A stretch of 64,000 nt of DNA, taken from the NCBI GenBank assembly GCA_948144175.1, contig CANXME010001258.1, positions 1,411,001-1,475,000 on the forward strand. Reading direction: 5' to 3'. Made by a program: the position numbers and the translations under genes. The DNA comes from Closterium sp. NIES-65. Lineage: Eukaryota; Streptophyta; Zygnematophyceae; Desmidiales; Closteriaceae. A model generated the notes under the pieces. It was not told the DNA's origin and did no database searches. It worked only from the letters and a program-made list of their open reading frames with translations. Each line of letters opens with the position of its first letter. Position 1 is the first letter of the stretch. Shown piece after piece: positions 1-64,000 of the stretch.

Positions 1-1
1 C

Positions 2-1438
2 AGTGGGATGTGGATCTTCAGGGTGAAGCGGCCGCCGGGCTCTCCACCTGTCTTCAAGGCGCAGTACGTGGCTCGTGGCTTCAGTCAGCGGCAGGGAGTT
101 GACTACTTTCAGACCTTCTCTCCCACCCCGAAGATGACCACTCTTCGGGTGCTGCGGCATATAGCCGCTCAGCGCGACTACGAGCTCCACTCTCTTGACT
201 TCAGTACTGCTTTCTTGCAGGGTAGCCTGCACGAGGAGATCTGGCTGCGCCGTCCACCTGGCTTCACTGGGACTTTCCCTCCTGGCACCCAGTGGAGCCT
301 CCGACGGCCAGTCTACGGTCTCCGCCAGGCACCACGTGAGTGGCACGACACACTGAGGACTACGCTTGCGGCTCTTGGGTTTGCTCCCTCTACTGCTGAC
401 CCGTCGTTGTTTCTGCGCACCGACACTTCTCTACCGCCGTTCTACATCCTCGTGTACGTCGACGACTTGGTCTTTGCCACAGCGGACACTGCTGGACTCG
501 CCTACGTGAAGTCCGAGCTGCAGAAGAGACACACGTGCACATACCTGGGTGAACTGCGCAGCTACCTTGGCTTGCAGATCACTCGGGACAGAGCACGCCG
601 CACCATTACCTTGACTCAGTCACACATGGTGCAGCAGGTCCTTCAGCGCTTCGGCTTCACGTACTCCTCGCCTCAGGCCACTCCTCTGTCTACTCGCCAC
701 TCGCTCTCAGCTCTGCCTTCGGATGAGTCCGTAGAGTCGAGTGGCCCGTACCCAGAGCTTGTTGGCTGCCTCATGTACCTGATGACCTGCACACGACCTG
801 ACCTTGCATACCCTCTTAGCATTCTCGCACGCTATGTTGCTCCTGGGAGACACCGACCAGAGCACATGGCTGCAGCGAAGAGGGTGTTGCGCTACTTGTG
901 CAGTACGTCGGGCATGGGGCTAGTGCTTGGAGGGCGGAGTCCAGTGGTCCTCACTGGGCACGCGGACGCTTCTTGGGCTGACGACCAGGCTACTCAGCGG
1001 TCGTCGCAGGGTTACACCTTCAGTCTTGGTTCCGGCTCTGTTTCGTGGCGGGCTACTCGCTCGTCTTCTGTTCTCGGCTCCAGTTGTGAGGCTGAGATCT
1101 ACGCCGGGGCCATTGCTGCTCAGGAGCTTCGCTGGCTCACCTACCTGCTCACTGACCTTGGAGAGCCGCCTCGTTCTCCTCCAGTACTGTACGTAGACAA
1201 CAAGGCCATGCTGGCCTTGTGTCGAGAGCAGCGCCTGGAGCACAGAACGAAGCACATTGCTCTCCGCTACTTTCTTGCTCGTGAGCTGCAGCAGCGTGGT
1301 CAGTTGCGACTTGCGTACGTGGCCTCTGAGGCCAACACTGCTGATGTTTTCACCAAGGCACTTCCGCCTTGTGATCATCAGCGTTTCTGCACTCAGCTGG
1401 GACTTGTCCCAGTCTTGCCTCACTTGCTCACCTCTTGA
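2..1438 (+). CDS. Copia element A: reverse transcriptase-RNase H end of the polyprotein (partial, cut by window edge)
   Basis: This is the 3' end of a Ty1/Copia pol frame. It is open from the window edge to a TGA at 1436-1438. It begins in the RVT_2 reverse transcriptase (GMWIFRVKRPPGSPPVFKA). The polymerase motif YVDDLVFAT lies near residue 150, and RNase H motifs follow: TGHADASWADD, then CEAEIYAGAIAAQELRW, then a C-terminal ANTADVFTKALP. No stop or frameshift is visible in the part present. The frame is followed by a short non-coding tail and an LTR, as in the other copies here. The upstream gag, protease and integrase lie outside the window. The family assignment is firm; whether the whole element is intact cannot be judged. 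Confidence 0.9.
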   Translation, partial: SGMWIFRVKRPPGSPPVFKAQYVARGFSQRQGVDYFQTFSPTPKMTTLRVLRHIAAQRDYELHSLDFSTAFLQGSLHEEIWLRRPPGFTGTFPPGTQWSLRRPVYGLRQAPREWHDTLRTTLAALGFAPSTADPSLFLRTDTSLPPFYILVYVDDLVFATADTAGLAYVKSELQKRHTCTYLGELRSYLGLQITRDRARRTITLTQSHMVQQVLQRFGFTYSSPQATPLSTRHSLSALPSDESVESSGPYPELVGCLMYLMTCTRPDLAYPLSILARYVAPGRHRPEHMAAAKRVLRYLCSTSGMGLVLGGRSPVVLTGHADASWADDQATQRSSQGYTFSLGSGSVSWRATRSSSVLGSSCEAEIYAGAIAAQELRWLTYLLTDLGEPPRSPPVLYVDNKAMLALCREQRLEHRTKHIALRYFLARELQQRGQLRLAYVASEANTADVFTKALPPCDHQRFCTQLGLVPVLPHLLTS

Positions 1439-1550
1439 TCTTACTTGTACTCTTGCATATATATATTCCTGCTCTTGCTTGTTTAGACTTATATATATGT
1501 CTCATCCTGCATGTGAACTGGTCTTGTGGCCTTGACCTTGTGCTCAGACT

Positions 1551-1581
1551 GTGTGGTGACGTTGTGATCCACCCTGAGCTT
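1551..1581 (+). promoter_or_regulatory. Conserved 31-nt block between pol stop and 3' LTR (element A copy)
   Basis: The block starts GTGTGGTGACGTTGTGATCC and ends with CACCCTGAGCTT (the two quotations overlap). The same block occurs in elements B, C, E and J at the equivalent place, although J belongs to a diverged subfamily. Its function is unknown; a cis-acting RNA or DNA signal is an inference from conservation alone. Confidence 0.6.
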
Positions 1582-1648
1582 GCTTTGCTTTGCTTTGCTT
1601 GACTGGTCTTGTGACCCCTTGTTCTCCCCCACTTTGCCTATGGGGGTG

Positions 1649-1779
1649 TGTCAGAACATTATAGCTTATGCTTTTGTGTAGGCTATAGTGGGGTATCCCA
1701 TAGGGGGTACAACCCAATTAGGGTAAGTACTTGTACCCACTCATTTCATAGTTCATTCATTCACGTTCACTTCTTCACA
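1649..1779 (+). repeat. 3' LTR of Copia element A
   Basis: A 131-bp LTR beginning TGTCAGAAC and ending CTTCACA, preceded by a purine-rich tract (TATGGGGGTG). It matches the LTRs of elements B, C, E and F in layout and in several sub-blocks. It abuts a broken minus-strand gag at 1780, so element A inserted into element F. Confidence 0.8.
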
Positions 1780-2020
1780 CATTTATCGGCAGAGAGTTGC
1801 GAATAGCGAAGCGAGTATGGGCGTCACGAGTCTGCCACTGTGAGCGGGCAGTGCTGTCAGCAGTAGCAGCAGGAGCAGTAGCGTGGCCTAAGGCATGATC
1901 GTACAGCGAGATGTCTTCCTTGGCAGTGAGCTGTAGGAAGAGGTGTAGGTCATCAAGCCAGGTGTCGAACTTCACTGGGCGGCCCTCAGTATCGAAGGCT
2001 AGGACAGGAGGGCTAGCCAT
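1780..2020 (-). pseudogene. Copia element F: N-terminal gag fragment
   Basis: The minus-strand frame starts MASPPVLAFDTEGRPVKF and continues about 80 residues into the Copia gag region (WLDDLHLFLQ). It then stops where the LTR of element A begins at 1780. The start is supported by the matching MA(S/T)P starts in elements C and J. The rest of element F must lie to the left of element A, outside the window. The encoded protein is the retrotransposon capsid precursor. Confidence 0.8.
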
Positions 2021-2782
2021 GGTAGCAGCAGTAGGAAAAGCAGTAGGAGCAGTAGGGTAGGTAGGGCGGCGCGGCTCGGTACAGGTAGGGCGGCGCGGCT
2101 CGGTATAGGTAGGGCGGCGCGGCTCGGGTCGGGCGGCGCGGCTCGGTTCGGGCGGCTTGGGTCGGGCGGCGCGGCTCGGTTCGGGCGGCTCGGTTCGGGC
2201 GGCTCGGGTCGGTTAGGGCTGGCGGCTCGGGTCGGGCGGCTCGGTTCCGTTAGGGCTGGGCGGCTCGGTTCGGGCTGCTCGGTCTGGGTGGGGCCGTTCG
2301 GGGCCGCTAAGGGCGAGCGCGGGGAGCGGGTGGGGCCGTGAGGGACGAGCGCGGGGCCGACGTGGGTGCTAAGGGCGAGCGCGGGGCCGACGTGGGTGCT
2401 AAGGGCTGGCGCAGGGCCTATCGGGGCTGTGAGGGACGAGCGCGGGGCCGATCGGGGCCGTAAAGGACGAGCGCGGGGCCGACGTGGGCCTCTAAGGGCG
2501 AGCGCGGGGCCTATCGGGGCCGTGAGGGACGAGCGCGGGGCCGATCGGGGCCGGTAAGGACGAGCGCGGGGCCGACGAGGGCCTCTAGGGGTAAGCGCGG
2601 GGCCGATTCGGGGCCTCTAAAAGCAAGCGCGGGGCCGACCGAGGCCTCTAGGTGCGAGAGCTCGGGGCCGACGGGGCCTCTAGGGGCGTGAAAGCCGAGG
2701 CGCCCTAGGGCGCAGGTAGGTAGGTAGGTAGTGGTGGGCCCTAAAAAAAAAATCGGTCCTAGGAAGGACCTGCTCTATACCA
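2021..2782 (-). repeat. 5' leader of element F: GC-rich tandem repeats
   Basis: The stretch between gag and the 5' LTR of F consists of short GC-rich repeats: variants of GGGCGGCTCGGTTC at about 2060-2280 and of GAGCGCGGGGCCGAC at about 2330-2680. Next to the LTR lies the primer-binding site, TGGTATAGAGCAGG on the minus strand (2769-2782). No gene is seen. Confidence 0.7.
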
Positions 2783-2908
2783 TGTTGAACAAGAATGAAT
2801 GAACTAAGAGTGAAATGAGTACAAGTATCAAAACCTAGGAATGTGTACCCCCTATAGGCTAACCCACTGTAGCCTAAACAACTACAACAACATATTTAAT
2901 GTTTGACA
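2783..2908 (-). repeat. 5' LTR of Copia element F
   Basis: About 126 bp, reading TGTCAAACATTAAAT to GTTCAACA on the minus strand. It has the same termini as the other Copia LTRs and is followed on the minus strand by the initiator-tRNA-like primer-binding site. It abuts gypsy element D at 2909. Confidence 0.8.
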
Positions 2909-4102
2909 CACGCACCAACAAATGCATCTGCACAATCGGACGAGCCGATCGTCATTTTGTCCGGCACACCAACACAAAATGGCAGCGTGGGACAGCGCTC
3001 AGGTGCAGCCAGTGATGGCACCGCCCAGCCGATGCCTGGCATGGGAGGGAACAGGGTCGCACCAAGCCCGCGGGAGCCTCGCGAAGCCCGTCGGCACGTA
3101 GAGTTCGCGGCGACAAGTGGCAAACAGGCCATTATGGCACCAATGCCACTTAAGCCGCAACGCCCACCCTGCTTCGACCCGAGTCAGCGTGGAGGCCCGA
3201 CGGTTCAGTCGTGGGTCTTCACGATGAACGTCTTCTTCGACGCGAATTACGTCGAGTCGGACGCAGCGAAGATTCGGTACCGTATGTCGTTTCGCTGCTG
3301 AGGGGCCCCGCCATGGACTGGTGGCGAGTCATCGTGACGTCGCCAGGTGCCTACGAGCCACCTTCGCAAGAGGAAGGGCCCACGGGTCCAACTGTCACCT
3401 GGAGTTCATTCTGCGAAACCGCCTAATACAGCACATGGGATGCGTGGTGCGCAGGGCTGCGGGCGCGCTTCGAGCCGATCGCGGCTTCTATTTCGGTGCG
3501 TCAGAGATTGTGCACTTGGCGGCAACTCGGGTCGGTTTAAGACTACACGAGTGGTTTTCTCGCATTATGCGAGCAAGTCGGCTACATGCACGAAGCAGAG
3601 CGGGTGGACCGTTACGTCGGAGGGCAGAAGCCGGACATCTCGCACCAGATTATGCTATGCGGGCTATCGAACTTCGACGAGATTCTCTCACTCGCCGAGA
3701 AAATCGACATTTTACGCCGTCCGAGACCGGGGTCCTACTACGGACATCGTCATCGGAGACCGATCGAGCACACCACTGTACACGCCGTTGCGACGAATGC
3801 AGCTGCCGCGCCGTTTAAGGGGCGCTGCTTTGCTTGCAATAGGCCGGGCCATCGCAAGAGTGAATGCCCAGAGAAGCTAAGGCGCCCCGGAGCAGAGTAG
3901 GGGAAGGAGTCTCCAAGGCAGGGAAACGCAAGCACTCAGTAGGAATCGGGCCAACTACTGACGAGACTGCCTGCTCTCCCAACCCCACCGACCCTCACCG
4001 AGTCACAGTACCGATTCATGCTATCGATCGGACTCGGACGAATAAGGAGGGTACAACGACGGATTGCCCAGTACTGATCCACGGGAAAATACAGGGAGCA
4101 GC
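2909..4102 (+). pseudogene. Gypsy/chromovirus element D: broken gag with zinc knuckle
   Basis: Frames 2903-3301, about 3211-3426 and 3586-3900 together read as a Ty3/Gypsy gag. There is a PVQSWVFTMNVFFDANY-type capsid segment, then RYVGGQKPDISHQIML, then a CCHC zinc knuckle CFACNRPGHRKSEC with standard C-X2-C-X4-H-X4-C spacing. At least two frameshifts and several stops break it. Its 5' end is cut by element F and its 3' end by element C. The reading resumes at 16947 with the aspartic protease. The element is old and inactive. Confidence 0.8.
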
Positions 4103-4174
4103 TGTCAAACTTATATGCTATGGTCTATCTAGGCTGTAGTGGGGTAGACACTATAGGGTACAACATTACTAGGT
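4103..4174 (+). repeat. Left part of the 5' LTR of Copia element C
   Basis: The LTR begins TGTCAAACTTATATGC at 4103. It is interrupted at 4174 by element B and resumes at 10601. The rejoined LTR matches the 3' LTR at 16822-16946. The left flank (GGAGCAGC) and right flank (GGAGCAGT) share GGAGCAG, consistent with insertion into gypsy D. Confidence 0.8.
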
Positions 4175-4299
4175 TGTTAAGAAATGAGGAATGAATGAAC
4201 TAGCACAAGGTTGGGTACAAGTAGGAAACCCTAGGAAATTGTACCCCATAGTGTCTACCCCACTATAGCCTAGACAAGCTATATGATATGAGTTTGACA
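4175..4299 (-). repeat. 3' LTR of element B
   Basis: 125 bp, TGTCAAACTCATATC to CTTAACA on the minus strand, with the duplicated TAGGT immediately outside at 4170-4174. Confidence 0.85.
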
Positions 4300-4362
4300 C
4301 ACCCCCATAGGCAAAGTGGGGGAGAACAAGAGTTCACAAAACCATTCAAGCAAAGCAAAGCA

Positions 4363-4393
4363 AGCTCAGGGTGGATCACAACGTCACCACACA
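4363..4393 (-). promoter_or_regulatory. Conserved 31-nt block, element B copy
   Basis: Minus-strand copy of the block described at 1551-1581 (GTGTGGTGACGTTGTGATCC in its core), in the non-coding tail between the pol stop at 4497 and the LTR. A TATATA lies between it and the stop, at about 4441-4447. Confidence 0.55.
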
Positions 4394-4496
4394 ATCCGAG
4401 CACAAGAGCAAGGCCACAAGGCCAGTTCACATGCAAGATCATATATAAAGGAAAACAGGCAAGTGCAGGTATATAAAGATCACAGTACAAGCAAGG

Positions 4497-7469
4497 TCAA
4501 GAAGTGAGCAAGTGAGGCCAAGTAGGCACAAGACCTAGCATCGTACAGAAGCGCTGATGATCACAAGGCGGAAGTGCCTTGGTAAAGATATCAGCAGTGT
4601 TGGCCTCAGAGGCCACGTAAGCAAGGCGCAGCTGACCACGCTGCTGCAGCTCACGAGCAAGGAAGTAGCGAAGAGCAATGTGCTTCGTTCTGTGCTCCAG
4701 TCTGTGCTCCCGACACAAGGCCAGCATGGCCTTGTTGTCTACGTACAGAACTGGAGGAGAACGAGGCGGCTCTCCTAGGTCAGTCAGCAGGTAGGTGAGC
4801 CAGCGTAGCTCCTGTGCAGCCATGGCCCCCGCGTAGATCTCAGCCTCACAGGTGGAGCCGAGAACAGAAGACAAGCAGGTAGACCGCCACAAAACAGAGC
4901 CGGAGCCAAGGCTGAAGGTGTAACCCTGTGACGACCACCGCGTAGCCTGGTTGTCAGCCCAAGAAGCGTCCGCGTGCCCAGTGAGGACCACTCGACGTCG
5001 CCCTCCAAGCACTAGCCCCATGCCCGACGTACTACACAAGTAGCGCAACACCCTCTTCGCTGCAGCCATGTGCTCTTGTCGGTGTCTCCCAGGAGCAACA
5101 TAGCGTGCCAAGATGCTAAGAGGGTATGCAAGGTCAGGTTGTGTGCAGGTCATCAGGTACATGAGGCAGCCAACAAGCTCTGGGTACGGGCCACTCGGCT
5201 CTATGGACTCATCCAAAGACAGAGCTGAGAGCGAGTGGCGAGTAGACAGAGGAGTGGCCTGAGGCAAGGAGTACGTGAAGTCGAAGCGCTGAAGGACCTG
5301 CTGCACCATGTGTGACTGAGTCAGGGTAATGGTGCGCTGTGCTCTGTCCCGGGTGATCTGCAAGCCAAGATAGCTGCGCAGTTCACCCACGTCTGTGCAC
5401 GTGTGTCTCTTCTGCAGCTCGGACTTCACGTGGGCGAGTCGAGCAGTGTCAGCTGTGGCAAAGACCAAGTCGTCGACGTACTCGAGGATGTAGAACGGTG
5501 GCAAAGAGGTGTCAGTGCACAGAAACATCGACGGGTCGGCTGTAGAAGGAGCAAACCCAAGAGCCGCAAGCGTAGTCCTCAGTGTGTCGTGCCACTCTCG
5601 GGGTGCCTGGCGGAGACCGTAGACGGGCCGCTGGAGGCTCCACTGGGTACAAGGGGGAAACGACCCAGTGAAGCCAGGTGGGCGGCGCAGCCAGATCTCC
5701 TCGTGCAGGCTGCCCTGCAGGAAAGCTGTGTTGAAGTCAAGAGAGTGAAGCTCGTAGTCGCGCTGAGCGGCTATGTGCAGCAGCACCCGAAGAGTGTTCA
5801 TCTTCAGGGTGGGAGAGAAGGTCTGAAAGTATTCAACTCCGTGCCGCTGACTGAAGCCTCGAGCCACATAACGCGCCTTGAAGACTGGCGGAGAACCCGA
5901 CGGCCGCTTCACCCTGAAAATCCACATGCCATTGACGATGTTCGCCCCAGGTGGGGGAACCTCGTCGATGTAGGTGCCTGTGGACTTCCAGGAAGCCATC
6001 TCTGCGTCCATGGCTGACTGCCACTGTGAGGAGTAGGGACCCTCGATCGCCTCAGCGTACGATCGAGGAGTCGGGATGTCTGGTGCATCCGGGTCTCCCT
6101 CAGGGGCAATCAGCGTGGACACGAGATGAGGCAAAGCAACAGCAAAACACTGGAACTCCTCCTGCCTGTCCTCAAGGACGTCCGTGCTAAGAGCACACTC
6201 ACCCCCGACGGACGGAGGACACACAGACTCAGACTCAGCAAGAAGACTAGTAGCGAAGTCAAGACGACAGTGAGCAGCAAAGTCGACAAGCTCAGCAACT
6301 AGGGCCGACGCTGCAGTGGACTGAAAGGAAGGGTCAGTGACAACAGTCGCCAGGAGACGCGTGACAGTAGGACTGGCAGCACGAAGAGAGTCAGACTCCG
6401 GGTCAGCAAGAACAGGAAGAGAGGACTCTGGAGGAGACGGCAACGGGACACACAGAGGAGCAGTGGAAGGACGCAGTGCCATCTGGTGTGTGCCTGGGAC
6501 CGCAGGAGGACGCGAACGCGGAGCACGACGACTAGTGCGAGCAGCACGAACAGGCGACGCAGGACGAGACGCAGGCTCACGACGTTCAGCAAGACCTCCA
6601 GTAGGACCAGTGTAGGGAGAAGGAGCAGGTAGGGGGGAGGCAGGCTGTAACTGTGACTGCGACTGGACAGGCTGTGGACACTCTAAGGGAGGAGCAAGAC
6701 CAGTAGAGGCCGGGAGACCAAGAACCTGCTCAAGAAGCGGAACCAAGTACGGCCTCGGCCGCGCACCGCCTCCAGAACCAGCAGGGACAACACCAGTACC
6801 CCCAGCGGCAGCACCAGCGCCAGTAGCACCTCCAGCTCCAACAGCGCCAACTCCAGCACCCTCAGACGCACCAGCGTGAGCAGAACCACCAGCGCCAATA
6901 CCCACAGCAGCTCCAGCTCTAGTACCTCCATCAGCTCTAGCAGCACCAACCCTAGCAGGACCGGCAGCTCCAGTACTGCCAGCAGCTCCAGCAGTACGTC
7001 GAGCAGGACCAACTCCAGCAGCCCCAGCAGCACCCCAAGTCCCCGCAGCTCCAGTACCGCCAGTACGAGCACCTCCGGGACCAGCAGCAACAGTAGTACC
7101 TCCAGCTCCAGCAGCACGGCTCCAGCGCCGGGCAAACCACTCGCGTACCTCCTGCGGAGAGAGTAGTTCCCGCCACGACGAAGCACCGCGAGAGGCCACA
7201 CGAGCAGACCCAGCACCCCCAGGCTTCGCACCCCCAGGCTTAGAACCCCCAGAATCAGCACCCCCAGGATCTGCACCCCCAGGCTTAGCACCCCCAGGCG
7301 TAGCACCCACACGCTGAGCACCCCCAGAGTCAGCACCCCCACGCTCAGCACCCTCAGCAGCACCAGAAACACCAGAAACCTCGACAGGCTCGACTGCGTC
7401 TACCTGGGACACACCTGAAGGGGCACGACCCTGAGGGGGGAGGGGGTCTACCGGAGGGGGACCTGGCAC
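4497..7469 (-). CDS. Element B polyprotein segment: low-complexity linker, reverse transcriptase, RNase H
   Basis: An open minus-strand frame of about 990 codons. It starts in a Pro/Gly/Ala-rich linker with GGA(E/D/K)PGG-type repeats, continues through the TPRSYAEAIEGPYSSQW segment into RVT_2 (MWIFRVKRPSGSPPVFKA), and contains YVDDLVFATAD near residue 670. RNase H follows, ending ANTADIFTKALPPCDHQRF. Integrase upstream is in other frames, so the full polyprotein is broken. From the end of RT to the stop codon the protein is identical to element C, including otherwise private residues such as VLWRSTCLSS. Confidence 0.85.
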   Translation of the reverse strand: MPGPPPVDPLPPQGRAPSGVSQVDAVEPVEVSGVSGAAEGAERGGADSGGAQRVGATPGGAKPGGADPGGADSGGSKPGGAKPGGAGSARVASRGASSWRELLSPQEVREWFARRWSRAAGAGGTTVAAGPGGARTGGTGAAGTWGAAGAAGVGPARRTAGAAGSTGAAGPARVGAARADGGTRAGAAVGIGAGGSAHAGASEGAGVGAVGAGGATGAGAAAGGTGVVPAGSGGGARPRPYLVPLLEQVLGLPASTGLAPPLECPQPVQSQSQLQPASPLPAPSPYTGPTGGLAERREPASRPASPVRAARTSRRAPRSRPPAVPGTHQMALRPSTAPLCVPLPSPPESSLPVLADPESDSLRAASPTVTRLLATVVTDPSFQSTAASALVAELVDFAAHCRLDFATSLLAESESVCPPSVGGECALSTDVLEDRQEEFQCFAVALPHLVSTLIAPEGDPDAPDIPTPRSYAEAIEGPYSSQWQSAMDAEMASWKSTGTYIDEVPPPGANIVNGMWIFRVKRPSGSPPVFKARYVARGFSQRHGVEYFQTFSPTLKMNTLRVLLHIAAQRDYELHSLDFNTAFLQGSLHEEIWLRRPPGFTGSFPPCTQWSLQRPVYGLRQAPREWHDTLRTTLAALGFAPSTADPSMFLCTDTSLPPFYILEYVDDLVFATADTARLAHVKSELQKRHTCTDVGELRSYLGLQITRDRAQRTITLTQSHMVQQVLQRFDFTYSLPQATPLSTRHSLSALSLDESIEPSGPYPELVGCLMYLMTCTQPDLAYPLSILARYVAPGRHRQEHMAAAKRVLRYLCSTSGMGLVLGGRRRVVLTGHADASWADNQATRWSSQGYTFSLGSGSVLWRSTCLSSVLGSTCEAEIYAGAMAAQELRWLTYLLTDLGEPPRSPPVLYVDNKAMLALCREHRLEHRTKHIALRYFLARELQQRGQLRLAYVASEANTADIFTKALPPCDHQRFCTMLGLVPTWPHLLTS

Positions 7470-8491
7470 AAGGAAGACCGGTGGCGGGGGGAGGGACGAG
7501 TGCGGTAGGGGAAGAGGCGGTAGTAGGGGACCGACTCGTCAAACGTGACGTCCTGGGAGGACAGAACACGGCAAGAGGTGGGGTGGTAGAACTGCCACCC
7601 TGGCGCGTCAGGGGGGAAGCCAAGGAAGACGCAAGGAGCACCACGAGGGGACAGCTTGTCCGCATACAAGTCGCGGACAAACGCCCGAGATCCCCAGACC
7701 CGAAACGCAGACGCATCGCCAACCTTCCCCGTCCACCGCAAGGTGGGGGAGATCTCTGGCAAGGAGACCCGGGGCTGAAGGTTGAGCTGATGCGCTGCGT
7801 ACGGAACCGCAAACGGCCACAGAAAATGGGGGGCAGCCGCATGGATGATGGACGTACGAGCGACGTCCATGACCATGCCAATGCGGCGCTCGGCAATCCC
7901 ATTTTACTGTGGAGAGACCGGAAGCTTGAAGGTCTGGCGGATGCCCTGTGCACGACAGAAGGCTCCCAGACGGGCAGAGGAAAATTCCCCGCCTCTGTCA
8001 GAGTGCAGACGCAGAACAGGAAAGTCCGAGCCGAAACTCTCTCTGAGCTGGAGACGAGCTGCGCGGATCCAGTCGATCAACACCTCAGTGACTTCACCCT
8101 TGCTGCGCAAGGGGAACACCGTGGTGTAACGCGAGTAGTCGTCAACCACCAACAGGAAGTAACGCTCGTGACCCTGGCCACGGACGCGGGCGGGGCCCCA
8201 CACGTCCATGTGAAGAGTCTGCAGCAGAGCCTCTATCGGAGGAAACTCGGAGGAGTGAGGGGCGGCGCGCTGTCGCCCCTCGACGCAGGGGACGCAGGTA
8301 GGGGCAGGCCCCGGAGGTAGGGGAGGGAGAGACCGGGGGAGACCAGAGATAAGGACACGGGAGGCCATGCCTCGGAGACGAGGCAGGGAGGGGTGACCAA
8401 GGCGGTGGTGCCAAAGGAGAGTCTGGTGGGACAGGAGACGACACGAGCAGGGAGCAGACTCAGGACCAGACCTGGACGCTGCAGCAAACAC
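7448..8491 (-). pseudogene. Element B integrase region, broken
   Basis: Two minus-strand frames (8491-7904 and 7876-7448) cover a GAG-pre-integrase HHCC segment (LLWHHRLGHPSLPRL, then CVPCVEGRQ) and the catalytic core: LHMDVWGP, LHSDRGGEF and the QNGI segment. A TAA replaces a Gln codon where the family reads SPQQNG, and a frameshift follows near 7460. The third catalytic residue lies just past this stop. Confidence 0.8.
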
Positions 8492-8691
8492 CTAACTCGA
8501 CGCAGCTACCTGACCAGACTCAGCAACCGGAGGAGACTCAGTAGTCAGTGTGTACAGGCTCGACCCCGGCCGACGGGTAAACGTGGCCAAGTGTCGGCCC
8601 GTCCGCGTACACGTACAGTGGGTCACCCGCTGACTCGCAGGAGTGAACTGGTCAACCCCCCGATCCTGTAGATCAGCACCACTCACCAAGT

Positions 8692-9630
8692 TCATAGAGA
8701 ACGAGGGGAGGTAGAGACCTGACAGGGTGCCAGAGGGGGCTGCCGGACAGGGTAAGACAACGCAAGGACAGGACCCCCAGAGGGGTCCGCCAGGGACACC
8801 GCAACCGGCCGACTGAGCGGCGTAAGCGTGGTGCGGTCTCGAAAGAAGGAGCGGGAAGCACCCGAGTCAAGAGTGAAGGTGTGTAAGGCCTGAGCTGACG
8901 TGGTACCTGAGAGAGCAGACTCACCAGCACCTGGGGCAGCAGACGCACTAGCACCTAGAGCAGCAGCCTCCCTAGCACCTAGAGCAGCAGCCTCAATGCC
9001 CGGGTCAGGCGGAACACACAGGTAATAGTCACCCTCATCACTAGTAGGCAATGCATACATGGCAGTGAGGATAGCATCATAGTCAAGAGTATAGATATCT
9101 ACCCGCAGCCAAAGCCGCTCCTCCCAGTCGGGGAGCTCAGCCGCGTCGCCAAACTCCGTACGCCAGGCGTCGCTCAGACGGGCGAAGCAGCGGGACTCTG
9201 CGTGACCAAGCGTCCCGCAAGGCTGACCAGTTCGAGCACCAGTGCGAATGTTGTACGGACAGCGAGCAGTACCCCGTGACCCGTCACGCTGAGCGTACCA
9301 CTCACGAAGCTGCTGGGGCGAAAGGACCGCGCGCGGACGATGCTGAAGCTGCACCTGGCCACTACAAGCAGCTGCCGAACTACTTACTCCAGGACGACTC
9401 CCACTACGGCCACCCCGACAACCCCAAGTAGCGTACCACTCACGAAGCTGTTGGGGGGTGAGGGACTCACGCGGGCGACGCTGCAGCTGCACCTGACCAT
9501 TACAAGCAGCTGTGGAACTACTCAGTCCAGGACGACTCCCACTACGGCCACCCCGACAACCCCAACTAGCGTACCACTCACGAAGCTGTTGGGGGGTGAG
9601 GGACTCACGCGGGCGACGCTGGAGCTGCAT
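8692..9630 (-). pseudogene. Element B: repeated TPQQLREWYA module, atypical zinc finger, aspartic protease
   Basis: The frame opens with two and a half copies of a roughly 47-residue unit (RRPRESLTPQQLREWYA, then GGRSGSRPG). A cysteine-histidine cluster C-X13-C-X4-H-X4-C follows, beginning CPYNIRTGARTGQPCG. Next come the acidic ALPTSDEGDYYLCVPPDPG stretch and the protease active site FTLDSGASRSFFRD. The N-terminal gag domain found in elements C, F and J is missing. Reading continues in other frames to integrase. Confidence 0.75.
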
Positions 9631-9794
9631 CTGGCCACGCCAAGAGCATCAGTAGCAGTAGAAAGAGCAGTAGCAGCAAGAGTAGCAGTAACAGTAGTAC
9701 GAGCAGGGCAGTGCTCACCAGTGGCGAGAAGGGCAGGCGTACGACGGCGGCAACGGCGAGGCCGCTACCACTGTAGGGCGAGAGCTCCGCGGGG

Positions 9795-10470
9795 GCTGCA
9801 GGGGTGGCTGCTCCAGGGGCGGCAGTTGTAGGGGCGGCTGCTTCAGGGGCGGCTGCTGCAGGGGTGGCTGCTCCAGGGGTGGCTGCTGCAGGGGCGGCTG
9901 CTGCAGTGGCGGCTGCTGGGCGACTCGGCTGCTGGGCGGCTCGGCGGCTCGGCTGCTGGGCGGCTCGGCGGCTCGCCTGCTCGCTAGGGGCGGCGACGGG
10001 GCCGGGTAGGGGCAGCGATGGGGCCGGTAGGGGCGACGACTGGGCCGCGTAGGGAGGGGAGCGGCGACGGAGCCGCTAGGGGCGGTGATGGGGCCGCGTA
10101 GGGGCAGCGACGAGGCCGCGTAGGGGCGTCGACGGGGCCGCGTAGGGAGGGAGGGAGGCGACGGGGCCGCTAGTTGCGGCGACGGGGCCGCGTAGGGGCG
10201 GCAACGGGGCCGCTAGGGGCTGCGACGGGGGCGCGTAGGAGCGGCGACGGGGCCGCGTAGGGAGGGGAGCGGCGACGGGGCCACTAGGGGCGGCGACGGG
10301 GCCGCTAAGGATGGCAGGAGGGGCCATGAGAGGGGCCTCTAAGAAAGCTTGACAGAAGGGCGGCCCACAAGGCGCGCCTCGGGCAGGAGTGACTGGCGCT
10401 CCGGTCAGAAAAAAATGTTTCAGTGGTGGGCCCAAGGAAGCGTTCCCACTAGGGAACCGTCTCTATACCA
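9795..10470 (-). repeat. Element B leader: 15-bp GCT-rich repeats and GC-rich leader with primer site
   Basis: At about 9795-9915 there are roughly eight copies of a 15-bp unit of the GGGGCGGCTGCTGCA type. From about 9920 to 10320 there are GC-rich repeats that read as Gly-Pro-Val-Ala-Ala-Pro on the minus strand (frame 10435-10076). The primer-binding site, minus strand TGGTATAGAGACGG, abuts the LTR. Confidence 0.7.
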
Positions 10471-10595
10471 TGTTAAGAAATGAGGAATGAATGAACTAGC
10501 ACAAGGTTGGGTACAAGTAGGAAACCCTAGGAAACTGTACCCCATAGTGTCTACCCCACTATAGCCTAGACAAGCTATATGATATGAGTTTGACA
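10471..10595 (-). repeat. 5' LTR of element B
   Basis: 125 bp. It differs from the 3' LTR at one position by eye (AAACTG versus AAATTG). The duplicated TAGGT follows at 10596-10600. Confidence 0.85.
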
Positions 10596-10600
10596 TAGGT

Positions 10601-10653
10601 TTCCTACTTGTACCCACTTGCTTGCTAGTTCATTCATTCCTCATTTCTTCACA
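10601..10653 (+). repeat. Right part of the 5' LTR of element C
   Basis: Continues the LTR interrupted at 4174. It ends CTTCACA at 10653 and is followed directly by the primer-binding site TGGTATAGAGCAGG at 10654-10667. Confidence 0.8.
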
Positions 10654-11614
10654 TGGTATAGAGCAGGTTCCCTAGTGGGAACGCTTCTCAGGGCCCACCA
10701 CTGAAATCGACTTTTTTTTTCCTGACCGGAGCGCGAGTCGCCCCTGCCCGAGGCGCGCCCCGTTGGCCGCCCTCACGTCGCGTCCCCTGCCCTTAGTGGC
10801 CTGTCGCGCCCTCCTAGAGGCCCCTCTCACGGCCCCTCGCGCCACCCTTAGCGGCCCCGTCGCCACCCCTTACGGCCCCAACGCCGTCCTTAACGGCCCC
10901 GTCACCGCCCCTCTAGGCCCCTCGCGACCCCTTCGCGGCCCCGTCGCCGCCCCTCTAGGCCCCTCGCGGCCCCTTCGCGGCCCCGTCGACGCCCCTAGTG
11001 GCCCCGTCGCCGCCCTTCGAGGCCCCTCGCGGCCCCTTTGCATACCCGTCGCCGCCCCTATTGGCCCCGTCGCCGCCCCTATCGGCCCCGTCGCCGCCCC
11101 TAGCGGCCCCGTCGCCGCCCTTTGTGGCCCCGTCGCCGCCCCTAGCGGCCCCGTCGCTGCCCTTTGCGGCCCCGTCGCCGCCCTTCGCGGCCCCGTCGCC
11201 GCCTCTAGCAGGCCCGTCGCCGCCCTTAGTGGCCCCGTCGCCGCCTCTACGGGCCCCGTCGCCGCCCTTCGCAGCCCCGTCGCTGCCCTTCGCGGCCCCG
11301 TCGCCGCCTCTAGCGGCCCCGTCGCCGCCCTTCACGGCCCCTTCAGCTGCCAAGCAGCCAAACCACCGAGCTACCGAGCCGCCGAGCCGCCGAGCCACCC
11401 AGCAGCCGAGCCGCCCAGCAGCCGAGCCGCCGAGCCACCGAGCCGAGCCACCGAGCCGAGCCACCGAGCCGCCGAGCCGCTAAGGCCACCGTCGAGCCGC
11501 CACTACCGAGCCGCTGCCGCCGAGCTGCCGTCGAGCTGCTACTGTTCCTACCGGCGCGCCCCGGCCCTACCCACCCTAACTGGTGAGAGCAATCCTTGCT
11601 AGACCACTGCTGTC
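10654..11614 (+). repeat. Element C leader: primer site and 21-bp repeats encoding a Gly-Pro-Val-Ala-Ala frame
   Basis: After the primer-binding site, 10800-11350 consists of a 21-bp unit of the form GGCCCCGTCGCCGCCCCTAG. A 279-codon frame at 10763-11602 reads through it as GPVAAP repeats and ends 13 bp before the likely gag start codon at 11615. Elements B and E have comparable frames in their leaders. Whether the frame is translated is unknown. Confidence 0.6.
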
Positions 11615-13250
11615 ATGGCTACCCCCAGTGTCCTTTTTTTATGTTGAGGGTCGTGTTGTTGACTTTGAGGTCTGGGTCGATGACCTCCAGCTGTTCCTAC
11701 AGTGCGATAGGGCAGATGGACTCTCCCTGTTCGATCTCACCTCTGGTGCCTCTCCTGCCCCGCCTGCTGATGCTGACAGCACTGTTCGCTCGCAATGGGC
11801 CACACGCGATGCTGCTGCCCGTCTTTCTGTGCGTCGCCACTTACCGACCGCTGAGCGTGCGCACTTTAGTCAGTACAAGAGTGCTAAGACCTTGTACGAC
11901 GCTGTAGTTGCACGCTACTCTTCCCCTGCCACTGCTGCTCTTAGCCGCACCTGTTCCCTGACCATGCTGCCGTACCTGATCCCTGACCTTGCTGCCTTTC
12001 CCACAGTCGCTGACCTCATTACGCACCTTCGCACTAGTGACACTCGCTACCGCGCTGCGCTTCCTGCTGAGTTCTGTGCCAAGAACCCTCCCCCTATGTA
12101 CATCACCCTCTACTACATAGTCACCCGGCTCCGTGACTCCCTTCGCTTAGTCAGGGACCACTTCCTCTCATTTTGCCCCACCACACTCACCATTGACCTC
12201 CTCGAGGAGCGCCTCCTGGCAGCAGAGAAGAGCATAGTCGCTATAGGAGCCTCTCGTGGTGACCCCCGTACCCCCGTCTTTGAGGGGTGTTCCCCCTCCC
12301 CCCTCTTGCCCTCTGTAGCTTCTGCTGCTGCGGCCGACCTTGTTGGCTTCGAGTCGGTCGGCGCTGCGTCTGCCCCTAGCGGGAGACTCCGCACCGGCAA
12401 GGGCAAGGGGGGCAAGGGCGCTGGAGGGGCTGGCGGGGGCGGTAGAGGTGGCGGTGGAGGCAGTGGAGGGGGTGGGGGTGATGGTGGGAGTGGTGGCGGG
12501 GGTGGAGGTGTCGATGGCAGCAGTGGAGGCGGAGGAGGCGGCGGCGGTGGCGGTGGGAGCGGAGGCGACGGCGGTGGCGGAGGCGGTGGCGGCGGCGGTG
12601 GAGCTGGTCGCGGCTCTACGCAGAGGAGTGGCTCCGGTGGTGGTCCGCGCCAGCTGCAGGAGCGCACTCGTGAGACCCTGTCCCCCCAGCAGCTTCGTGA
12701 GTGGTACGCTGGGCGTCAGCGAGGTGGGGTACTGGTCCCTGTACCTACGTCCTCCGTACTGGCGACCGCGCAGGTGAGTAGTGCGGGGGCTCGCACTCCA
12801 CCCAGCGCTGCTTCGGCCGCCTCACGGACGCTTGGCGTCACCAGTTCCCTGACGCCACTGAGATCCCTCGCTGGGGAGAGCTATCTAGAGCGGGGGTTGC
12901 TATCTTTGATCTTGACTATGATGCTATTCTTGCTGCCATGTATGCTATGTCTAATAGTGATGAGGGTGACTGTTACCTGTGTATTCCGCCTGACCCGGGC
13001 GTTGAGGCTGCTGCTCTAGGTGCTGGTGGGGCTGCTGCTCTAGGTGCTAGTGCGTCTGCTGCCCCAGGTGCTGGTGAGTCTGCTCTCTCAGGTACCACGT
13101 CAGCTAAGGCCTTACACACCTTCACCCTTGACTCGGGTGCTTCCCGCTCCTTCTGGGAGCATTCTGTCGTGCACAGGACATCCGCCAGACCTTCACGCTT
13201 CCGGCCTCTCCACAGCAAAATGGGATTGCTGAGCGCCGCATTGGCATGGT
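11615..13250 (+). pseudogene. Element C gag, Gly-rich segment, zinc finger and truncated protease
   Basis: The gag starts ATGGCTACCCCCAGTG at 11615. A one-base shift in a T-run a few codons later moves it into the frame that reads VEGRVVDFEVWVDDLQLFLQ. About 220 residues of Copia gag follow (MLPYLIPDLAAF, FLSFCPTTLTID), then a long poly-Gly tract at about 12420-12610 and the TPQQLREWYA segment. A C-X13-C-X3-H-X4-C cluster is visible at about 12738-12804 in a shifted frame that carries a TAG. The protease active site FTLDSGASRSF at about 13120-13155 is followed directly by integrase sequence, so the rest of protease and most of integrase are deleted. Confidence 0.8.
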
Positions 13251-16200
13251 CGTAGACGTCGCTCGTACGTCCATGATCCATGCGGCTGCCCCCCATTTTC
13301 TGTGGCCGTTTGCGGTTCAGTACGCAGCGGATCAGATCAACCTTCAGCCCCGGGTCTCCTTGCCAGTGACCTTCCCCACCTTGCTGTGGACGGGGAAGGT
13401 TGGCGATGCGTCTGCGTTTCGTGTCTGGGGATCTCGGGCGTTTGTCCGCGACTTGTCTGCGGACAAGCTGTCCCCCCGTGCTGTTCCCTGCGTCTTCCTT
13501 GGCTTCCCCCTTGACGCGCCTGGTTGGCAGTTTTACCACCCCACCTCGCGCCGTGTTCTGTCCTCCCAAGACGTCACCTTTGACAAGTCGGTGCCTTACT
13601 ACCGTCTCTTCCCCTACCGCATTGCGCCCCTCCCCCTGCCGCCGCTCTTCCTTGCACCAGGTCCTCCCCCGGTAGACCCTCTCCCCCCTCAGGGTCCTGC
13701 CCCGTCAGGTGTGTCCCAGGTAGACGCAGTCGAGCCTGTCGAGGTAGCTGTTGACTCTGGTGCTGCTAGGGGTGCTGAGCCTGCGGGTGCCGGGTCTGGG
13801 GGTGCTGAGCCTGGGGGTTCTGAGTCTAGGGGTGCTGAGCCTACGGGTGCCGGGTCTGGGGGTGCTGAGCCTGGGGGTGCGGAGCCTGGGGGTGCTGAGC
13901 CTGGGGGTGCGGAGCCTGGGGGTTCGGAGCCTGGGAGTACTGGGTGTGCTCGTGTGGCCTCAAGCGGTGCTTCGTCGAGGCGGGAGCTACCCTCTCCGCA
14001 GGAGCTGCGCGAGTGGTTTGCCCGGCGCTGGAGCCGTGCAGCTGGAGCTGGAGGTGCTACTGTTGCTGCTGAACCTGGAGGTGCTCGTACTGGCAGTACT
14101 GGAGCTGCTGGGACTGGGGGTGCTGCTGGGGTTGCTGGAGTTGGTCCTGCTGGAGGTACTGCTGGAGCTACTAGCGGTACTGGAGCTGACGGTCATGCTG
14201 GAGCTGGAGCTGCTGGAGCTGGAGCAGCTGGGGGTGTTGGCGCTGCAGGTGCTACTGACGCTGGTACTTCTGAGGGTACTGGAGTTGGCGCTGTTGGAGT
14301 TGGAGGTGCTGGTGGCGCTGGTGTTGCCGCTGGGGGTACTGGTGCTATCCCTCCTGATTCTGGAGGCGCTGCGCAGCCGCGGCCGTACTTCGTTCCGCTC
14401 CTTGAGCAGGTTCTTGGTCTTCTGCCGTCTACTGGTCCTGCTCCTCCCTTAAAGTGTCCACAACCTGTCCAGTCGCGGTCACAGTTACAGCCCGCCTCCC
14501 CCCTGCCTGCTCCTTCTTCCTACACTAGTCCTACTTGAGGTCTTGCTGAGCGTCGTGAGCCTGCGTCTCGTCCTGCGTCGCCTGTTCGTGTCGCTCGCAC
14601 TAGTTGTCGTGCTCCGCGTCCGCGTCCTCCTGCGGTCCCAGGCAGACACAAGATGGCATTGCGTCTCTGCGTGTCCCGTTGCCGTCTCCTCCAGAGTCCT
14701 CTCTTTCTGTCCTTGCTGACCCGGAGTCTGACTCTCTTTGTGCTGCCATTCCTACTGTCACGCGTCTCGTGGCTACTGTTTTCAGTGACCCTTCCTTTGA
14801 GTCCACTGCTCGGTCTGCCTTGGTTGCTGAGCTTGTCGACTTTGCTGCTCGCTGTCGTCTAGACTACGCTGCTAGTCTTGTTGCTGAGTCTGAGTCTGTG
14901 TGTCCTCCGTGCGTCGGGGGTGAGTGTGCTCTTAGCACGGACGTCCTTAAGGACAGGCAGGAGGAGTTCCAGTGTTTTGCTGCTGCTTTGCCTCATCTCG
15001 TGTCCACGCTGATTGCTCCTGAGGGATACCCGGATGCACCAGACATCCCGACTCCTCGATCGTACGCTGAGGCGATCGAGGGTCCCTACTCCTCTCAGTG
15101 GTAGTCAGCCATGGACGCAGAGATGGCTTCCTGGAAGTCCACAGGCACCTACGTTGACGAGGTTCCCCCACCTGGGGCGAACATCGTCGGTGGCATGTGG
15201 ATTTTCAGGGTGAAGCGGCCGCGGGTTCTCCGCCTGTCTTCAAGGCGCGTTACGTGGCTCGAGGCTTCAGTCAGCGGCAGGGAGTTGACTACTTTCAGAC
15301 CTTCTCTCCCACCCCGAAGATGACCACTCTTCGGGTGCTGCTGCACATAGCCGCTCAGCGCGACTACGAGCTTCACTCTCTTGACTTCAGCACAGCTTTC
15401 CTGCAGGGCAGCCTGCACGAGGAGATCTGGTTGCGCTGCCCACCTGGCTTCACTGGATCTTTTCCCCCTGGTACCCAGTGGAGCCTCCAGCGGCCAGTCT
15501 ACGGTCTCCGCCAGGCGCCCCGTGAGTGGCACGACACACTAAGGACTACACTTGCGGCTCTTGGGTTTGCTCCTTCTACTGCCGACCCGTCGCTATTTCT
15601 GCGCACCGACACCTCTTTGCCGCCGTTCTACATCCTCGTGTACGTCGACGACTTGGTCTTTGCCACTGCTGACACTGCTGGACTCGCCCACGTGAAGTCC
15701 GAGCTGCAGAAGAGACACACGTGCACACACGTGGGTGAACTGCGCAGCTATCTTGGCTTGCAGATCACCCGGGACAGAGCACAGCGCACCATTACCCTGA
15801 CTCAGTCACACATGGTGCAGCAGGTCCTTCAGCGCTTCGACTTCACGTACTCCTTGCCTCAGGCCACTCCTCTGTCTACTCGCCACTCGCTCTCAGCTCT
15901 GTCTTTGGATGAGTCCATAGAGCCGAGTGGCCCGTACCCAGAGCTTGTTGGCTGCCTCATGTACCTGATGACCTGCACACAACCTGACCTTGCATACCCT
16001 CTTAGCATCTTGGCACGCTATGTTGCTCCTGGGAGACACCGACAAGAGCACATGGCTGCAGCGAAGAGGGTGTTGCGCTACTTGTGTAGTACGTCGGGCA
16101 TGGGGCTAGTGCTTGGAGGGCGACGTCGAGTGGTCCTCACTGGGCACGCGGACGCTTCTTGGGCTGACAACCAGGCTACGCGGTGGTCGTCACAGGGTTA

Positions 16201-16624
16201 CACCTTCAGCCTTGGCTCCGGCTCTGTTTTGTGGCGGTCTACCTGCTTGTCTTCTGTTCTCGGCTCCACCTGTGAGGCTGAGATCTACGCGGGGGCCATG
16301 GCTGCACAGGAGCTACGCTGGCTCACCTACCTGCTGACTGACCTAGGAGAGCCGCCTCGTTCTCCTCCAGTTCTGTACGTAGACAACAAGGCCATGCTGG
16401 CCTTGTGTCGGGAGCACAGACTGGAGCACAGAACGAAGCACATTGCTCTTCGCTACTTCCTTGCTCGTGAGCTGCAGCAGCGTGGTCAGCTGCGCCTTGC
16501 TTACGTGGCCTCTGAGGCCAACACTGCTGATATCTTTACCAAGGCACTTCCGCCTTGTGATCATCAGCGCTTCTGTACGATGCTAGGTCTTGTGCCTACG
16601 TGGCCTCACTTGCTCACTTCTTGA
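13160..16624 (+). pseudogene. Element C: integrase remnant, linker, reverse transcriptase and RNase H, interrupted
   Basis: The reading resumes in the late integrase core (MVVDVARTSMIHAAAPHF at 13246) and runs through the AEPGGAEPGG-type linker to a stop at 14538. A further segment runs from 14604 to 15104, where TAG replaces CAG in SSQWQSAM. A small deletion near 15225 shifts the frame inside the PPGSPPVF motif. From 15197 to 16624 the RT-RNase H frame is open: FYILVYVDDLVFAT, then ANTADIFTKALPPCDHQ. The copy cannot make a full polyprotein. Confidence 0.85.
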
Positions 16625-16728
16625 CCTTGCTTGTACTGTGATCTTTCTATGCGTGCACTTGCTTGTTTACCTTTATATATGATCTTGCATGTGAACTGGC
16701 CTTCTGGCCTTGAACTTGTGCTCGGAAT

Positions 16729-16759
16729 GTGTGGTGACGTTGTGATCCACCATGAGCTT
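16729..16759 (+). promoter_or_regulatory. Conserved 31-nt block, element C copy
   Basis: The same block as at 1551-1581 with one visible change (CCATGAG for CCCTGAG). A TATATA lies upstream at about 16674-16679, between the stop codon and the block. Confidence 0.55.
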
Positions 16760-16821
16760 GCTTTGCTTTGCTTGAGTGGTCTTGTGACCTCTTGTTCTCC
16801 CCCACTTTGCCTATGGGGGTG

Positions 16822-16946
16822 TGTCAAACTTATATGCTATGGTCTATCTAAGCTGTAGTGGGGTAGATACTATAGGGTACAACATTACTAGGATTCCTAC
16901 TTGTACCCACCTGCTTGCTAGTTCATTCATTCCTCATTTCTTCACA
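16822..16946 (+). repeat. 3' LTR of element C
   Basis: 125 bp, TGTCAAACTTATATGC to TTCTTCACA, preceded by the polypurine TATGGGGGTG. It matches the interrupted 5' LTR with a few substitutions. Gypsy D resumes at 16947. Confidence 0.85.
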
Positions 16947-18202
16947 GGAGCAGTGAAAATCTTTATCGACGGAGGAGCAAGCCACAGTTTAGTTAATACC
17001 GCAACCGCACGAAAACCGCAACTGACACTTAGCCGTTGTTTACCCGAGATAGACGCACGCTTAGTCGACGGCACGCCACTAGCCATACGGGGAAAGGTGG
17101 AGAGAGTCAATGTCCGCTGCGGGGGAAATTTCGGGTTTACACAGGAAATGCTCGCAACGACACTGGATGGGCACGACATTTTACTAGGACGTGATTGGCT
17201 GCGACGGTACAACCCGTGAATTGACTGGACGACGGGTAGCTGCACGGTGCGAAGTAGCGGTAACTGGGTCAAGCTACCTCGCTGGTAGTCGCCCGGGTCT
17301 TCAACGGTACATGTCAATGCCGTCACCATGAAATGGGCTGTCGCTGCTGGAGCTAACGTGTACGCAGTAGACATTGTAGTATTAGAGGGAGCAGAGCAGC
17401 CGAGTGATTTCAAGAAACTGCTGGCAGCGGTAGTGCTCGAACTACAGGAATTGTTGAAACGATACCCCGGGATTTTTCTCGACGACTTACCGGAAGGACT
17501 GCCACCTCATCGAGCACATGACCACCAAATAGAATTAGAACCGGGGGCACAGCCAATTGTAAAGCGCCAGATCAGACTGACACAGCCCGAGCTCGACGAA
17601 CTAAGGAAGCAGTTAGATTACCTGTTAGAGAAGAAATTCATTCGACCGAGCTCGTCATCGTTGGCCACACCGATACTGTTCACGCCAAAAAAAGACGGAG
17701 GGTTTCGCATGTGCATCAATTACCGAGCGCTCAACAGGGTAACAGTCAAGTCGCTGTACCCCATTCCCCGAGCCGACGAACTGATCGACTAGATGCGAAC
17801 AGCTCGGGTTTTTTCGAAAATAGATTTACGGGGAGGTTATCATCAGATTAGGGTCGAACCATCGGACTGCGCCAAGACAGCTTTTCGGACTAGATACGGG
17901 TCATTCGAGTACACCGTGATGCCTTTCGGGCTGACAAACGCACCAGCAACATTTCAGATGACAATGAACGAGGCGTTTAGGCCGCTCTAAGATAAATGCG
18001 TGATAGTTTACCTCAACGACATCCTCGTCTACAGTCGCGACAAGCAGCAGCACTTAGCAGATCTGGAAGCAGTATTTAAGATTTTAGACGAGCATTGGCT
18101 ACTAACAAAGGGTTCCAAATGCGAGTTCTTTCAGGAAAGGTTAGAGTTTCTAGGGCATGTTACTGTATTTCGGAGGCTGGAGTCGAAATTGACCCAAGGA
18201 AG
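16947..18202 (+). pseudogene. Gypsy element D: protease and first part of reverse transcriptase
   Basis: Reads VKIFIDGGASHSLVN (retropepsin active site with GG in place of SG), then DILLGRDWLRRYNP, then a stop at 17217. From 17328 the RT reads TPKKDGGFRMCINYRAL, a stop at 17790, then [15 protein letters not shown] and [13 protein letters not shown], a stop near 17988, then VIVYLNDILVYS. The polymerase motif YLDD has become YLND, losing a catalytic aspartate. The frame is cut by element E after LEFLGHV. Confidence 0.85.
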
Positions 18203-18326
18203 TGTGAAAGAACGAGGAATGAATGAACTAGCAAGCAGGTGGGTACAAGTATGAAAACCTAAAAGTGTTGTACCCCATATTGTCTACCCCACTTCAGCCT
18301 ACACAGACTATAGCATATGAGTTTGA
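18203..18326 (-). repeat. 3' LTR of element E
   Basis: 124 bp, minus strand TGTCAAACTCATATGC to TCTTTCACA. Confidence 0.8.
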
Positions 18327-18390
18327 CACACCCCCATAGGCAAAGTGGGGGAGAACAAGAGGTCACAAGACCAGTCAAGCAAAGCAAAGC

Positions 18391-18421
18391 AAGCTCAGGG
18401 TGGATCACAACGTCACCACAC
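18391..18421 (-). promoter_or_regulatory. Conserved 31-nt block, element E copy
   Basis: Minus-strand copy of the block at 1551-1581, between the pol stop (18526) and the 3' LTR, again with a TATATA between the stop and the block (about 18470-18476). Confidence 0.55.
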
Positions 18422-18525
18422 ATTCCGAGCACAAGCTCAAGGCCACAAGGCCAGTTCACATGCAAGATCATATATAAAGGTAAATAAGCAAGTGCAGGTG
18501 TAGAAAGATCACAGTACAAGCAAGG

Positions 18526-20163
18526 TCAAGAAGTGAGCAAGTGAGGCCAAGTAGGCACAAGACCTAGCATCGTACAGAAGCGCTGATGATCACAAGGCGG
18601 AAGTGCCTTGGTAAAGATATCAGCAGTGTTGGCCTCAGAGGCCACGTAAGCAAGGCGCAGCTGACCACGCTGCTGCAGCTCACGAGCAAGGAAGTAGCGA
18701 AGAGCAATGTGCTTCGTTCTGTGCTCCAGTCTGTGCTCCCGACACAAGGCCAGCATGGCCTTGTTGTCTACGTACAGAACTGGAGGAGAACGAGGCGGCT
18801 CTCCTAGGTCAGTCAGCAGGTAGGTGAGCCAGCGTAGCTCCTGTGCAGCCATGGCCCCTGCGTAGATCTCAACCTCACATGTAGAGCCGAGAACAGAAGA
18901 CGAGCGGGTAGACCGCCACGAAACAGAGCCGGAACCAAGGCTGAAGGTGTAACCCTGTGACGACCGCTGCGTAGCCTCGTCGTCAGCCCAAGAAGCGTCT
19001 GTGTGACTTGTGAGGACCACTGAACGTCGCCTTCCAAGCACTAGCCCCATGCCCGACGTACTGCACAAGTAGCGCAACACCCTCTTCGCTGCAGCCATGT
19101 GCTCTGGTCGGTGTCTCCCAGGAGCAACATAGCGTGCCAAGATGCTAAGAGGGTATGCAAGGTCAGGTCGTGTGCAGGTCATCAGGTACATGAGGCAGCC
19201 AACAAGCTCTGGGTACGGGCCACTCGGCTCTACGGAATCATCCGAAGGCAGAGCTAAGAGCGAGTGGCGAGAAGACAGAGGAGTGGCCTGAGGTGAGGAG
19301 TACGTGAAGTCGAAGCGCTGAAGAACCTGCTGCACCATGTGTGACTGAGTCAGGGTAATGGTGCGCTGTGCTCTGTCCCGGGTGATCTGCAAGCCAAGGT
19401 AGCTGCGCAGTTCACCCAGGTCTGTGCACGTGTGTCTCTTCTGCAGCTCAGACTTCACGTGGGCGAGTCCAGCAGTGTCAGCAGTGGCAAAGACCAAGTC
19501 GTCGACGTACACGAGGATGTAGAACGGCGGCAAAGAGGTGTCGGTGCGCAGAAATAGCGACGGTTCGGCAGTAGAAGGAGCAAACCCAAGAGCCGCAAGT
19601 GTAGTCCTTAGTGTGTCGTGCCACTCACGGGGCGCCTGGCGGAGACCGTAGACTGGCCGCCGGAGGCTCCACTGGGTACCAGGGGGAAAAGATCCAGTGA
19701 AGCCAGGTGGGCGGCGCAGCCAGATCTCCTCGTGCAGGCTGCCCTGCAGGAAAGCTGTGCTGAAGTCAAGAGAGTGAAGCTCGTAGTCGCGCTGAGCGGC
19801 TATGTGCAGCAGCACCCGAAGAGTGGTCATCTTTGGGGTGGGAGAGAAGGTCTGAAAGTAGTCAACTCCCTGCCGCTGACCGAAGCCTCGAGCCACGTAA
19901 TGCGCCTTGAAGACAAGCGGAGAACCCGGCGGCCGCTTCACCCTGAAAATCCACATGCCGATGACGATGTTCGCCCCAGGTGGGGGAACCTCGTCGACAT
20001 AGGTGCCTGTGGACTTCCAGGAAGCCATCTCTGCGTCCATGGCTGACTGCCACTGTGAGGAGTAGGGACCCTCGATCGCCTCAGCGTACGATCGAGGAGT
20101 CGGGATGTCTGGTGCATCATGGTCTCCCTTAGGGGCAATCAGCGTGGACACGAGATGAGGCAA
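18526..20163 (-). CDS. Element E reverse transcriptase-RNase H segment
   Basis: An open frame of 545 codons beginning HLVSTLIAPKGDHDAPD, with MWIFRVKRPPGSPLVFKAH, then FYILVYVDDLVFATAD, then RNase H and the usual end ANTADIFTKALPPCDHQRF. It is the 3' part of a broken polyprotein: a stop and a short gap in the frame lie just upstream at 20191. It has the catalytic motifs but no intact upstream pol. Confidence 0.85.
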   Translation of the reverse strand: MPHLVSTLIAPKGDHDAPDIPTPRSYAEAIEGPYSSQWQSAMDAEMASWKSTGTYVDEVPPPGANIVIGMWIFRVKRPPGSPLVFKAHYVARGFGQRQGVDYFQTFSPTPKMTTLRVLLHIAAQRDYELHSLDFSTAFLQGSLHEEIWLRRPPGFTGSFPPGTQWSLRRPVYGLRQAPREWHDTLRTTLAALGFAPSTAEPSLFLRTDTSLPPFYILVYVDDLVFATADTAGLAHVKSELQKRHTCTDLGELRSYLGLQITRDRAQRTITLTQSHMVQQVLQRFDFTYSSPQATPLSSRHSLLALPSDDSVEPSGPYPELVGCLMYLMTCTRPDLAYPLSILARYVAPGRHRPEHMAAAKRVLRYLCSTSGMGLVLGRRRSVVLTSHTDASWADDEATQRSSQGYTFSLGSGSVSWRSTRSSSVLGSTCEVEIYAGAMAAQELRWLTYLLTDLGEPPRSPPVLYVDNKAMLALCREHRLEHRTKHIALRYFLARELQQRGQLRLAYVASEANTADIFTKALPPCDHQRFCTMLGLVPTWPHLLTS

Positions 20164-20190
20164 AGCAGCAGCAAAACACTGGAACTCCTC

Positions 20191-23121
20191 CTACCTGTCC
20201 TGAAGGACGTCCGTGCTAAGAGCACACTCACCCCCGACGGACGGAGGACAGACAGACTCAGACTTAGCAACAAGACTAGCAGCATAGTCTAGACGACAGC
20301 GAGCAGCTAAGTCGACAAGCTCAACGACCAAGGCAGACGCAGCAGTGGACTCAAAGGAAGGGTCATTGACAACAGTAGCCAGGAGATGCGTGATAGTAGG
20401 ACTGGCAGCACGAAGAGAGTCAAACTCCGGGTCAGCAAGGACAGGAAGAGAGGACTCTAGATGAGACGGCAACGGGACACGCAGAGGAGCAATGGAAGGA
20501 CGCAGTGCCATCTGGTGTGTGCCCGGGAACGCAGGAAGACGCGGACGCGGAGCACCACAACTAGTGCGAGCAGCACGAACAGGCGACGCAGGACGAGACG
20601 CAGGCTCACGACGCTCAGCAAGACCTCCAGTAGGACCAGTGTAGGGAGAAGGAGCAGGCAGGGGGGAGGCGGGCTGTAACTGTGACCGCGACTGGACAGG
20701 CTGTGGACACTCGAAGGGAGGAGCAGAACCAGTAGAGGGCAGGAGACCAAGAACCTACTCAAGGAGTGGAACGTAGTACGGCCGCGGCCGCGCAGCGCCT
20801 TCAGAACCAGCGCCAGCAGCACCTCCAACTCCAACAGCGCCAACTCCAGCACCCTCAGAAGCACCAGCGCCAGCAGCATCTCCACCGCCAACACCCCCTG
20901 TAGCTCCAGCTCCAGCAGCTCCAGCAGCACCAACCCCAGCAGGACAGCCAGCTCTAGTACCGCTAGCAGCTCCAGCGGTACCTCCAGTAGGACCAACTCC
21001 AGCAGCCCCAGCACCCCTAGTCCCAGCAGCTCCAGTACCGCCAGTACGAGCACCTCCAGGACCAGTGGCTCTAGTAACTCCAGTGCCGACCCCAAGGTTA
21101 GCAGCAATAGTAGCACCTCCAGCTCCAGCAGCACGGCTCCAGCGCGGGACAAACCACTCACGCAGCTCCCGTGGAGAGGGTAGCTCCCGCCTCGACGAAG
21201 CACCCGAAGGGCCTCCAAACCCAGCACCCCCAGGCTCCGCACCCCCATGCTCAGCACCCCCAGGCTCAGCACCCCAATGCTCCGCACCCCCAGGCTCCGC
21301 ACCCCCAGGCTCCGCACCCCCAGACTCAGCACCCCTAGGCTCAGCACCCCCAGGCTCAGCACCCCTAGCAGCACGAGATTCAACAACTACCTCGACAGGC
21401 TCGATTGCGTCTACCTGGGACACACCTGACGAGGCAGGACCCTGAGGGGGGAGAGGGTCTACCGGGGGGGGACCTGGCACAAGGAAGAGCGGCGGCGGGG
21501 GGAGGGGCGTAGTGCGGTAGGGGAAGAGACGGTAGTAAGGCACCGACTCGTCAAAGGTGACGTCCTGGGAGGACAGAACACAGTGCGAGGTGGGGTGGCA
21601 AAAACTGCCAACCAGGCGCGTCAGGGGGGAAGCCAAGGAAGACGCAGGGAACAGCACGGGGGGACAGCTTGTCCGCAGACAAGTCGCGGTCAAACGCCCA
21701 AGATCCCCAGACACAAAACGCAGACGCATCGCCAACCTTCCCCGTCCACCGCAAGGTGGGGGAGGTCTCTGGCAAGGAGACCCGGGGCTGAAGGTTGATC
21801 TGATGCGCTGCGTACTGAACCGCAAACGGCCACAGAAAATGGGGAGCAGCCGCATGGATCATGGACGTACGAGCGACGTCCATGACCATGCCGATGCGGC
21901 GCTCAGCAATCCCATTTTGCTGTGGAGAGGCCGGAAGCGTGAAGGTCTGGCGGATGCCTTGTGCACGACAGAAGGCTCCCAGAAGGGCAGAGGAAACTAC
22001 CCGCCTCTGTCAAAGTGCAGACGCAGAACAGGAAAGTCCGAGCCGAAACTCTCTCTGAGCAAGAGACGAGCTGCGCGGATCTAGTCGATCAACACCTCAG
22101 TGACTTCACCCTTGCTGCGCAAGGGGAACACCGTGGTGTAACGCGAGTAGTCGTCAACCACCAACAGGAAGTAACGCTCGTGACCCTGGCCACGGACGCG
22201 GGCTGGGCCCCACACGTCCATGTGAAGAGTCTGAAGCGGAGCCTCTATCGGAGGAAACTCGGAGGAGTGAGGGGCGGCGCGCTGCCGCCCCTCAACGCAG
22301 GGAACGTAGGTAGGGGCAGGCCCCGGAGGGAGGGGAGGGAGGGATCGGGGGAGACCAGAGACAAGGACACGGGAGGCCATGCCTCAGAGACGAGGCAGGG
22401 AGGGGTGACCAAGGCGGTGGTGCCAAAGGAGAGTCTGGTGGGACAGGAGACGACACGAGCAGGGAGCAGACTCAGGACCAGACCTGGACGCTGCAGCAAA
22501 CACCTGACCCGACGCAGCTACCTGACCAGACTCAGCAACCGGAGGAGACTCAGTAGTCAGTCTGTACAGGCTCGACCCCGGCTTACGGGTAAACGTGGCC
22601 AAGTGTCGGCCCGTCCGAGCACACGTACAGTGGGTCACCTGCTGACTCGCAGGAGTGAACTGGTCAACCCCCCCATCCTGTAGATCAGCACCACTCACCA
22701 AGTTCGTGGAGAACGAGGGGAGGTAGAGACCTGACAGGGTGCCAGAGGGGGCTGCCGGACACGGCAAGACAGTGGAGAAGTGGGCAAGGACAGGACCACC
22801 AGAGGGGTCCTCCAGGGAGACCGCAACCGGCCGACTAAGCGGCGTAAGCGTGGTGCGGTCTCGAAAGAAGGAGCGGGAAGCACCCAAGTCAAGAGTGAAG
22901 GTGTGTAAGGCCTGAGCCGACGTGGTAGTAGTCGCAGCGCGGCCACCCCTATAACCCCAACTAGCGTACCACTCTTGAAGCTGTTGGGGGGTGAGGGACT
23001 CACGCGGATGACGCTGGAGCTGCATGCAGCCACGCCAGGAGCAGCAGTAGGAGTAGAAAGAGCAGTAGCAGCAAGAGCACAGTAACAGCAGTACGGGCAG
23101 GGCAGTGCTCACCAGTGGCAA
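20191..23121 (-). pseudogene. Element E protease, integrase and linker, broken
   Basis: Minus-strand pieces are: RESLTPQQLQEWYASWGY joined directly to the protease segment FTLDLGASRSFFRD (22384-23121), in which DSGAS has become DLGAS; an integrase zinc and core segment (22499-22081, LHMDVWGP); a late integrase piece (21889-21551); and the GGAEPGGAE linker (21855-20755). Stops separate them. The zinc-finger segment present in B, C and J is deleted here. Confidence 0.8.
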
Positions 23122-23179
23122 GAAGGGCAGGCGTACGACGGCGGCAACGGCGAGGCCGCTACCACTATAGGGCGAGGGC

Positions 23180-24060
23180 TCCGCGGCAGCTGCAGGGGCG
23201 GCTGCTCCAGGGGCGGCAGTTGTAGGGGCGGCTGCTCCAGGGGCGGCTGCTCCAGGGGCGGCTGCTGAAGGGGCGGCTGCTCTAGGGGCGGCTGCTGCAG
23301 GGGCGGCTGCTCCAGGGGCGGCTGCTCCAGGGGCGGCTGCTGCAGGGGCGGCTGCTCCATGGGCGGCTGCTTCTGGGGTGGCTGCTCCAGGGGCGGCTGC
23401 TGCAGTGGCGGTTGCTCTAGGGGCGGCTGCTGCAGGGGCAGCTTATCCAGGGGAGGCTGCTGCAGGGGTGGCTGCTCTAGGGGCGGCTGCTACAGGGGCG
23501 GCTGCTCCAGGGGCGGCTGCTGCAGGGGCGGCTGCTCCAGGGGCGGCTACTGCAGAGGTGGCTGCTCCACGGGCGGCTGTTGCAGTGGCGGCTGCTCCTG
23601 GGGTGGCTACTTCAGGGGCGGCTGCTCCAGGGGCGGCGGCTGCAGGGGAGGCTGCTCCAGGGGCGGCTGCTGCAGTGGCGGCTGCTCTAGGGGCGGCTGC
23701 TGCAGGGGCGGCTGCTCCAGGGGCGGCTGCTGCAGTGGCGGCTGCTCCAGGGGCGGCTGCTGCAGTGGCGGCTGCTCCAGGGGCGGCTGCTGCAGTGGCG
23801 GCTACTCCAGGGGCGGCTGCTACAGGGGCGGTTGCTCCAAGGGCGGCTGCTGCAGGTGTGGCTGCTCCAGAGGCGGATGCTGCAGTGGCGGCTGCTCCAG
23901 GGGCGGCTGCTTCAGGGGTGGCTTCTCCAGGGGCGGCTGCTTCAGGGGCGGCTGCTCCAGGGGCGGCTGCTGCAGGGGAGGCTGCTCCAGGGGCGGCTGC
24001 TGCAGTGGCGGCTGCTCCAGGGGCGGCTGCTGCAGTGGCGGCTGCTCCAGGGCGCGGGTT
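23180..24060 (-). repeat. Element E: about 59 copies of a 15-bp GCT-rich repeat in the place of gag
   Basis: A long array of a 15-bp unit (GGGGCGGCTGCTGCA and GGGGCGGCTGCTCCA alternating). Because 15 is a multiple of three, all six frames stay open for hundreds of codons, which explains the many repetitive open frames over it. It lies where other copies carry the first part of gag. Confidence 0.85.
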
Positions 24061-24806
24061 GGGGCAGGGCGCCGCGGCGGGCAGCGGTGACGCCACGCGG
24101 GTTCCGCAGGGGCGTCGCGACGCACAGGAGTCGCACCTCGCGAGTCCCGCAGGGGCGACGCGACGAGGCGGGGGCGACGCGGCGGGGCCGCGACTGGCGA
24201 CGGGCCGGGGCCGCGACTGGCGACGAGGCGAGGCCGCGACTGGCGACGGGGCGGGGCCGCGACTGGCGATAGGGCGGGGCCGCTACGAGCAGCGGGGCGG
24301 GGCCGCGAAGGGGCCGCGAAGGGAACCGCGAGGGGCCCGCGAGGGGGCCGTGAAGGGGCCGCCAAGGGGCCGTGAAGGGGCCGTGAAGGGGCCGCGAAGG
24401 GGCCGTGAAGGGGCCACGAAGGTGCCGCGAAGGGGCCGCGAAGGGGCCGCGAAGGGGTCGTGAAGGGGCCGCGAAGGGGCCCCGAAGGGGCCGTGAAGGG
24501 GCCACGAAGGTGCCGCGACGGGGCCGTGAAGGGGCCGCGAAGGGGCCGCGAAGGGAGGCCGCGAAGGGGCCACGAGGGGCCTGAAGGGGCCGCGAAGGGC
24601 CGTGAGAGGGGCCGTGAGAGGGCGTGAGAGGGGCCGCTACAGGGCCGTAGTGGAGCGCGACGGGCCACTAAGGGCAGGGGACGTGACGGGAGAGTAGGCA
24701 CACGGGCGCGACTCGGGCAGGGGGGAAGCGCGCTCCAGGCAGGAAAAAAAATTGATATTCGGTGGGCCTTAGGAAACGTTCCCACTAGGGAACCTGCTCT
24801 ATACCA
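24061..24806 (-). repeat. Element E GC-rich leader and primer-binding site
   Basis: About 24290-24650 is made of 12-bp-like units of the GGGGCCGCGAAG type. The primer-binding site, minus strand TGGTATAGAGCAGG, lies at 24793-24806 next to the LTR. A minus-strand frame (24860-23820) runs through the leader as Pro-Leu-Arg-Gly-Pro-Phe repeats. Confidence 0.7.
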
Positions 24807-24933
24807 TGTGAAAGAACGAGGAATGAATGAACTAGCAAGCAGGTGGGTACAAGTAGGCAAAGCGTAAAAGTGTTGTACCCCATATTGTCTACCCCACTAC
24901 AGCCTACACAGACTATAGCATTTGAGTTTGACA
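24807..24933 (-). repeat. 5' LTR of element E
   Basis: 127 bp with the same termini as the 3' copy. Gypsy D sequence follows at 24934. Confidence 0.8.
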
Positions 24934-27019
24934 AGAAGTTAGACACCGTGAAAGCCTGGCACCCCCCGACGAATATTACGGAACTGCAGGGTTTTTTAGG
25001 GTTCGTAAACTACGTGCGTCGGTTCGTCCCTGACATGGCACGGTTCACAGCACCGCTGACGGACTTATTACGAAAGGGGGTCGCTTTTACGTGGGGGGAG
25101 AAAGAGCACACTGCCTTCTCTGCCCTGAAAAATGTTCTTTGTTCACCGCCCGTCCTGCGCATCGCCGACCCACACCGCCCATTCGAAGTGGTTACTGACG
25201 CAAGCGACATCACCATCGGAGCCATACTGCTACAGGACTTTGGCAACGGCCTACAGCCCATCGCATACGAGTCACGAAAACTTCATCCGCCCGAGAAAAA
25301 TTACCCGATACACGGCCGCGAAATGTTTGCGATCGTGCACGCGTTCAAAGTGTGGCGCTGTTACTTGACCGGCGCAGACGTGACAGTACGGACAGACCAT
25401 AAATCACTACAGTACCTCCGCGCATAGCCACACCTCAACCCACGACAAATTTGTTGGCCCGACTTCCTCGAGTCAAATTTTCACTACACGGTCACCTACA
25501 AAAAAGGAGTCTCGAACATCGCCGACGCATTGACCCGCCCCACTGCCTAGATCCATGCAATACTACTCGCCCAGACCAATCCCCTACTTACAGGCCTATT
25601 TACCCACGGGTACCAAACGGATCCATTCTTTAGAGGAGGAAATTCGCAGCAGTTCGCAGTAGCAAGGGGAGTCTATTACGTAAAAACCGGGACCGACCGC
25701 ATCTGGGTGCCTGGGTATACACTGCTACGGGAATTACTGTCACAGGAGGCACACGACGGAGTTTCCTCGGGACATTTTGGGGTAGAGAAAACACGGCAGC
25801 AGCTGCAGCAGTATTATTACTGGCCCGAAATGTTGACCGACGTACAGCGACACGTGGCATCGTGTCCCATTTGTCAGCTCATGAACTCATCACGGCAGCG
25901 GCCGGCAGGACAGTTGCAGCCGATTCCACCCCCAGAATGTGCTTGGCAGCAGGTGACGATGGACTTCGTCACGGGGTTACCGGCCGGAGCGAGTGGGAAC
26001 GACGCGATCCTGGTCGTCGTCAATCGACTGACAAAAATGGCACATTTTGCAGCCTGCAAAAATCAATCACAGCCGAAGAAACAGCACGCCTCTTCATCTC
26101 CACCGTCGTCTGATTGCACGGGATACCAGCAGCAATAATCAGCGACCGCGACACGAAATTCACCAGCAACTTCTGGCGGAACCTATGGCAGCAGATTGGC
26201 ACGCGACTACAGTTCAGCTCCTCGTACCACCCCGAAACCGACGGACAGACAGAACGGACAAATCAGACCATGGAACAACTCATCCGAGCCACGTGCGACG
26301 ACCCAACCACATGGGAGCAGCAACTGCCACTCATCGAATTCGCATACAACAATTCACCGTCCGCCACGACCCAACAGTCACCAATTTACCTGTACTACGG
26401 ACAAGACCCAACAGTACCCATGACCCCGAATCCCGACAACCCAGTGCCACGAGCACAACAGTTCGCCGAAATATTACAAGCAGTACGGACCCGGGCAGCA
26501 GACGCAATAAAAAAATCCAACATCATCGCTAAACGTAATGCCGACCGCCATCGCAGACCTGTCACTTACCAGCCCGACGATCTGGTTTTACTTGACACCC
26601 AAAACCTCCGCCTGCCCATCACCCCAAAACTCCGTCCCCGATACTGTGGACCATTTCGCATCAGCCACATGCTCACACCCGTCACCGCCCACCTCCTCCT
26701 CCCCGCTGACTGGTACGTCAGCCCCTCGTTCCACGTCAGCCTGCTTCGCCCCTACGTCCCGTCCACACGCCAACTCCCACGAAATCGCCCAACCAGCATG
26801 ACACGACCGCCGACTGAACCAATCATCACCCCGGAGAAGATTCTGAGTCACAGAGTTCGCGACCCTCGAGGAGCCCGAAGGATCGAGTTCCTGCTCCGCA
26901 GGAAAGACCGTACACCCACCGAAGACAACTGGGTTCCCTTGGACAGAATCGAAAACCACCCCGTCCTCACCGAGTATCTGCGCAACCGAAACTTCAGGGA
27001 TGTACATGCACTTTCGTAA
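24934..27019 (+). pseudogene. Gypsy element D: end of RT, RNase H, integrase and chromodomain-like tail
   Basis: After element E the frame reads TELQGFLGFVNYVRRFVP, the RNase H segment FEVVTDASDITIGAILLQ and VRTDHKSLQYLRA, then a stop at 25425. A later frame has the integrase zinc domain (HFGVEKTRQQL, then CPICQLMNSS), the core residues TMDFVTGLP and IISDRDTKF, and [14 protein letters not shown] with its glutamate. It is broken near 26070. The C-terminus ([20 protein letters not shown], then WVPLDRIEN) resembles the chromodomain of chromoviruses. The element is inactive. Confidence 0.85.
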
Positions 27020-27054
27020 CGGAGGACCTCCTTAGGGGGGGGGGGGGGGGGTAG

Positions 27055-27424
27055 TGTAAGGAAAATCCCTTTTCCTTACTTCGCGTCCCCGCTCAGCGCG
27101 TACACCACTGTAGCACCACAGTCAGCACCGTTACCACCCGCAACTCTCGCATCGACAATCCTCCCACCACCTTCGCACGTCGCACCCCGACCTCACGGCT
27201 CGGCGGGTAACCCGCGCTTCGGGCCTCCGCTTCGACACTTTTCCCAACCTCAGTCCCAGGCCCGTCATGCGACAACCACAGTCCATTACAATTACCACTG
27301 TAGATTCGCTATATATTCTTCGCTCATGCCTTCGCTCATTGTACTCTTGCTTCGATAGTGCAATTTTCGCTCGCTCACTCAATTGCACTCGTAACACGGG
27401 TCAAAGAATGGTACGTATTATCAC
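27055..27424 (+). repeat. Probable 3' LTR of gypsy element D (right end uncertain)
   Basis: A run of 17 G (27035-27051) precedes TGTAAGGAAAATCCC and would be the polypurine tract. A TATATA at 27310-27315 fits an LTR promoter. The right end near CACA at 27424 is a guess, because the 5' LTR is not in the window for comparison. Confidence 0.5.
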
Positions 27425-28396
27425 AAAACCCCTACCCAACCATTTTTTAGAATATAGAACGCTCTGGATTTGATTTAAACCGTTTTAAACCGCATTTGGA
27501 CTTTAGAGTCATGATGAAGTCTGCTCCATGCACCTTTAGGGTGTGGAACAATCGCGTTCGCAGAAAGGCTGGGAGAGCTCATGCTTTTCGTTAGGTGTGC
27601 AATTTCGAGCTGTAACACGAAAGTTTGGCGAAAATATTTTCGCCAGCATTCTGCCGAACTTCGCTGCAATTTTTCATCGCCATCAGACTCTTCGCCGACC
27701 CTACCATGTTCCTAGATCGTGGGCAATGGCTGATTCTGTGGAATTGGTTCAGGTTCTTGCCTAGCTCACAAGCACCTGATTGACTCGCGATGGAGTGGCC
27801 GTGAATGGCGATTTGCATAGTAGGCATCACGACGCGCGAATAACACCCGAATGGCCTTCTCGACTTTCCCAGTGACCCCACATTTGTAGTTTGTGGTCTC
27901 GTCTCGCTTTGCTCTTCGCTCTCAGTCCTTCGATACTCAAGCAATAATTAACCAGCCACACCACCTCACGTAGACCGAGCCTTTGGATTCCCGATTTGAT
28001 TTTTGAGTCGACTCAAAAATCAATTCCCGGTCCCCGTTCATAATTTTACACAATTGAGGTTGTCCACTGTTTTGCTTCCAGCGGGTATTCACCAACCTGT
28101 CGTTCCTCCTCCATTTCGCCGTTCTTAATTTGAGCACTCTGTACGCGTTAGAAACTCCCTCGTTATCCTCGCCGTGGTCGGACCACCGGCTTTCTCAACG
28201 GCTATCCTCGTAACTCTCAGATTAGGGAGGAAAAAGGAGGCACGAGGTTGGAGGCAGGAGCCACGAGGGTCGTTTACCGAAGCGCCGTCCGGGATTCGCG
28301 GTTTAAGACTCTGTCAGGCACCGCCTACCGCGGTCGGCGGTCCACGTGTCGTCGCCCAGTTGTCACTGTCCACGTGTCCTTTTCCGCTGCTGGGCG
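27425..28396. other. Intergenic stretch upstream of the NIPA9-like gene
   Basis: No gene is recognised. It should hold the promoter and 5' UTR of the gene starting at 28397. The only standout is a 28-bp perfect palindrome at 27996-28023. Confidence 0.5.
27996..28023. repeat. 28-bp perfect palindrome, TGAGTCGACTCA core
   Basis: Each arm is TTGATTTTTGAGTC followed by its exact complement. The core TGAGTCGACTCA recurs at 30755 and, with TTTT/AAAA arms, at 60233, 60276, 60320 and 61667. It contains two TGAGTC half-sites of the kind bound by bZIP proteins; any binding here is inference. Confidence 0.8.
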
Positions 28397-31300
28397 ATGT
28401 GGTTGGCGGTGATTGCGGCGGTGGCAGCGTCGAGCGGCAACAACATTGGCAAGGTGCTGCAGAAGCAGGCCACGAGGAGCCTCCCGCGTCTCACGCTCGA
28501 ATCCAAGGTGCCGCCACGCTGCCACGCTGCCACGCTGTCACGATGCTCGCTGCTTGCTCCTGCCACTCCACTCTCTCATCCCGCCCTCCCCTTGCCTCCG
28601 CCTACTATCCTTCTCCGCATGCCCCCTGCTGCACGCCTGCCTGTTGCGGGCCTTTTTTAAAATTCCCAGCAAACTCCCGTCTCGCCATTCACATCCCGGT
28701 GCGCTCTTCCCACTCTTGCGCTCCTCCTCCCCCTCTCTCTCACACTCGCCCCCGATTTCCAGCCATACGTGGCCTTTCCACACGAACAATGGAATCTGTA
28801 TTTCATGTGCTGTGCGTTCTCTTTATAACATCACTTCCATTCAACCAGATCCCCCTCCTCTTTCTTCCCCCGCTTCCCTTTCCCCCTCCCCTTTCCCCCT
28901 CCCCTTTCCCCCTCGCCGTTTCCCCCTCCCGTTTCTCCTCCCCCCACCCTACCCCCACCTCCCCCCTCGCCAGGTGCTATGGACGTACCTGCGCAGCCCC
29001 CTGTGGGTGGCGGGGCTGGTCATTGGCTGTTGCGTCGACTCTAACGTCCCCCCCAACTTTCCCCTTCCTCCGCCCCCACCTCCCCCCCACGGCAGGTGCT
29101 ATGGACGTACCTGCGCAGCCCCCTGTGGGTGGCGGGGCTGGTCATCGACGTGGGCGGTGGGTTGCTCATGCTTCAGGCCGTTGCTTCCGCTCCTGTGAGG
29201 ATAGGGGGGCGAAGGGGGGAAGGGGGTGGAGTGAGGGAGACGGAAGAAAGGGGCGCGGGGGGAGAGAGGGGAGAAGGGGGAGAGGAGGGAGGAGGAGAGG
29301 GGGGAGGGGGGAGGGGAAAGGGGGGAATGGAGAGGGGAGAGGGGGGAGGGGAGAGGGGAGATGAGAGCTGGGAGTGGGGGGCGGGGGAAGGCAGGGAGAG
29401 GGGGTAAAGGACAAAGAAGGTGGATCATGGATGGGAGAAGGAGGGTGGAAGGGTGGAGAGTGGAGGGTTAACTGGGCATGTTGATGCATGGAGGACAGAC
29501 TGAGCGAGAGGAGTCTAGGGGTTAAGAGCGGTTGGCTGTGGTGTGCTTCACTCGTCATGCCCGCTTCATTGCCTCACATCAGCACCTGTTCCTCCCCTTT
29601 CCTCCCTGGCTTCACCCCCCCCCTTTCCTCCCCAACCCTCATTCCTTCATCAGAACCGTTGCACTTGTCCTGCTCTTCGTCCTCCCATCTACTCTCCTGC
29701 ACTCCCCCCTTCCCTCCCTCTCTCACCCCTTTCCACCGCCAATGCCCATGCACTCTTCTCAGCAACCCACCTCTCCCCCCATCTAACCCCCTATCTCTCC
29801 CCAATCCCCGCCCAACACCCCCCCTCTTCCCCCCATCGCAGGTATCCATAGTGCAGCCGGTGTCAACGTCAGGGTTGGCCCTCATGGCGCTCTTCTCACA
29901 CCTCTACCTGCACAAGCCCATGCGCTCCTCCCAACTATCAACCTCCCTCCCCCACCTCCCTTCCATCCAACCCACCATCTCCCCCCATTCCCCTTCCCCC
30001 GTCTTCTCCCATCCCATGCCCCCTCGTCTCTTCCCCAACCCCGTCTCTCCCCATGCGCATTGAACCCCCGTTAAACACCCCCCCTCTTCCCCCCATCGCA
30101 GGTATCCATAGTGCAGCCGGTGTCAACGTCAGGGCTGGCCCTCATGGCGCTCTTCTCACACCTCTACCTGCACGAGCCCATGCGCCTGGCTGACTGGACT
30201 GGCATCCTGCTCTGCATCCTCGGCACTGTCGGTGAGCAACGAGGGGAAGCGGCCGGGGGCGGGGGGTGTGGTGGGGTTGAAGGGGAAGGCAGAGAGGAAA
30301 GTTCCCGTGGAGTGAGGCACCGAAACAGGAAACAGCAACCCCTTTGGAGCCCATGCGCCTCGTCTCGCCGAGTGTGCCGGCAGCATCCTGCTCTGCATCC
30401 TAAGCACCGTCGGTGAGGGCGTGTGCCTGGGGCATGGATGATGCGGGATGGGGAGCTGGTGATGCGGGATTGGCGGCTGGTGATGCGGGATTGGCGGCTG
30501 GTGATGCGGGATTGGCGGCTGGTGACGCGAGATTGGCGCCTGGGTGGGGTTAGGTTAGGGGGAAGCCAGAGCAAAAGGAGTCCCACTCCCACAAAGTGAG
30601 TGAGTGAGGCGTGAGACACAAGGCATGCAAACAACAGCAGCCTGTGCGCCCACACGTCCCATGTGCTTGTCACATTCATTCACACCAGCGGTGGGTGTCT
30701 CATCTGAGCACCCCTTGCCGTCCGCCCTGCCTCCCCAGATCTCCCTGCAATTTCTGAGTCGACTCATATTTGCACTCCTACCCTGCAACCCCCCCTTCCC
30801 TCCCCCTCCCTCACTCCCACCCCCCCTCCCCTCACATTCACCCCAGCGGTGGGAGTGTCATCGGAAAACCCTTTGCCATCCGCCCCGCCTCCCCAGCTCT
30901 CCCTGCGGCACCTCATGGCGTTTGTCTTCTGGGTCGTGCTGCTCCTGGTGAGAGGGGGGCATGTGAGAGGGGGGCATGTGAGAGGGGGGCATGTGAGAGG
31001 GGGGCATGTGAGAGGGGGGCACGGTGAGAGGGGGCATGTGAGAGGGGGGCACGGTGAGAGGGGGGCATGGTGAGAGGGGGGCATGTGATTGGGGGGCATG
31101 TGAGAGGGGGGCATGTGAGAGGGGGGCATGTGAGAGGGGGGCACGGTGAGAGGGGGGCATGTGAGAGGGGGGCATGGTGAGAGGGGGGCACGGTGAGAGG
31201 GGGGCACGGTGAGAGGGGGGCACAGTGAGAGGGGGGCACAGTGAGAGGGGGGCACAGTGAGAGGGGGGCACAGTGAGAGGGGGGCACAGTGAGAGGGGGG

Positions 31301-33923
31301 CACAGTGAGAGGGGGGCACAGTGAGAGGGGGGCACAGTGAGAGGGGGGCACAGTGAGAGGGGGGCACAGTGAGAGGGGGGCACAGTGAGAGGGGGGCACA
31401 GTGAGAGGGGGGCACAGTGAGAGGGGGGCACGGTGAGAGGGGGGCACAGTGAGAGGGGGCACAGTGAGAGGGGGGCACAGTGAGAGGGGGGCACAGTGAG
31501 AGGGGGGCACAGTGAGAGGGGGGCACAGTGAGAGGGGGGCACAGTGAGAGGGGGGCACAGTGAGAGGGGGGCACAGTGAGAGGGGGGCACAGTGAGAGGG
31601 GGGCACAGTGAGAGGGGGGCACAGTGAGAGGGGGGCACACGGTGAGAGGGGGGCACAGTGAGAGGGGGCACAGTGAGAGGGGGGCACAGTGAGAGGGGGG
31701 CACAGTGAGAGGGGGGCACAGTGAGAGGGGGGCACAGTGAGAGGGGGGCACAGTGAGAGGGGGGCACAGTGAGAGGGGGGCACAGTGAGAGGGGGGCACA
31801 GTGAGAGGGGGGCACAGTGAGAGGGGGGCACAGTGAGAGGGGGGCACAGTGAGAGGGGGGCACAGTGAGAGGGGGGCACAGTGAGAGGGGGGCACAGTGA
31901 GAGGGGGGCACAGTGAGAGGGGGGCACAGTGAGAGGGGGGCACAGTGAGAGGGGGGCACAGTGAGAGGGGGGCACAGTGAGAGGGGGGCACAGTGAGAGG
32001 GGGGCACAGTGAGGAGGGGGGGGCACAGTGAGAGGGGGGCACAGTGAGAGGGGGGCACAGTGAGAGGGGGGCACAGTGAGAGGGGGCACAGTGAGAGGGG
32101 GCACAGTGAGAGGGGGGCACAGTGAGAGGGGGGCACAGTGAGAGGGGGGCACAGTGAGAGGGGGGCACAGTGAGAGGGGGGCACAGTGAGAGGGGGGCAC
32201 AGTGAGAGGGGGGCACAGTGAGAGGGGGGCACAGTGAGAGGGGGGCACAGTGAGAGGGGGGCACAGTGAGAGGGGGCACAGTGAGAGGGGGGCACAGTGA
32301 GAGGGGGGCACAGTGAGAGGGGGGCACAGTGAGAGGGGGGCACAGTGAGAGGGGGGCACAGTGAGAGGGGGGCACAGTGAGAGGGGGGCACAGTGAGAGG
32401 GGGGCACAGTGAGAGGGGGGCACAGTGAGAGGGGGGCACAGTGAGAGGGGGGCACAGTGAGAGGGGGGCACAGTGAGAGGGGGGCACAGTGAGAGGGGGG
32501 CACAGTGAGAGGGGGGCACAGTGAGAGGGGGGCACAGTGAGAGGGGGGCACAGTGAGAGGGGGGCACAGTGAGAGGGGGGCACAGTGAGAGGGGGGCACA
32601 GTGAGAGGGGGGCACAGTGAGAGGGGGGCACAGTGAGAGGGGGGCACGGTGAGAGGGGGGCACGGTGAGAGGGGGGCACAGTGAGAGGGGGGCACGGTGA
32701 GAGGGGGGCACAGGTGAGAGGGGGGCACAGTGAGAGGGGGGCACAGTGAGAGGGGGGCACAGTGAGAGGGGGGCACAGTGAGAGGGGGGCACAGTGAGAG
32801 GGGGGCACAGTGAGAGGGGGGCACAGTGAGAGGGGGCAGGAGGGGGGCACAGTGAGAGGGGGGCACAGTGAGAGGGGGGCACAGTGAGAGGGGGGCACAG
32901 TGAGAGGGGGGCACAGTGAGAGGGGGGCACAGTGAGAGGGGGGCACAGTGAGAGGGGGGCACAGTGAGAGGGGGGCACAGTGAGAGGGGGGCACAGTGAG
33001 AGGGGGGCACAGTGAGAGGGGGGCACAGTGAGAGGGGGGCACAGTGAGAGGGGGGGCACAGTGAGAGGGGGGCACAGTGAGAGGGGGGCACAGTGAGAGG
33101 GGGGCACAGTGAGAGGGGGGCACAGTGAGAGGGGGGCACAGTGAGAGGGGGGCACAGTGAGAGGGGGGCACAGTGAGAGGGGGGCACAGTGAGAGGGGGG
33201 CACAGTGAGAGGGGGGCACAGTGAGAGGGGGGCACAGTGAGAGGGGGCACAGTGAGAGGGGGGCACAGTGAGAGGGGGGCACAGTGAGAGGGGGGCACAG
33301 TGAGAGGGGGGCACAGTGAGAGGGGGGCACAGTGAGAGGGGGGCACAGTGAGAGGGGGGCACAGTGAGAGGGGCTCTCCTCAACTCTCCCCCCAACTCTC
33401 CCCCCCAACTCTCCCCCCCAACTCTCCCCCCCAACTCTCCCCCCAACTCTCCCCCCCAACTCTCCCCCCCAACTCTTCCCCCCAACCTCCCCCCCTCCAA
33501 CTCTCTCCGCTCCACTTTCCCCCCACTCCCCACTCTCTCCCTCCAGCCCTCTCCCCCACACTGCTCTCGCTGCATTCGTCTTTATCTTGTCCATATCAAC
33601 GAACCTGCACTCTTCAACTCTCCCGTATGAACCCCTACTCACTCTCAAATAGTGTTTTCACACTTCCTCACCCCTTGCCTTCCCTTTGCTCTCCTCTGCT
33701 CTCCTTTGCTCTCCTCTGCTCTCCCCTGCTATCCACTCCCCTCTTACGCTCCTCTGCTCTTATCTTCCTCTGTTCTTTGAACCGTCAACCCCATTCTGCT
33801 GAGAATGTGTCTTCCTGGTCGTCCCATGCTCCCTGCATCTGTCTGTTGTGTGTATGTGAGGTGCGTATGCGTGGTTGTGAATGCATATATCCATGCATGC
33901 GTGTGTGTGTGCGTGTGTGTGTG

Positions 33924-33959
<36 letters not shown>

Positions 33960-34325
33960 TTTTGTGCGCGCGCGTGCGTGTGCGTGTGTGCTTGTGTGCG
34001 TGTGTGTGTGTGCATGTGTATGTGTGTGCGTACGTGTGTTTGTGTGTGGCTGTGTGGGTGTGTGGCTGTGTGCGTGTGTGGCTGTGTGGGTGTGTGGCTG
34101 TGTGGGTGTGTGGGGGTGAGTCGCTGTGTGCTCATCTCATGCACGTACGTGCATGCGTGTGTGTGTATGTACAAACATGTGTGCGTGTGCATGTGTGCAT
34201 GTCCCTGCCATGTACATGCATGTGTGTATACATCCATGTGTGTGTGTGTGTGTGTGTGTGTGTCTGTGTGTGTGTGTGTGTGTCTGTGTGTGTGTGTGTC
34301 TGTGTCTGTGTGTGTGTGTGTGTGT

Positions 34326-34422
<97 letters not shown>

Positions 34423-37400
34423 TGTGTGCATGGCAGGTAGTGCTGGAGTGGTGTGCCACGGCAAGCAAGGCCAAGCGGAAAATTAAAGACCCTCCTCTTT
34501 CCGCTGTATGTCTCACTCTTACATCTACCCAACTCCTTGCGCTCTCCCTCACAACCTCTGACACATCCATTGGACACCTCTCAACCGAACTTAACCTCTC
34601 AAAATCCTGCTCTCTTCTCACCCTTATCCAATGCCCCTACAGTCGTTTGACTCTCCCTTATTACTCTATTTAATGTAGAGCATGCAGCATGAGTTGCAGC
34701 AGCGCAGTATGCCTCTCCTCCTCCTCCTCCTCCTCCTCCTCCTCCTCCTCCTCCTCCTCCTCCTCCTCCTCCTCCTCCTCCTCCTCCTCCTCCTCCTCCT
34801 CCTCCTCCTCCTCCTCCTCCTCCTCCTCCTCCTCCTCCTCCATCTGAACTACCTGTTAGCATGCACGATGCTTCAGATGTCACCTGGACACACATTGACA
34901 CGTCTCGCCACTCCACGTCCCTCCTCTTCTGTTACATTCACTTACATGCTGCCCATCATGCCATCATGCCTGCCGTCGTGCCGCCGATGCGGTGAGTCCT
35001 CTCCAGCAGGGTGCGCTGGGAGAGGGCGCCGTGGCAGAGGAGCTAGCAGCAGGGACAATCTGTTATGTCCCTGCTGCTAGCACCATGCACAATTCTTCTC
35101 ATGTCCCCTGGACATACATTCAGGCCTCCTTGGGGTAACCTGCCAGGACTGGGCGGTAATTTCATGCCCTTGTTCATGCCGTCGTGCCATCATGCCCTCA
35201 CAACCAGCAGGGCGCACTGGGAGCGGATGTGGTGGAGGAGCTAGCAGCAGGGACCCAAGCCGGGGCCTTCTTTGGGTAGGTCTACCCCATTGAGTGGGGG
35301 GGACGGGGGAAGAATGACGCATTTGGGGGGGGATGCGATGCGGTGCAGATGGGTTCTTGTAGTACCATGCCAGGGGGCCCCGTGGGGATGTGGTGGAGGA
35401 GCTAGCAGCAAGGACCCAAGCTGGGGCCTTTTTTGGGTTCGGGCTACCCCACCCACTTGGATTGCTTCCATTGCTCTGTTTCCCTGCTTAGCCTCGTCCG
35501 GCATTCTGCGATGGAAATGCGTGTGAAGTGATACAAGCTGGTGTCGTATTGAAGCTACACTGGATCTATATTGCTGTTTGCTTCAACTCCCCTCCCCTTG
35601 CCCTAAACCCTGCCTCTTCTGCTCCCCCTGCGCCACCCTGCTCCATGCCCTCTCCCTGTCCGCCCTGCATTATCCTTCACCACACATCACATCATCAGGC
35701 TGTCAGCAGCAGCAGTGAAGACAGGCATGCTGCTGGCCACAGGAGGCCCGCCCGTCTTTGCTCTCCTTGGGATTGCCGTCGGCGTCAGTCTCAGCAGCTT
35801 CGGGTTTTTCTGCCAGGTTAGTGAGGGGGTGGGGTATGGCGTACGGTGGGGTATGGCGTGCGGTGGGGTATGGCGTGCGGTGGGGTATGGCGTGCAGTGG
35901 GGTATGGTGTGCGGTGGGGTATGGCGTGCGGTGGGGTATGGCGTGCGGTGGGGTATGGCGTGCGGTGGGGTATGGCGTGCGGTGGGGTTTTGCGTGCGGT
36001 GGGGTATGGCGTGCGGTGGGGTATGGCGTGCGGTGGGGTATGGCGTGCGGTGGGGTATGGCGTGCGGTGGGGTATGGCGTACGGTGGGGTATGGCGTGCG
36101 GTGGGGTATGGCGTGCGGTGGGGTATGGCGTGCGGTGGGGTATGGCGTGCGGTGGGGTATGGCGTGCGGTGGGGTATGGCGTGCGGTGGGGTATGGCGTG
36201 CGGTGGGGTATGGCGTATGGTGGGGTATGGCGTGCGGTGGGGTATGGCGTACGGTGGGGTATGGCGTGCGGTGGGGTATGGCGTACGGTGGGGTATGGCG
36301 TGCGGTGGGGTATGGCGTGCGGTGGGGTATGGCGTGCGGTGGGGTATGGCGTACGGTGGGGTATGGCGTACGGTGGGGTATGGCGTACGGTGGGGTATGG
36401 CGTACGGTGGGGTATGGCGTACGGTGGGGTATGGCGTACGGTGGGGTATGGCGTGCGGTGGGGTATGGCGTGCGGTGGGATATGGCGTGCGGTGGGGTAT
36501 GGCGTGCTGTGGGGTATGGCGTGCGGTGGGGTATGGCGTGCGGTGGGGTATGGCGTGCGGTGGGGTATGGCGTGCGGTGGGGTATGGCGTGCGGTGGGGT
36601 ATGGCGTGCTGTGGGGTATGGCGTGCGGTGGGGTATGGCGTGCGGTGGGGTATGGCGTGCGGTGGGGTATGGCGTGCGGTGGGGTATGGCGTGCGGTGGG
36701 GTATGGCGTACGGTGGGGTATGGCGTACCGTGGGGTATGGCGTACGGTGGGGTATGGCGTATGGTGGGGTATGGCGTACGGTGGGGTATGGCGTACGGTG
36801 GGGTATGGCGTACGGTGGGGTATGGCGTGCGGTGGGGTATGGAGTGCGGTGGGGTATGGCGTGCGGTGGGGTATGGCGTGCTGTGGGGTATGGCGTGCGG
36901 TGGGGTATGGCGTGCGGTGGGGTATGGCGTGCGGTGGGGTATGGCGTGCGGTGGGGTATGGCGTACGGTGGGGTATGGCGTGCGGTGGGGTATGGCGTGC
37001 GGTGGGGTATGGCGTGCAGTGGGGTATGGTGTGCGGTGGGGTATGGCGTGCGGTGGGGTATGGCGTGCGGTGGGGTATGGCGTGCGGTGGGGTATGGCGT
37101 GCGGTGGGGTTTTGCGTGCGGTGGGGTATGGCGTGCGGTGGGGTATGGCGTGCGGTGGGGTATGGCGTGCGGTGGGTATGGCGTGCGGTGGGGTATGGCG
37201 TACGGTGGGGTATGGCGTAGCGGTGGGGTATGGCGTGCGGTGGGGTATGGCGTGCGGTGGGGTATGGCGTGCGGTGGGGTATGGCGTGCGGTGGGGTATG
37301 GCGTGCGGTGGGGTATGGCGTGCGGTGGGGTATGGCGTATGGTGGGGTATGGCGTGCGGTGGGGTATGGCGTACGGTGGGGTATGGCGTGCGGTGGGGTA

Positions 37401-39911
37401 TGGCGTACGGTGGGGTATGGCGTGCGGTGGGGTAATGGCGTGCGGTGGGGTATGGCGTGCGGTGGGGTATGGCGTACGGTGGGGTATGGCGTACGGTGGG
37501 GTATGGCGTACGGTGGGGTATGGCGTACGGTGGGGGTATGGCGTACGGTGGGGTATGGCGTACGGTGGGGTATGGCGTGCGGTGGGGTATGGCGTGCGGT
37601 GGGATATGGCGTGCGGTGGGGTATGGCGTGCTGTGGGGTATGGCGTGCGGTGGGGTATGGCGTGGTAGGCGTGCGGTGGGGTATGGCGTGCGGTGGGGTA
37701 TGGCGGCGGTGGGGTATGGCGTGCTGTGGGGTATGGCGTGCGGTGGGGTATGGCGTGCGGTGGGGTATGGCGTGCGGTGGGGTATGGCGTGCGGTGGGGT
37801 ATGGCGTGCGGTGGGGTATGGCGTACGGTGGGGTATGGCGTACCGTGGGGTATGGCGTACGGTGGGGTATGGCGTATGGTGGGGTATGGCGTACGGTGGG
37901 GTATGGCGTACGGTGGGGTATGGCGTACGGTGGGGTATGGCGTGCGGTGGGGTATGGAGTGCGGTGGGGTATGGCGTGCGGTGGGGTATGGCGTGCTGTG
38001 GGGTATGGCGTGCGGTGGGGTATGGCGTGCGGTGGGGTATGGCGTGCGGTGGGGTATGGCGTGCGGTGGGGTATGGCGTGCGGTGGAGTATGGCGTGCGG
38101 TGGGGTATGGCGTGCGGTGGGGTATGGCGTGCGGTGGGGTATGGCGTGCGGTGGGGTATGGCGTATGGTGGGGTATGGCGTGCGGTGGGGTATGGCGTGC
38201 GGTGGGGTATGGCGTACGGTGGGGTATGGCGTACGGTGGGGTATGGCGTGCGGTGGGGTATGGCGTGCGGTGGGGTATGGCGTACGGTGGGGTATGGCGT
38301 GCGGTGGGGTATGGCGTACGGTGGGGTATGGCGTATGGTGGGGTATGGCGTACGGTGGGGTATGGCGTGCGGTGGGGTATGGCGTGCGGTGGGGTATGGC
38401 GTGCGGTGGGGTATGGCGTGCGGTGGGGTATGGCGTGCGGTGGGGTATGGCGTGCGGTGGGGTATGGCGTGCGGTGGGGTATGTCATGTGGCTAGTACTT
38501 GCACATCTCCGCACACTTGTCCGCTCTCTTCCCTCAACCCATCACACCCCTTCCTTCCCGCCATCCCCTCCCCCATCAGACGCGGGGCTTTAAGGTGGGG
38601 CGGGCAGCGGTGACATGTGCAGCGGTAGCAGCAGGCATGGCATCCGCTCCCCTCTCTTTGGGGAGAACCCCCCTGCCCTCAATCCCTCACGCTCTCTCCC
38701 CCCACAAACCAACCCCTTCCCCCCCCTTCCTCGCCCTCATCAGACGCGGGGTTTCAAGGAGGGGCGAGCAGTGGTGGTGTCCACATGTGCGGCTGTAGCA
38801 GCCATGCTCACGGCTGTAGCAGCAGGTATGGCAGGCCTGGGGGAGGACCTCCCTGCCAGTGCACGCCTGCGCATGTGGCGCTTCCTCGGCTGGTAAGCTC
38901 TCTCTATGCCTCAAGGGGACCTAATCCTTCAAGGGGTGCTCTCCACATGCTTTGGTGTGCTGGGTCGTCCCAAACCTCCCTACCAGTGCACCCCTGCGCA
39001 TGTGGCGCTTCCGTGGCTGGTGAGCTAGACTACAACGGGTGCTTTCCTTTCCTCTTCTAGAGGTGCTTAAAAAAAACCCTATAACTTTGAGGCGCCGAAA
39101 AAATCACCTAAAATTCAGAGGCACCTCCGAAATAGCTTCCTTAGCTGGTGAGCTTGACTATACGGGGTGCTCTCCTTTCCTCTGAAAAGTGCACTTCTTG
39201 AAAGGGGTGCTATTTCCTGGCTCTGGAGGTTTGGGTCGTCTCAAACCTCTCTGACGATGCACGCCTGCGCATGTGGCGCTTCCGTGGCTGGTGAGCTCGG
39301 CTTTCGGATCGACTGATTGTGGCTTTGTCGATTCTTGTTGAATATGTTGAATTCGAGCTTGGATGAAACCGTCTGGGGGATGGGATGAAACCCCTTATCA
39401 GACCCTGGTTGTGTGCCTGTGCATGACCGCTCCCGCTCCTGTGCGTGTGCCTGTGCAGTGCAAGCTGTTTCAACATTCATGCCACTTCCCGCTCCTTCTC
39501 TCTGCATTTGCCTTCTCCATTCGCACTACCCTGAATCTCTTCTGACACCGTCCAATTCCCACCTCATCTTTCTTGCACGAGAGAGAGTTCAACAGCTCTC
39601 CATCACACTCTCAGCTGGATCCCCTTTTCCGTTCCCCTCCCCCGTCCCTCCAATCCTTCCCATCCCTCCCATTCTCTGTATTTTCCCGTATCTGTCTTTC
39701 CAACCCTGGTTCCTCACACAGGGGCTTGATTCTCTTTGGGATTGTACTGCTAGTGGCTGCCAAACCGCCTGACCTTGTGGGCCTAGCCAAAGCGGACGCA
39801 GCCCGCCGCAAACCTTTGCACCCCTCTCCCCGCGCACCCAACCGCTCCACTTCGCCTAGTGGGCTCTCGATAGGCATTGCAGCTGGTTTTCCTAGAAAGT
39901 ATGAGCCATAG
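28397..39911 (+). CDS. NIPA9-like magnesium transporter, nine exons
   Basis: Predicted exons: 28397-28507, 29096-29194, 30102-30231, 30847-30947, 34437-34505, 35211-35275, 35699-35816, 38744-38892 and 39722-39911. All have GT donors and AG acceptors, and the phases join to one 343-aa frame. The protein reads [20 protein letters not shown], then [58 protein letters not shown], and [20 protein letters not shown]. This order and length match the plant NIPA/DUF803 membrane family, subtype NIPA9, whose members are multi-pass proteins thought to move Mg2+. Exon 5 and the exact ends of exons 5 and 9 are the least certain. Introns 4 and 7 are each about 3 kb and mostly minisatellite. Decayed copies of exon ends surround exons 2, 3, 4, 6 and 8. 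Confidence 0.8.
28974..29025 (+). pseudogene. Decoy copy of the start of NIPA9-like exon 2
   Basis: Repeats the acceptor AG and the first 51 bases of exon 2 (GTGCTATGGACGTACCTGCG onward) about 122 bp upstream of the real exon at 29096. It then diverges at GTCATTGG, where the real exon reads GTCATCGA. Confidence 0.85.
29842..29926 (+). pseudogene. Decoy copy of the start of NIPA9-like exon 3
   Basis: About 85 bases nearly identical to the beginning of exon 3 (30102 onward), with the same upstream tract CTCTTCCCCCCATCGCAG. It ends in the [14 protein letters not shown] segment and then diverges. Only two substitutions are obvious (GGTTGG for GGCTGG, AAGCCC for GAGCCC). Confidence 0.85.
30347..30413 (+). 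pseudogene. Decoy copy of the end of NIPA9-like exon 3 with its donor
   Basis: Lies downstream of exon 3 and repeats GAGCCCATGCGCCT, then GCATCCTGCTCTGCATCCT, then the donor GTCGGTGAG, with changes between. Confidence 0.8.
30687..30750 (+). pseudogene. Decoy copy of the start of NIPA9-like exon 4
   Basis: Repeats the acceptor and first about 60 bases of exon 4 (CAGCGGTGGG, then CTGCCTCCCCAG, then TCTCCCTGC). It ends four bases before a TGAGTCGACTCA palindrome at 30755-30766. Confidence 0.8.
30948..33374 (+). repeat. 16-bp minisatellite, about 150 copies, starting exactly at the exon 4 donor
   Basis: The unit is GTGAGAGGGGGGCACA with local variants (CATG and CACG at the left end, occasional one- or two-base indels). 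The first unit is the splice donor of exon 4 itself, GTGAGAGG. Every unit therefore carries a donor-like GTGAGA. On the minus strand it reads as Cys-Pro-Pro-Leu-Thr-Val-Pro repeats; those long frames are not taken as genes. Confidence 0.95.
33375..34436 (+). repeat. Rest of intron 4: C-rich repeats and a long (TG)n tract
   Basis: About 33384-33500 is made of AACTCTCCCCCC-like units. From about 33890 to 34430 the sequence is TG-rich with nearly pure TG from 34238 on, just before the exon 5 acceptor at 34435-34436. No other gene is seen. Confidence 0.85.
34714..34842 (+). repeat. (CTC)n microsatellite in intron 5
   Basis: About 42 uninterrupted CTC triplets within the intron between exons 5 and 6. 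It gives spurious poly-Leu and poly-Gly frames. Confidence 0.95.
35009..35081 (+). pseudogene. Decoy copy of NIPA9-like exon 6, fused to a 15-bp-arm hairpin
   Basis: 35009-35056 repeats exon 6 (GTGCGCTGGGAGAG, then GAGGAGCTAGCAGCAGGGAC). Its last 15 bases, GCTAGCAGCAGGGAC at 35042-35056, are followed after 10 bases by their exact inverse complement at 35067-35081. This gives a perfect hairpin. Confidence 0.8.
35373..35437 (+). pseudogene. Second decoy copy of NIPA9-like exon 6, downstream of the real one
   Basis: Repeats GATGTGGTGGAGGAGCTAGC and GGGGCCTTTTTTGG with a weak donor GTTCGG. It stays open in the exon frame ([17 protein letters not shown]), so use as an alternative exon cannot be excluded. 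Confidence 0.75.
35826..38482 (+). repeat. 17-bp minisatellite, about 156 copies, filling intron 7
   Basis: The unit is GGGGTATGGCGTGCGGT, with a common GTACGGT variant. It begins about 10 bases after the donor of exon 7 (35817). Rare variants recur 1122 bp apart (66 units): GTGCAGTGG at 35893 and 37015, and GGTTTTGCG at 35987 and 37109. This shows a higher-order duplication. Indels appear only in the second half (37170-37710). The long open frames on both strands are by-products of the repeat. Confidence 0.95.
38580..38645 (+). pseudogene. Decoy copy of the start of NIPA9-like exon 8
   Basis: Repeats CATCAGACGCGGGG with TTTAAGGTGGGGCGGGCAGC and GCAGCGGTAGCAGCAGGCAT. It is about 165 bp upstream of the real exon (38744) and lacks part of the middle of that exon. 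Confidence 0.8.
38975..39020 (+). pseudogene. Decoy copies of the end of exon 8 with donor
   Basis: Repeats CCAGTGCACCCCTGCGCATG and TGGCGCTTCCGTGGCTG followed by GTGAGCT. A second copy lies at 39250-39290, and a shorter one (CTTCCTTAGCTGGTGAGCTT) at about 39136-39155. Confidence 0.8.
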
Positions 39912-42696
39912 GGGCTGTTTGGTGTATGTTTAGGATGGGAGATGTGCACTTGGTTCTCATTACGGCATCTCCTACCGTACAGCGTCGGCACGGCTCAGCA
40001 GCTGCTCTAGGCTCCTCGAGAACCACAGTCCAAGTAGTTTCACCCCATTCGCCGTGCTAGTCGGCGAACTTCACATCCTCCCCCGCCACCCCCAACGCAG
40101 CAATGCCGCGCGCAGCCAACACCAATCCGCAGCCAGCGCCAATCTTGATAGCATCCTTGAGGGAGGCGAACATTGTATGGAATGTAATACCACGTACCAA
40201 GCAATCTCCTAAACCTTCATGAATACTATCAGAAGGTAGATTTAAGTTATATAGCATGTCATTTATGTCTTTAGATGTGGCAATTCAGTCGCGGTTCGGA
40301 CCATTTCATTACGAATTTGTCTGCGGTGTTGTCATAGCTCAACATTCGTCACCAAAGCACATCGAATACTGTAGAGCCGCCCAACTGTCATGGGTCGGTC
40401 ATCTCCGAGTCGTGTGGTCAAAGGTGATAAGATTGCGGCGAGTGTCACAAAACTAGTGGCTCAAAAGCACAGAAACTGGTCAAGGCGCGTGGAGTGCTCT
40501 GCTGACATCAAAGAAGCCGCCACTTCACCAAATCAGCAACACCTGGAGAGTGTGTCCGGCAGTTGCGACCCAGCCAAGCTTGTGCGTCGGCTTCGCTTAG
40601 TCGTCGCATCGCAAACGGCACTCTGTTCACGCATTGTCGTCAAGTCCTCTGCTGCCTCAACACCTGGGCTCCACAAATTTCAAGGCCCGAAATTGGGCGC
40701 TCGCGGGTAGCTACCCTTCATGTCTGAGACCAAGGGTTGTACAGAGTGAAACATATTTTGAAGTAGGTTAGTTTCGGACTCCTTGTAAGGGCGATGACGT
40801 ACCGAAGGTCGCAACTAGAAACTTTGCCCGTCATAGTGGGTGGTGAGCCTGATCCACTGAGGGATTTATTGTTTAAAACTACCTTTGAGGAGAGCGTCCT
40901 CAAAATCGTTTTGATTCTGGGTGTCTGAAAGATACGGCCGAATCTGGTCTAGGGTGTTTCTGAAAATATTTTCCGGAGCTTGAAATTAGTGGTGCCCAGG
41001 TGTACCAATTTATTAAGGCTGAATGTTGTATGACTGTACTACGTACAGCTGGTTGCTAAGGTCGTGTCCGTAGGGATGACATGTCAAAGTGGGAAGTGTC
41101 AACTTGGCATTTTGACACTCTGCCAGCATTGTTGGCAGAGTGTCAAGAAATTGCAGGTTGCCAGCCAATACAAATCGTCGGACACTTTTGAAATTGGCAC
41201 AGACAAACCTACAAACGAGAGACGATCGTCGCAGGTGCCTATCTCACGACCAGATGCTGCCCAATCAGCACAAAATATGTCTTTTGAATTGTTCGTTGCC
41301 TAGCAGATCTTGCCATGACAAATTCTTAAACCAATGAAATTGCGTCGCTGATGCTCGTACCTGCGCTTCGACTTGACACTTCCGCTACAAGGCTTGACAC
41401 TCTAAGAGTGTTACACGCGCTTCGGGTTGACACGCTCCCGATTTTCAAGGATCACGTAGCTAAGATCACTACACCCCAACCGTAGGATTACGGGTGGTCA
41501 AACAACATGTTTTTGGGGCACATCACGATCCTTGTTGGTGTACCATCTGCAAATTTGCAGTGGTGATCTGCGACCAGGCGACGTCGCCTGAAACTACGCG
41601 ACAGTCGCGATCTTTGAATATTTCCATTGACCATGCTGACTGCGTTACTGACCCAAAATCAACAGCTTCATTGGTTCGAATTCCATCGAAAGAGTGCTCT
41701 GATTAATCGCGATGTTGTTGCAGCAGTTGGCGACACTAATTTTTTCGTCTTCAAGGATCACCCTGTCTTTGGTACAAAGATGCAAGGATCACCGAGAGAT
41801 TGGCAGTCCCATGATCTCTCAGAAAACACCAAGATCGGGTAGCATAGGGAACTCGTGATTTCGATCCTTCCTCTGTTGGTACATCTCCTGACACAGTGAT
41901 TACTGTACAGTGGCAGGTAAGACACTGTTCTGTAAGGATCGCCTACGCGATCCCCAAAAACCAGCATCTTTGCTTGGGTGTAACACGCTCTAAGGATTTT
42001 TTTCAAAGGGCTTTTTCATGTCCGAACTGACAGATGTTGACTCGTAGAAAGCCTCACCTTTTCACTACAGTATTTCCCTGCGGTGCCCGAAAAACAGTTT
42101 GGGTGGATTATCTCAATCCGGCTTAGGGCATGTTCGTGGCTGGTGTCAAGAAAGTTGACATGAAGCTCTGAAAGGTTGGGATTTTGGTAGATTTGACGAA
42201 AATGACTTGGAATGATCGAAATCGTCCATTAGCCTTGTGTCAGCAAGCCTGACACCAGCCAAGAACGCGCCCTTACTATCCGCGTCGCAGCAGTCGCAGC
42301 AGGACTCGCCATCGGCACCTCTCCGCCGCGTGCAAGTTCCCGTTCCAACCCCAGCGTCGTCTGCTGGTTGACCATAACTCCCCACCCCACCCCACTCACT
42401 CGCCCATAAGCCAGGCCGCTTTCCACACTAGCCGCCCCAGCCAGTCAAGTTCGCCCAATCCAAGGCCATTTCTCTCCCTTCCCCACCTATCCACACCCTC
42501 CTCCAACCAACCCATAACTTCGAGGGCCTTTGAAGTTAGAAACAATCGCGTCACTCTCACGCGCACCCCGTCCCATACCCTACTCCACACATCGAGCTCG
42601 TCTTCCACTCCACCCCTGCGCTCCTGCGCATCAAACGTCGCACTTCGTGTGTCACAACTGCCAGCTCACGTCAAGAGCCGCACGAACTTCCGGAGA
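39912..42696. other. Intergenic stretch between NIPA9-like and TBL genes
   Basis: No gene is recognised. A minus-strand frame at 40057-40257 ends with a small hydrophobic stretch (GAGCGLVLAARGIAALGVAG) and could be a lone exon, but nothing around it supports this. 42380-42690 is C-rich and may be the TBL 5' UTR or promoter. Confidence 0.4.
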
Positions 42697-45660
42697 ATGA
42701 TGATTCCGACTGGGAACCATCGGCGTCTCACCGTGACGGCCCCGCTAGTGCAGCTCTTGTTACTGATACCCCTCGTCAACAGTGCGGCGGGTCTCGCGCC
42801 CCCACCAAGGAGCGGTAAGTTTACGCTTGCGCGACTTTCTTTTGTTTCTGTTTCTGTTTCTGTTGTTTTTTTGTTTTTTGTTTTTTTACTTTAATTTAAA
42901 TTTATTTATGTAGCTTCCTCACGTGTTCCGTCGTCTCAAAAGGCGAGAGGACGTTGGGAAAATCATTAACACGCTGATCGCCAAACCGTTGCGACCGCCA
43001 TTGCCACTCTTCAACAGTGAATGCCGCCCACCATGTCTTAACTCGTTTCGAGGCTGTTCTGTTCCCCCTCTCGTCCGTGATACATAAATATGTGCGTCGC
43101 GTGTGTTCAGCCAAGTGTGATTATTCCAACGGGTTATGGATGCGAGGCGGCAAGCGCTTCCCGCGCTACACCACGACGGATGGCCAGAAGCGTGTCAAGT
43201 GCCCGTACGTACGGAGCGAGTACTCGTGCGAGCGTAACAACCGGCCCGACTGGCATTACAAGCTGTTCAGGTGGCAGCCGTACGGTTGCTCGCTGTCGTA
43301 CTTCAGCCCGTCGGGTTTCAAGTTCATAATGAAGAACAAGGTGAGAGGTGAAATAATGCGCTTCTGAAAGCGCAAATGAGGAAAGTTGTGGGGAGCGTTT
43401 TCATATGTGCAATCTAGAGCATGTTGCTCAATTTCAACCCGCTTCACCCGGCCCTTTCCACAAGAAGAAAAATAAGAAGAATATAATGAAGGACAACTGG
43501 CGCCCGTCAGTCGGTTGCATCAGCGTGGCTGTACGAAGCGCGCCCGCGGTTGTGCGACGCGGGCCGCTGTGCAACGCGCGTGCCGCTGTACGATAGGGGC
43601 GCGGCCCGTATGGCTGTACGACATGCGCGCGGCTGTACACTGCCGCCGCACGGTTTCTCATTCTGCAACTGGCCGCCAGCCACTCCAAGTTGTCTGCCAT
43701 AAGCTGCTGGCGGCGGCGGACGCGCTTCCGGTCAGCCCCACTCTCTTCCTGTCCCTCCTGGCCCATCCGCGCACCCTTCCTCCCCCGTTCCCCCTCTGCG
43801 CGCGTCGGTCCCCTCGCGGAGAAAATGCCGTAGTTGGGGGACACTATGATGCCCGCCGCCTTTCACGCGCCGCTGTGCGTCGGACCGCCCACACTCTCTT
43901 GCTTGCACCCTCACTCACCCTCCTCTCTCGTGCACTCGATTTCACGCTCTTTTTTATTTCACGCTCTTTTTTATTTCACCGCTCTTTTGCCCTCCTTCTC
44001 CATGCCGTGTAACTGCACTCCCTCCCTCCCTCCCTCCCTTCTTCCGTGTTCCACGCAGTTCCCTGTCGCCTCCTTTCTTCCGCCTCATCCCGTCGCCCTG
44101 CCTCAACCCATGCCCTGCCTTCCCATCACGTCCTCTTTCCCCGTCCCCAACCACTCCCTCCCCTCAACGGCCTCTACGCGGACCCGCGTAGCCCCCGGCG
44201 TTCCGGGTTCCGTCCGCGCTGTCCCCCGTTTCCTGAAAACCCTTGGCGCAGGAAACGCTGCTGGTGGGCGACAGACGCCATAATGCCCAGCTTACACGAT
44301 GCAAGGCGCGTCGCACCTCTCACTAGCAAGCAACGCCCCCACTCCTCTCCATTTCCCCTGCTGCCGTCCCCCACTTAGTGCGCGTGGCGCACAAAATGCT
44401 GCTGGTGGGCGACTGACTCCGTAATGTCCAACTTCCACAAGACGCTGCGCCTCGCTTCTCTCACTAGCAACAACCCCCAATCCACCCTGTCTCCCCTGCT
44501 GTCCCCCACTTGGCGCCGCCCTTGGCGCAGAAAATGCTGCTGGTGGGCGACTCCATGATGTCCAACTTCCACGAGGCGCTGCTGTGCGCCATTCACACGG
44601 GCGGGTTCAGAGGACAGGTGAGCCGTTTAGTATGTTTTGACAAACGTTGGGTGAGGAAACGGGGTGTGAGAGAATGTGAGCAGGGGTTAGAAATCACAGA
44701 CCCAGCCCCACCTTGTACCCCCTTTTTTCTTCCCTCCTCTCCCACACCCTCCCCCACTTCCTCCCACCCCCTGTCTCCTCTATCCCTCCCCACCCCCCCA
44801 CCCCTTCCCTCCCGTCCGCCCCCCTTCCCTCCTCCCCTCCCGGCCTCTGCCAGCCATACACAGTGGACATCGGCCTGACGAACAACATCAAGGGCATGCG
44901 CTTCCCGGCCTTCTCCTTCTCCCTCGAGTACTACAACTCGCCCTACCTCGTGCAGTCCCGCCGCCGCCAGACCACTGTCTCCGCCAAGCGCGGCGGGCAC
45001 GGGTTTGAAGTCAACGTGGACAAGATGGATCCCAAGTTGGAGTCTATCCTGGGGAAGTACAACGTTGTGGTCTTTGCCACGGGGGTCTGGTGGCTGCAGA
45101 ACGTCCCGCGCCGCACGCAGCCGAATATTTTCCTCGTGAACGGGCAGGAGCGGAACCTTTCGAACGTGGCCGCGCACCAATGGGGGCTCTCCACTGTGGT
45201 CAACTCCATCAAAAACTTGAATTTCCGCGGCGTGCCGATGTTCCTCTCTTTCTCGCCAAACCACTCAGGTGCAAAAGGGAATCCGCAGAAAGGTGTGATG
45301 CTAGGGAGGGGGACCCATGCAGACTGGATTGGAGCATGTGGGGCCTGGTATCCTATCAGCAGCACTAAAAAGTACTCATATTCTCTCGATACTGCGAGCG
45401 AGTACAGGGATGCGCAGAAGTCCACACTTTCTGGTACGCCCATTCGATTTATTCAGGTGACTGATTTGAGTGGGGTCAGGCCTGACGGGCACTTAGGCCC
45501 GTGGCACGAGCAGAGGGAGAACAAAGGAAGCAAGTCTCCTGGAGGGCAGGGGGAATCTCCGTTCAGTGGGGACTGCACGCACTGGTGCTTGCCTGGGGTT
45601 CCCGACACTTGGGTTGATATGCTCTACACCCACCTGCTTCTGGAGCCATCGATCTTCTAG
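42697..45660 (+). CDS. Trichome birefringence-like (TBL) polysaccharide O-acetyltransferase, four exons
   Basis: Exons 42697-42814, 43111-43340, 44531-44617 and 44854-45660 join in phase to 413 aa. The N-terminus (TVTAPLVQLLLLIPLVNSAA) is a signal anchor, as expected for a Golgi type II protein. The TBL domain follows: CDYSNGLWMRGGKRFPRY, CPYVRSEYSCERNNRPDWHY, FRWQPYGC. The PC-esterase domain has the catalytic GDS (KMLLVGDSMMSNFHEALLC) in exon 3 and the DxxH motif (GDCTHWCLPGVPDTW) near the C-terminus. In plants this family transfers acetyl groups to wall polysaccharides such as xylan, mannan or pectin; the substrate here is unknown. Of two adjacent ATGs the first is used. Intron 2 contains three decayed copies of exon 3. 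Confidence 0.88.
43814..43893 (+). pseudogene. First (most decayed) decoy copy of TBL exon 3
   Basis: GAGAAAATGCCGTAG, then GGGGGACACTATGATGCCC, then TTTCACGCGCCGCTGTGCG align with exon 3 at 44531. It carries an in-frame stop in the GDS region. Confidence 0.7.
44240..44320 (+). pseudogene. Second decoy copy of TBL exon 3
   Basis: CCCTTGGCGCAGGAAACGCT followed by GCTGGTGGGCGACAGACGCC, then ATAATGCCCAGC. The upstream CCCTTGGCGCAG is the same as at the real exon. Confidence 0.8.
44361..44460 (+). pseudogene. Third decoy copy of TBL exon 3
   Basis: GGCGCACAAAATGCTGCTGG, TGGGCGACTGACTCCGTAATG and TCCAACTTCCACAAGACGCT. The acceptor AG has become AC and the GDS serine codon is broken by an insertion giving TGA. 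It lies 140 bp upstream of the functional exon. Confidence 0.8.
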
Positions 45661-45942
45661 GAGATAGTGCCTGGTCTGGTAATAATGTTTTGTAATGCTT
45701 GGCGGGCGGTTCAGGCAGGCTATGCGTATTAGTTCACTTGGTGGTCTTCATGGACCTTTTCCTTGGGATGTCCACATCCCGATTGCTCGTTAATTTTGAA
45801 GGCAGTAGTTGTGAGAAGGGTTTGCGGTCATTGTCATCTACAGTGTGCGTCAATAAATGATGCACTAGCTTTATCAGACTGCACATGATCGAGTGTTACG
45901 TTATATGCGTTAGTTCTGTTTTTACTGGGAGTAGGCTCTACT
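45661..45942 (+). other. TBL 3' flank up to element J
   Basis: Likely 3' UTR; an AATAAA at 45852-45857 could serve in 3' end formation. Nothing else is seen. Element J starts at 45943. Confidence 0.4.
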
Positions 45943-46052
45943 TGTCAAAATGAGGAATGATGATGCCATTGATGTTGGTTGGGGTACATATAACAAACCC
46001 TAACTTCTGTACCCCCTAAGACAAACCTCACTACAGGCTACAACATTTGACA
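45943..46052 (-). repeat. 3' LTR of element J
   Basis: 110 bp, minus strand TGTCAAATGTTGTAGCC to CATTTTGACA. It reads identical to the 5' LTR. Confidence 0.9.
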
Positions 46053-46131
46053 CACCCCCATAGCCTAAGTGAGGGGTGTCTAGCAAAATAAAAAAAAGAG
46101 TACGGTCACAAGACCAGTCCAAAAGAAAACA

Positions 46132-46162
46132 AAGCTCAGGGTGGATCACAACGTCACCACAC
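46132..46162 (-). promoter_or_regulatory. Conserved 31-nt block, element J copy
   Basis: Same block as at 1551-1581, although J proteins differ markedly from those of the other subfamily. A TATATA at 46213-46220 lies between it and the pol stop. Confidence 0.6.
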
Positions 46163-46257
46163 TCTCTGAGCACAAGCAACAGTGGCCACAAGACCAGTCC
46201 AAGAGATCACAAGTATATATAGCAAGAGTACAGACGAAGCAGGCAATAAACTCAAGC

Positions 46258-49200
46258 CTACACATGACTAGAACCTGTGTCAACAAGGCCTAACTGCACA
46301 CAACACCTCTGGTGGTCACGAGGCGGAAGCGCCTTGGTGAAGATGTCTGCAGTGTTGGCCTCGGACTCCACAAACTCGAAGCGAGCCTGTCCACGTCTCT
46401 GCAACTCTCGCAGAAGAAAGTACCTGACGTGAATGTGCTTCACTCTGCTCTCCAGTCGCGGCTCACGACAGAGGAGGATCGACGCCTTGTTGTCAGTGAA
46501 CAAGGTCGGTGCAGAGCTCGGCCGCTCACCAAGGTCGGCGAGCAAGAAGGTCAACCAACGCAACTCCTGTGCCGCCATGGCACCAGCGTAAATCTCAGCC
46601 TCAGCTGTAGAGGTCGAGACAGAAGAGGAGCGCGTGGAACGCCAGGAAACAGCTCCAGAACCCAGACTGAAACAATACCCCTGAGTAGACCTGTGAGTCT
46701 CAGCGTCGTCAGCGTAAGAGGAGTCACAGTGACCAGTGAGTACGACAGACTGCTGCCCTCCAAGAACTAGCCCCACGCCTGATGTAGTCGCTAGGTACTT
46801 CGCCACCCTCACAGCTGCCGTCCAGTGAACAGGACGGTGTCTCCCTGGCGCAACAAAGCGCGCAAGGATGCTGAGAGGGAAGGCGAGGTCCGGGCGAGTA
46901 CAAGTCATCAGGTACATGAGGCAACCCACAAGCTCTGCGTAGGGACCACTAGGCTCAAACGGCTCGTCAGGAAAGGGACCAGTGAGTCTGTGGTCAACAG
47001 CGAGAGGTGTGCGCTGTACGGTGGAGTGCTGAAGCCCGAACCGCTGAAGGACCTGCTGCACCATGTGTGACTGTGAGAGTGTAATGGTGCGAGCGGCTCT
47101 GTCCCTGGTGATCTGCAGGCCAAGGTAGTGGCGCAGCTCACCAAGATCAGTGCACGTGTGTCTCTTCTGCAGTTCGGACTTCACGTCTGCCAAAGCAACC
47201 CTGTCCGGAGTGGCGAAAACGAGGTCGTCGACGTAAACCAGAACAACGAACGGTGTGGAGCCACGACGAACGAACAGCGACGGGTCGGCAGAAGACGGCT
47301 GGAACCCAAGGTCAGAGAGGGTAGAACGCAGAGTGTCGTGCCACTCACGAGGGGCCTGGCGAAGACCGTAAACAGGTCGCCTCAGCCTCCACTGGGTCCC
47401 AGGAGGGAAGGTGCCAGTGAAGGCCGAGGGACGACGCAACCAGACCTCCTCGTGTAGGCTGCCCTGAAGGAAAGCAGTGGAGAAGTCGAGAGAGTGTAAC
47501 TCGTAGTCTCTCTGTGCTGCTACGTGTAGTAACACCCGAAGAGTGGTCATCTTCGGGGTAGGTGCGAAGGTCTGAAAGAAGTCAACTCCCTCGCGCTGAC
47601 TGAAACCTCTAGCCACGTAGCGCGCCTTGAAGACCGGGGGAGATCCCGGTGGCCGCTTCACCCTGTAGATCCACATGCCGTCGACTACGTTCGCCCCAGG
47701 GGGGGGAACCTCATCGACGTAGGTGCCTGTGGATCTGTAGGAGGCCATCTCTGCGTCCATGGCAGCTCTCCACTGAGAGGCCCAAGACCCTGACACTGCC
47801 TCAGCGTAAGTGCGAGGAGTCGGAATGTCAAGGGCGTCGGGGTCACCCTCAGGGGCGAGGAGCATGGCACAGAGATGAGGGGAAGCGGCCGCCAGGAACT
47901 CTAGCTCAAACTGCCTGTCCTCTAGGGCGTCACAGCCAAGGGCAGACACACCCCCGACGGCCAGAGGACTGGTAGGAGGAGCAGCCACAAGCGTGGTGGC
48001 GTAGTCAAGGCGGCGGGTAGAGGCAAAGTCAGTAACTGCGGCAGTAAGAGCGGACACAGAGGACACAGAGGCACGAGGGTGAGTAACAAGAGAGGCGAGA
48101 ACACGAGAGAGAACAGGACGGTACGTGCGGTAGTAGTCAGTGACAGGAGTAGGGAGCGACACAGTGAGGGCTGACTCAGGAGGAGACGGAAGCACAGACT
48201 GAGACGGACGAGGTGGACTAGAAAGAAGGAAGGCAGTACGAAGGTCAGTGAAGGGAACAGGAGACGAGGGACGAGCACGAGGGGAGCGACGAGTAGCCCA
48301 AGAACGAGACGGAGGAGGAGAGGACAAAGGCGGAGAACTGGGGAAAACAGCGGGGGAGGAGTCAGGAGGAGGAAACGTGGGACCGTAGACAGGAGGAGAG
48401 GCGGAGGAGGGAGGAGAAGGGGAGGGGAGACCAAGGGTCCGAAGACCCGAGACAGGAGGAGGAAGTGGCTGCTGCTGCTGCTGCTGCGACTGCTGCTGCT
48501 GCGGAAGCGGCTGCTGCTGGGACTGCTGCTCCTGCGGGTCCAGCTGCTGCTGCTGCTGCTGCTGCTCCTGCGGCTCCAGCTGCTGTTGCTGCTCCTCCAG
48601 CCGCTGTAACTCCCTCTCCTCTCTCTCCAACGCCAGCTGCTCGTCACGGGCACGGCGAACACGAGCCTGGTGCCTAGTCGGGTAGGGGTGGGGGGGCGGA
48701 GTAGTGTCCGAAGCAGCGGTAGCTCCAGAGTCCACCCCCGAAGAACCAGGCGCACCACCCCTAGAGGCAGCACTAACACCAGCTCCAGACCCAGGCTCAC
48801 CAGAACCCGAAGGAGGCGCACTCTCACCCCCAGTGTCCGCGCGACCAGCACCAGCTCCCGGACGACAAGAGTCCTCTGCACCCACCGGGTCAGCTCCAAC
48901 TCCAGAACCAGAAACTCCAGCTCCAACTCCAGCTCCAACCCCAGCACCCCCAGAACCAGAAACTCCAGTGCCAACTCCAGCTCCAACTCCAGCTCCAACT
49001 CCAGCTCCAACTCCACCACCCCCAGAACCAGAAACCGGTACAGGAACAGGCGCAGCACCAACCTCTCGAGAGCTAGCACCTGCGGCACGCTGCGAGGAGG
49101 ACTGTGGGGAGGGAGGCTGTACCGGAGAGGCTACCGAAGGAGGAGGGGTAGCCTGGGACACACCCGACGGGGCTGGACCAGGGGGGGGAGGCTGTACCGG

Positions 49201-52200
49201 GGGAACAGGAGGGGGAGCGGCAGTCAGGAAGAGGGGGGGAGGAGGAACCTGGAGACCTCGACTGGGGTACCTGACGTAGTACGGAGTGGACTCCTCGAAA
49301 CGGACGTCACGGGAGTCAAAGAACCGGTGAGAGGGAGGGTGGTAAAAGGTGAAGTCAGAGGAGTCCTCAGGGAAACCAAGGAAGACACAGGGGACGGCAC
49401 GAGGCGAGAGCTTGTCCGCGGAGGTGTCGCGGACAAGAGCCAGGCACCCCCAGACACGAAACCGCGACGCAACACCAGGGGACCCTGTCCAAAGACTGGT
49501 CGGTGAAACCTCTGGTCGAGAGACACGTGGCCAGAGGTTCAGCTGGTGCGCGGCGTACCTGACCGCGTAGGGCCACAGAAAATGGGGGGCACAGGCGTGA
49601 GTCAGGGAGGTGCGGGCGATCTCCATGACCAGGCCTATGCGGCGCTCAGCAACCCCATTCTGCTGTGGGGACTCTGGAAGCGTCCAGGACTGACGAATGC
49701 CCTGCTCGCGACAGAATCCAGCGAGAATGCCGGAGCGAAACTCACCCCCACGGTCGGAGTGGAGGCAGCTGACACGACGACCACGAGTGTCCTCGGTGGT
49801 GAGCAACCACCTGATCAGCGTAGAAGTCACCTCAGACTTCTTCGCCAGAGGGAACACTGTGGTGTAGCGGGAGAAGTCGTCAACGACCACCAGAAAGTAG
49901 CGCTCACGCTCAGGGCCTAGACGAGGGGCGGGGCCCCAGACGTCCAAGTGAAGCGTCTCAAAAGGCTCGGTGGCCGGACGAAGGGAGGAGGAGTGAGGGG
50001 CGGCGCGCAGCCGACCCTCGACGCAGGGACCACACGGCGGCGCAAGCGAAGGCGGCAGCGACGGCAAGACACGTGGGAGGCCTAGGACAAGATGCTGACT
50101 AGACATAGCGCGCAGACGAGGAAGGGACGGGTGCCCCATCCGGTGGTGCCACAGAACGGTGGGGTGGGCAAGCGACCGGCAGGAGCACGACGCAGCGACT
50201 GGAGCAGACGTAGGAACCTGACACGACACAGACACCTGGGGGGACGAAGCAACCTGGTGAGACGCGGGGACCCGAACGGGGGGGGGAACCGGGGGCAGTG
50301 GCAGTAGGGGCGGCTGCTGGTGCGACCGCTGGTGCAGCTGCTGCTGCTGCTGCTGCTGCTGCGGCTGCGGCTGCTGCTGCTGCTGCGGCTGCGGCTGCTG
50401 CTGCTGCTGCGGCTGCTGCTGCGGCGCACGCGGGCCAGTGCGAAGAGTGTAGAGACCTGAGCCCGGCTCAGCAGTAAAGGTAGCAAGAGGCTGGTAAGAG
50501 TCTCCGTCAACACACACCGCAGTCTCTCCAGAAGGCTCAAACCACACACCCACGTGCTGACTCACGAGGGGTCGCACGCCCACCAAGTTCCGGGAGAACG
50601 AGGGGACGTGAAACCCAGTGAGAGACCCGGAGGGAGCAGCAGGACACGGTAAAGTGGTAGTGTGACGTGCAGTGACTGGTCCCGTAGTGGGATCAGCCAA
50701 AGCCACAGAAACAGGCGCAGGAAAAGGTGTAAGTGTCGTGCTGTCCCGGAAGAAGCAGTGTGAGGCTCCAGAGTCCAGCGTGAACGACAGTGAAGCGTCC
50801 TCTGAGGTAGTCGCTGGTCTAGAGTCTACACAAGAACCTACACTAGCAACAGGCAACTGAGCAAGACTAGCACCTAAGCTAACAACACCAGAGTAAACAG
50901 AGTCAGAAACACTAGAGTCAACAACAGCATACATAGCATGAGGAGCACCAATCAGATCAACTAACTGCTCAGCAGACATGCCCCACAGAGCGGAGCCGTA
51001 GCGCTGAACCAGAGGAAGCCAGTCAAGAGCAGGACCGCCAACCCCGTAGGCCAACCGGACCGTGTCAGTGAGCTGAGCAAAGCACTGACCAGGGGGGTGA
51101 AAGCGGCCACAAGGGTGGCCCCGACGAGGACCTGTCAGAACCTGATAGGTGCAGGGAGGGTAAGAAGCACCGCGCTGGGGCTGACGCAGCCCCGACCCCG
51201 GAGCCAGCTGCTGACGCTGCTGCTGCTGAGGCTGGCGGGAGGAAAGGGGCTGCTGCTGCTGCTGAAGGTGCTGCTGACGCTGAGCCTGGTACCACGCCGC
51301 TGCTCCACCTAGCGGGGTCGGCAGTACAGGAGGCGACTGACGAGCTCGGGGGTCGCCGCCACCAGCAGGCGCAGTGGAGTCACCAGCCGCTGCACGAGGG
51401 GTCTCTCCAGACGCTGCACTCCCACCACCGCCAGTCGCAACAGCACCCCCACTACCTCCGCTACCTCCACCTCCACCTCCACCTCCACCAGAACTACCTT
51501 TCTTGCCCCCCTTGCCGCGGGACCGCGACGCAGTCGTAACAGCAGCCGCAGTCGCGTCAGTAGCGGCAGTGGCGAGAGAGGCAGTGAAGGTGGGTAACTG
51601 CGGGACTGTGCACCCGTGGAAGAGTGGGGGGGACACAGTACCAGAGGCGGCAGCTACCGAGCGAAGGTTGCTCTCGACGTCCTTGAGTGCAGACTCAAGG
51701 ACCTCGATAGTCAGCTCACTAGGGTGCTTCAGCAGAAGCGCGTCACGAACGGAGGCTAGGCGGTCAGGGAGGCTAGTGGCGATGAAATAGACAGTAATCG
51801 CCATGGGGGGAGGAAGCAGTGCAAGCTGTGCCTCAGTGCAAGCAGCGCGGTAACTAGCGTCGAGCGAGCGGAGGTGAGCGATCAAGTCAGCAGAGCGCTC
51901 AAACGAGGCGAGATCAGGAAACAGGAACGGGAGGAAAAGACGGCCAAGAGAGACAGTAGCGGGAGTAGAGTAGCGGGCCTTAATCGCAGTGAGGTACGCA
52001 GCAGCGGTGCGAACCTGAGTAAAGTGGACCTCCTCTGACTCAGGGAGGAGGCTGCTGAGTGCGATGCAGGCCGCAGCGTCACGCGACGTCCAAGCCGTCC
52101 GGTCAGCGCGCTGACGGGCAAAGCGAGCCGTAGCAGCGTCGTCAGGGGCAGAGCCTAAAGCTGTAGGCTCGGGGGGCTCGGGGAGGTCACCACTAGCGTG

Positions 52201-52323
52201 CGACCAGAGGGTCTCGCCCCCCTGGACCTGACTCTCTAACAGACGGCGAGCGCGAAGAAGCCAGACGGAAAAGTCAAGTGGTCTACCGTCAGCGTCGAAA
52301 CGAAGAACTCGCGGAGTCGCCAT
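46258..52323 (-). CDS. Element J Gag-Pol polyprotein
   Basis: A single open frame. The start chosen is the ATG at 52323 (MATPRVLRFDADGRPLDF), matching the gag starts of elements C and F; the frame is open a further 12 codons upstream. Rough order (residues from the upstream Met): gag 13-290; Gly-rich 290-340; atypical zinc finger C-X13-C-X3-H-X4-C near 400-425 (ends CGRFHPPGQC); protease DSGASH near 528; GAG-pre-integrase HHCC (WHHRMGHPSLPRL) near 738; integrase D, D, E (LHLDVWGP, LHSDRGGEF, QNGVAERR) near 806, 868 and 905; Pro/Gly/Gln-rich linker to about 1500; RVT_2 from about 1560 with YVDDLVFAT near 1710; RNase H about 1880-2020. Copia order (integrase before RT) is clear. No stops or frameshifts are visible. 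Confidence 0.93.
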   Translation of the reverse strand: MATPRVLRFDADGRPLDFSVWLLRARRLLESQVQGGETLWSHASGDLPEPPEPTALGSAPDDAATARFARQRADRTAWTSRDAAACIALSSLLPESEEVHFTQVRTAAAYLTAIKARYSTPATVSLGRLFLPFLFPDLASFERSADLIAHLRSLDASYRAACTEAQLALLPPPMAITVYFIATSLPDRLASVRDALLLKHPSELTIEVLESALKDVESNLRSVAAASGTVSPPLFHGCTVPQLPTFTASLATAATDATAAAVTTASRSRGKGGKKGSSGGGGGGGGGSGGSGGAVATGGGGSAASGETPRAAAGDSTAPAGGGDPRARQSPPVLPTPLGGAAAWYQAQRQQHLQQQQQPLSSRQPQQQQRQQLAPGSGLRQPQRGASYPPCTYQVLTGPRRGHPCGRFHPPGQCFAQLTDTVRLAYGVGGPALDWLPLVQRYGSALWGMSAEQLVDLIGAPHAMYAVVDSSVSDSVYSGVVSLGASLAQLPVASVGSCVDSRPATTSEDASLSFTLDSGASHCFFRDSTTLTPFPAPVSVALADPTTGPVTARHTTTLPCPAAPSGSLTGFHVPSFSRNLVGVRPLVSQHVGVWFEPSGETAVCVDGDSYQPLATFTAEPGSGLYTLRTGPRAPQQQPQQQQQPQPQQQQQPQPQQQQQQQQLHQRSHQQPPLLPLPPVPPPVRVPASHQVASSPQVSVSCQVPTSAPVAASCSCRSLAHPTVLWHHRMGHPSLPRLRAMSSQHLVLGLPRVLPSLPPSLAPPCGPCVEGRLRAAPHSSSLRPATEPFETLHLDVWGPAPRLGPERERYFLVVVDDFSRYTTVFPLAKKSEVTSTLIRWLLTTEDTRGRRVSCLHSDRGGEFRSGILAGFCREQGIRQSWTLPESPQQNGVAERRIGLVMEIARTSLTHACAPHFLWPYAVRYAAHQLNLWPRVSRPEVSPTSLWTGSPGVASRFRVWGCLALVRDTSADKLSPRAVPCVFLGFPEDSSDFTFYHPPSHRFFDSRDVRFEESTPYYVRYPSRGLQVPPPPLFLTAAPPPVPPVQPPPPGPAPSGVSQATPPPSVASPVQPPSPQSSSQRAAGASSREVGAAPVPVPVSGSGGGGVGAGVGAGVGAGVGTGVSGSGGAGVGAGVGAGVSGSGVGADPVGAEDSCRPGAGAGRADTGGESAPPSGSGEPGSGAGVSAASRGGAPGSSGVDSGATAASDTTPPPHPYPTRHQARVRRARDEQLALEREERELQRLEEQQQQLEPQEQQQQQQQLDPQEQQSQQQPLPQQQQSQQQQQQPLPPPVSGLRTLGLPSPSPPSSASPPVYGPTFPPPDSSPAVFPSSPPLSSPPPSRSWATRRSPRARPSSPVPFTDLRTAFLLSSPPRPSQSVLPSPPESALTVSLPTPVTDYYRTYRPVLSRVLASLVTHPRASVSSVSALTAAVTDFASTRRLDYATTLVAAPPTSPLAVGGVSALGCDALEDRQFELEFLAAASPHLCAMLLAPEGDPDALDIPTPRTYAEAVSGSWASQWRAAMDAEMASYRSTGTYVDEVPPPGANVVDGMWIYRVKRPPGSPPVFKARYVARGFSQREGVDFFQTFAPTPKMTTLRVLLHVAAQRDYELHSLDFSTAFLQGSLHEEVWLRRPSAFTGTFPPGTQWRLRRPVYGLRQAPREWHDTLRSTLSDLGFQPSSADPSLFVRRGSTPFVVLVYVDDLVFATPDRVALADVKSELQKRHTCTDLGELRHYLGLQITRDRAARTITLSQSHMVQQVLQRFGLQHSTVQRTPLAVDHRLTGPFPDEPFEPSGPYAELVGCLMYLMTCTRPDLAFPLSILARFVAPGRHRPVHWTAAVRVAKYLATTSGVGLVLGGQQSVVLTGHCDSSYADDAETHRSTQGYCFSLGSGAVSWRSTRSSSVSTSTAEAEIYAGAMAAQELRWLTFLLADLGERPSSAPTLFTDNKASILLCREPRLESRVKHIHVRYFLLRELQRRGQARFEFVESEANTADIFTKALPPRDHQRCCVQLGLVDTGSSHV

Positions 52324-52882
52324 AGTGAGAACTAACGCGAACGAACAGGCGAGTAACAACCGGGGAGAAGAGGCAAATTAGGGTTCAGGTGGGAAGGGGA
52401 CTCAGTCGCAGCGGAAGAGCGGGCTAGGGCGACGGGCCAGGGCGTAGGGTAGGGCGACGGGCTAGGGCGTAGGGTAGGGCGACGGGCCAGGGCGTAGGGT
52501 AGGGCTACGGGCCAGGGCGTAGGGTAGGGCGACGGGCCAGGGCGTAGGGTAGGGCGACGGGCCAGGGCGTAGGGTAGGGCGACGGGCCAGGGCGTAGGGA
52601 CGGGACAGGGCGACGCGACGGGGCAGGGCGGCGCGATGGGGCAGGGTGACGGGACGGGGCAGGGCGACGCGACGCGACGGGGCAGGGCGACGCGACGGGG
52701 CAGGGTGACGGGACGGGGCAGGGCGACGCGACGGGGCAGGGCAACGGGACGGGGCAGGGCGACGCGACGGGACAGGGCGACGGGACGGGGGGGAAAGGGC
52801 GGGCACGACGTGACGGGGGGAACGGGCGCGACGCGACGGGGGGAAAGAGCGCTAGGCGACGGGGGGAAAGGGCGCGACGCGA

Positions 52883-52937
<55 letters not shown>

Positions 52938-53113
52938 AGGGCGCTAGGCGACGGGGAGAAAGGGCGCTAAGCGACGGGGGAGAGGGCGCTAGGCTCGGTA
53001 CTAGGCGCGGTAACAACGGAACCGGTACGAACGAAAGGTAGGATCAGGCTCGGGAGGGACGAACGGAGAACGGAGGAACGGGATCCCACAGGATCTTAAC
53101 CTAGCTGATACCA
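52324..53113 (-). repeat. Element J leader: 26-bp-like repeats, a 53-G run and the primer-binding site
   Basis: At 52430-52600 there are about seven copies of a unit containing GGGCGACGGGCCAGGGCGTA. 52884-52936 is an unbroken run of 53 G on the + strand (C in the element RNA). The primer-binding site, minus strand TGGTATCAGCTAGG, abuts the LTR; its first nine bases match the complement of a plant-type initiator tRNA-Met 3' end. Confidence 0.8.
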
Positions 53114-53223
53114 TGTCAAAATGAGGAATGATGATGCCATTGATGTTGGTTGGGGTACATATAACAAACCCTAACTTCTGTACCCCCTAAGACAAACCTC
53201 ACTACAGGCTACAACATTTGACA
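53114..53223 (-). repeat. 5' LTR of element J
   Basis: 110 bp, identical by eye to 45943-46052, with CTACT outside at 53224-53228. Confidence 0.9.
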
Positions 53224-53228
53224 CTACT

Positions 53229-54970
53229 CATGGCTAAGATTGTTGACAAATGTCTCATCATAACTTGTTTTCACTGAGTCCGTGATACCCTTTTTAGGCA
53301 GTTGTTATTCCATGTCGGCTGCATTCATCATGTATAAGCTGCGGGTGGACATTATAGTTTTAGTGCAAGTTGGAGCATAGATGACTCTTATTTTTGAAGT
53401 CCACAAAACTACTATTAATTGAAAGTTAGTGTAATAAAGCACGACTTCTCGTCCTCAATCGAAGCACACCAAGAGTTATTGGGAGAATATGTCACACGTA
53501 ATCAACAAGGATCTCGATAATATGTATGGGAAAAAAAAATCACGGGTACGATCACTGCAAAGGGTGTTTTCACGTGTTTGACAGAACTTCTCGCAGAATC
53601 AGTCACAGTCAACCGGGAAAAAATAACAGATGATACTCTCGCGCAAAAAAAGATAATACCCAAAACGAACCTGGATGCATTTCGGATGCAACAACCCTAA
53701 ACACAATTCGCCAACTGTTTGGGGTTGATCCGTTCCCAAACCGCATCCGATTCCGATTGGGTTTTAGTTTTCTTAGAAGTTAGCTGATTGGTTGAGTGCG
53801 AGCAAAAATTAGTAGAGTTTCAATATTTGCGAGCAAAATATGTTAACTCTGTGACATATTTTCCCAGAGTTTTTTGCGTAACGCTCCTGGGAAACGCGTT
53901 CCCTTTGGACCACCAATCAGGTACATCTTGGCTGTTGAATGTTCGCGGTTCACTTCAACGGATTGGCCAGCGGACAGCGCGCAGGTGGTTGCTTCGATTC
54001 AAACCCACACTTCTGTCGGCACCTGACGTCAATGCACCCTAGACCCTACCTACAAGAGACCCAGCCAGCCCCCCCACCCGCTGCCCCAACACCAGGCACT
54101 CGTCCACAGAAGTCCGGCTGGGGCCCTAGGCTTGGAATTGGATTCAGGAGGAGAGCTCCCTCCACTAGTCGGGTGCACTTTTTGAGTACAGCGAACTCTG
54201 TGCTGTTGCACAGTGCAAAGTTTCTGCGCTGCGGTTGCCTCGCGAATTTCACATGCCAGCTGAACCAATCCGGGTGCAGAGAACGCGTCTCAAATCGACT
54301 TGGCGGTCGATAGAAACTCTTTTTGGGGAACTCGAACAGCCAATCATGAATCAGAATCACGTCACATGCGATGCCGGCGACTGTTCTTGAGCCTAACCTC
54401 AAATTCCATGCACCAATAGTCGTTGTCCGCGACAAGAACGGAGCCTCGCTGGTTGCCGAACTCTTCGCCACTGCCTCGGCAGAACACCAACGTAGAGTCA
54501 AGCAAGCTCGCTAACCCACGCCGAGCGATCCCGCAGGGCACGGATGCGCGCTCCGGTGCTGGTGGAAAATGTGCGAGTCTCAGCCGCACCACTCTCTTGC
54601 GCTTATAACTTCAAGCCAATTTCCATCCTTCCTCGTCTCACTTGCTTCGTTCTTCGGTTTTCTCGTCCCTCGGTTTCCTCCTCTCGACACCTCAACCCAG
54701 CAGTCACGCGCGTTTCTCCGGCCCTCCGCACGTCAAACCTCGATCCACCCCACAGCGCGCACTATCGAGTTTTACGAGGAATTTCTCCTAGACCACTGAC
54801 CTGTCAAACTGCTTGTCAAACGCTTGTCCGAGTGACTGCGCACCTCTTTTTATATCGCCTCACGAATATCCAATCATCTCAGGCCAACCCTGCCAACTAC
54901 AAGCATCAAACCATCGTAACCCGAGCTACAAGCACCAGGATTTCGTTTCCACGTCGTCAACCTCCGCACG
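53229..54970. other. Intergenic stretch upstream of the unknown gene
   Basis: Mostly AT-richer than its surroundings; no gene is recognised. A TATA-like TTTTTATATC lies at about 54847-54856, roughly 115 bp before the start codon at 54971. Possible 5' UTR exons cannot be defined. Confidence 0.4.
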
Positions 54971-56215
54971 ATGTCACCCTGCTCGGTTATCCAGGAGACT
55001 TTCTATGGAGCGCCTACGGGCGAGGTTGATGAAACCCTACTAACCTCGCGCGAGTCGCAGGTCGGAGCGCTTGACAGTGTGGATGAGAGCTTCATGGCTA
55101 GCTGCGGATTCGTCAGCAACACCACCGCGCCCTCCGGGATTATACCCAGCAGCGCTACGCCGCTCCTCTCGCCGCCGCCGCTGCTTGCCTCCTCCGGTTT
55201 CGGCCTTCGTGTCAACGTGCCGACGTGCAGCAGCGAAACGCCGTCGCTCAGCGCGGGCATGGACGATTGTGATTATAGCGAGGGGGAAGTGGCGGCGCAT
55301 GACGCGGATTCGACAGGGATTGGCAGCGACGGCTGTTGCTTCCCCTCGTCGTTGAGCGAATCGAGCGACGCGGCGAGCGACAACGATTTCCTGTGCTCGC
55401 CGCATTCGACGGCGTCAGGGAGCCTGTCGCCGCTCTCCGTGCTGTCGCCTGCCCGTGCGACCCCTCATTTGTCGCAAAGTCGTGCGACCCGACGCGCCCT
55501 ATGGCCCGAGGCTGGAAGCGACGAGTTGTCGAAGGTCCCTGCGAATTCCGCTGCCAGCGCTGGGCCGTCCACATGGCAGGAAGGCAACCAATGGCAGCTT
55601 CCCGAGGATCGGCAGGCCTTCACTCCCGCCGCCGCTTCCCCCCCAGGTGCCGCGCCCATCGCCGCGCGGAACGCCTCACTCAACAGCAACGGGCAACACT
55701 CCGCGCAGGCTGCGCAAAGTTTCCCCCATGGGGCTGCCTCCGCGTCCCCTTATTGCTTCGCGGTAGCAGGTGGCGCTGGCGCGTTCCCTATGTACTGGCC
55801 CTACCCAGGCGCATTCCCCGCGCAGTATCCGCCCATTGGCCTCTGCGCGCAAGACAGAAGCGCCGCCGCGCGCGGCGCAAACAGCGCAAGCGGAACGTCC
55901 GGGGAGGCGATGGGTTGCAAAAAAGCGCAAGCGCAGAAGCCCGCCGGTGTGATCATCCCCCCGCTTGGGTTCTGGGGGCACCCGCAGGCGCCCGCGGTGA
56001 CGCTTCCCCCGGGCGTGCAGCTCCCCCTGCGGTTGCAAGTGCAGCTGCAGCTGCAGCAGATGGCGGAAGGGGCGCAGCAGCGGCAGCACCTCCCCGTGGC
56101 GGTTCAGGCGCCTGTGGCCAACTGCCCGCGCGCGTACCTTCCGCCTAGGTACTTGGCGCCGAAAGATACCACGGGCACAGGTGTTTTCATTCCGCCGAGC
56201 CGAGCTGGGAACTGA
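54971..56215 (+). CDS. Single-exon protein of unknown function, 414 aa, Ser/Ala/Pro-rich
   Basis: The frame ATG 54971 to TGA 56215 encodes a protein rich in Ser, Ala, Pro and Gln. Its N-terminal half is acidic and serine-rich (GMDDCDYSEGEVAAHDADS, SSLSESSDAASDNDFLCSPH). A Pro/Tyr-rich stretch (FPMYWPYPGAFPAQYPP) follows, then a Gln/Leu-rich segment (LRLQVQLQLQQMAEGAQQRQ) and a C-terminus PPRYLAPKDTTGTGVFIPPS. No known catalytic domain is seen. The terminal GTGVFIP resembles a short C-terminal motif (GTGVFLP) recalled from uncharacterised plant proteins, which is weak evidence. Codon bias and the length of the frame support a real gene; it might be a nuclear regulatory protein, but that is inference. 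Confidence 0.6.
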   Translation: MSPCSVIQETFYGAPTGEVDETLLTSRESQVGALDSVDESFMASCGFVSNTTAPSGIIPSSATPLLSPPPLLASSGFGLRVNVPTCSSETPSLSAGMDDCDYSEGEVAAHDADSTGIGSDGCCFPSSLSESSDAASDNDFLCSPHSTASGSLSPLSVLSPARATPHLSQSRATRRALWPEAGSDELSKVPANSAASAGPSTWQEGNQWQLPEDRQAFTPAAASPPGAAPIAARNASLNSNGQHSAQAAQSFPHGAASASPYCFAVAGGAGAFPMYWPYPGAFPAQYPPIGLCAQDRSAAARGANSASGTSGEAMGCKKAQAQKPAGVIIPPLGFWGHPQAPAVTLPPGVQLPLRLQVQLQLQQMAEGAQQRQHLPVAVQAPVANCPRAYLPPRYLAPKDTTGTGVFIPPSRAGN

Positions 56216-56944
56216 GGGCAGGTGTTGCTGCGCGGCAAGCTTCGCTATACGCTTGGCTCCGCGAATCGTTATTACTGTGGAATTTATACTGCCGAGACTG
56301 AACGGGATCTATGTAATAAGCAGATAGAAACTATTCCTCGTGGGAGGCGGAATGACATTGTTTTCTCCTTTATACGATTATTTTGTGCTTAATTATCCTT
56401 GCTAAAACCACCCTTACCAAAATCAAAACCTCCTCAGCTCTAATATGCTGGTTTTCAAAGGCCTGAAAGTGCTGTAGCAAGCCTCTTAGGGAGATTTCTT
56501 TAGAACCTATATTTCATCATTCTAAAAATGAGATGAAATGCTTTTGATTATAGCCAGCAGCTAAAATAGTGACCGCCCCCCTTCTAGTTGGATCCATTCG
56601 TGCACAGTGCTACTCGTTTTTTTTTTTAACAGTGCTCTACCGAACCGCCCTCTCTGCAGCACCATTTCAAGCTGGGACAGGGTTCACTATTTTATATTTA
56701 GGTTTTGATCACACGCCTCTCTTACCGCTTTCAAATCATTGCAAGTGCAGCGCATCACACACCTCACTTGTAGACCTGTTCACTGACCACCACCCAGACA
56801 GTGAAGCACATATGCATCGCAGATAAGATGTAAGAATATAGCACAATATCCATGGGGAGGAATGCATCTTGCATGCTTGTTCGAGTAAGAGCGACAGGAT
56901 GGGAGGAGAGGACGAAAGACGGCATTGTTCTCAAAGCCTCAAGC
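56216..56944. other. Short convergent intergenic region
   Basis: Lies between two convergent genes and should hold both 3' UTRs. AT-rich, with no coding signal. Confidence 0.4.
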
Positions 56945-59900
56945 TCAACCCTTAGGCTCGTCAGCACATGCAGCTGGTGCTGCTGCTCCTTGCTCCCCCT
57001 CAGCACTGCCACCAGCTGCTGCTCCTGCTGCTGCACCCGCATCATCATCAGCAGCAGCACCAGGAGCAGCGTCACCAGCAGCAGCAGCAGCAGCGTCATC
57101 GGCTGCACCCGAAGCAGCAGCAGCAGTGTCGTTGTCGGCATAGGCAGGGAGGTCAAGCCACTGTAGCATCTGGTTGGACTCGACCTTGGACAGCATGAGC
57201 CCCACGTTGCGTCTGCCCCGCCACACTATCACCACCGCCTCCCTCCCCGTCAGCTGCCCGCGCTGCTGCTGCTCGCCTTGGGGAGAGTCTGCTGGGACGC
57301 AAGTGAAGACAGGGTGGGCGGTGGTGTGGGTGGAGAAGCAAGAGTTGCAAAGGCAGCACCCTTATTAAGAGAGTGGCGAGAGTGCAGGGATTGATCTCGT
57401 GAGTGAAACGCACTCCTCACCCCAAGTTGATGTGCTACAAGGTAGGCTGGCAACGGCATGCACCGCATCAGCGGCATCCCCAGCATCACTCCTCATCCCA
57501 CATTCTCTCCCTATGTTAATGATTCCCTCGTCTCACACCCTCCCTTGCTCTCTTCCACCACCTACACCCATCAATGTTTCCGAGACCTAAACATCTGTTT
57601 TCTTGTCCGTCCCTCCTTACTAACACACACTGTCCCTTACTCTATTCTCATCCTTGCACTTCAAACCCCTCTCTACAACACCCTTACCTCCCACTCATCC
57701 CTCCCTCGCTCAGCACACCCCCCCCCCCCCCCCCCCCCCCCCCCACCTCCCCACACATCTCTAGTGCCCATGAACAAGAACCCACAGCTCCTCTTAGCCA
57801 CTTCCAAGGCCCTCCCGCCTCTCTTCCTGTTTCATCACCCGAAGCCCTCTGCCCCCTCCCTCCCTCCCACGTTGACACCAAACACCTCTGCACTCCAGCA
57901 CCAACACAAGACCGCCCCAGCAGTCCCCTTTCCTTCTCTACACTAAACCCACCCCTGCCTCCCTTCCTCTCTCTCCCTACTTTCTCGGCTAGAGCCCCCA
58001 TCTCGGCCCCTCCCACCCCCCACGCACCTTGAAGGTCCAGCACCGGCACCGGCACCATACAGGCCGAGGTGCTGGCGCTTTAGTCTGCCTTCTGAGTGAA
58101 CGCAAAACTCATCAACCCTAATCCCCCTCCAGCACACACCTCTGGGGTCCAGCACCAGCACCACACAGCCCACATCAGTCACTTCTACGGTCAATTCAAA
58201 GCCAATCCTCCTCCCCCTCCCCCCTCCTCCTTCACGTCCCGCTCCCCTTCCCCCCCTCCCACCCCTCCCAACACGCACCTTTGGGGTCCAGCACGAGAAC
58301 CACACAGCCCATGTCCGCCGCCTCCCGCCTCCAAGGCCTTAGCAACCCCGTCGAAGAGCTCTGTGAGCAGAACCTCAATAGCCTCCCCAAACCAACACAC
58401 CTTTGGGGTCCAGCACGAGAACCACACAGCCCATGTCCGCCGCCTCTAGATCCTTAGCAACCCCTTCAGTCAGCTCGGTGAGCAGAACTGAGCGCTTGGA
58501 GAGCATCACACGGAAGTCGCGCGGGGGCACGTGCACGAGCTGGCGCGTTATGAAGGGCAGGATGAAAGGCAGGCCCTCCGCTGAGAGGCGAAAGCAGCAC
58601 GGCACCTCGCCGTCCTTGGTGCTCTGCCGCTCCTGTTAGGGGGGGAGAAGGGGGTGCGGGGTAGGATGCGGGGGGGGAGAGAGGGTGGGGGAAGGGGGAA
58701 GGGGAAGGGAGGGGGGAGGGGAAGAGCGCGGTGGGGTCGGGTTGGGAGGGTTGAGGGTGAATAGGGGAGACGAGAGGAGGAAGCAAGTGCACGAGCTGGC
58801 GCATTATGAAGGGCAGGATGAAAGGCAGGCCCTCGGCTGAGAGGCGGAAGCAGCACGGCACCTCGCCATCCTTGGTGCTCTGCCGCTCCTGGTGAGGGGA
58901 GAAAAGGGAGAAGGGGAAAGGGTGGGTTGGGGTGCGATAGGGGGGGTAGGCTGGGGGTGTATGGGGATGTTTGAAGGAGAAGGGATTGGAGAATGTATGG
59001 ACGGGAGTGGGGGGCGAGAAAAGGAGGCAGGGAGGGAGTGGCACGGCACGGCACAGCCCCAACGGGTCCAGGCCACAGCAAGCATCTTCCAAGGTGCCTC
59101 AAGCCCAAAAGAAGCACCTGCTTTCTGTAAACACCACCAGCACCCCACTCAAATAGCTTCACCCCAGTGCTGACCAGACCAACTCGCATCGACCTTTGAG
59201 GTGCCTCACAAGTCACTAGTTGGTTCTTGCATGCTCACACATGACTCAGAACTCGTTTCAAAACTCCCTTCAACAACCAACCCACTCACAAAGAGCTTGA
59301 CCCCAGTGGACACCATCTTGAGGCGCTGCCCTGACGCCTGGTTCGCCCTGATGGCCTGCGCAATGGGCTTCGACACCAGGTAGATGCGCTTGCTGTGGCT
59401 GGGCGCCTCGCTGCGCACGATCAGCTGCGAACGCAGGGGGAAGGCGGGGAGGATGCCGTAGAATGCCTCCACGCTGGTGATGGTTGGCTCATCTGAGAGG
59501 AACAGCACCGGGTCTACTCCCCTCCACCGCCCCTGCTGCTGCCGCCGCTGCGCGCGCTGCTGCTTCTCCTGCTCCTTGCTGTCTCCAGGGCCGGCAACAG
59601 CAGCAGCAGCATCTGGTTCGTCTGCTGGGTCTGCTTCTGCGTCTGCTTCTGCCTCCTCTGCAGGGTCGCCGGGCTCCGACACACCGTCAATGGAATTAGG
59701 AGCATCAGCAGAGTTTGGGCTCAGCAGGTCTTGGTCATCATCATTTGCACCTGCGTTCTCGGCATCAATACCAGCAACATCTGCATTCCCCCCTTCCTCC
59801 TCTACCTCCATCGCTTCCCCTCCCTCCGCTCCTTCACCCCCCACAGCGGCTTCTGCTTCCTCCTCTCCCTTCACCCCCCCTTCCCTGTCTCCTCCTCTTC

Positions 59901-61993
59901 TACCTCCCCTTCCCCTCCCCCTTCCCCTTCCTCTCCCTCGTCCCCTCCCTCTGGCATCCTGACCGTCCCCCTCTCCGTCTTCATCCCCTCCCTCTCCGCC
60001 CTCTCTTTCCCTCCACCACTCACGAGAAGGGGCTATTGGACAGGAGAGGGGGAGATATTGGGGCAAGTGGGGGAGGAAAAGGGGAAGTCGGTGGGAGGAG
60101 AGGAGAGAGACAAAGTTATGCAAGAGGTGGGATGTACGGACGGGAAGAGGCAGCAATGGGGAGTAGCAGAGAGGAGACGCATTCAAAGAGACCAACGTGG
60201 AGAGTATCAGAATAGAGTGGTAAAAAGTCTGCTTTTGAGTCGACTCAAAATCAGAATAGAGTGGTATAATTCTGCTTTTGAGTCGACTCAAAATCAGAAT
60301 AGAGTGGTAATAAGTCTGCTTTTGAGTCGACTCAAAATCAGAATAGAGCGGTAATAACACAAGCAAGTGAACCTCGCCGTTTCAAACACGATGCTGGCAC
60401 GGCACACTCCCACTCACCAGTGTAAGGTGCAATCGTGCCCAGCACTGCAAAGATAACACCCACCCACCCACCGCACCTCCCCCCTTCCCCCCCCCCTCCT
60501 GCTAGAGAGGCAGCACTTTTCAGGAGCCTCAATCACCGTCTCTGTCTCTCTTCCACCAAGGTCGGTCTGTATATTGGGCACAGAATGCTGGCATGGCATT
60601 GAGAATTCTGATCGCATGCTCACCACTGTAAGGCGCAACCTTGTCCAGCACAGCAATGAAGAACCCTCCCGTGTCCTGCTGGTGAGGCAGCACTCGCACA
60701 CACAGCTCCACCGGCTGCTCACACACCTCCGCCTCCGCCTCCTCCTCCTCTTCCACCACTTCTGCATTTCTCCTCCACCTCCTGCCCTCTCTTTGCCTCC
60801 CTTCTGGTTTTCCTCCCTCCTCCCCCTCTGCTGTCTCTCCCTCCTCTCCCTCCTTCCCCTCTCCTCCCTCCTCTCCCTCTCCTTCCTCACCCCCCTTCTC
60901 CTTATCTCCCTCTCCCTGCACTTCCTTCGTGCTCTCCTGTTGCCCCTCCCCTTCCTTACCGCCCCCCTCCACAACAGCTGCAGCATCTTTGCAATCAACA
61001 GCGGGAGCATCAGCAACAACTGCGGCACCATCGGTGGCAGCAGCGGCAGGGGCAACAGCAGCAGTGGCAGCGGCAGCAGCGGGTGCTTTACCGGAGGGGA
61101 ACATGGATGGGGTGGTGACTGCCCCTCGGTACACGATGCGCGGGGTATAGTGGGCATGCCAGCCAAAGCGATCCTTCACCTGCAGGGAAAGAAAGTGGTG
61201 GGAGCGAGAGGTGAAAGGAAAGAGTTGCAGAAAGCGGGAAGGAGAGAGGGAGGGATGGAGTAAGAGGGAGAGAGGACGAGGGGAGCGTGGGAGCGAGGGG
61301 AGAGAGAAGGAGAGATAAGGAGGGAGACGAGGAGGGGAGCAAGGGAGCGGCGAACGGGGTTAAGCGAGGGAGAACGAATAGTTTGTGCGATAGAGGAAGG
61401 TTGGGAGGCGGCGTAGGAGACACACGGCGGAACCGGGAGGCTCATGAAAGGGGGGTGTGCATGGTGAGGGGGTGTGGAGAGTGCAGAATGGGCAGCAGGA
61501 AAGCATGAGAGCCGCAGGATGGGATAACCGGAATCAGCAACAAGGTGACTTTCGAGTCGAATGAACAGGGAAAGATGGGATAGCAGGACTGCACGACCGG
61601 AAGCTGTGGAAATAAACATTTCCCACCGGGAATTGTCCAGCACCCCCTCGTCCCCCAGAAGCCGTGTTTTGAGTCGACTCAAAATTGTCCAGCACCCCCT
61701 CGTCCCCCAGAAGCTGCAAACGACATAACCTCCTGCTCTCACAATCCTTCCAATTCCTCATATTTCACTACCCTTCCCACCTTCCCACTCCCCACCCCCC
61801 CTTCCCCACCTTCCCCCCTTCCCCACCTTCACCTTCCCCACCTTTCCTCTCCCCACTTTCCCTCGCCCTACCTTCCCACTCCCACCCTTCCCCACCCCAC
61901 CTTCCACGACTTGAGGCCGGGCGAACGCTTGAGGTTGGGAAGCATGTGCGAGCAGTCCACCAGACGCATGCACCCATTGGACTCCCGTAGGAT
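56945..61993 (-). CDS. NSUN2/TRM4-like tRNA (cytosine-5) methyltransferase, C-terminal five exons (partial)
   Basis: Minus-strand exons: 61993-61901, 61179-60624, about 60002-59290, 58632-58401 and 57291-56945 (stop TGA). Exon phases agree except that the acceptor near 60002 is uncertain. The frame reads GCMRLVDCSHMLPNLKRSPG, KDRFGWHAHYTPRIVYRGAV, CVRVLPHQQDTGGFFIAVLD, VEAFYGILPAFPLRSQLIVR, RLKMVSTGVKLF, STKDGEVPCCFRLSAEGLPF, and VVIVWRGRRNVGLMLSK. These follow the order of NSUN2/TRM4 proteins, which methylate C34/C48-50 of tRNA with S-adenosylmethionine. The catalytic cysteines lie upstream, outside the window. Unusual: about 105 residues of Ala- and Glu-rich sequence before the PHQQDTGG motif, and an RG-repeat plus acidic tract (RGRGRGRGRGRGRGG) after it. 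Decayed exon-end copies fill its introns. Confidence 0.82.
57719..57743 (+). repeat. Poly-C run in the last NSUN2-like intron
   Basis: About 25 consecutive C within the intron between exons at 58401 and 57291; the intron is otherwise C-rich. Confidence 0.85.
58028..58064 (-). pseudogene. Decoy copies of the donor end of the penultimate NSUN2-like exon (three)
   Basis: Three decayed copies lie in the intron downstream of the real exon end at 58401: 58028-58064, 58140-58181 and 58279-58373. Each repeats the VVLVLDPKG segment (plus strand TTGGGGTCCAGCACGAGAAC in the closest copy) with its donor. Similarity falls with distance from the exon. Confidence 0.8.
58787..58891 (-). pseudogene. Decoy copy of the start of the penultimate NSUN2-like exon
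   Basis: Repeats the acceptor and about 105 bases of exon 58632-58401 (ERQSTKDGEVPCCFRLSAEG, then LPFILPFIMRQLVH), about 260 bp upstream of it. It then diverges. Confidence 0.85.
59143..59172 (-). pseudogene. Decoy copy of the end of NSUN2-like exon 60002-59290
   Basis: Repeats AGCACTGGGGTGAAGCTATT, then TGAGTGGGGTG (minus strand), a diverged copy of the VSTGVKLF end and its donor. Confidence 0.7.
60233..60337. repeat. Tandem 46-bp repeat carrying three TTTTGAGTC/GACTCAAAA palindromes
   Basis: Palindromes of 18 bp sit at 60233-60250, 60276-60293 and 60320-60337, separated by TCAGAATAGAGTGGTA-type spacers. They lie in an NSUN2-like intron and match the cores at 27996, 30755 and 61667. Confidence 0.85.
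60417..60452 (-). pseudogene. Decoy copy of the end of NSUN2-like exon 61179-60624
   Basis: Minus strand TTTGCAGTGCTGGGCACGAT, then TGCACCTTACACTGGTGAGT, a diverged copy of the exon end FIAVLDKVAPYSG with donor. Confidence 0.8.
61667..61684. repeat. TTTTGAGTC/GACTCAAAA palindrome within a 52-bp tandem duplication
   Basis: An 18-bp perfect palindrome. The flank ATTGTCCAGCACCCCCTCGT occurs at about 61632 and again at 61684, on either side of it. Confidence 0.8.
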
Positions 61994-62098
61994 CTGCCAT
62001 GGGGGGGAGGAACGGGGACAATGGCGGGGTGGGAGGGAGAGGGTGAGGGTGGGGGGAGCAGGAGGGGCGGAGAGGAGGGGAAGGGGACGTGTGAGGGA

Positions 62099-62165
62099 AG
62101 CATGTGCGAGCAGTCAACTAGATGCATGCAGGCATCGGACTCATGCGGGATCCCCAGGGAAGAGG
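62099..62165 (-). pseudogene. Decoy copy of the start of NSUN2-like exon 61993-61901
   Basis: Minus strand GATCCCGCATGAGTCCGATG, then TGCATGCATCTAGTTGACTG, then CTCGCACATGCTTCCC. A diverged copy upstream of the real exon. Confidence 0.8.
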
Positions 62166-62204
62166 GCAATGGGGGAGAGGGGGGAAGCGGGAGAGGGAGG
62201 GGAC

Positions 62205-64000
62205 AAGCTGAGGGCAGCAGAGAGAGGGGGCAGCAGCAGAGAGAGGGGGCAGCAGCAGAGAGAGGGGGCAGCAGCAGAGAGAGGGGGGCAGCAGCAGAGA
62301 GAGGGGGCAGCAGCAGAGAGAGGGGGCAGCAGCAGAGAGAGGGGGCAGCAGCAGAGAGAGGGGGCAGCAGCAGAGAGAGGAGGCAGCAGCAGAGAGAGGA
62401 GGCAGCAGCAGAGAGAGGGGGCAGCAGCAGAGAGAGGGGGCAGCAGCAGAGAGAGGGGGCAGCAGCAGAGAGAGGGGGCAGCAGCAGAGAGAGGAGGCAG
62501 CAGCAGAGAGAGGGGGCAGCAGCAGAGAGCGGGGGCAGCAGCAGAGAGAGGGGGCAGCAGCAGAGAGAGGGGGCAGCAGCAGAGAGAGGAGGCAGCAGCA
62601 GAGAGAGGGGGCAGCAGCAGAGAGCGGGGGCAGCAGCAGAGAGAGGGGGCAGCAGCAGAGAGAGGGGGCAGCAGCAGAGAGAGGAGGCAGCAGCAGAGAG
62701 AGGGGGCAGCAGCAGAGAGCGGGGGCAGCAGCAGAGAGAGGGGGCAGCAGCAGAGAGAGGGGGCAGCAGCAGAGAGAGGGGGCAGCAGCAGAGAGAGGAG
62801 GCAGCAGCAGAGAGAGGAGGCAGCAGCAGAGAGAGGAGGCAGCAGCAGAGAGAGGGGGCAGCAGCAGAGAGCGGGGGCAGCAGCAGAGAGAGGGGGCAGC
62901 AGCAGAGAGAGGGGGCAGCAGCAGAGAGAGGGGGCAGCAGCAGAGAGAGGGGGCAGCAGCAGAGAGAGGGGGGCAGCAGCAGAGAGAGGGGGCAGCAGCA
63001 GAGAGAGGGGGCAGCAGCAGAGAGCGGGGGCAGCAGCAGAGAGAGGGGGCAGCAGCAGAGAGAGGGGGCAGCAGCAGAGAGAGGGGGCAGAAGCAGAGAG
63101 AGGGGGCAGCAGCAGAGAGAGGGGGCAGCAGCAGAGAGAGGGGGCAGCAGCAGAGAGAGGAGGCAGCAGCAGAGAGAGGGGGCAGCAGCAGAGAGCGGGG
63201 GCAGCAGCAGAGAGAGGGGGCAGCAGCAGAGAGAGGGGGCAGCAGCAGAGAGAGGGGGCAGCAGCAGAGAGAGGAGGCAGCAGCAGAGAGAGGAGGCAGC
63301 AGCAGAGAGAGGAGGCAGCAGCAGAGAGAGGGGGCAGCAGCAGAGAGCGGGGGCAGCAGCAGAGAGAGGGGGCAGCAGCAGAGAGAGGGGGCAGCAGCAG
63401 AGAGAGGGGGCAGCAGCAGAGAGAGGGGGCAGCAGCAGAGAGAGGGGGCAGCAGCAGAGAGAGGGGGCAGCAGCAGAGAGAGGGGGCAGCAGCAGAGAGC
63501 GGGGGCAGCAGCAGAGAGAGGGGGCAGCAGCAGAGAGAGGGGGCAGCAGCAGAGAGAGGGGGCAGAAGCAGAGAGAGGGGGCAGCAGCAGAGAGAGTGGG
63601 CAGCAGCAGCAGAGAGCGGGGGCAGCAGCAGAGAGCGGGGGCAGCAGCAGAGAGCGTGGGCAGCAGCAGAGAGAGGGGGCAGCAGCAGAGAGAGGGGGCA
63701 GCAGCAGAGAGAGTGGGCAGCAGCAGCAGAGAGCGGGGGCAGCAGCAGAGAGCGGGGGCAGCAGCAGAGAGCGTGGGCAGCAGCAGAGAGCGGGGGCAGC
63801 AGCAGAGAGCGGGGGCAGCAGCAGAGAGCGGGGGCAGCAGCAGAGAGCGGGGGCAGCAGCAGAGAGAGGGGGCAGCAGCAGAGAGCGGGGGCAGCAGCAG
63901 AGAGAGGGGGCAGCAGCAGAGAGAGGGGGCAGCAGCAGAGAGAGGGGGCAGCAGCAGAGAGAGGGGGCAGCAGCAGAGAGAGGGGGCAGCAGCAGAGAGA
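62205..64000 (+). repeat. 19-bp minisatellite, about 94 copies, running off the window
   Basis: The unit is CAGCAGCAGAGAGAGGGGG with variants GAGAGAGGAGG, GAGAGCGGGGG and GAGAGTGGG that themselves recur in blocks. It fills an intron of the minus-strand NSUN2-like gene upstream of the exon at 61993 and continues past 64000. No coding sequence is seen in it. Confidence 0.95.

Follow-up and report, generated by a model that had tools for sequence, protein, structure and literature searches.

The introns of three genes in the 64,000-nucleotide stretch of DNA of the freshwater alga Closterium sp. NIES-65 that we analyzed (the window) contain direct copies of neighboring exon edges, and we consider it somewhat probable that these copies were left behind by local direct duplication, partly seeded by a palindromic mini-element. 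The exon-edge copies were confirmed as real, direct, and adjacent to their exons, and the interpretation given in the original prediction was partly supported.

The exon-intron models of all three genes were built by hand. The NIPA9-like gene (28397..39911, forward strand) has an open reading of 344 amino acids over nine exons (28397-28507, 29096-29194, 30102-30231, 30847-30947, 34437-34505, 35208-35275, 35699-35816, 38744-38892, and 39722-39911); its product has a Pfam Mg_trans_NIPA match and a homolog in Closterium NIES-68 with 95% identity. The TBL-like gene (42697..45660, forward strand; exons 42697-42814, 43111-43340, 44531-44617, and 44854-45660) has a 413-amino-acid reading, open from start to stop, whose product matches Pfam PC-Esterase and PMR5N. 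The NSUN2-like gene (56945..61993, reverse strand) is represented by its 3' part only, five joined exons being open to the stop (61993-61901, 61179-60624, 60032-59290, 58632-58401, and 57288-56945), two of which match NSUN2 structures.

Next, the 18 exons of these genes were compared with 16 introns by blastn (288 combinations, E<0.01). As had been claimed for all three genes, the resulting 16 matches were all direct, with 0/16 on the opposite strand, and each was found in an adjacent intron and on the expected side of its exon. In 14 of them the boundary of the match was exactly the first or the last base of the exon, and the remaining two started at base 2 (TBL exon 3) and base 10 (NSUN2-like exon 1). 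When the introns of these window genes were replaced by first-order Markov shuffles, 60 shuffles together gave 17 matches, with at most one per shuffle. Copies were found for 14 of the 31 junctions (NIPA9-like, 8/16; TBL-like, 1/6; NSUN2-like, 5/9), 13 of these via blastn and one, the donor of NSUN2-like exon 3, placed by eye. The GT or AG was retained in 18 of 22 copies.

In the NIPA9-like gene, where all copies lie on the forward strand, the intron end and start of exon 2 recur as a decoy acceptor at 28952..29023 (96% identity to 29073-29145; 50/50 in the exon part), those of exon 3 at 29803..29925 (95% to 30063-30185), those of exon 4 at 30677..30748 (86% to 30835-30906), and those of exon 8 at 38522..38632 (76% to 38690-38802). 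Downstream, the end and donor of exon 3 recur at 30383..30417 (91% to 30202-30236), and those of exon 8 at 38974..39026 (91%) and 39245..39298 (87%), with a shorter copy of the exon 8 donor region between them at 39135..39183 (86% to 39007-39055). Exon 6 is flanked by a copy of its start upstream (35007..35056; 80%) and of its end and donor downstream (35386..35451; 91%), as originally described; nevertheless, it is not a lone case, since NIPA9-like exons 3 and 8 and NSUN2-like exon 4 also have copies on both sides. The start of TBL exon 3 is copied three times on the forward strand, at 43772..43879 (70% to 44483-44588), 44240..44302 (81%), and 44385..44448 (86% over 44393-44448), the acceptor AG having been lost in the last and nearest one.

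The copies of the NSUN2-like gene are on the reverse strand. They correspond to the start of exon 61993-61901, with the AG lost (62095..62202; 74% over 118 columns), the end and donor of exon 61179-60624 (60413..60453; 83%), and the end of exon 60032-59290, with the GT lost (59143..59168; 29/31 aligned identities). Exon 58632-58401 has one copy of its start with the intron end (58783..58908; 92% over 126) and four of its donor side, namely, 58273..58373, which includes the exon end (82%), 58133..58172 (92% to 58395-58433), 58022..58060 (34/43 aligned identities, GT kept), and 57876..57925 (78% to 58130-58180). Every position at which a copy had been predicted proved to hold one, although some starts were off by 10 to 40 nt; the copy given at 30347 aligns well only from 30383, and that at 44361 from about 44385. 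Those given at 59143 and 58028 were recovered as copies in alignments placed by eye but had no blastn match to the exon.

The reported arrangement of acceptor copies upstream and donor copies downstream was thus reproduced in 16 of 16 matches, but it is not informative as a pattern. When a junction is duplicated in direct orientation, the copy that stays in use is always the one adjoining the remainder of the exon, so that the one-sidedness is a geometric consequence and no separate clue. The proposed fall of similarity with distance was seen in two of three ladders. Over about 50 nt, identity dropped at TBL exon 3 (47/52, 45/52, and 37/51) and at the donor of NSUN2-like exon 4 (48/48, 41/48, 34/43, 32/43, and 27/38), the latter showing no drop by the longer blastn matches (82%, then 91%); no drop was observed at the donor of NIPA9-like exon 8 (42/48, 23/31, and 42/48).

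A palindrome, overlooked by the original prediction, was often observed in the spacers between copies. Its form is TTTTGAG-NNNN-CTCAAAA (TTTTGAGNNNNCTCAAAA), which occurs 30,327 times in 874 Mb, against 4 occurrences of a reversed-pattern control; the TCGA form alone accounts for 13,080, against 0 in the control. Between the TTTTGAG arms, the middle is TCGA, ACGT, GCGC, or AATT, and it was self-complementary in 46 of 50 among the matches listed, the other four being one base away. As in MITEs and TIR DNA transposons, inverted terminal repeats are present, here as perfect palindromes of 18 to 38 bp. The letters of the palindrome were not found in the literature searched.

In the NIPA9-like gene, decayed palindromes are located in the gap between the exon 2 decoy and the real exon 2 (29028..29045; 4 of 14 arm positions differ), directly 3' of the exon 4 decoy (30752..30769; 3 mismatches to TTTTGAGTCGACTCAAAA), between the exon 8 donor copies (two, at 39085 and 39114, within 39085..39131; 3 and 4 mismatches), and adjoining the third of these copies (39229..39246; 3 mismatches). 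In the NSUN2-like gene, they are located in the gaps of the donor pair of exon 61179-60624 (60517..60534; 3 mismatches) and the end pair of exon 60032-59290 (59194..59211; 2 mismatches) and between donor copies of exon 58632-58401 (58090..58107; 2 mismatches). Two further sites lie wholly within introns: one (61636..61715) has 30-nt identical direct repeats around a perfect palindrome at 61667-61684, and the other (60206..60357) is an array of a 44-nt unit with a perfect palindrome (60233, 60276, and 60320). We rejected chance as the origin of the degenerate window palindromes, since 12 were found with up to 3 mismatches against 1.1 expected, and 29 with up to 4 against 12.0 expected.

The strongest alternative, which we regard as possible but rather unlikely, is ordinary local tandem duplication followed by minisatellite growth, with the palindrome as a frequent passenger; junction duplications would be tolerated, decay outside the exon, and be visible because the exon keeps a reference copy. 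The surroundings of the palindromes argue against it. We analyzed 31 palindrome sites, comprising all 28 separate sites in one listing of matches and 3 from the window; two of them, L042 and L043, have flanking repeats in common and are not independent. A direct repeat between the 120-nt flanks was present at 29 of them, the exceptions being L036 and the perfect palindrome at 28001..28018, which lies 5' of the NIPA9-like gene; the control rates were 44% for same-locus positions (n = 1,500), 30% for window positions (n = 1,500), and 26% for other positions (n = 1,600). At 18 of the 31 sites both repeat copies were within 10 nt of the palindrome (controls: 10% same-locus, 16% window, and 5% other), and at the other 13 the repeats were missing or did not both lie that close. 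The same-locus control for flanking repeats is itself high, which counts against an insertion reading. At the 18 tight sites the repeats, taken as target duplications, are 16 to 94 nt long, unlike the fixed short target duplications of MITEs and TIR transposons.

Palindromes were also more common in copy gaps than elsewhere in the genes, which likewise argues against this alternative. With up to 4 mismatches, 10 were counted in 2,565 gap positions (3 of them sharing one gap and 1 belonging to the intron-only pair at 61667, known beforehand by its palindrome), against 5 in 12,101 other positions (Fisher p 3e-5), where the array at 60233 accounts for 3. A palindrome was recognized in the gap of 7 of the 21 junction-copy pairs at up to 4 mismatches and of 8 at up to 5, the chance expectations above covering the limits of 3 and 4. 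The remaining 13 of the 21 window pairs had no recognizable palindrome in the gap, in favor of the tandem explanation; therefore, the palindrome is not shown to be necessary for duplication. The window copies are mostly separated by spacers of 21 to 360 nt, unlike pure tandems, which speaks against the tandem explanation. Several introns are filled by large VNTRs, as minisatellite growth would have it.

Junction-crossing repeats were also found at other loci retrieved through a family search (L001/L002, L003, and L004/L007; splice edges judged by eye), in two of six mapped TBL paralogs, and in a pair of near-identical contigs, so that local direct duplication across junctions extends to more than three genes, as proposed. 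The genome-wide process that had been suggested is supported by these further genes but appears limited, the other four mapped TBL paralogs (introns of about 130 to 420 nt) being without junction copies. Of the 14 TBL loci, L073 is the window gene, L071 is a twin of L070 and L077 of L076, and L065 to L069 were left out of the mapping because a single frame covered almost the entire domain. The paralog L076 has a perfect palindrome between 31-nt direct repeats (30/31 alike), which probably hold the exon 3 donor, as judged by eye. In L002, donor copies are separated by a palindrome of the ACGT form; this locus also has, consistent with the tandem explanation, a pure tandem without spacer whose 145-nt unit includes an exon end and donor.

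The pair of near-identical contigs is likewise on the side of tandem growth. The contig pair (0.54% divergence over 19.2 kb) has nine internal indels of at least 8 bp, of which eight are plainly tandem and the ninth in part. Among them is a copy-number difference in a 139-bp unit that, by eye, contains an exon end and donor, and the sole palindrome-bearing indel is array growth. In the near-identical pairs compared, no palindrome was present in one member and missing in the other, only one changed base and one change in array number being seen. Among TBL pairs, L065/L066 had indels of 9 and 12 bp, L067/L068, L067/L069, and L076/L077 had none, and L070/L071 aligned poorly at the ends. Six near-identical kinase pairs (22.8 kb; 8 found, 2 dropped for bad alignment) gave one indel of at least 8 bp, a 72-bp tandem. 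The exact-arm palindrome was absent from 20 kinase loci, which amount to roughly ten independent genes and for which about one occurrence would be expected; these loci were rejected as a gene survey, since almost the entire domain was matched in a single frame, implying few introns. A Pfam search near the palindromes covered 20 frames, chosen by codon score, at 16 of the 28 sites. It gave matches over the cut-off for two exon pieces at L029 and for L030 and L031, with a Pkinase match below it at L009; a match at L037, nominally over the cut-off, was taken as spurious, without a passing stretch.

In the window, 14 junction events were counted against 3 intron-only events, whereas random placement predicts about 1 in 5 at junctions. 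This apparent enrichment is not predicted by a simple duplication model and is partly due to ascertainment. Intron-only duplication was rejected as the main class, as few were seen. A simplified test detects 78 to 96% of simulated intron-only duplications, so that their scarcity argues, weakly, against the tandem explanation; the detection rate is a weak point, since the copy-detection pipeline listed only one of the three and missed two real ones.

Local direct duplication partly seeded by the palindrome could proceed as follows. If the overhangs of a staggered break were filled in from both sides, the stretch between the cuts (X) would be doubled, often with filler trapped at the break (X-filler-X). 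Where X spans the border of an exon, splicing would still join the whole exon through the outer site, making the event harmless, and the other copy and the filler would become intron and decay. Where the filler holds what appears to be a nuclear palindromic mini-element (8 of 21 window pairs), its insertion probably opens and doubles the target there, and later unequal copying would convert some of these units into arrays. Both copies were direct and adjacent in 16 of 16 matches, as fill-in of a staggered break requires. Patch-mediated tandem duplications of rice, which arise at staggered breaks, are likewise direct and adjacent with filled-in overhangs, and we know of no specific palindromic sequence in them. 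The palindrome would, on this scheme, have been inserted rather than have existed beforehand; alternatively, it could mark a fragile site, with duplications arising next to it.

Capture by synthesis-dependent strand annealing (SDSA), in which an intron break is filled with a copy of nearby sequence, is an unlikely source of the copies. The vertebrate repair-mediated proximal duplications of Pace et al. 2009 (PMC2671141) are closely linked, with filler, splice sites, and partial exons; the human cases reach 619 bp, and the exon-to-copy distances observed here (121 to 711 nt) are inside the 5-kb donor limit. Since these duplications include intron splice sites and partial exons, as the Closterium copies do, the claim that no counterpart had been described is not supported. 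Nevertheless, a captured exon in that report is inverted, against none of our 16, so the free orientation of capture was not seen, and every one of the 16 matches reaches to within 10 nt of the exon edge on the corresponding side. Furthermore, few cases per genome include exon parts (partial exon/intron donors, 4/824 in Table 2), and the parts of that study considered here describe no recurrent palindromic filler.

A derivation of the palindromes and copies from intron-making elements, whether introner-like or MITE-like, is in our view very improbable. The combination of a palindrome with direct repeats in introns is reminiscent of the introners of Amoebophrya, which also have inverted repeats, direct repeats, and hairpins in introns, but there the introner is the intron itself, with 3- to 5-nt direct repeats at the exon borders (PMC7789003). 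In Closterium, palindromes with long direct repeats sit inside older introns or separate a decoy from the genuine junction, without spanning the intron; their ends are not splice sites, and the 16- to 94-nt repeats of the tight sites are neither short nor fixed. Short palindromes thought to be selfish are also spread through intergenic and intronic DNA of Volvox carteri organelles (PMC2670323); these are mainly organellar, judged inert in the nucleus, and, in one described set, about 50 nt on average, unlike the nuclear Closterium palindrome, and the available text of that paper makes no mention of duplication or target sites. An assembly or read artefact can practically be dismissed, since this appears to be a long-read assembly (PacBio reads, N50 of 30 kb; PMC10407611), the exon 2 decoy is shared with a gene model of strain Naga37s-1, and the copies have decayed to differing degrees.

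Tentatively, and at less than even confidence, we propose that a nuclear palindromic mini-element, 18 to 38 bp long and devoid of internal sequence, is mobile in the Closterium genome and duplicates about 15 to 100 nt of target wherever it lands; splicing would hide landings at exon edges, so that introns grow and spare splice sites are sown. Gene annotation is also affected, as the Naga37s-1 gene model takes the exon 2 decoy as coding. Since the palindrome makes duplication events countable across strains, their rate, target choice, and decay would become measurable. If true, this would provide a concrete, sequence-marked cause of intron growth and of decoy splice sites in an alga closely related to land plants.

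Gene models were built for the three genes. Family searches confirmed the NIPA magnesium transporter family for the NIPA9-like gene (28397..39911, plus strand) and PC-esterase/TBL for the TBL gene (42697..45660, plus strand), and two exons of the third gene (3′ part at 56945..61993, minus strand) matched NSUN2. Compared with other Closterium strains, the NIPA9-like protein matched at 95% in NIES-68, 99% over 71% in Naga37s-1 and 100% over 51% in NIES-53. The NIES-65 assembly was made from PacBio reads (PMC10407611). The window also contains a stop-free frame of 2,039 aa on the minus strand at 46258-52377.

Other repeats are abundant in this DNA. Very long minisatellites occupy NIPA9-like intron 4 (30948-33373, 16-nt unit, ~153 copies), NIPA9-like intron 7 (35828-38483, 17-nt unit, ~157 copies) and the region upstream of the window's first NSUN2-like exon (62214-64000, 19-nt unit, ~94 copies). 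Long imperfect inverted repeats lie within the first 27 kb (10357-10773 and 4103-4299), and a short one (35039-35084) lies in NIPA9-like intron 5, adjoining the exon-6 upstream copy.

The original prediction, that introns of the three genes hold partial copies of exon ends, was borne out by blastn. Comparison of 18 exons against 16 introns returned 16 matches, none of them inverted and all in the adjacent intron; no match lay more than 10 nt from an exon edge, and 14 were exactly at one. As a control, 60 Markov shuffles of the introns gave 17 matches altogether. Copies touch 14 of the 31 junctions (13 via blastn, 1 by eye), and the splice dinucleotide is retained as AG in 8/10 acceptor copies and as GT in 10/12 donor copies, some of these 22 having been placed by eye. 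Self-comparison of the masked gene bodies gave 22 direct repeats and 1 inverted; 17 of the direct repeats involve an exon, 4 link decoy copies together and 1 is intron-only. The intronic exon-edge copies are real duplication scars.

The reported layout, acceptor copies upstream of the real exon and donor copies downstream, held, but any direct duplication in place yields the same. If a stretch spanning an acceptor were doubled in place, the downstream copy alone would adjoin the remainder of the exon; for a stretch spanning a donor, it would be the upstream copy. Since the working copy alone adjoins the remaining exon, in-place direct duplication always gives the reported one-sidedness. The layout favours such duplication over dispersed or inverted capture, and is no evidence that splice sites hold a special attraction.

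When repeats with the same lengths as the real ones were dropped at random into the unmasked parts of the gene bodies, 319 of 1,871 fell on a junction, 1,164 lay wholly in introns and 388 wholly in exons. By our own count, in a window picked because of its junction copies, 14 junctions with copies stand against three intron-only events (34860/35084, 61636/61685 and an array at 60206-60357), two of which the self-comparison pipeline failed to list. Simulated copies were recovered at 78-100% in a simplified test using substitutions only; real introns also decay by slippage. A junction excess over random placement is likely, and a preference for exon-like DNA combined with selection purging exon-interior events would produce it.

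The spacers separating neighbouring copies in the window measure 21-360 nt, and some contain a palindrome with arms TTTTGAG and CTCAAAA around four middle bases. The form TTTTGAGTCGACTCAAAA has 5 exact copies in the window (6 at up to 3 mismatches, versus 0.02 expected) and 13,080 in the genome; with any four middle bases, the palindrome occurs 30,327 times, compared with 4 for the reversed control. The middle is self-complementary in 46 of the 50 places listed by the any-middle search, the remaining 4 being one base off, and in 86/87 palindromes of the retrieved DNA, a large share of which had been selected for carrying the TCGA form. The perfect palindrome often extends further, to 18-38 bp, and 35/110 arms of the TCGA form are followed outward by GTCA. 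Spacings in the genome listing indicate arrays with units of ~37-77 nt, one palindrome per unit.

Direct repeats were found in the flanks of 29 of 31 palindrome sites, a sample that was not random but came from the contigs at the head of the listing, and in which two sites (L042 and L043) have common repeats. Control positions gave 44% (1,500 same-locus), 30% (1,500 in the window) and 26% (1,600 on two other contigs), rates that are high because the DNA is full of repeats. Both copies lay within 10 nt of the palindrome at 18/31 sites, compared with 10%, 16% and 5% of the respective controls, and the repeats at these tight sites measured 16-94 nt. Direct repeats accompany this palindromic mini-element family at almost every site sampled.

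Within the genes, palindromes at up to 4 mismatches numbered 10 in 2,565 gap positions versus 5 in 12,101 elsewhere, although three of the 10 share one gap and one comes from an intron-only pair. The gap holds a palindrome in 8/21 junction pairs at up to 5 mismatches (7/21 at up to 4), and no recognisable one at the looser threshold in the other 13. In the TBL paralog L076, a perfect palindrome is flanked by 31-nt repeats (30 bases identical) that, by eye, hold the exon-3 donor, and at the methyltransferase-family locus L002 an ACGT-form palindrome sits between donor copies. Some junction copies probably owe their origin to the palindromic family.

The suggestion of a genome-wide process was upheld in part, at further loci and in two of six mapped TBL paralogs. 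Loci L001-L007 were reached solely by a methyltransferase family search; there, inspection by eye showed repeats that include exon edges in L001/L002, L003 and L004/L007, and no exon-edge repeats were seen in L006. The TBL paralogs L070 and L076 carry junction copies of the expected polarity, but none were found in the other four, whose mapped introns are ~130-420 nt.

A pair of contigs 0.54% apart across 19.2 kb differs by nine internal indels of at least 8 bp, eight of them plainly tandem and the ninth (19 bp) tandem in part. One indel is a gain of eight 60-bp palindrome units, another of a 139-bp unit containing an exon end and donor; as the latter unit varies between the contigs, junction copies are still changing in number. 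Among the near-identical pairs compared, no palindrome was present in one member and absent from the other; the palindromes differed only in array number and by a changed base. Many kinase genes (L045-L064) also occur as near-identical pairs with members on separate contigs, consistent either with the copy-number variation published for the species complex or with retained haplotypes.

In the public gene model of strain Naga37s-1 (P0002), which is computed and not RNA-derived, the NIPA9-like exon-2 decoy is fused to the true exon, and the residues preceding the decoy agree with the translated intron of the window. Because this model counts an intronic decoy as coding, such copies mislead annotation.
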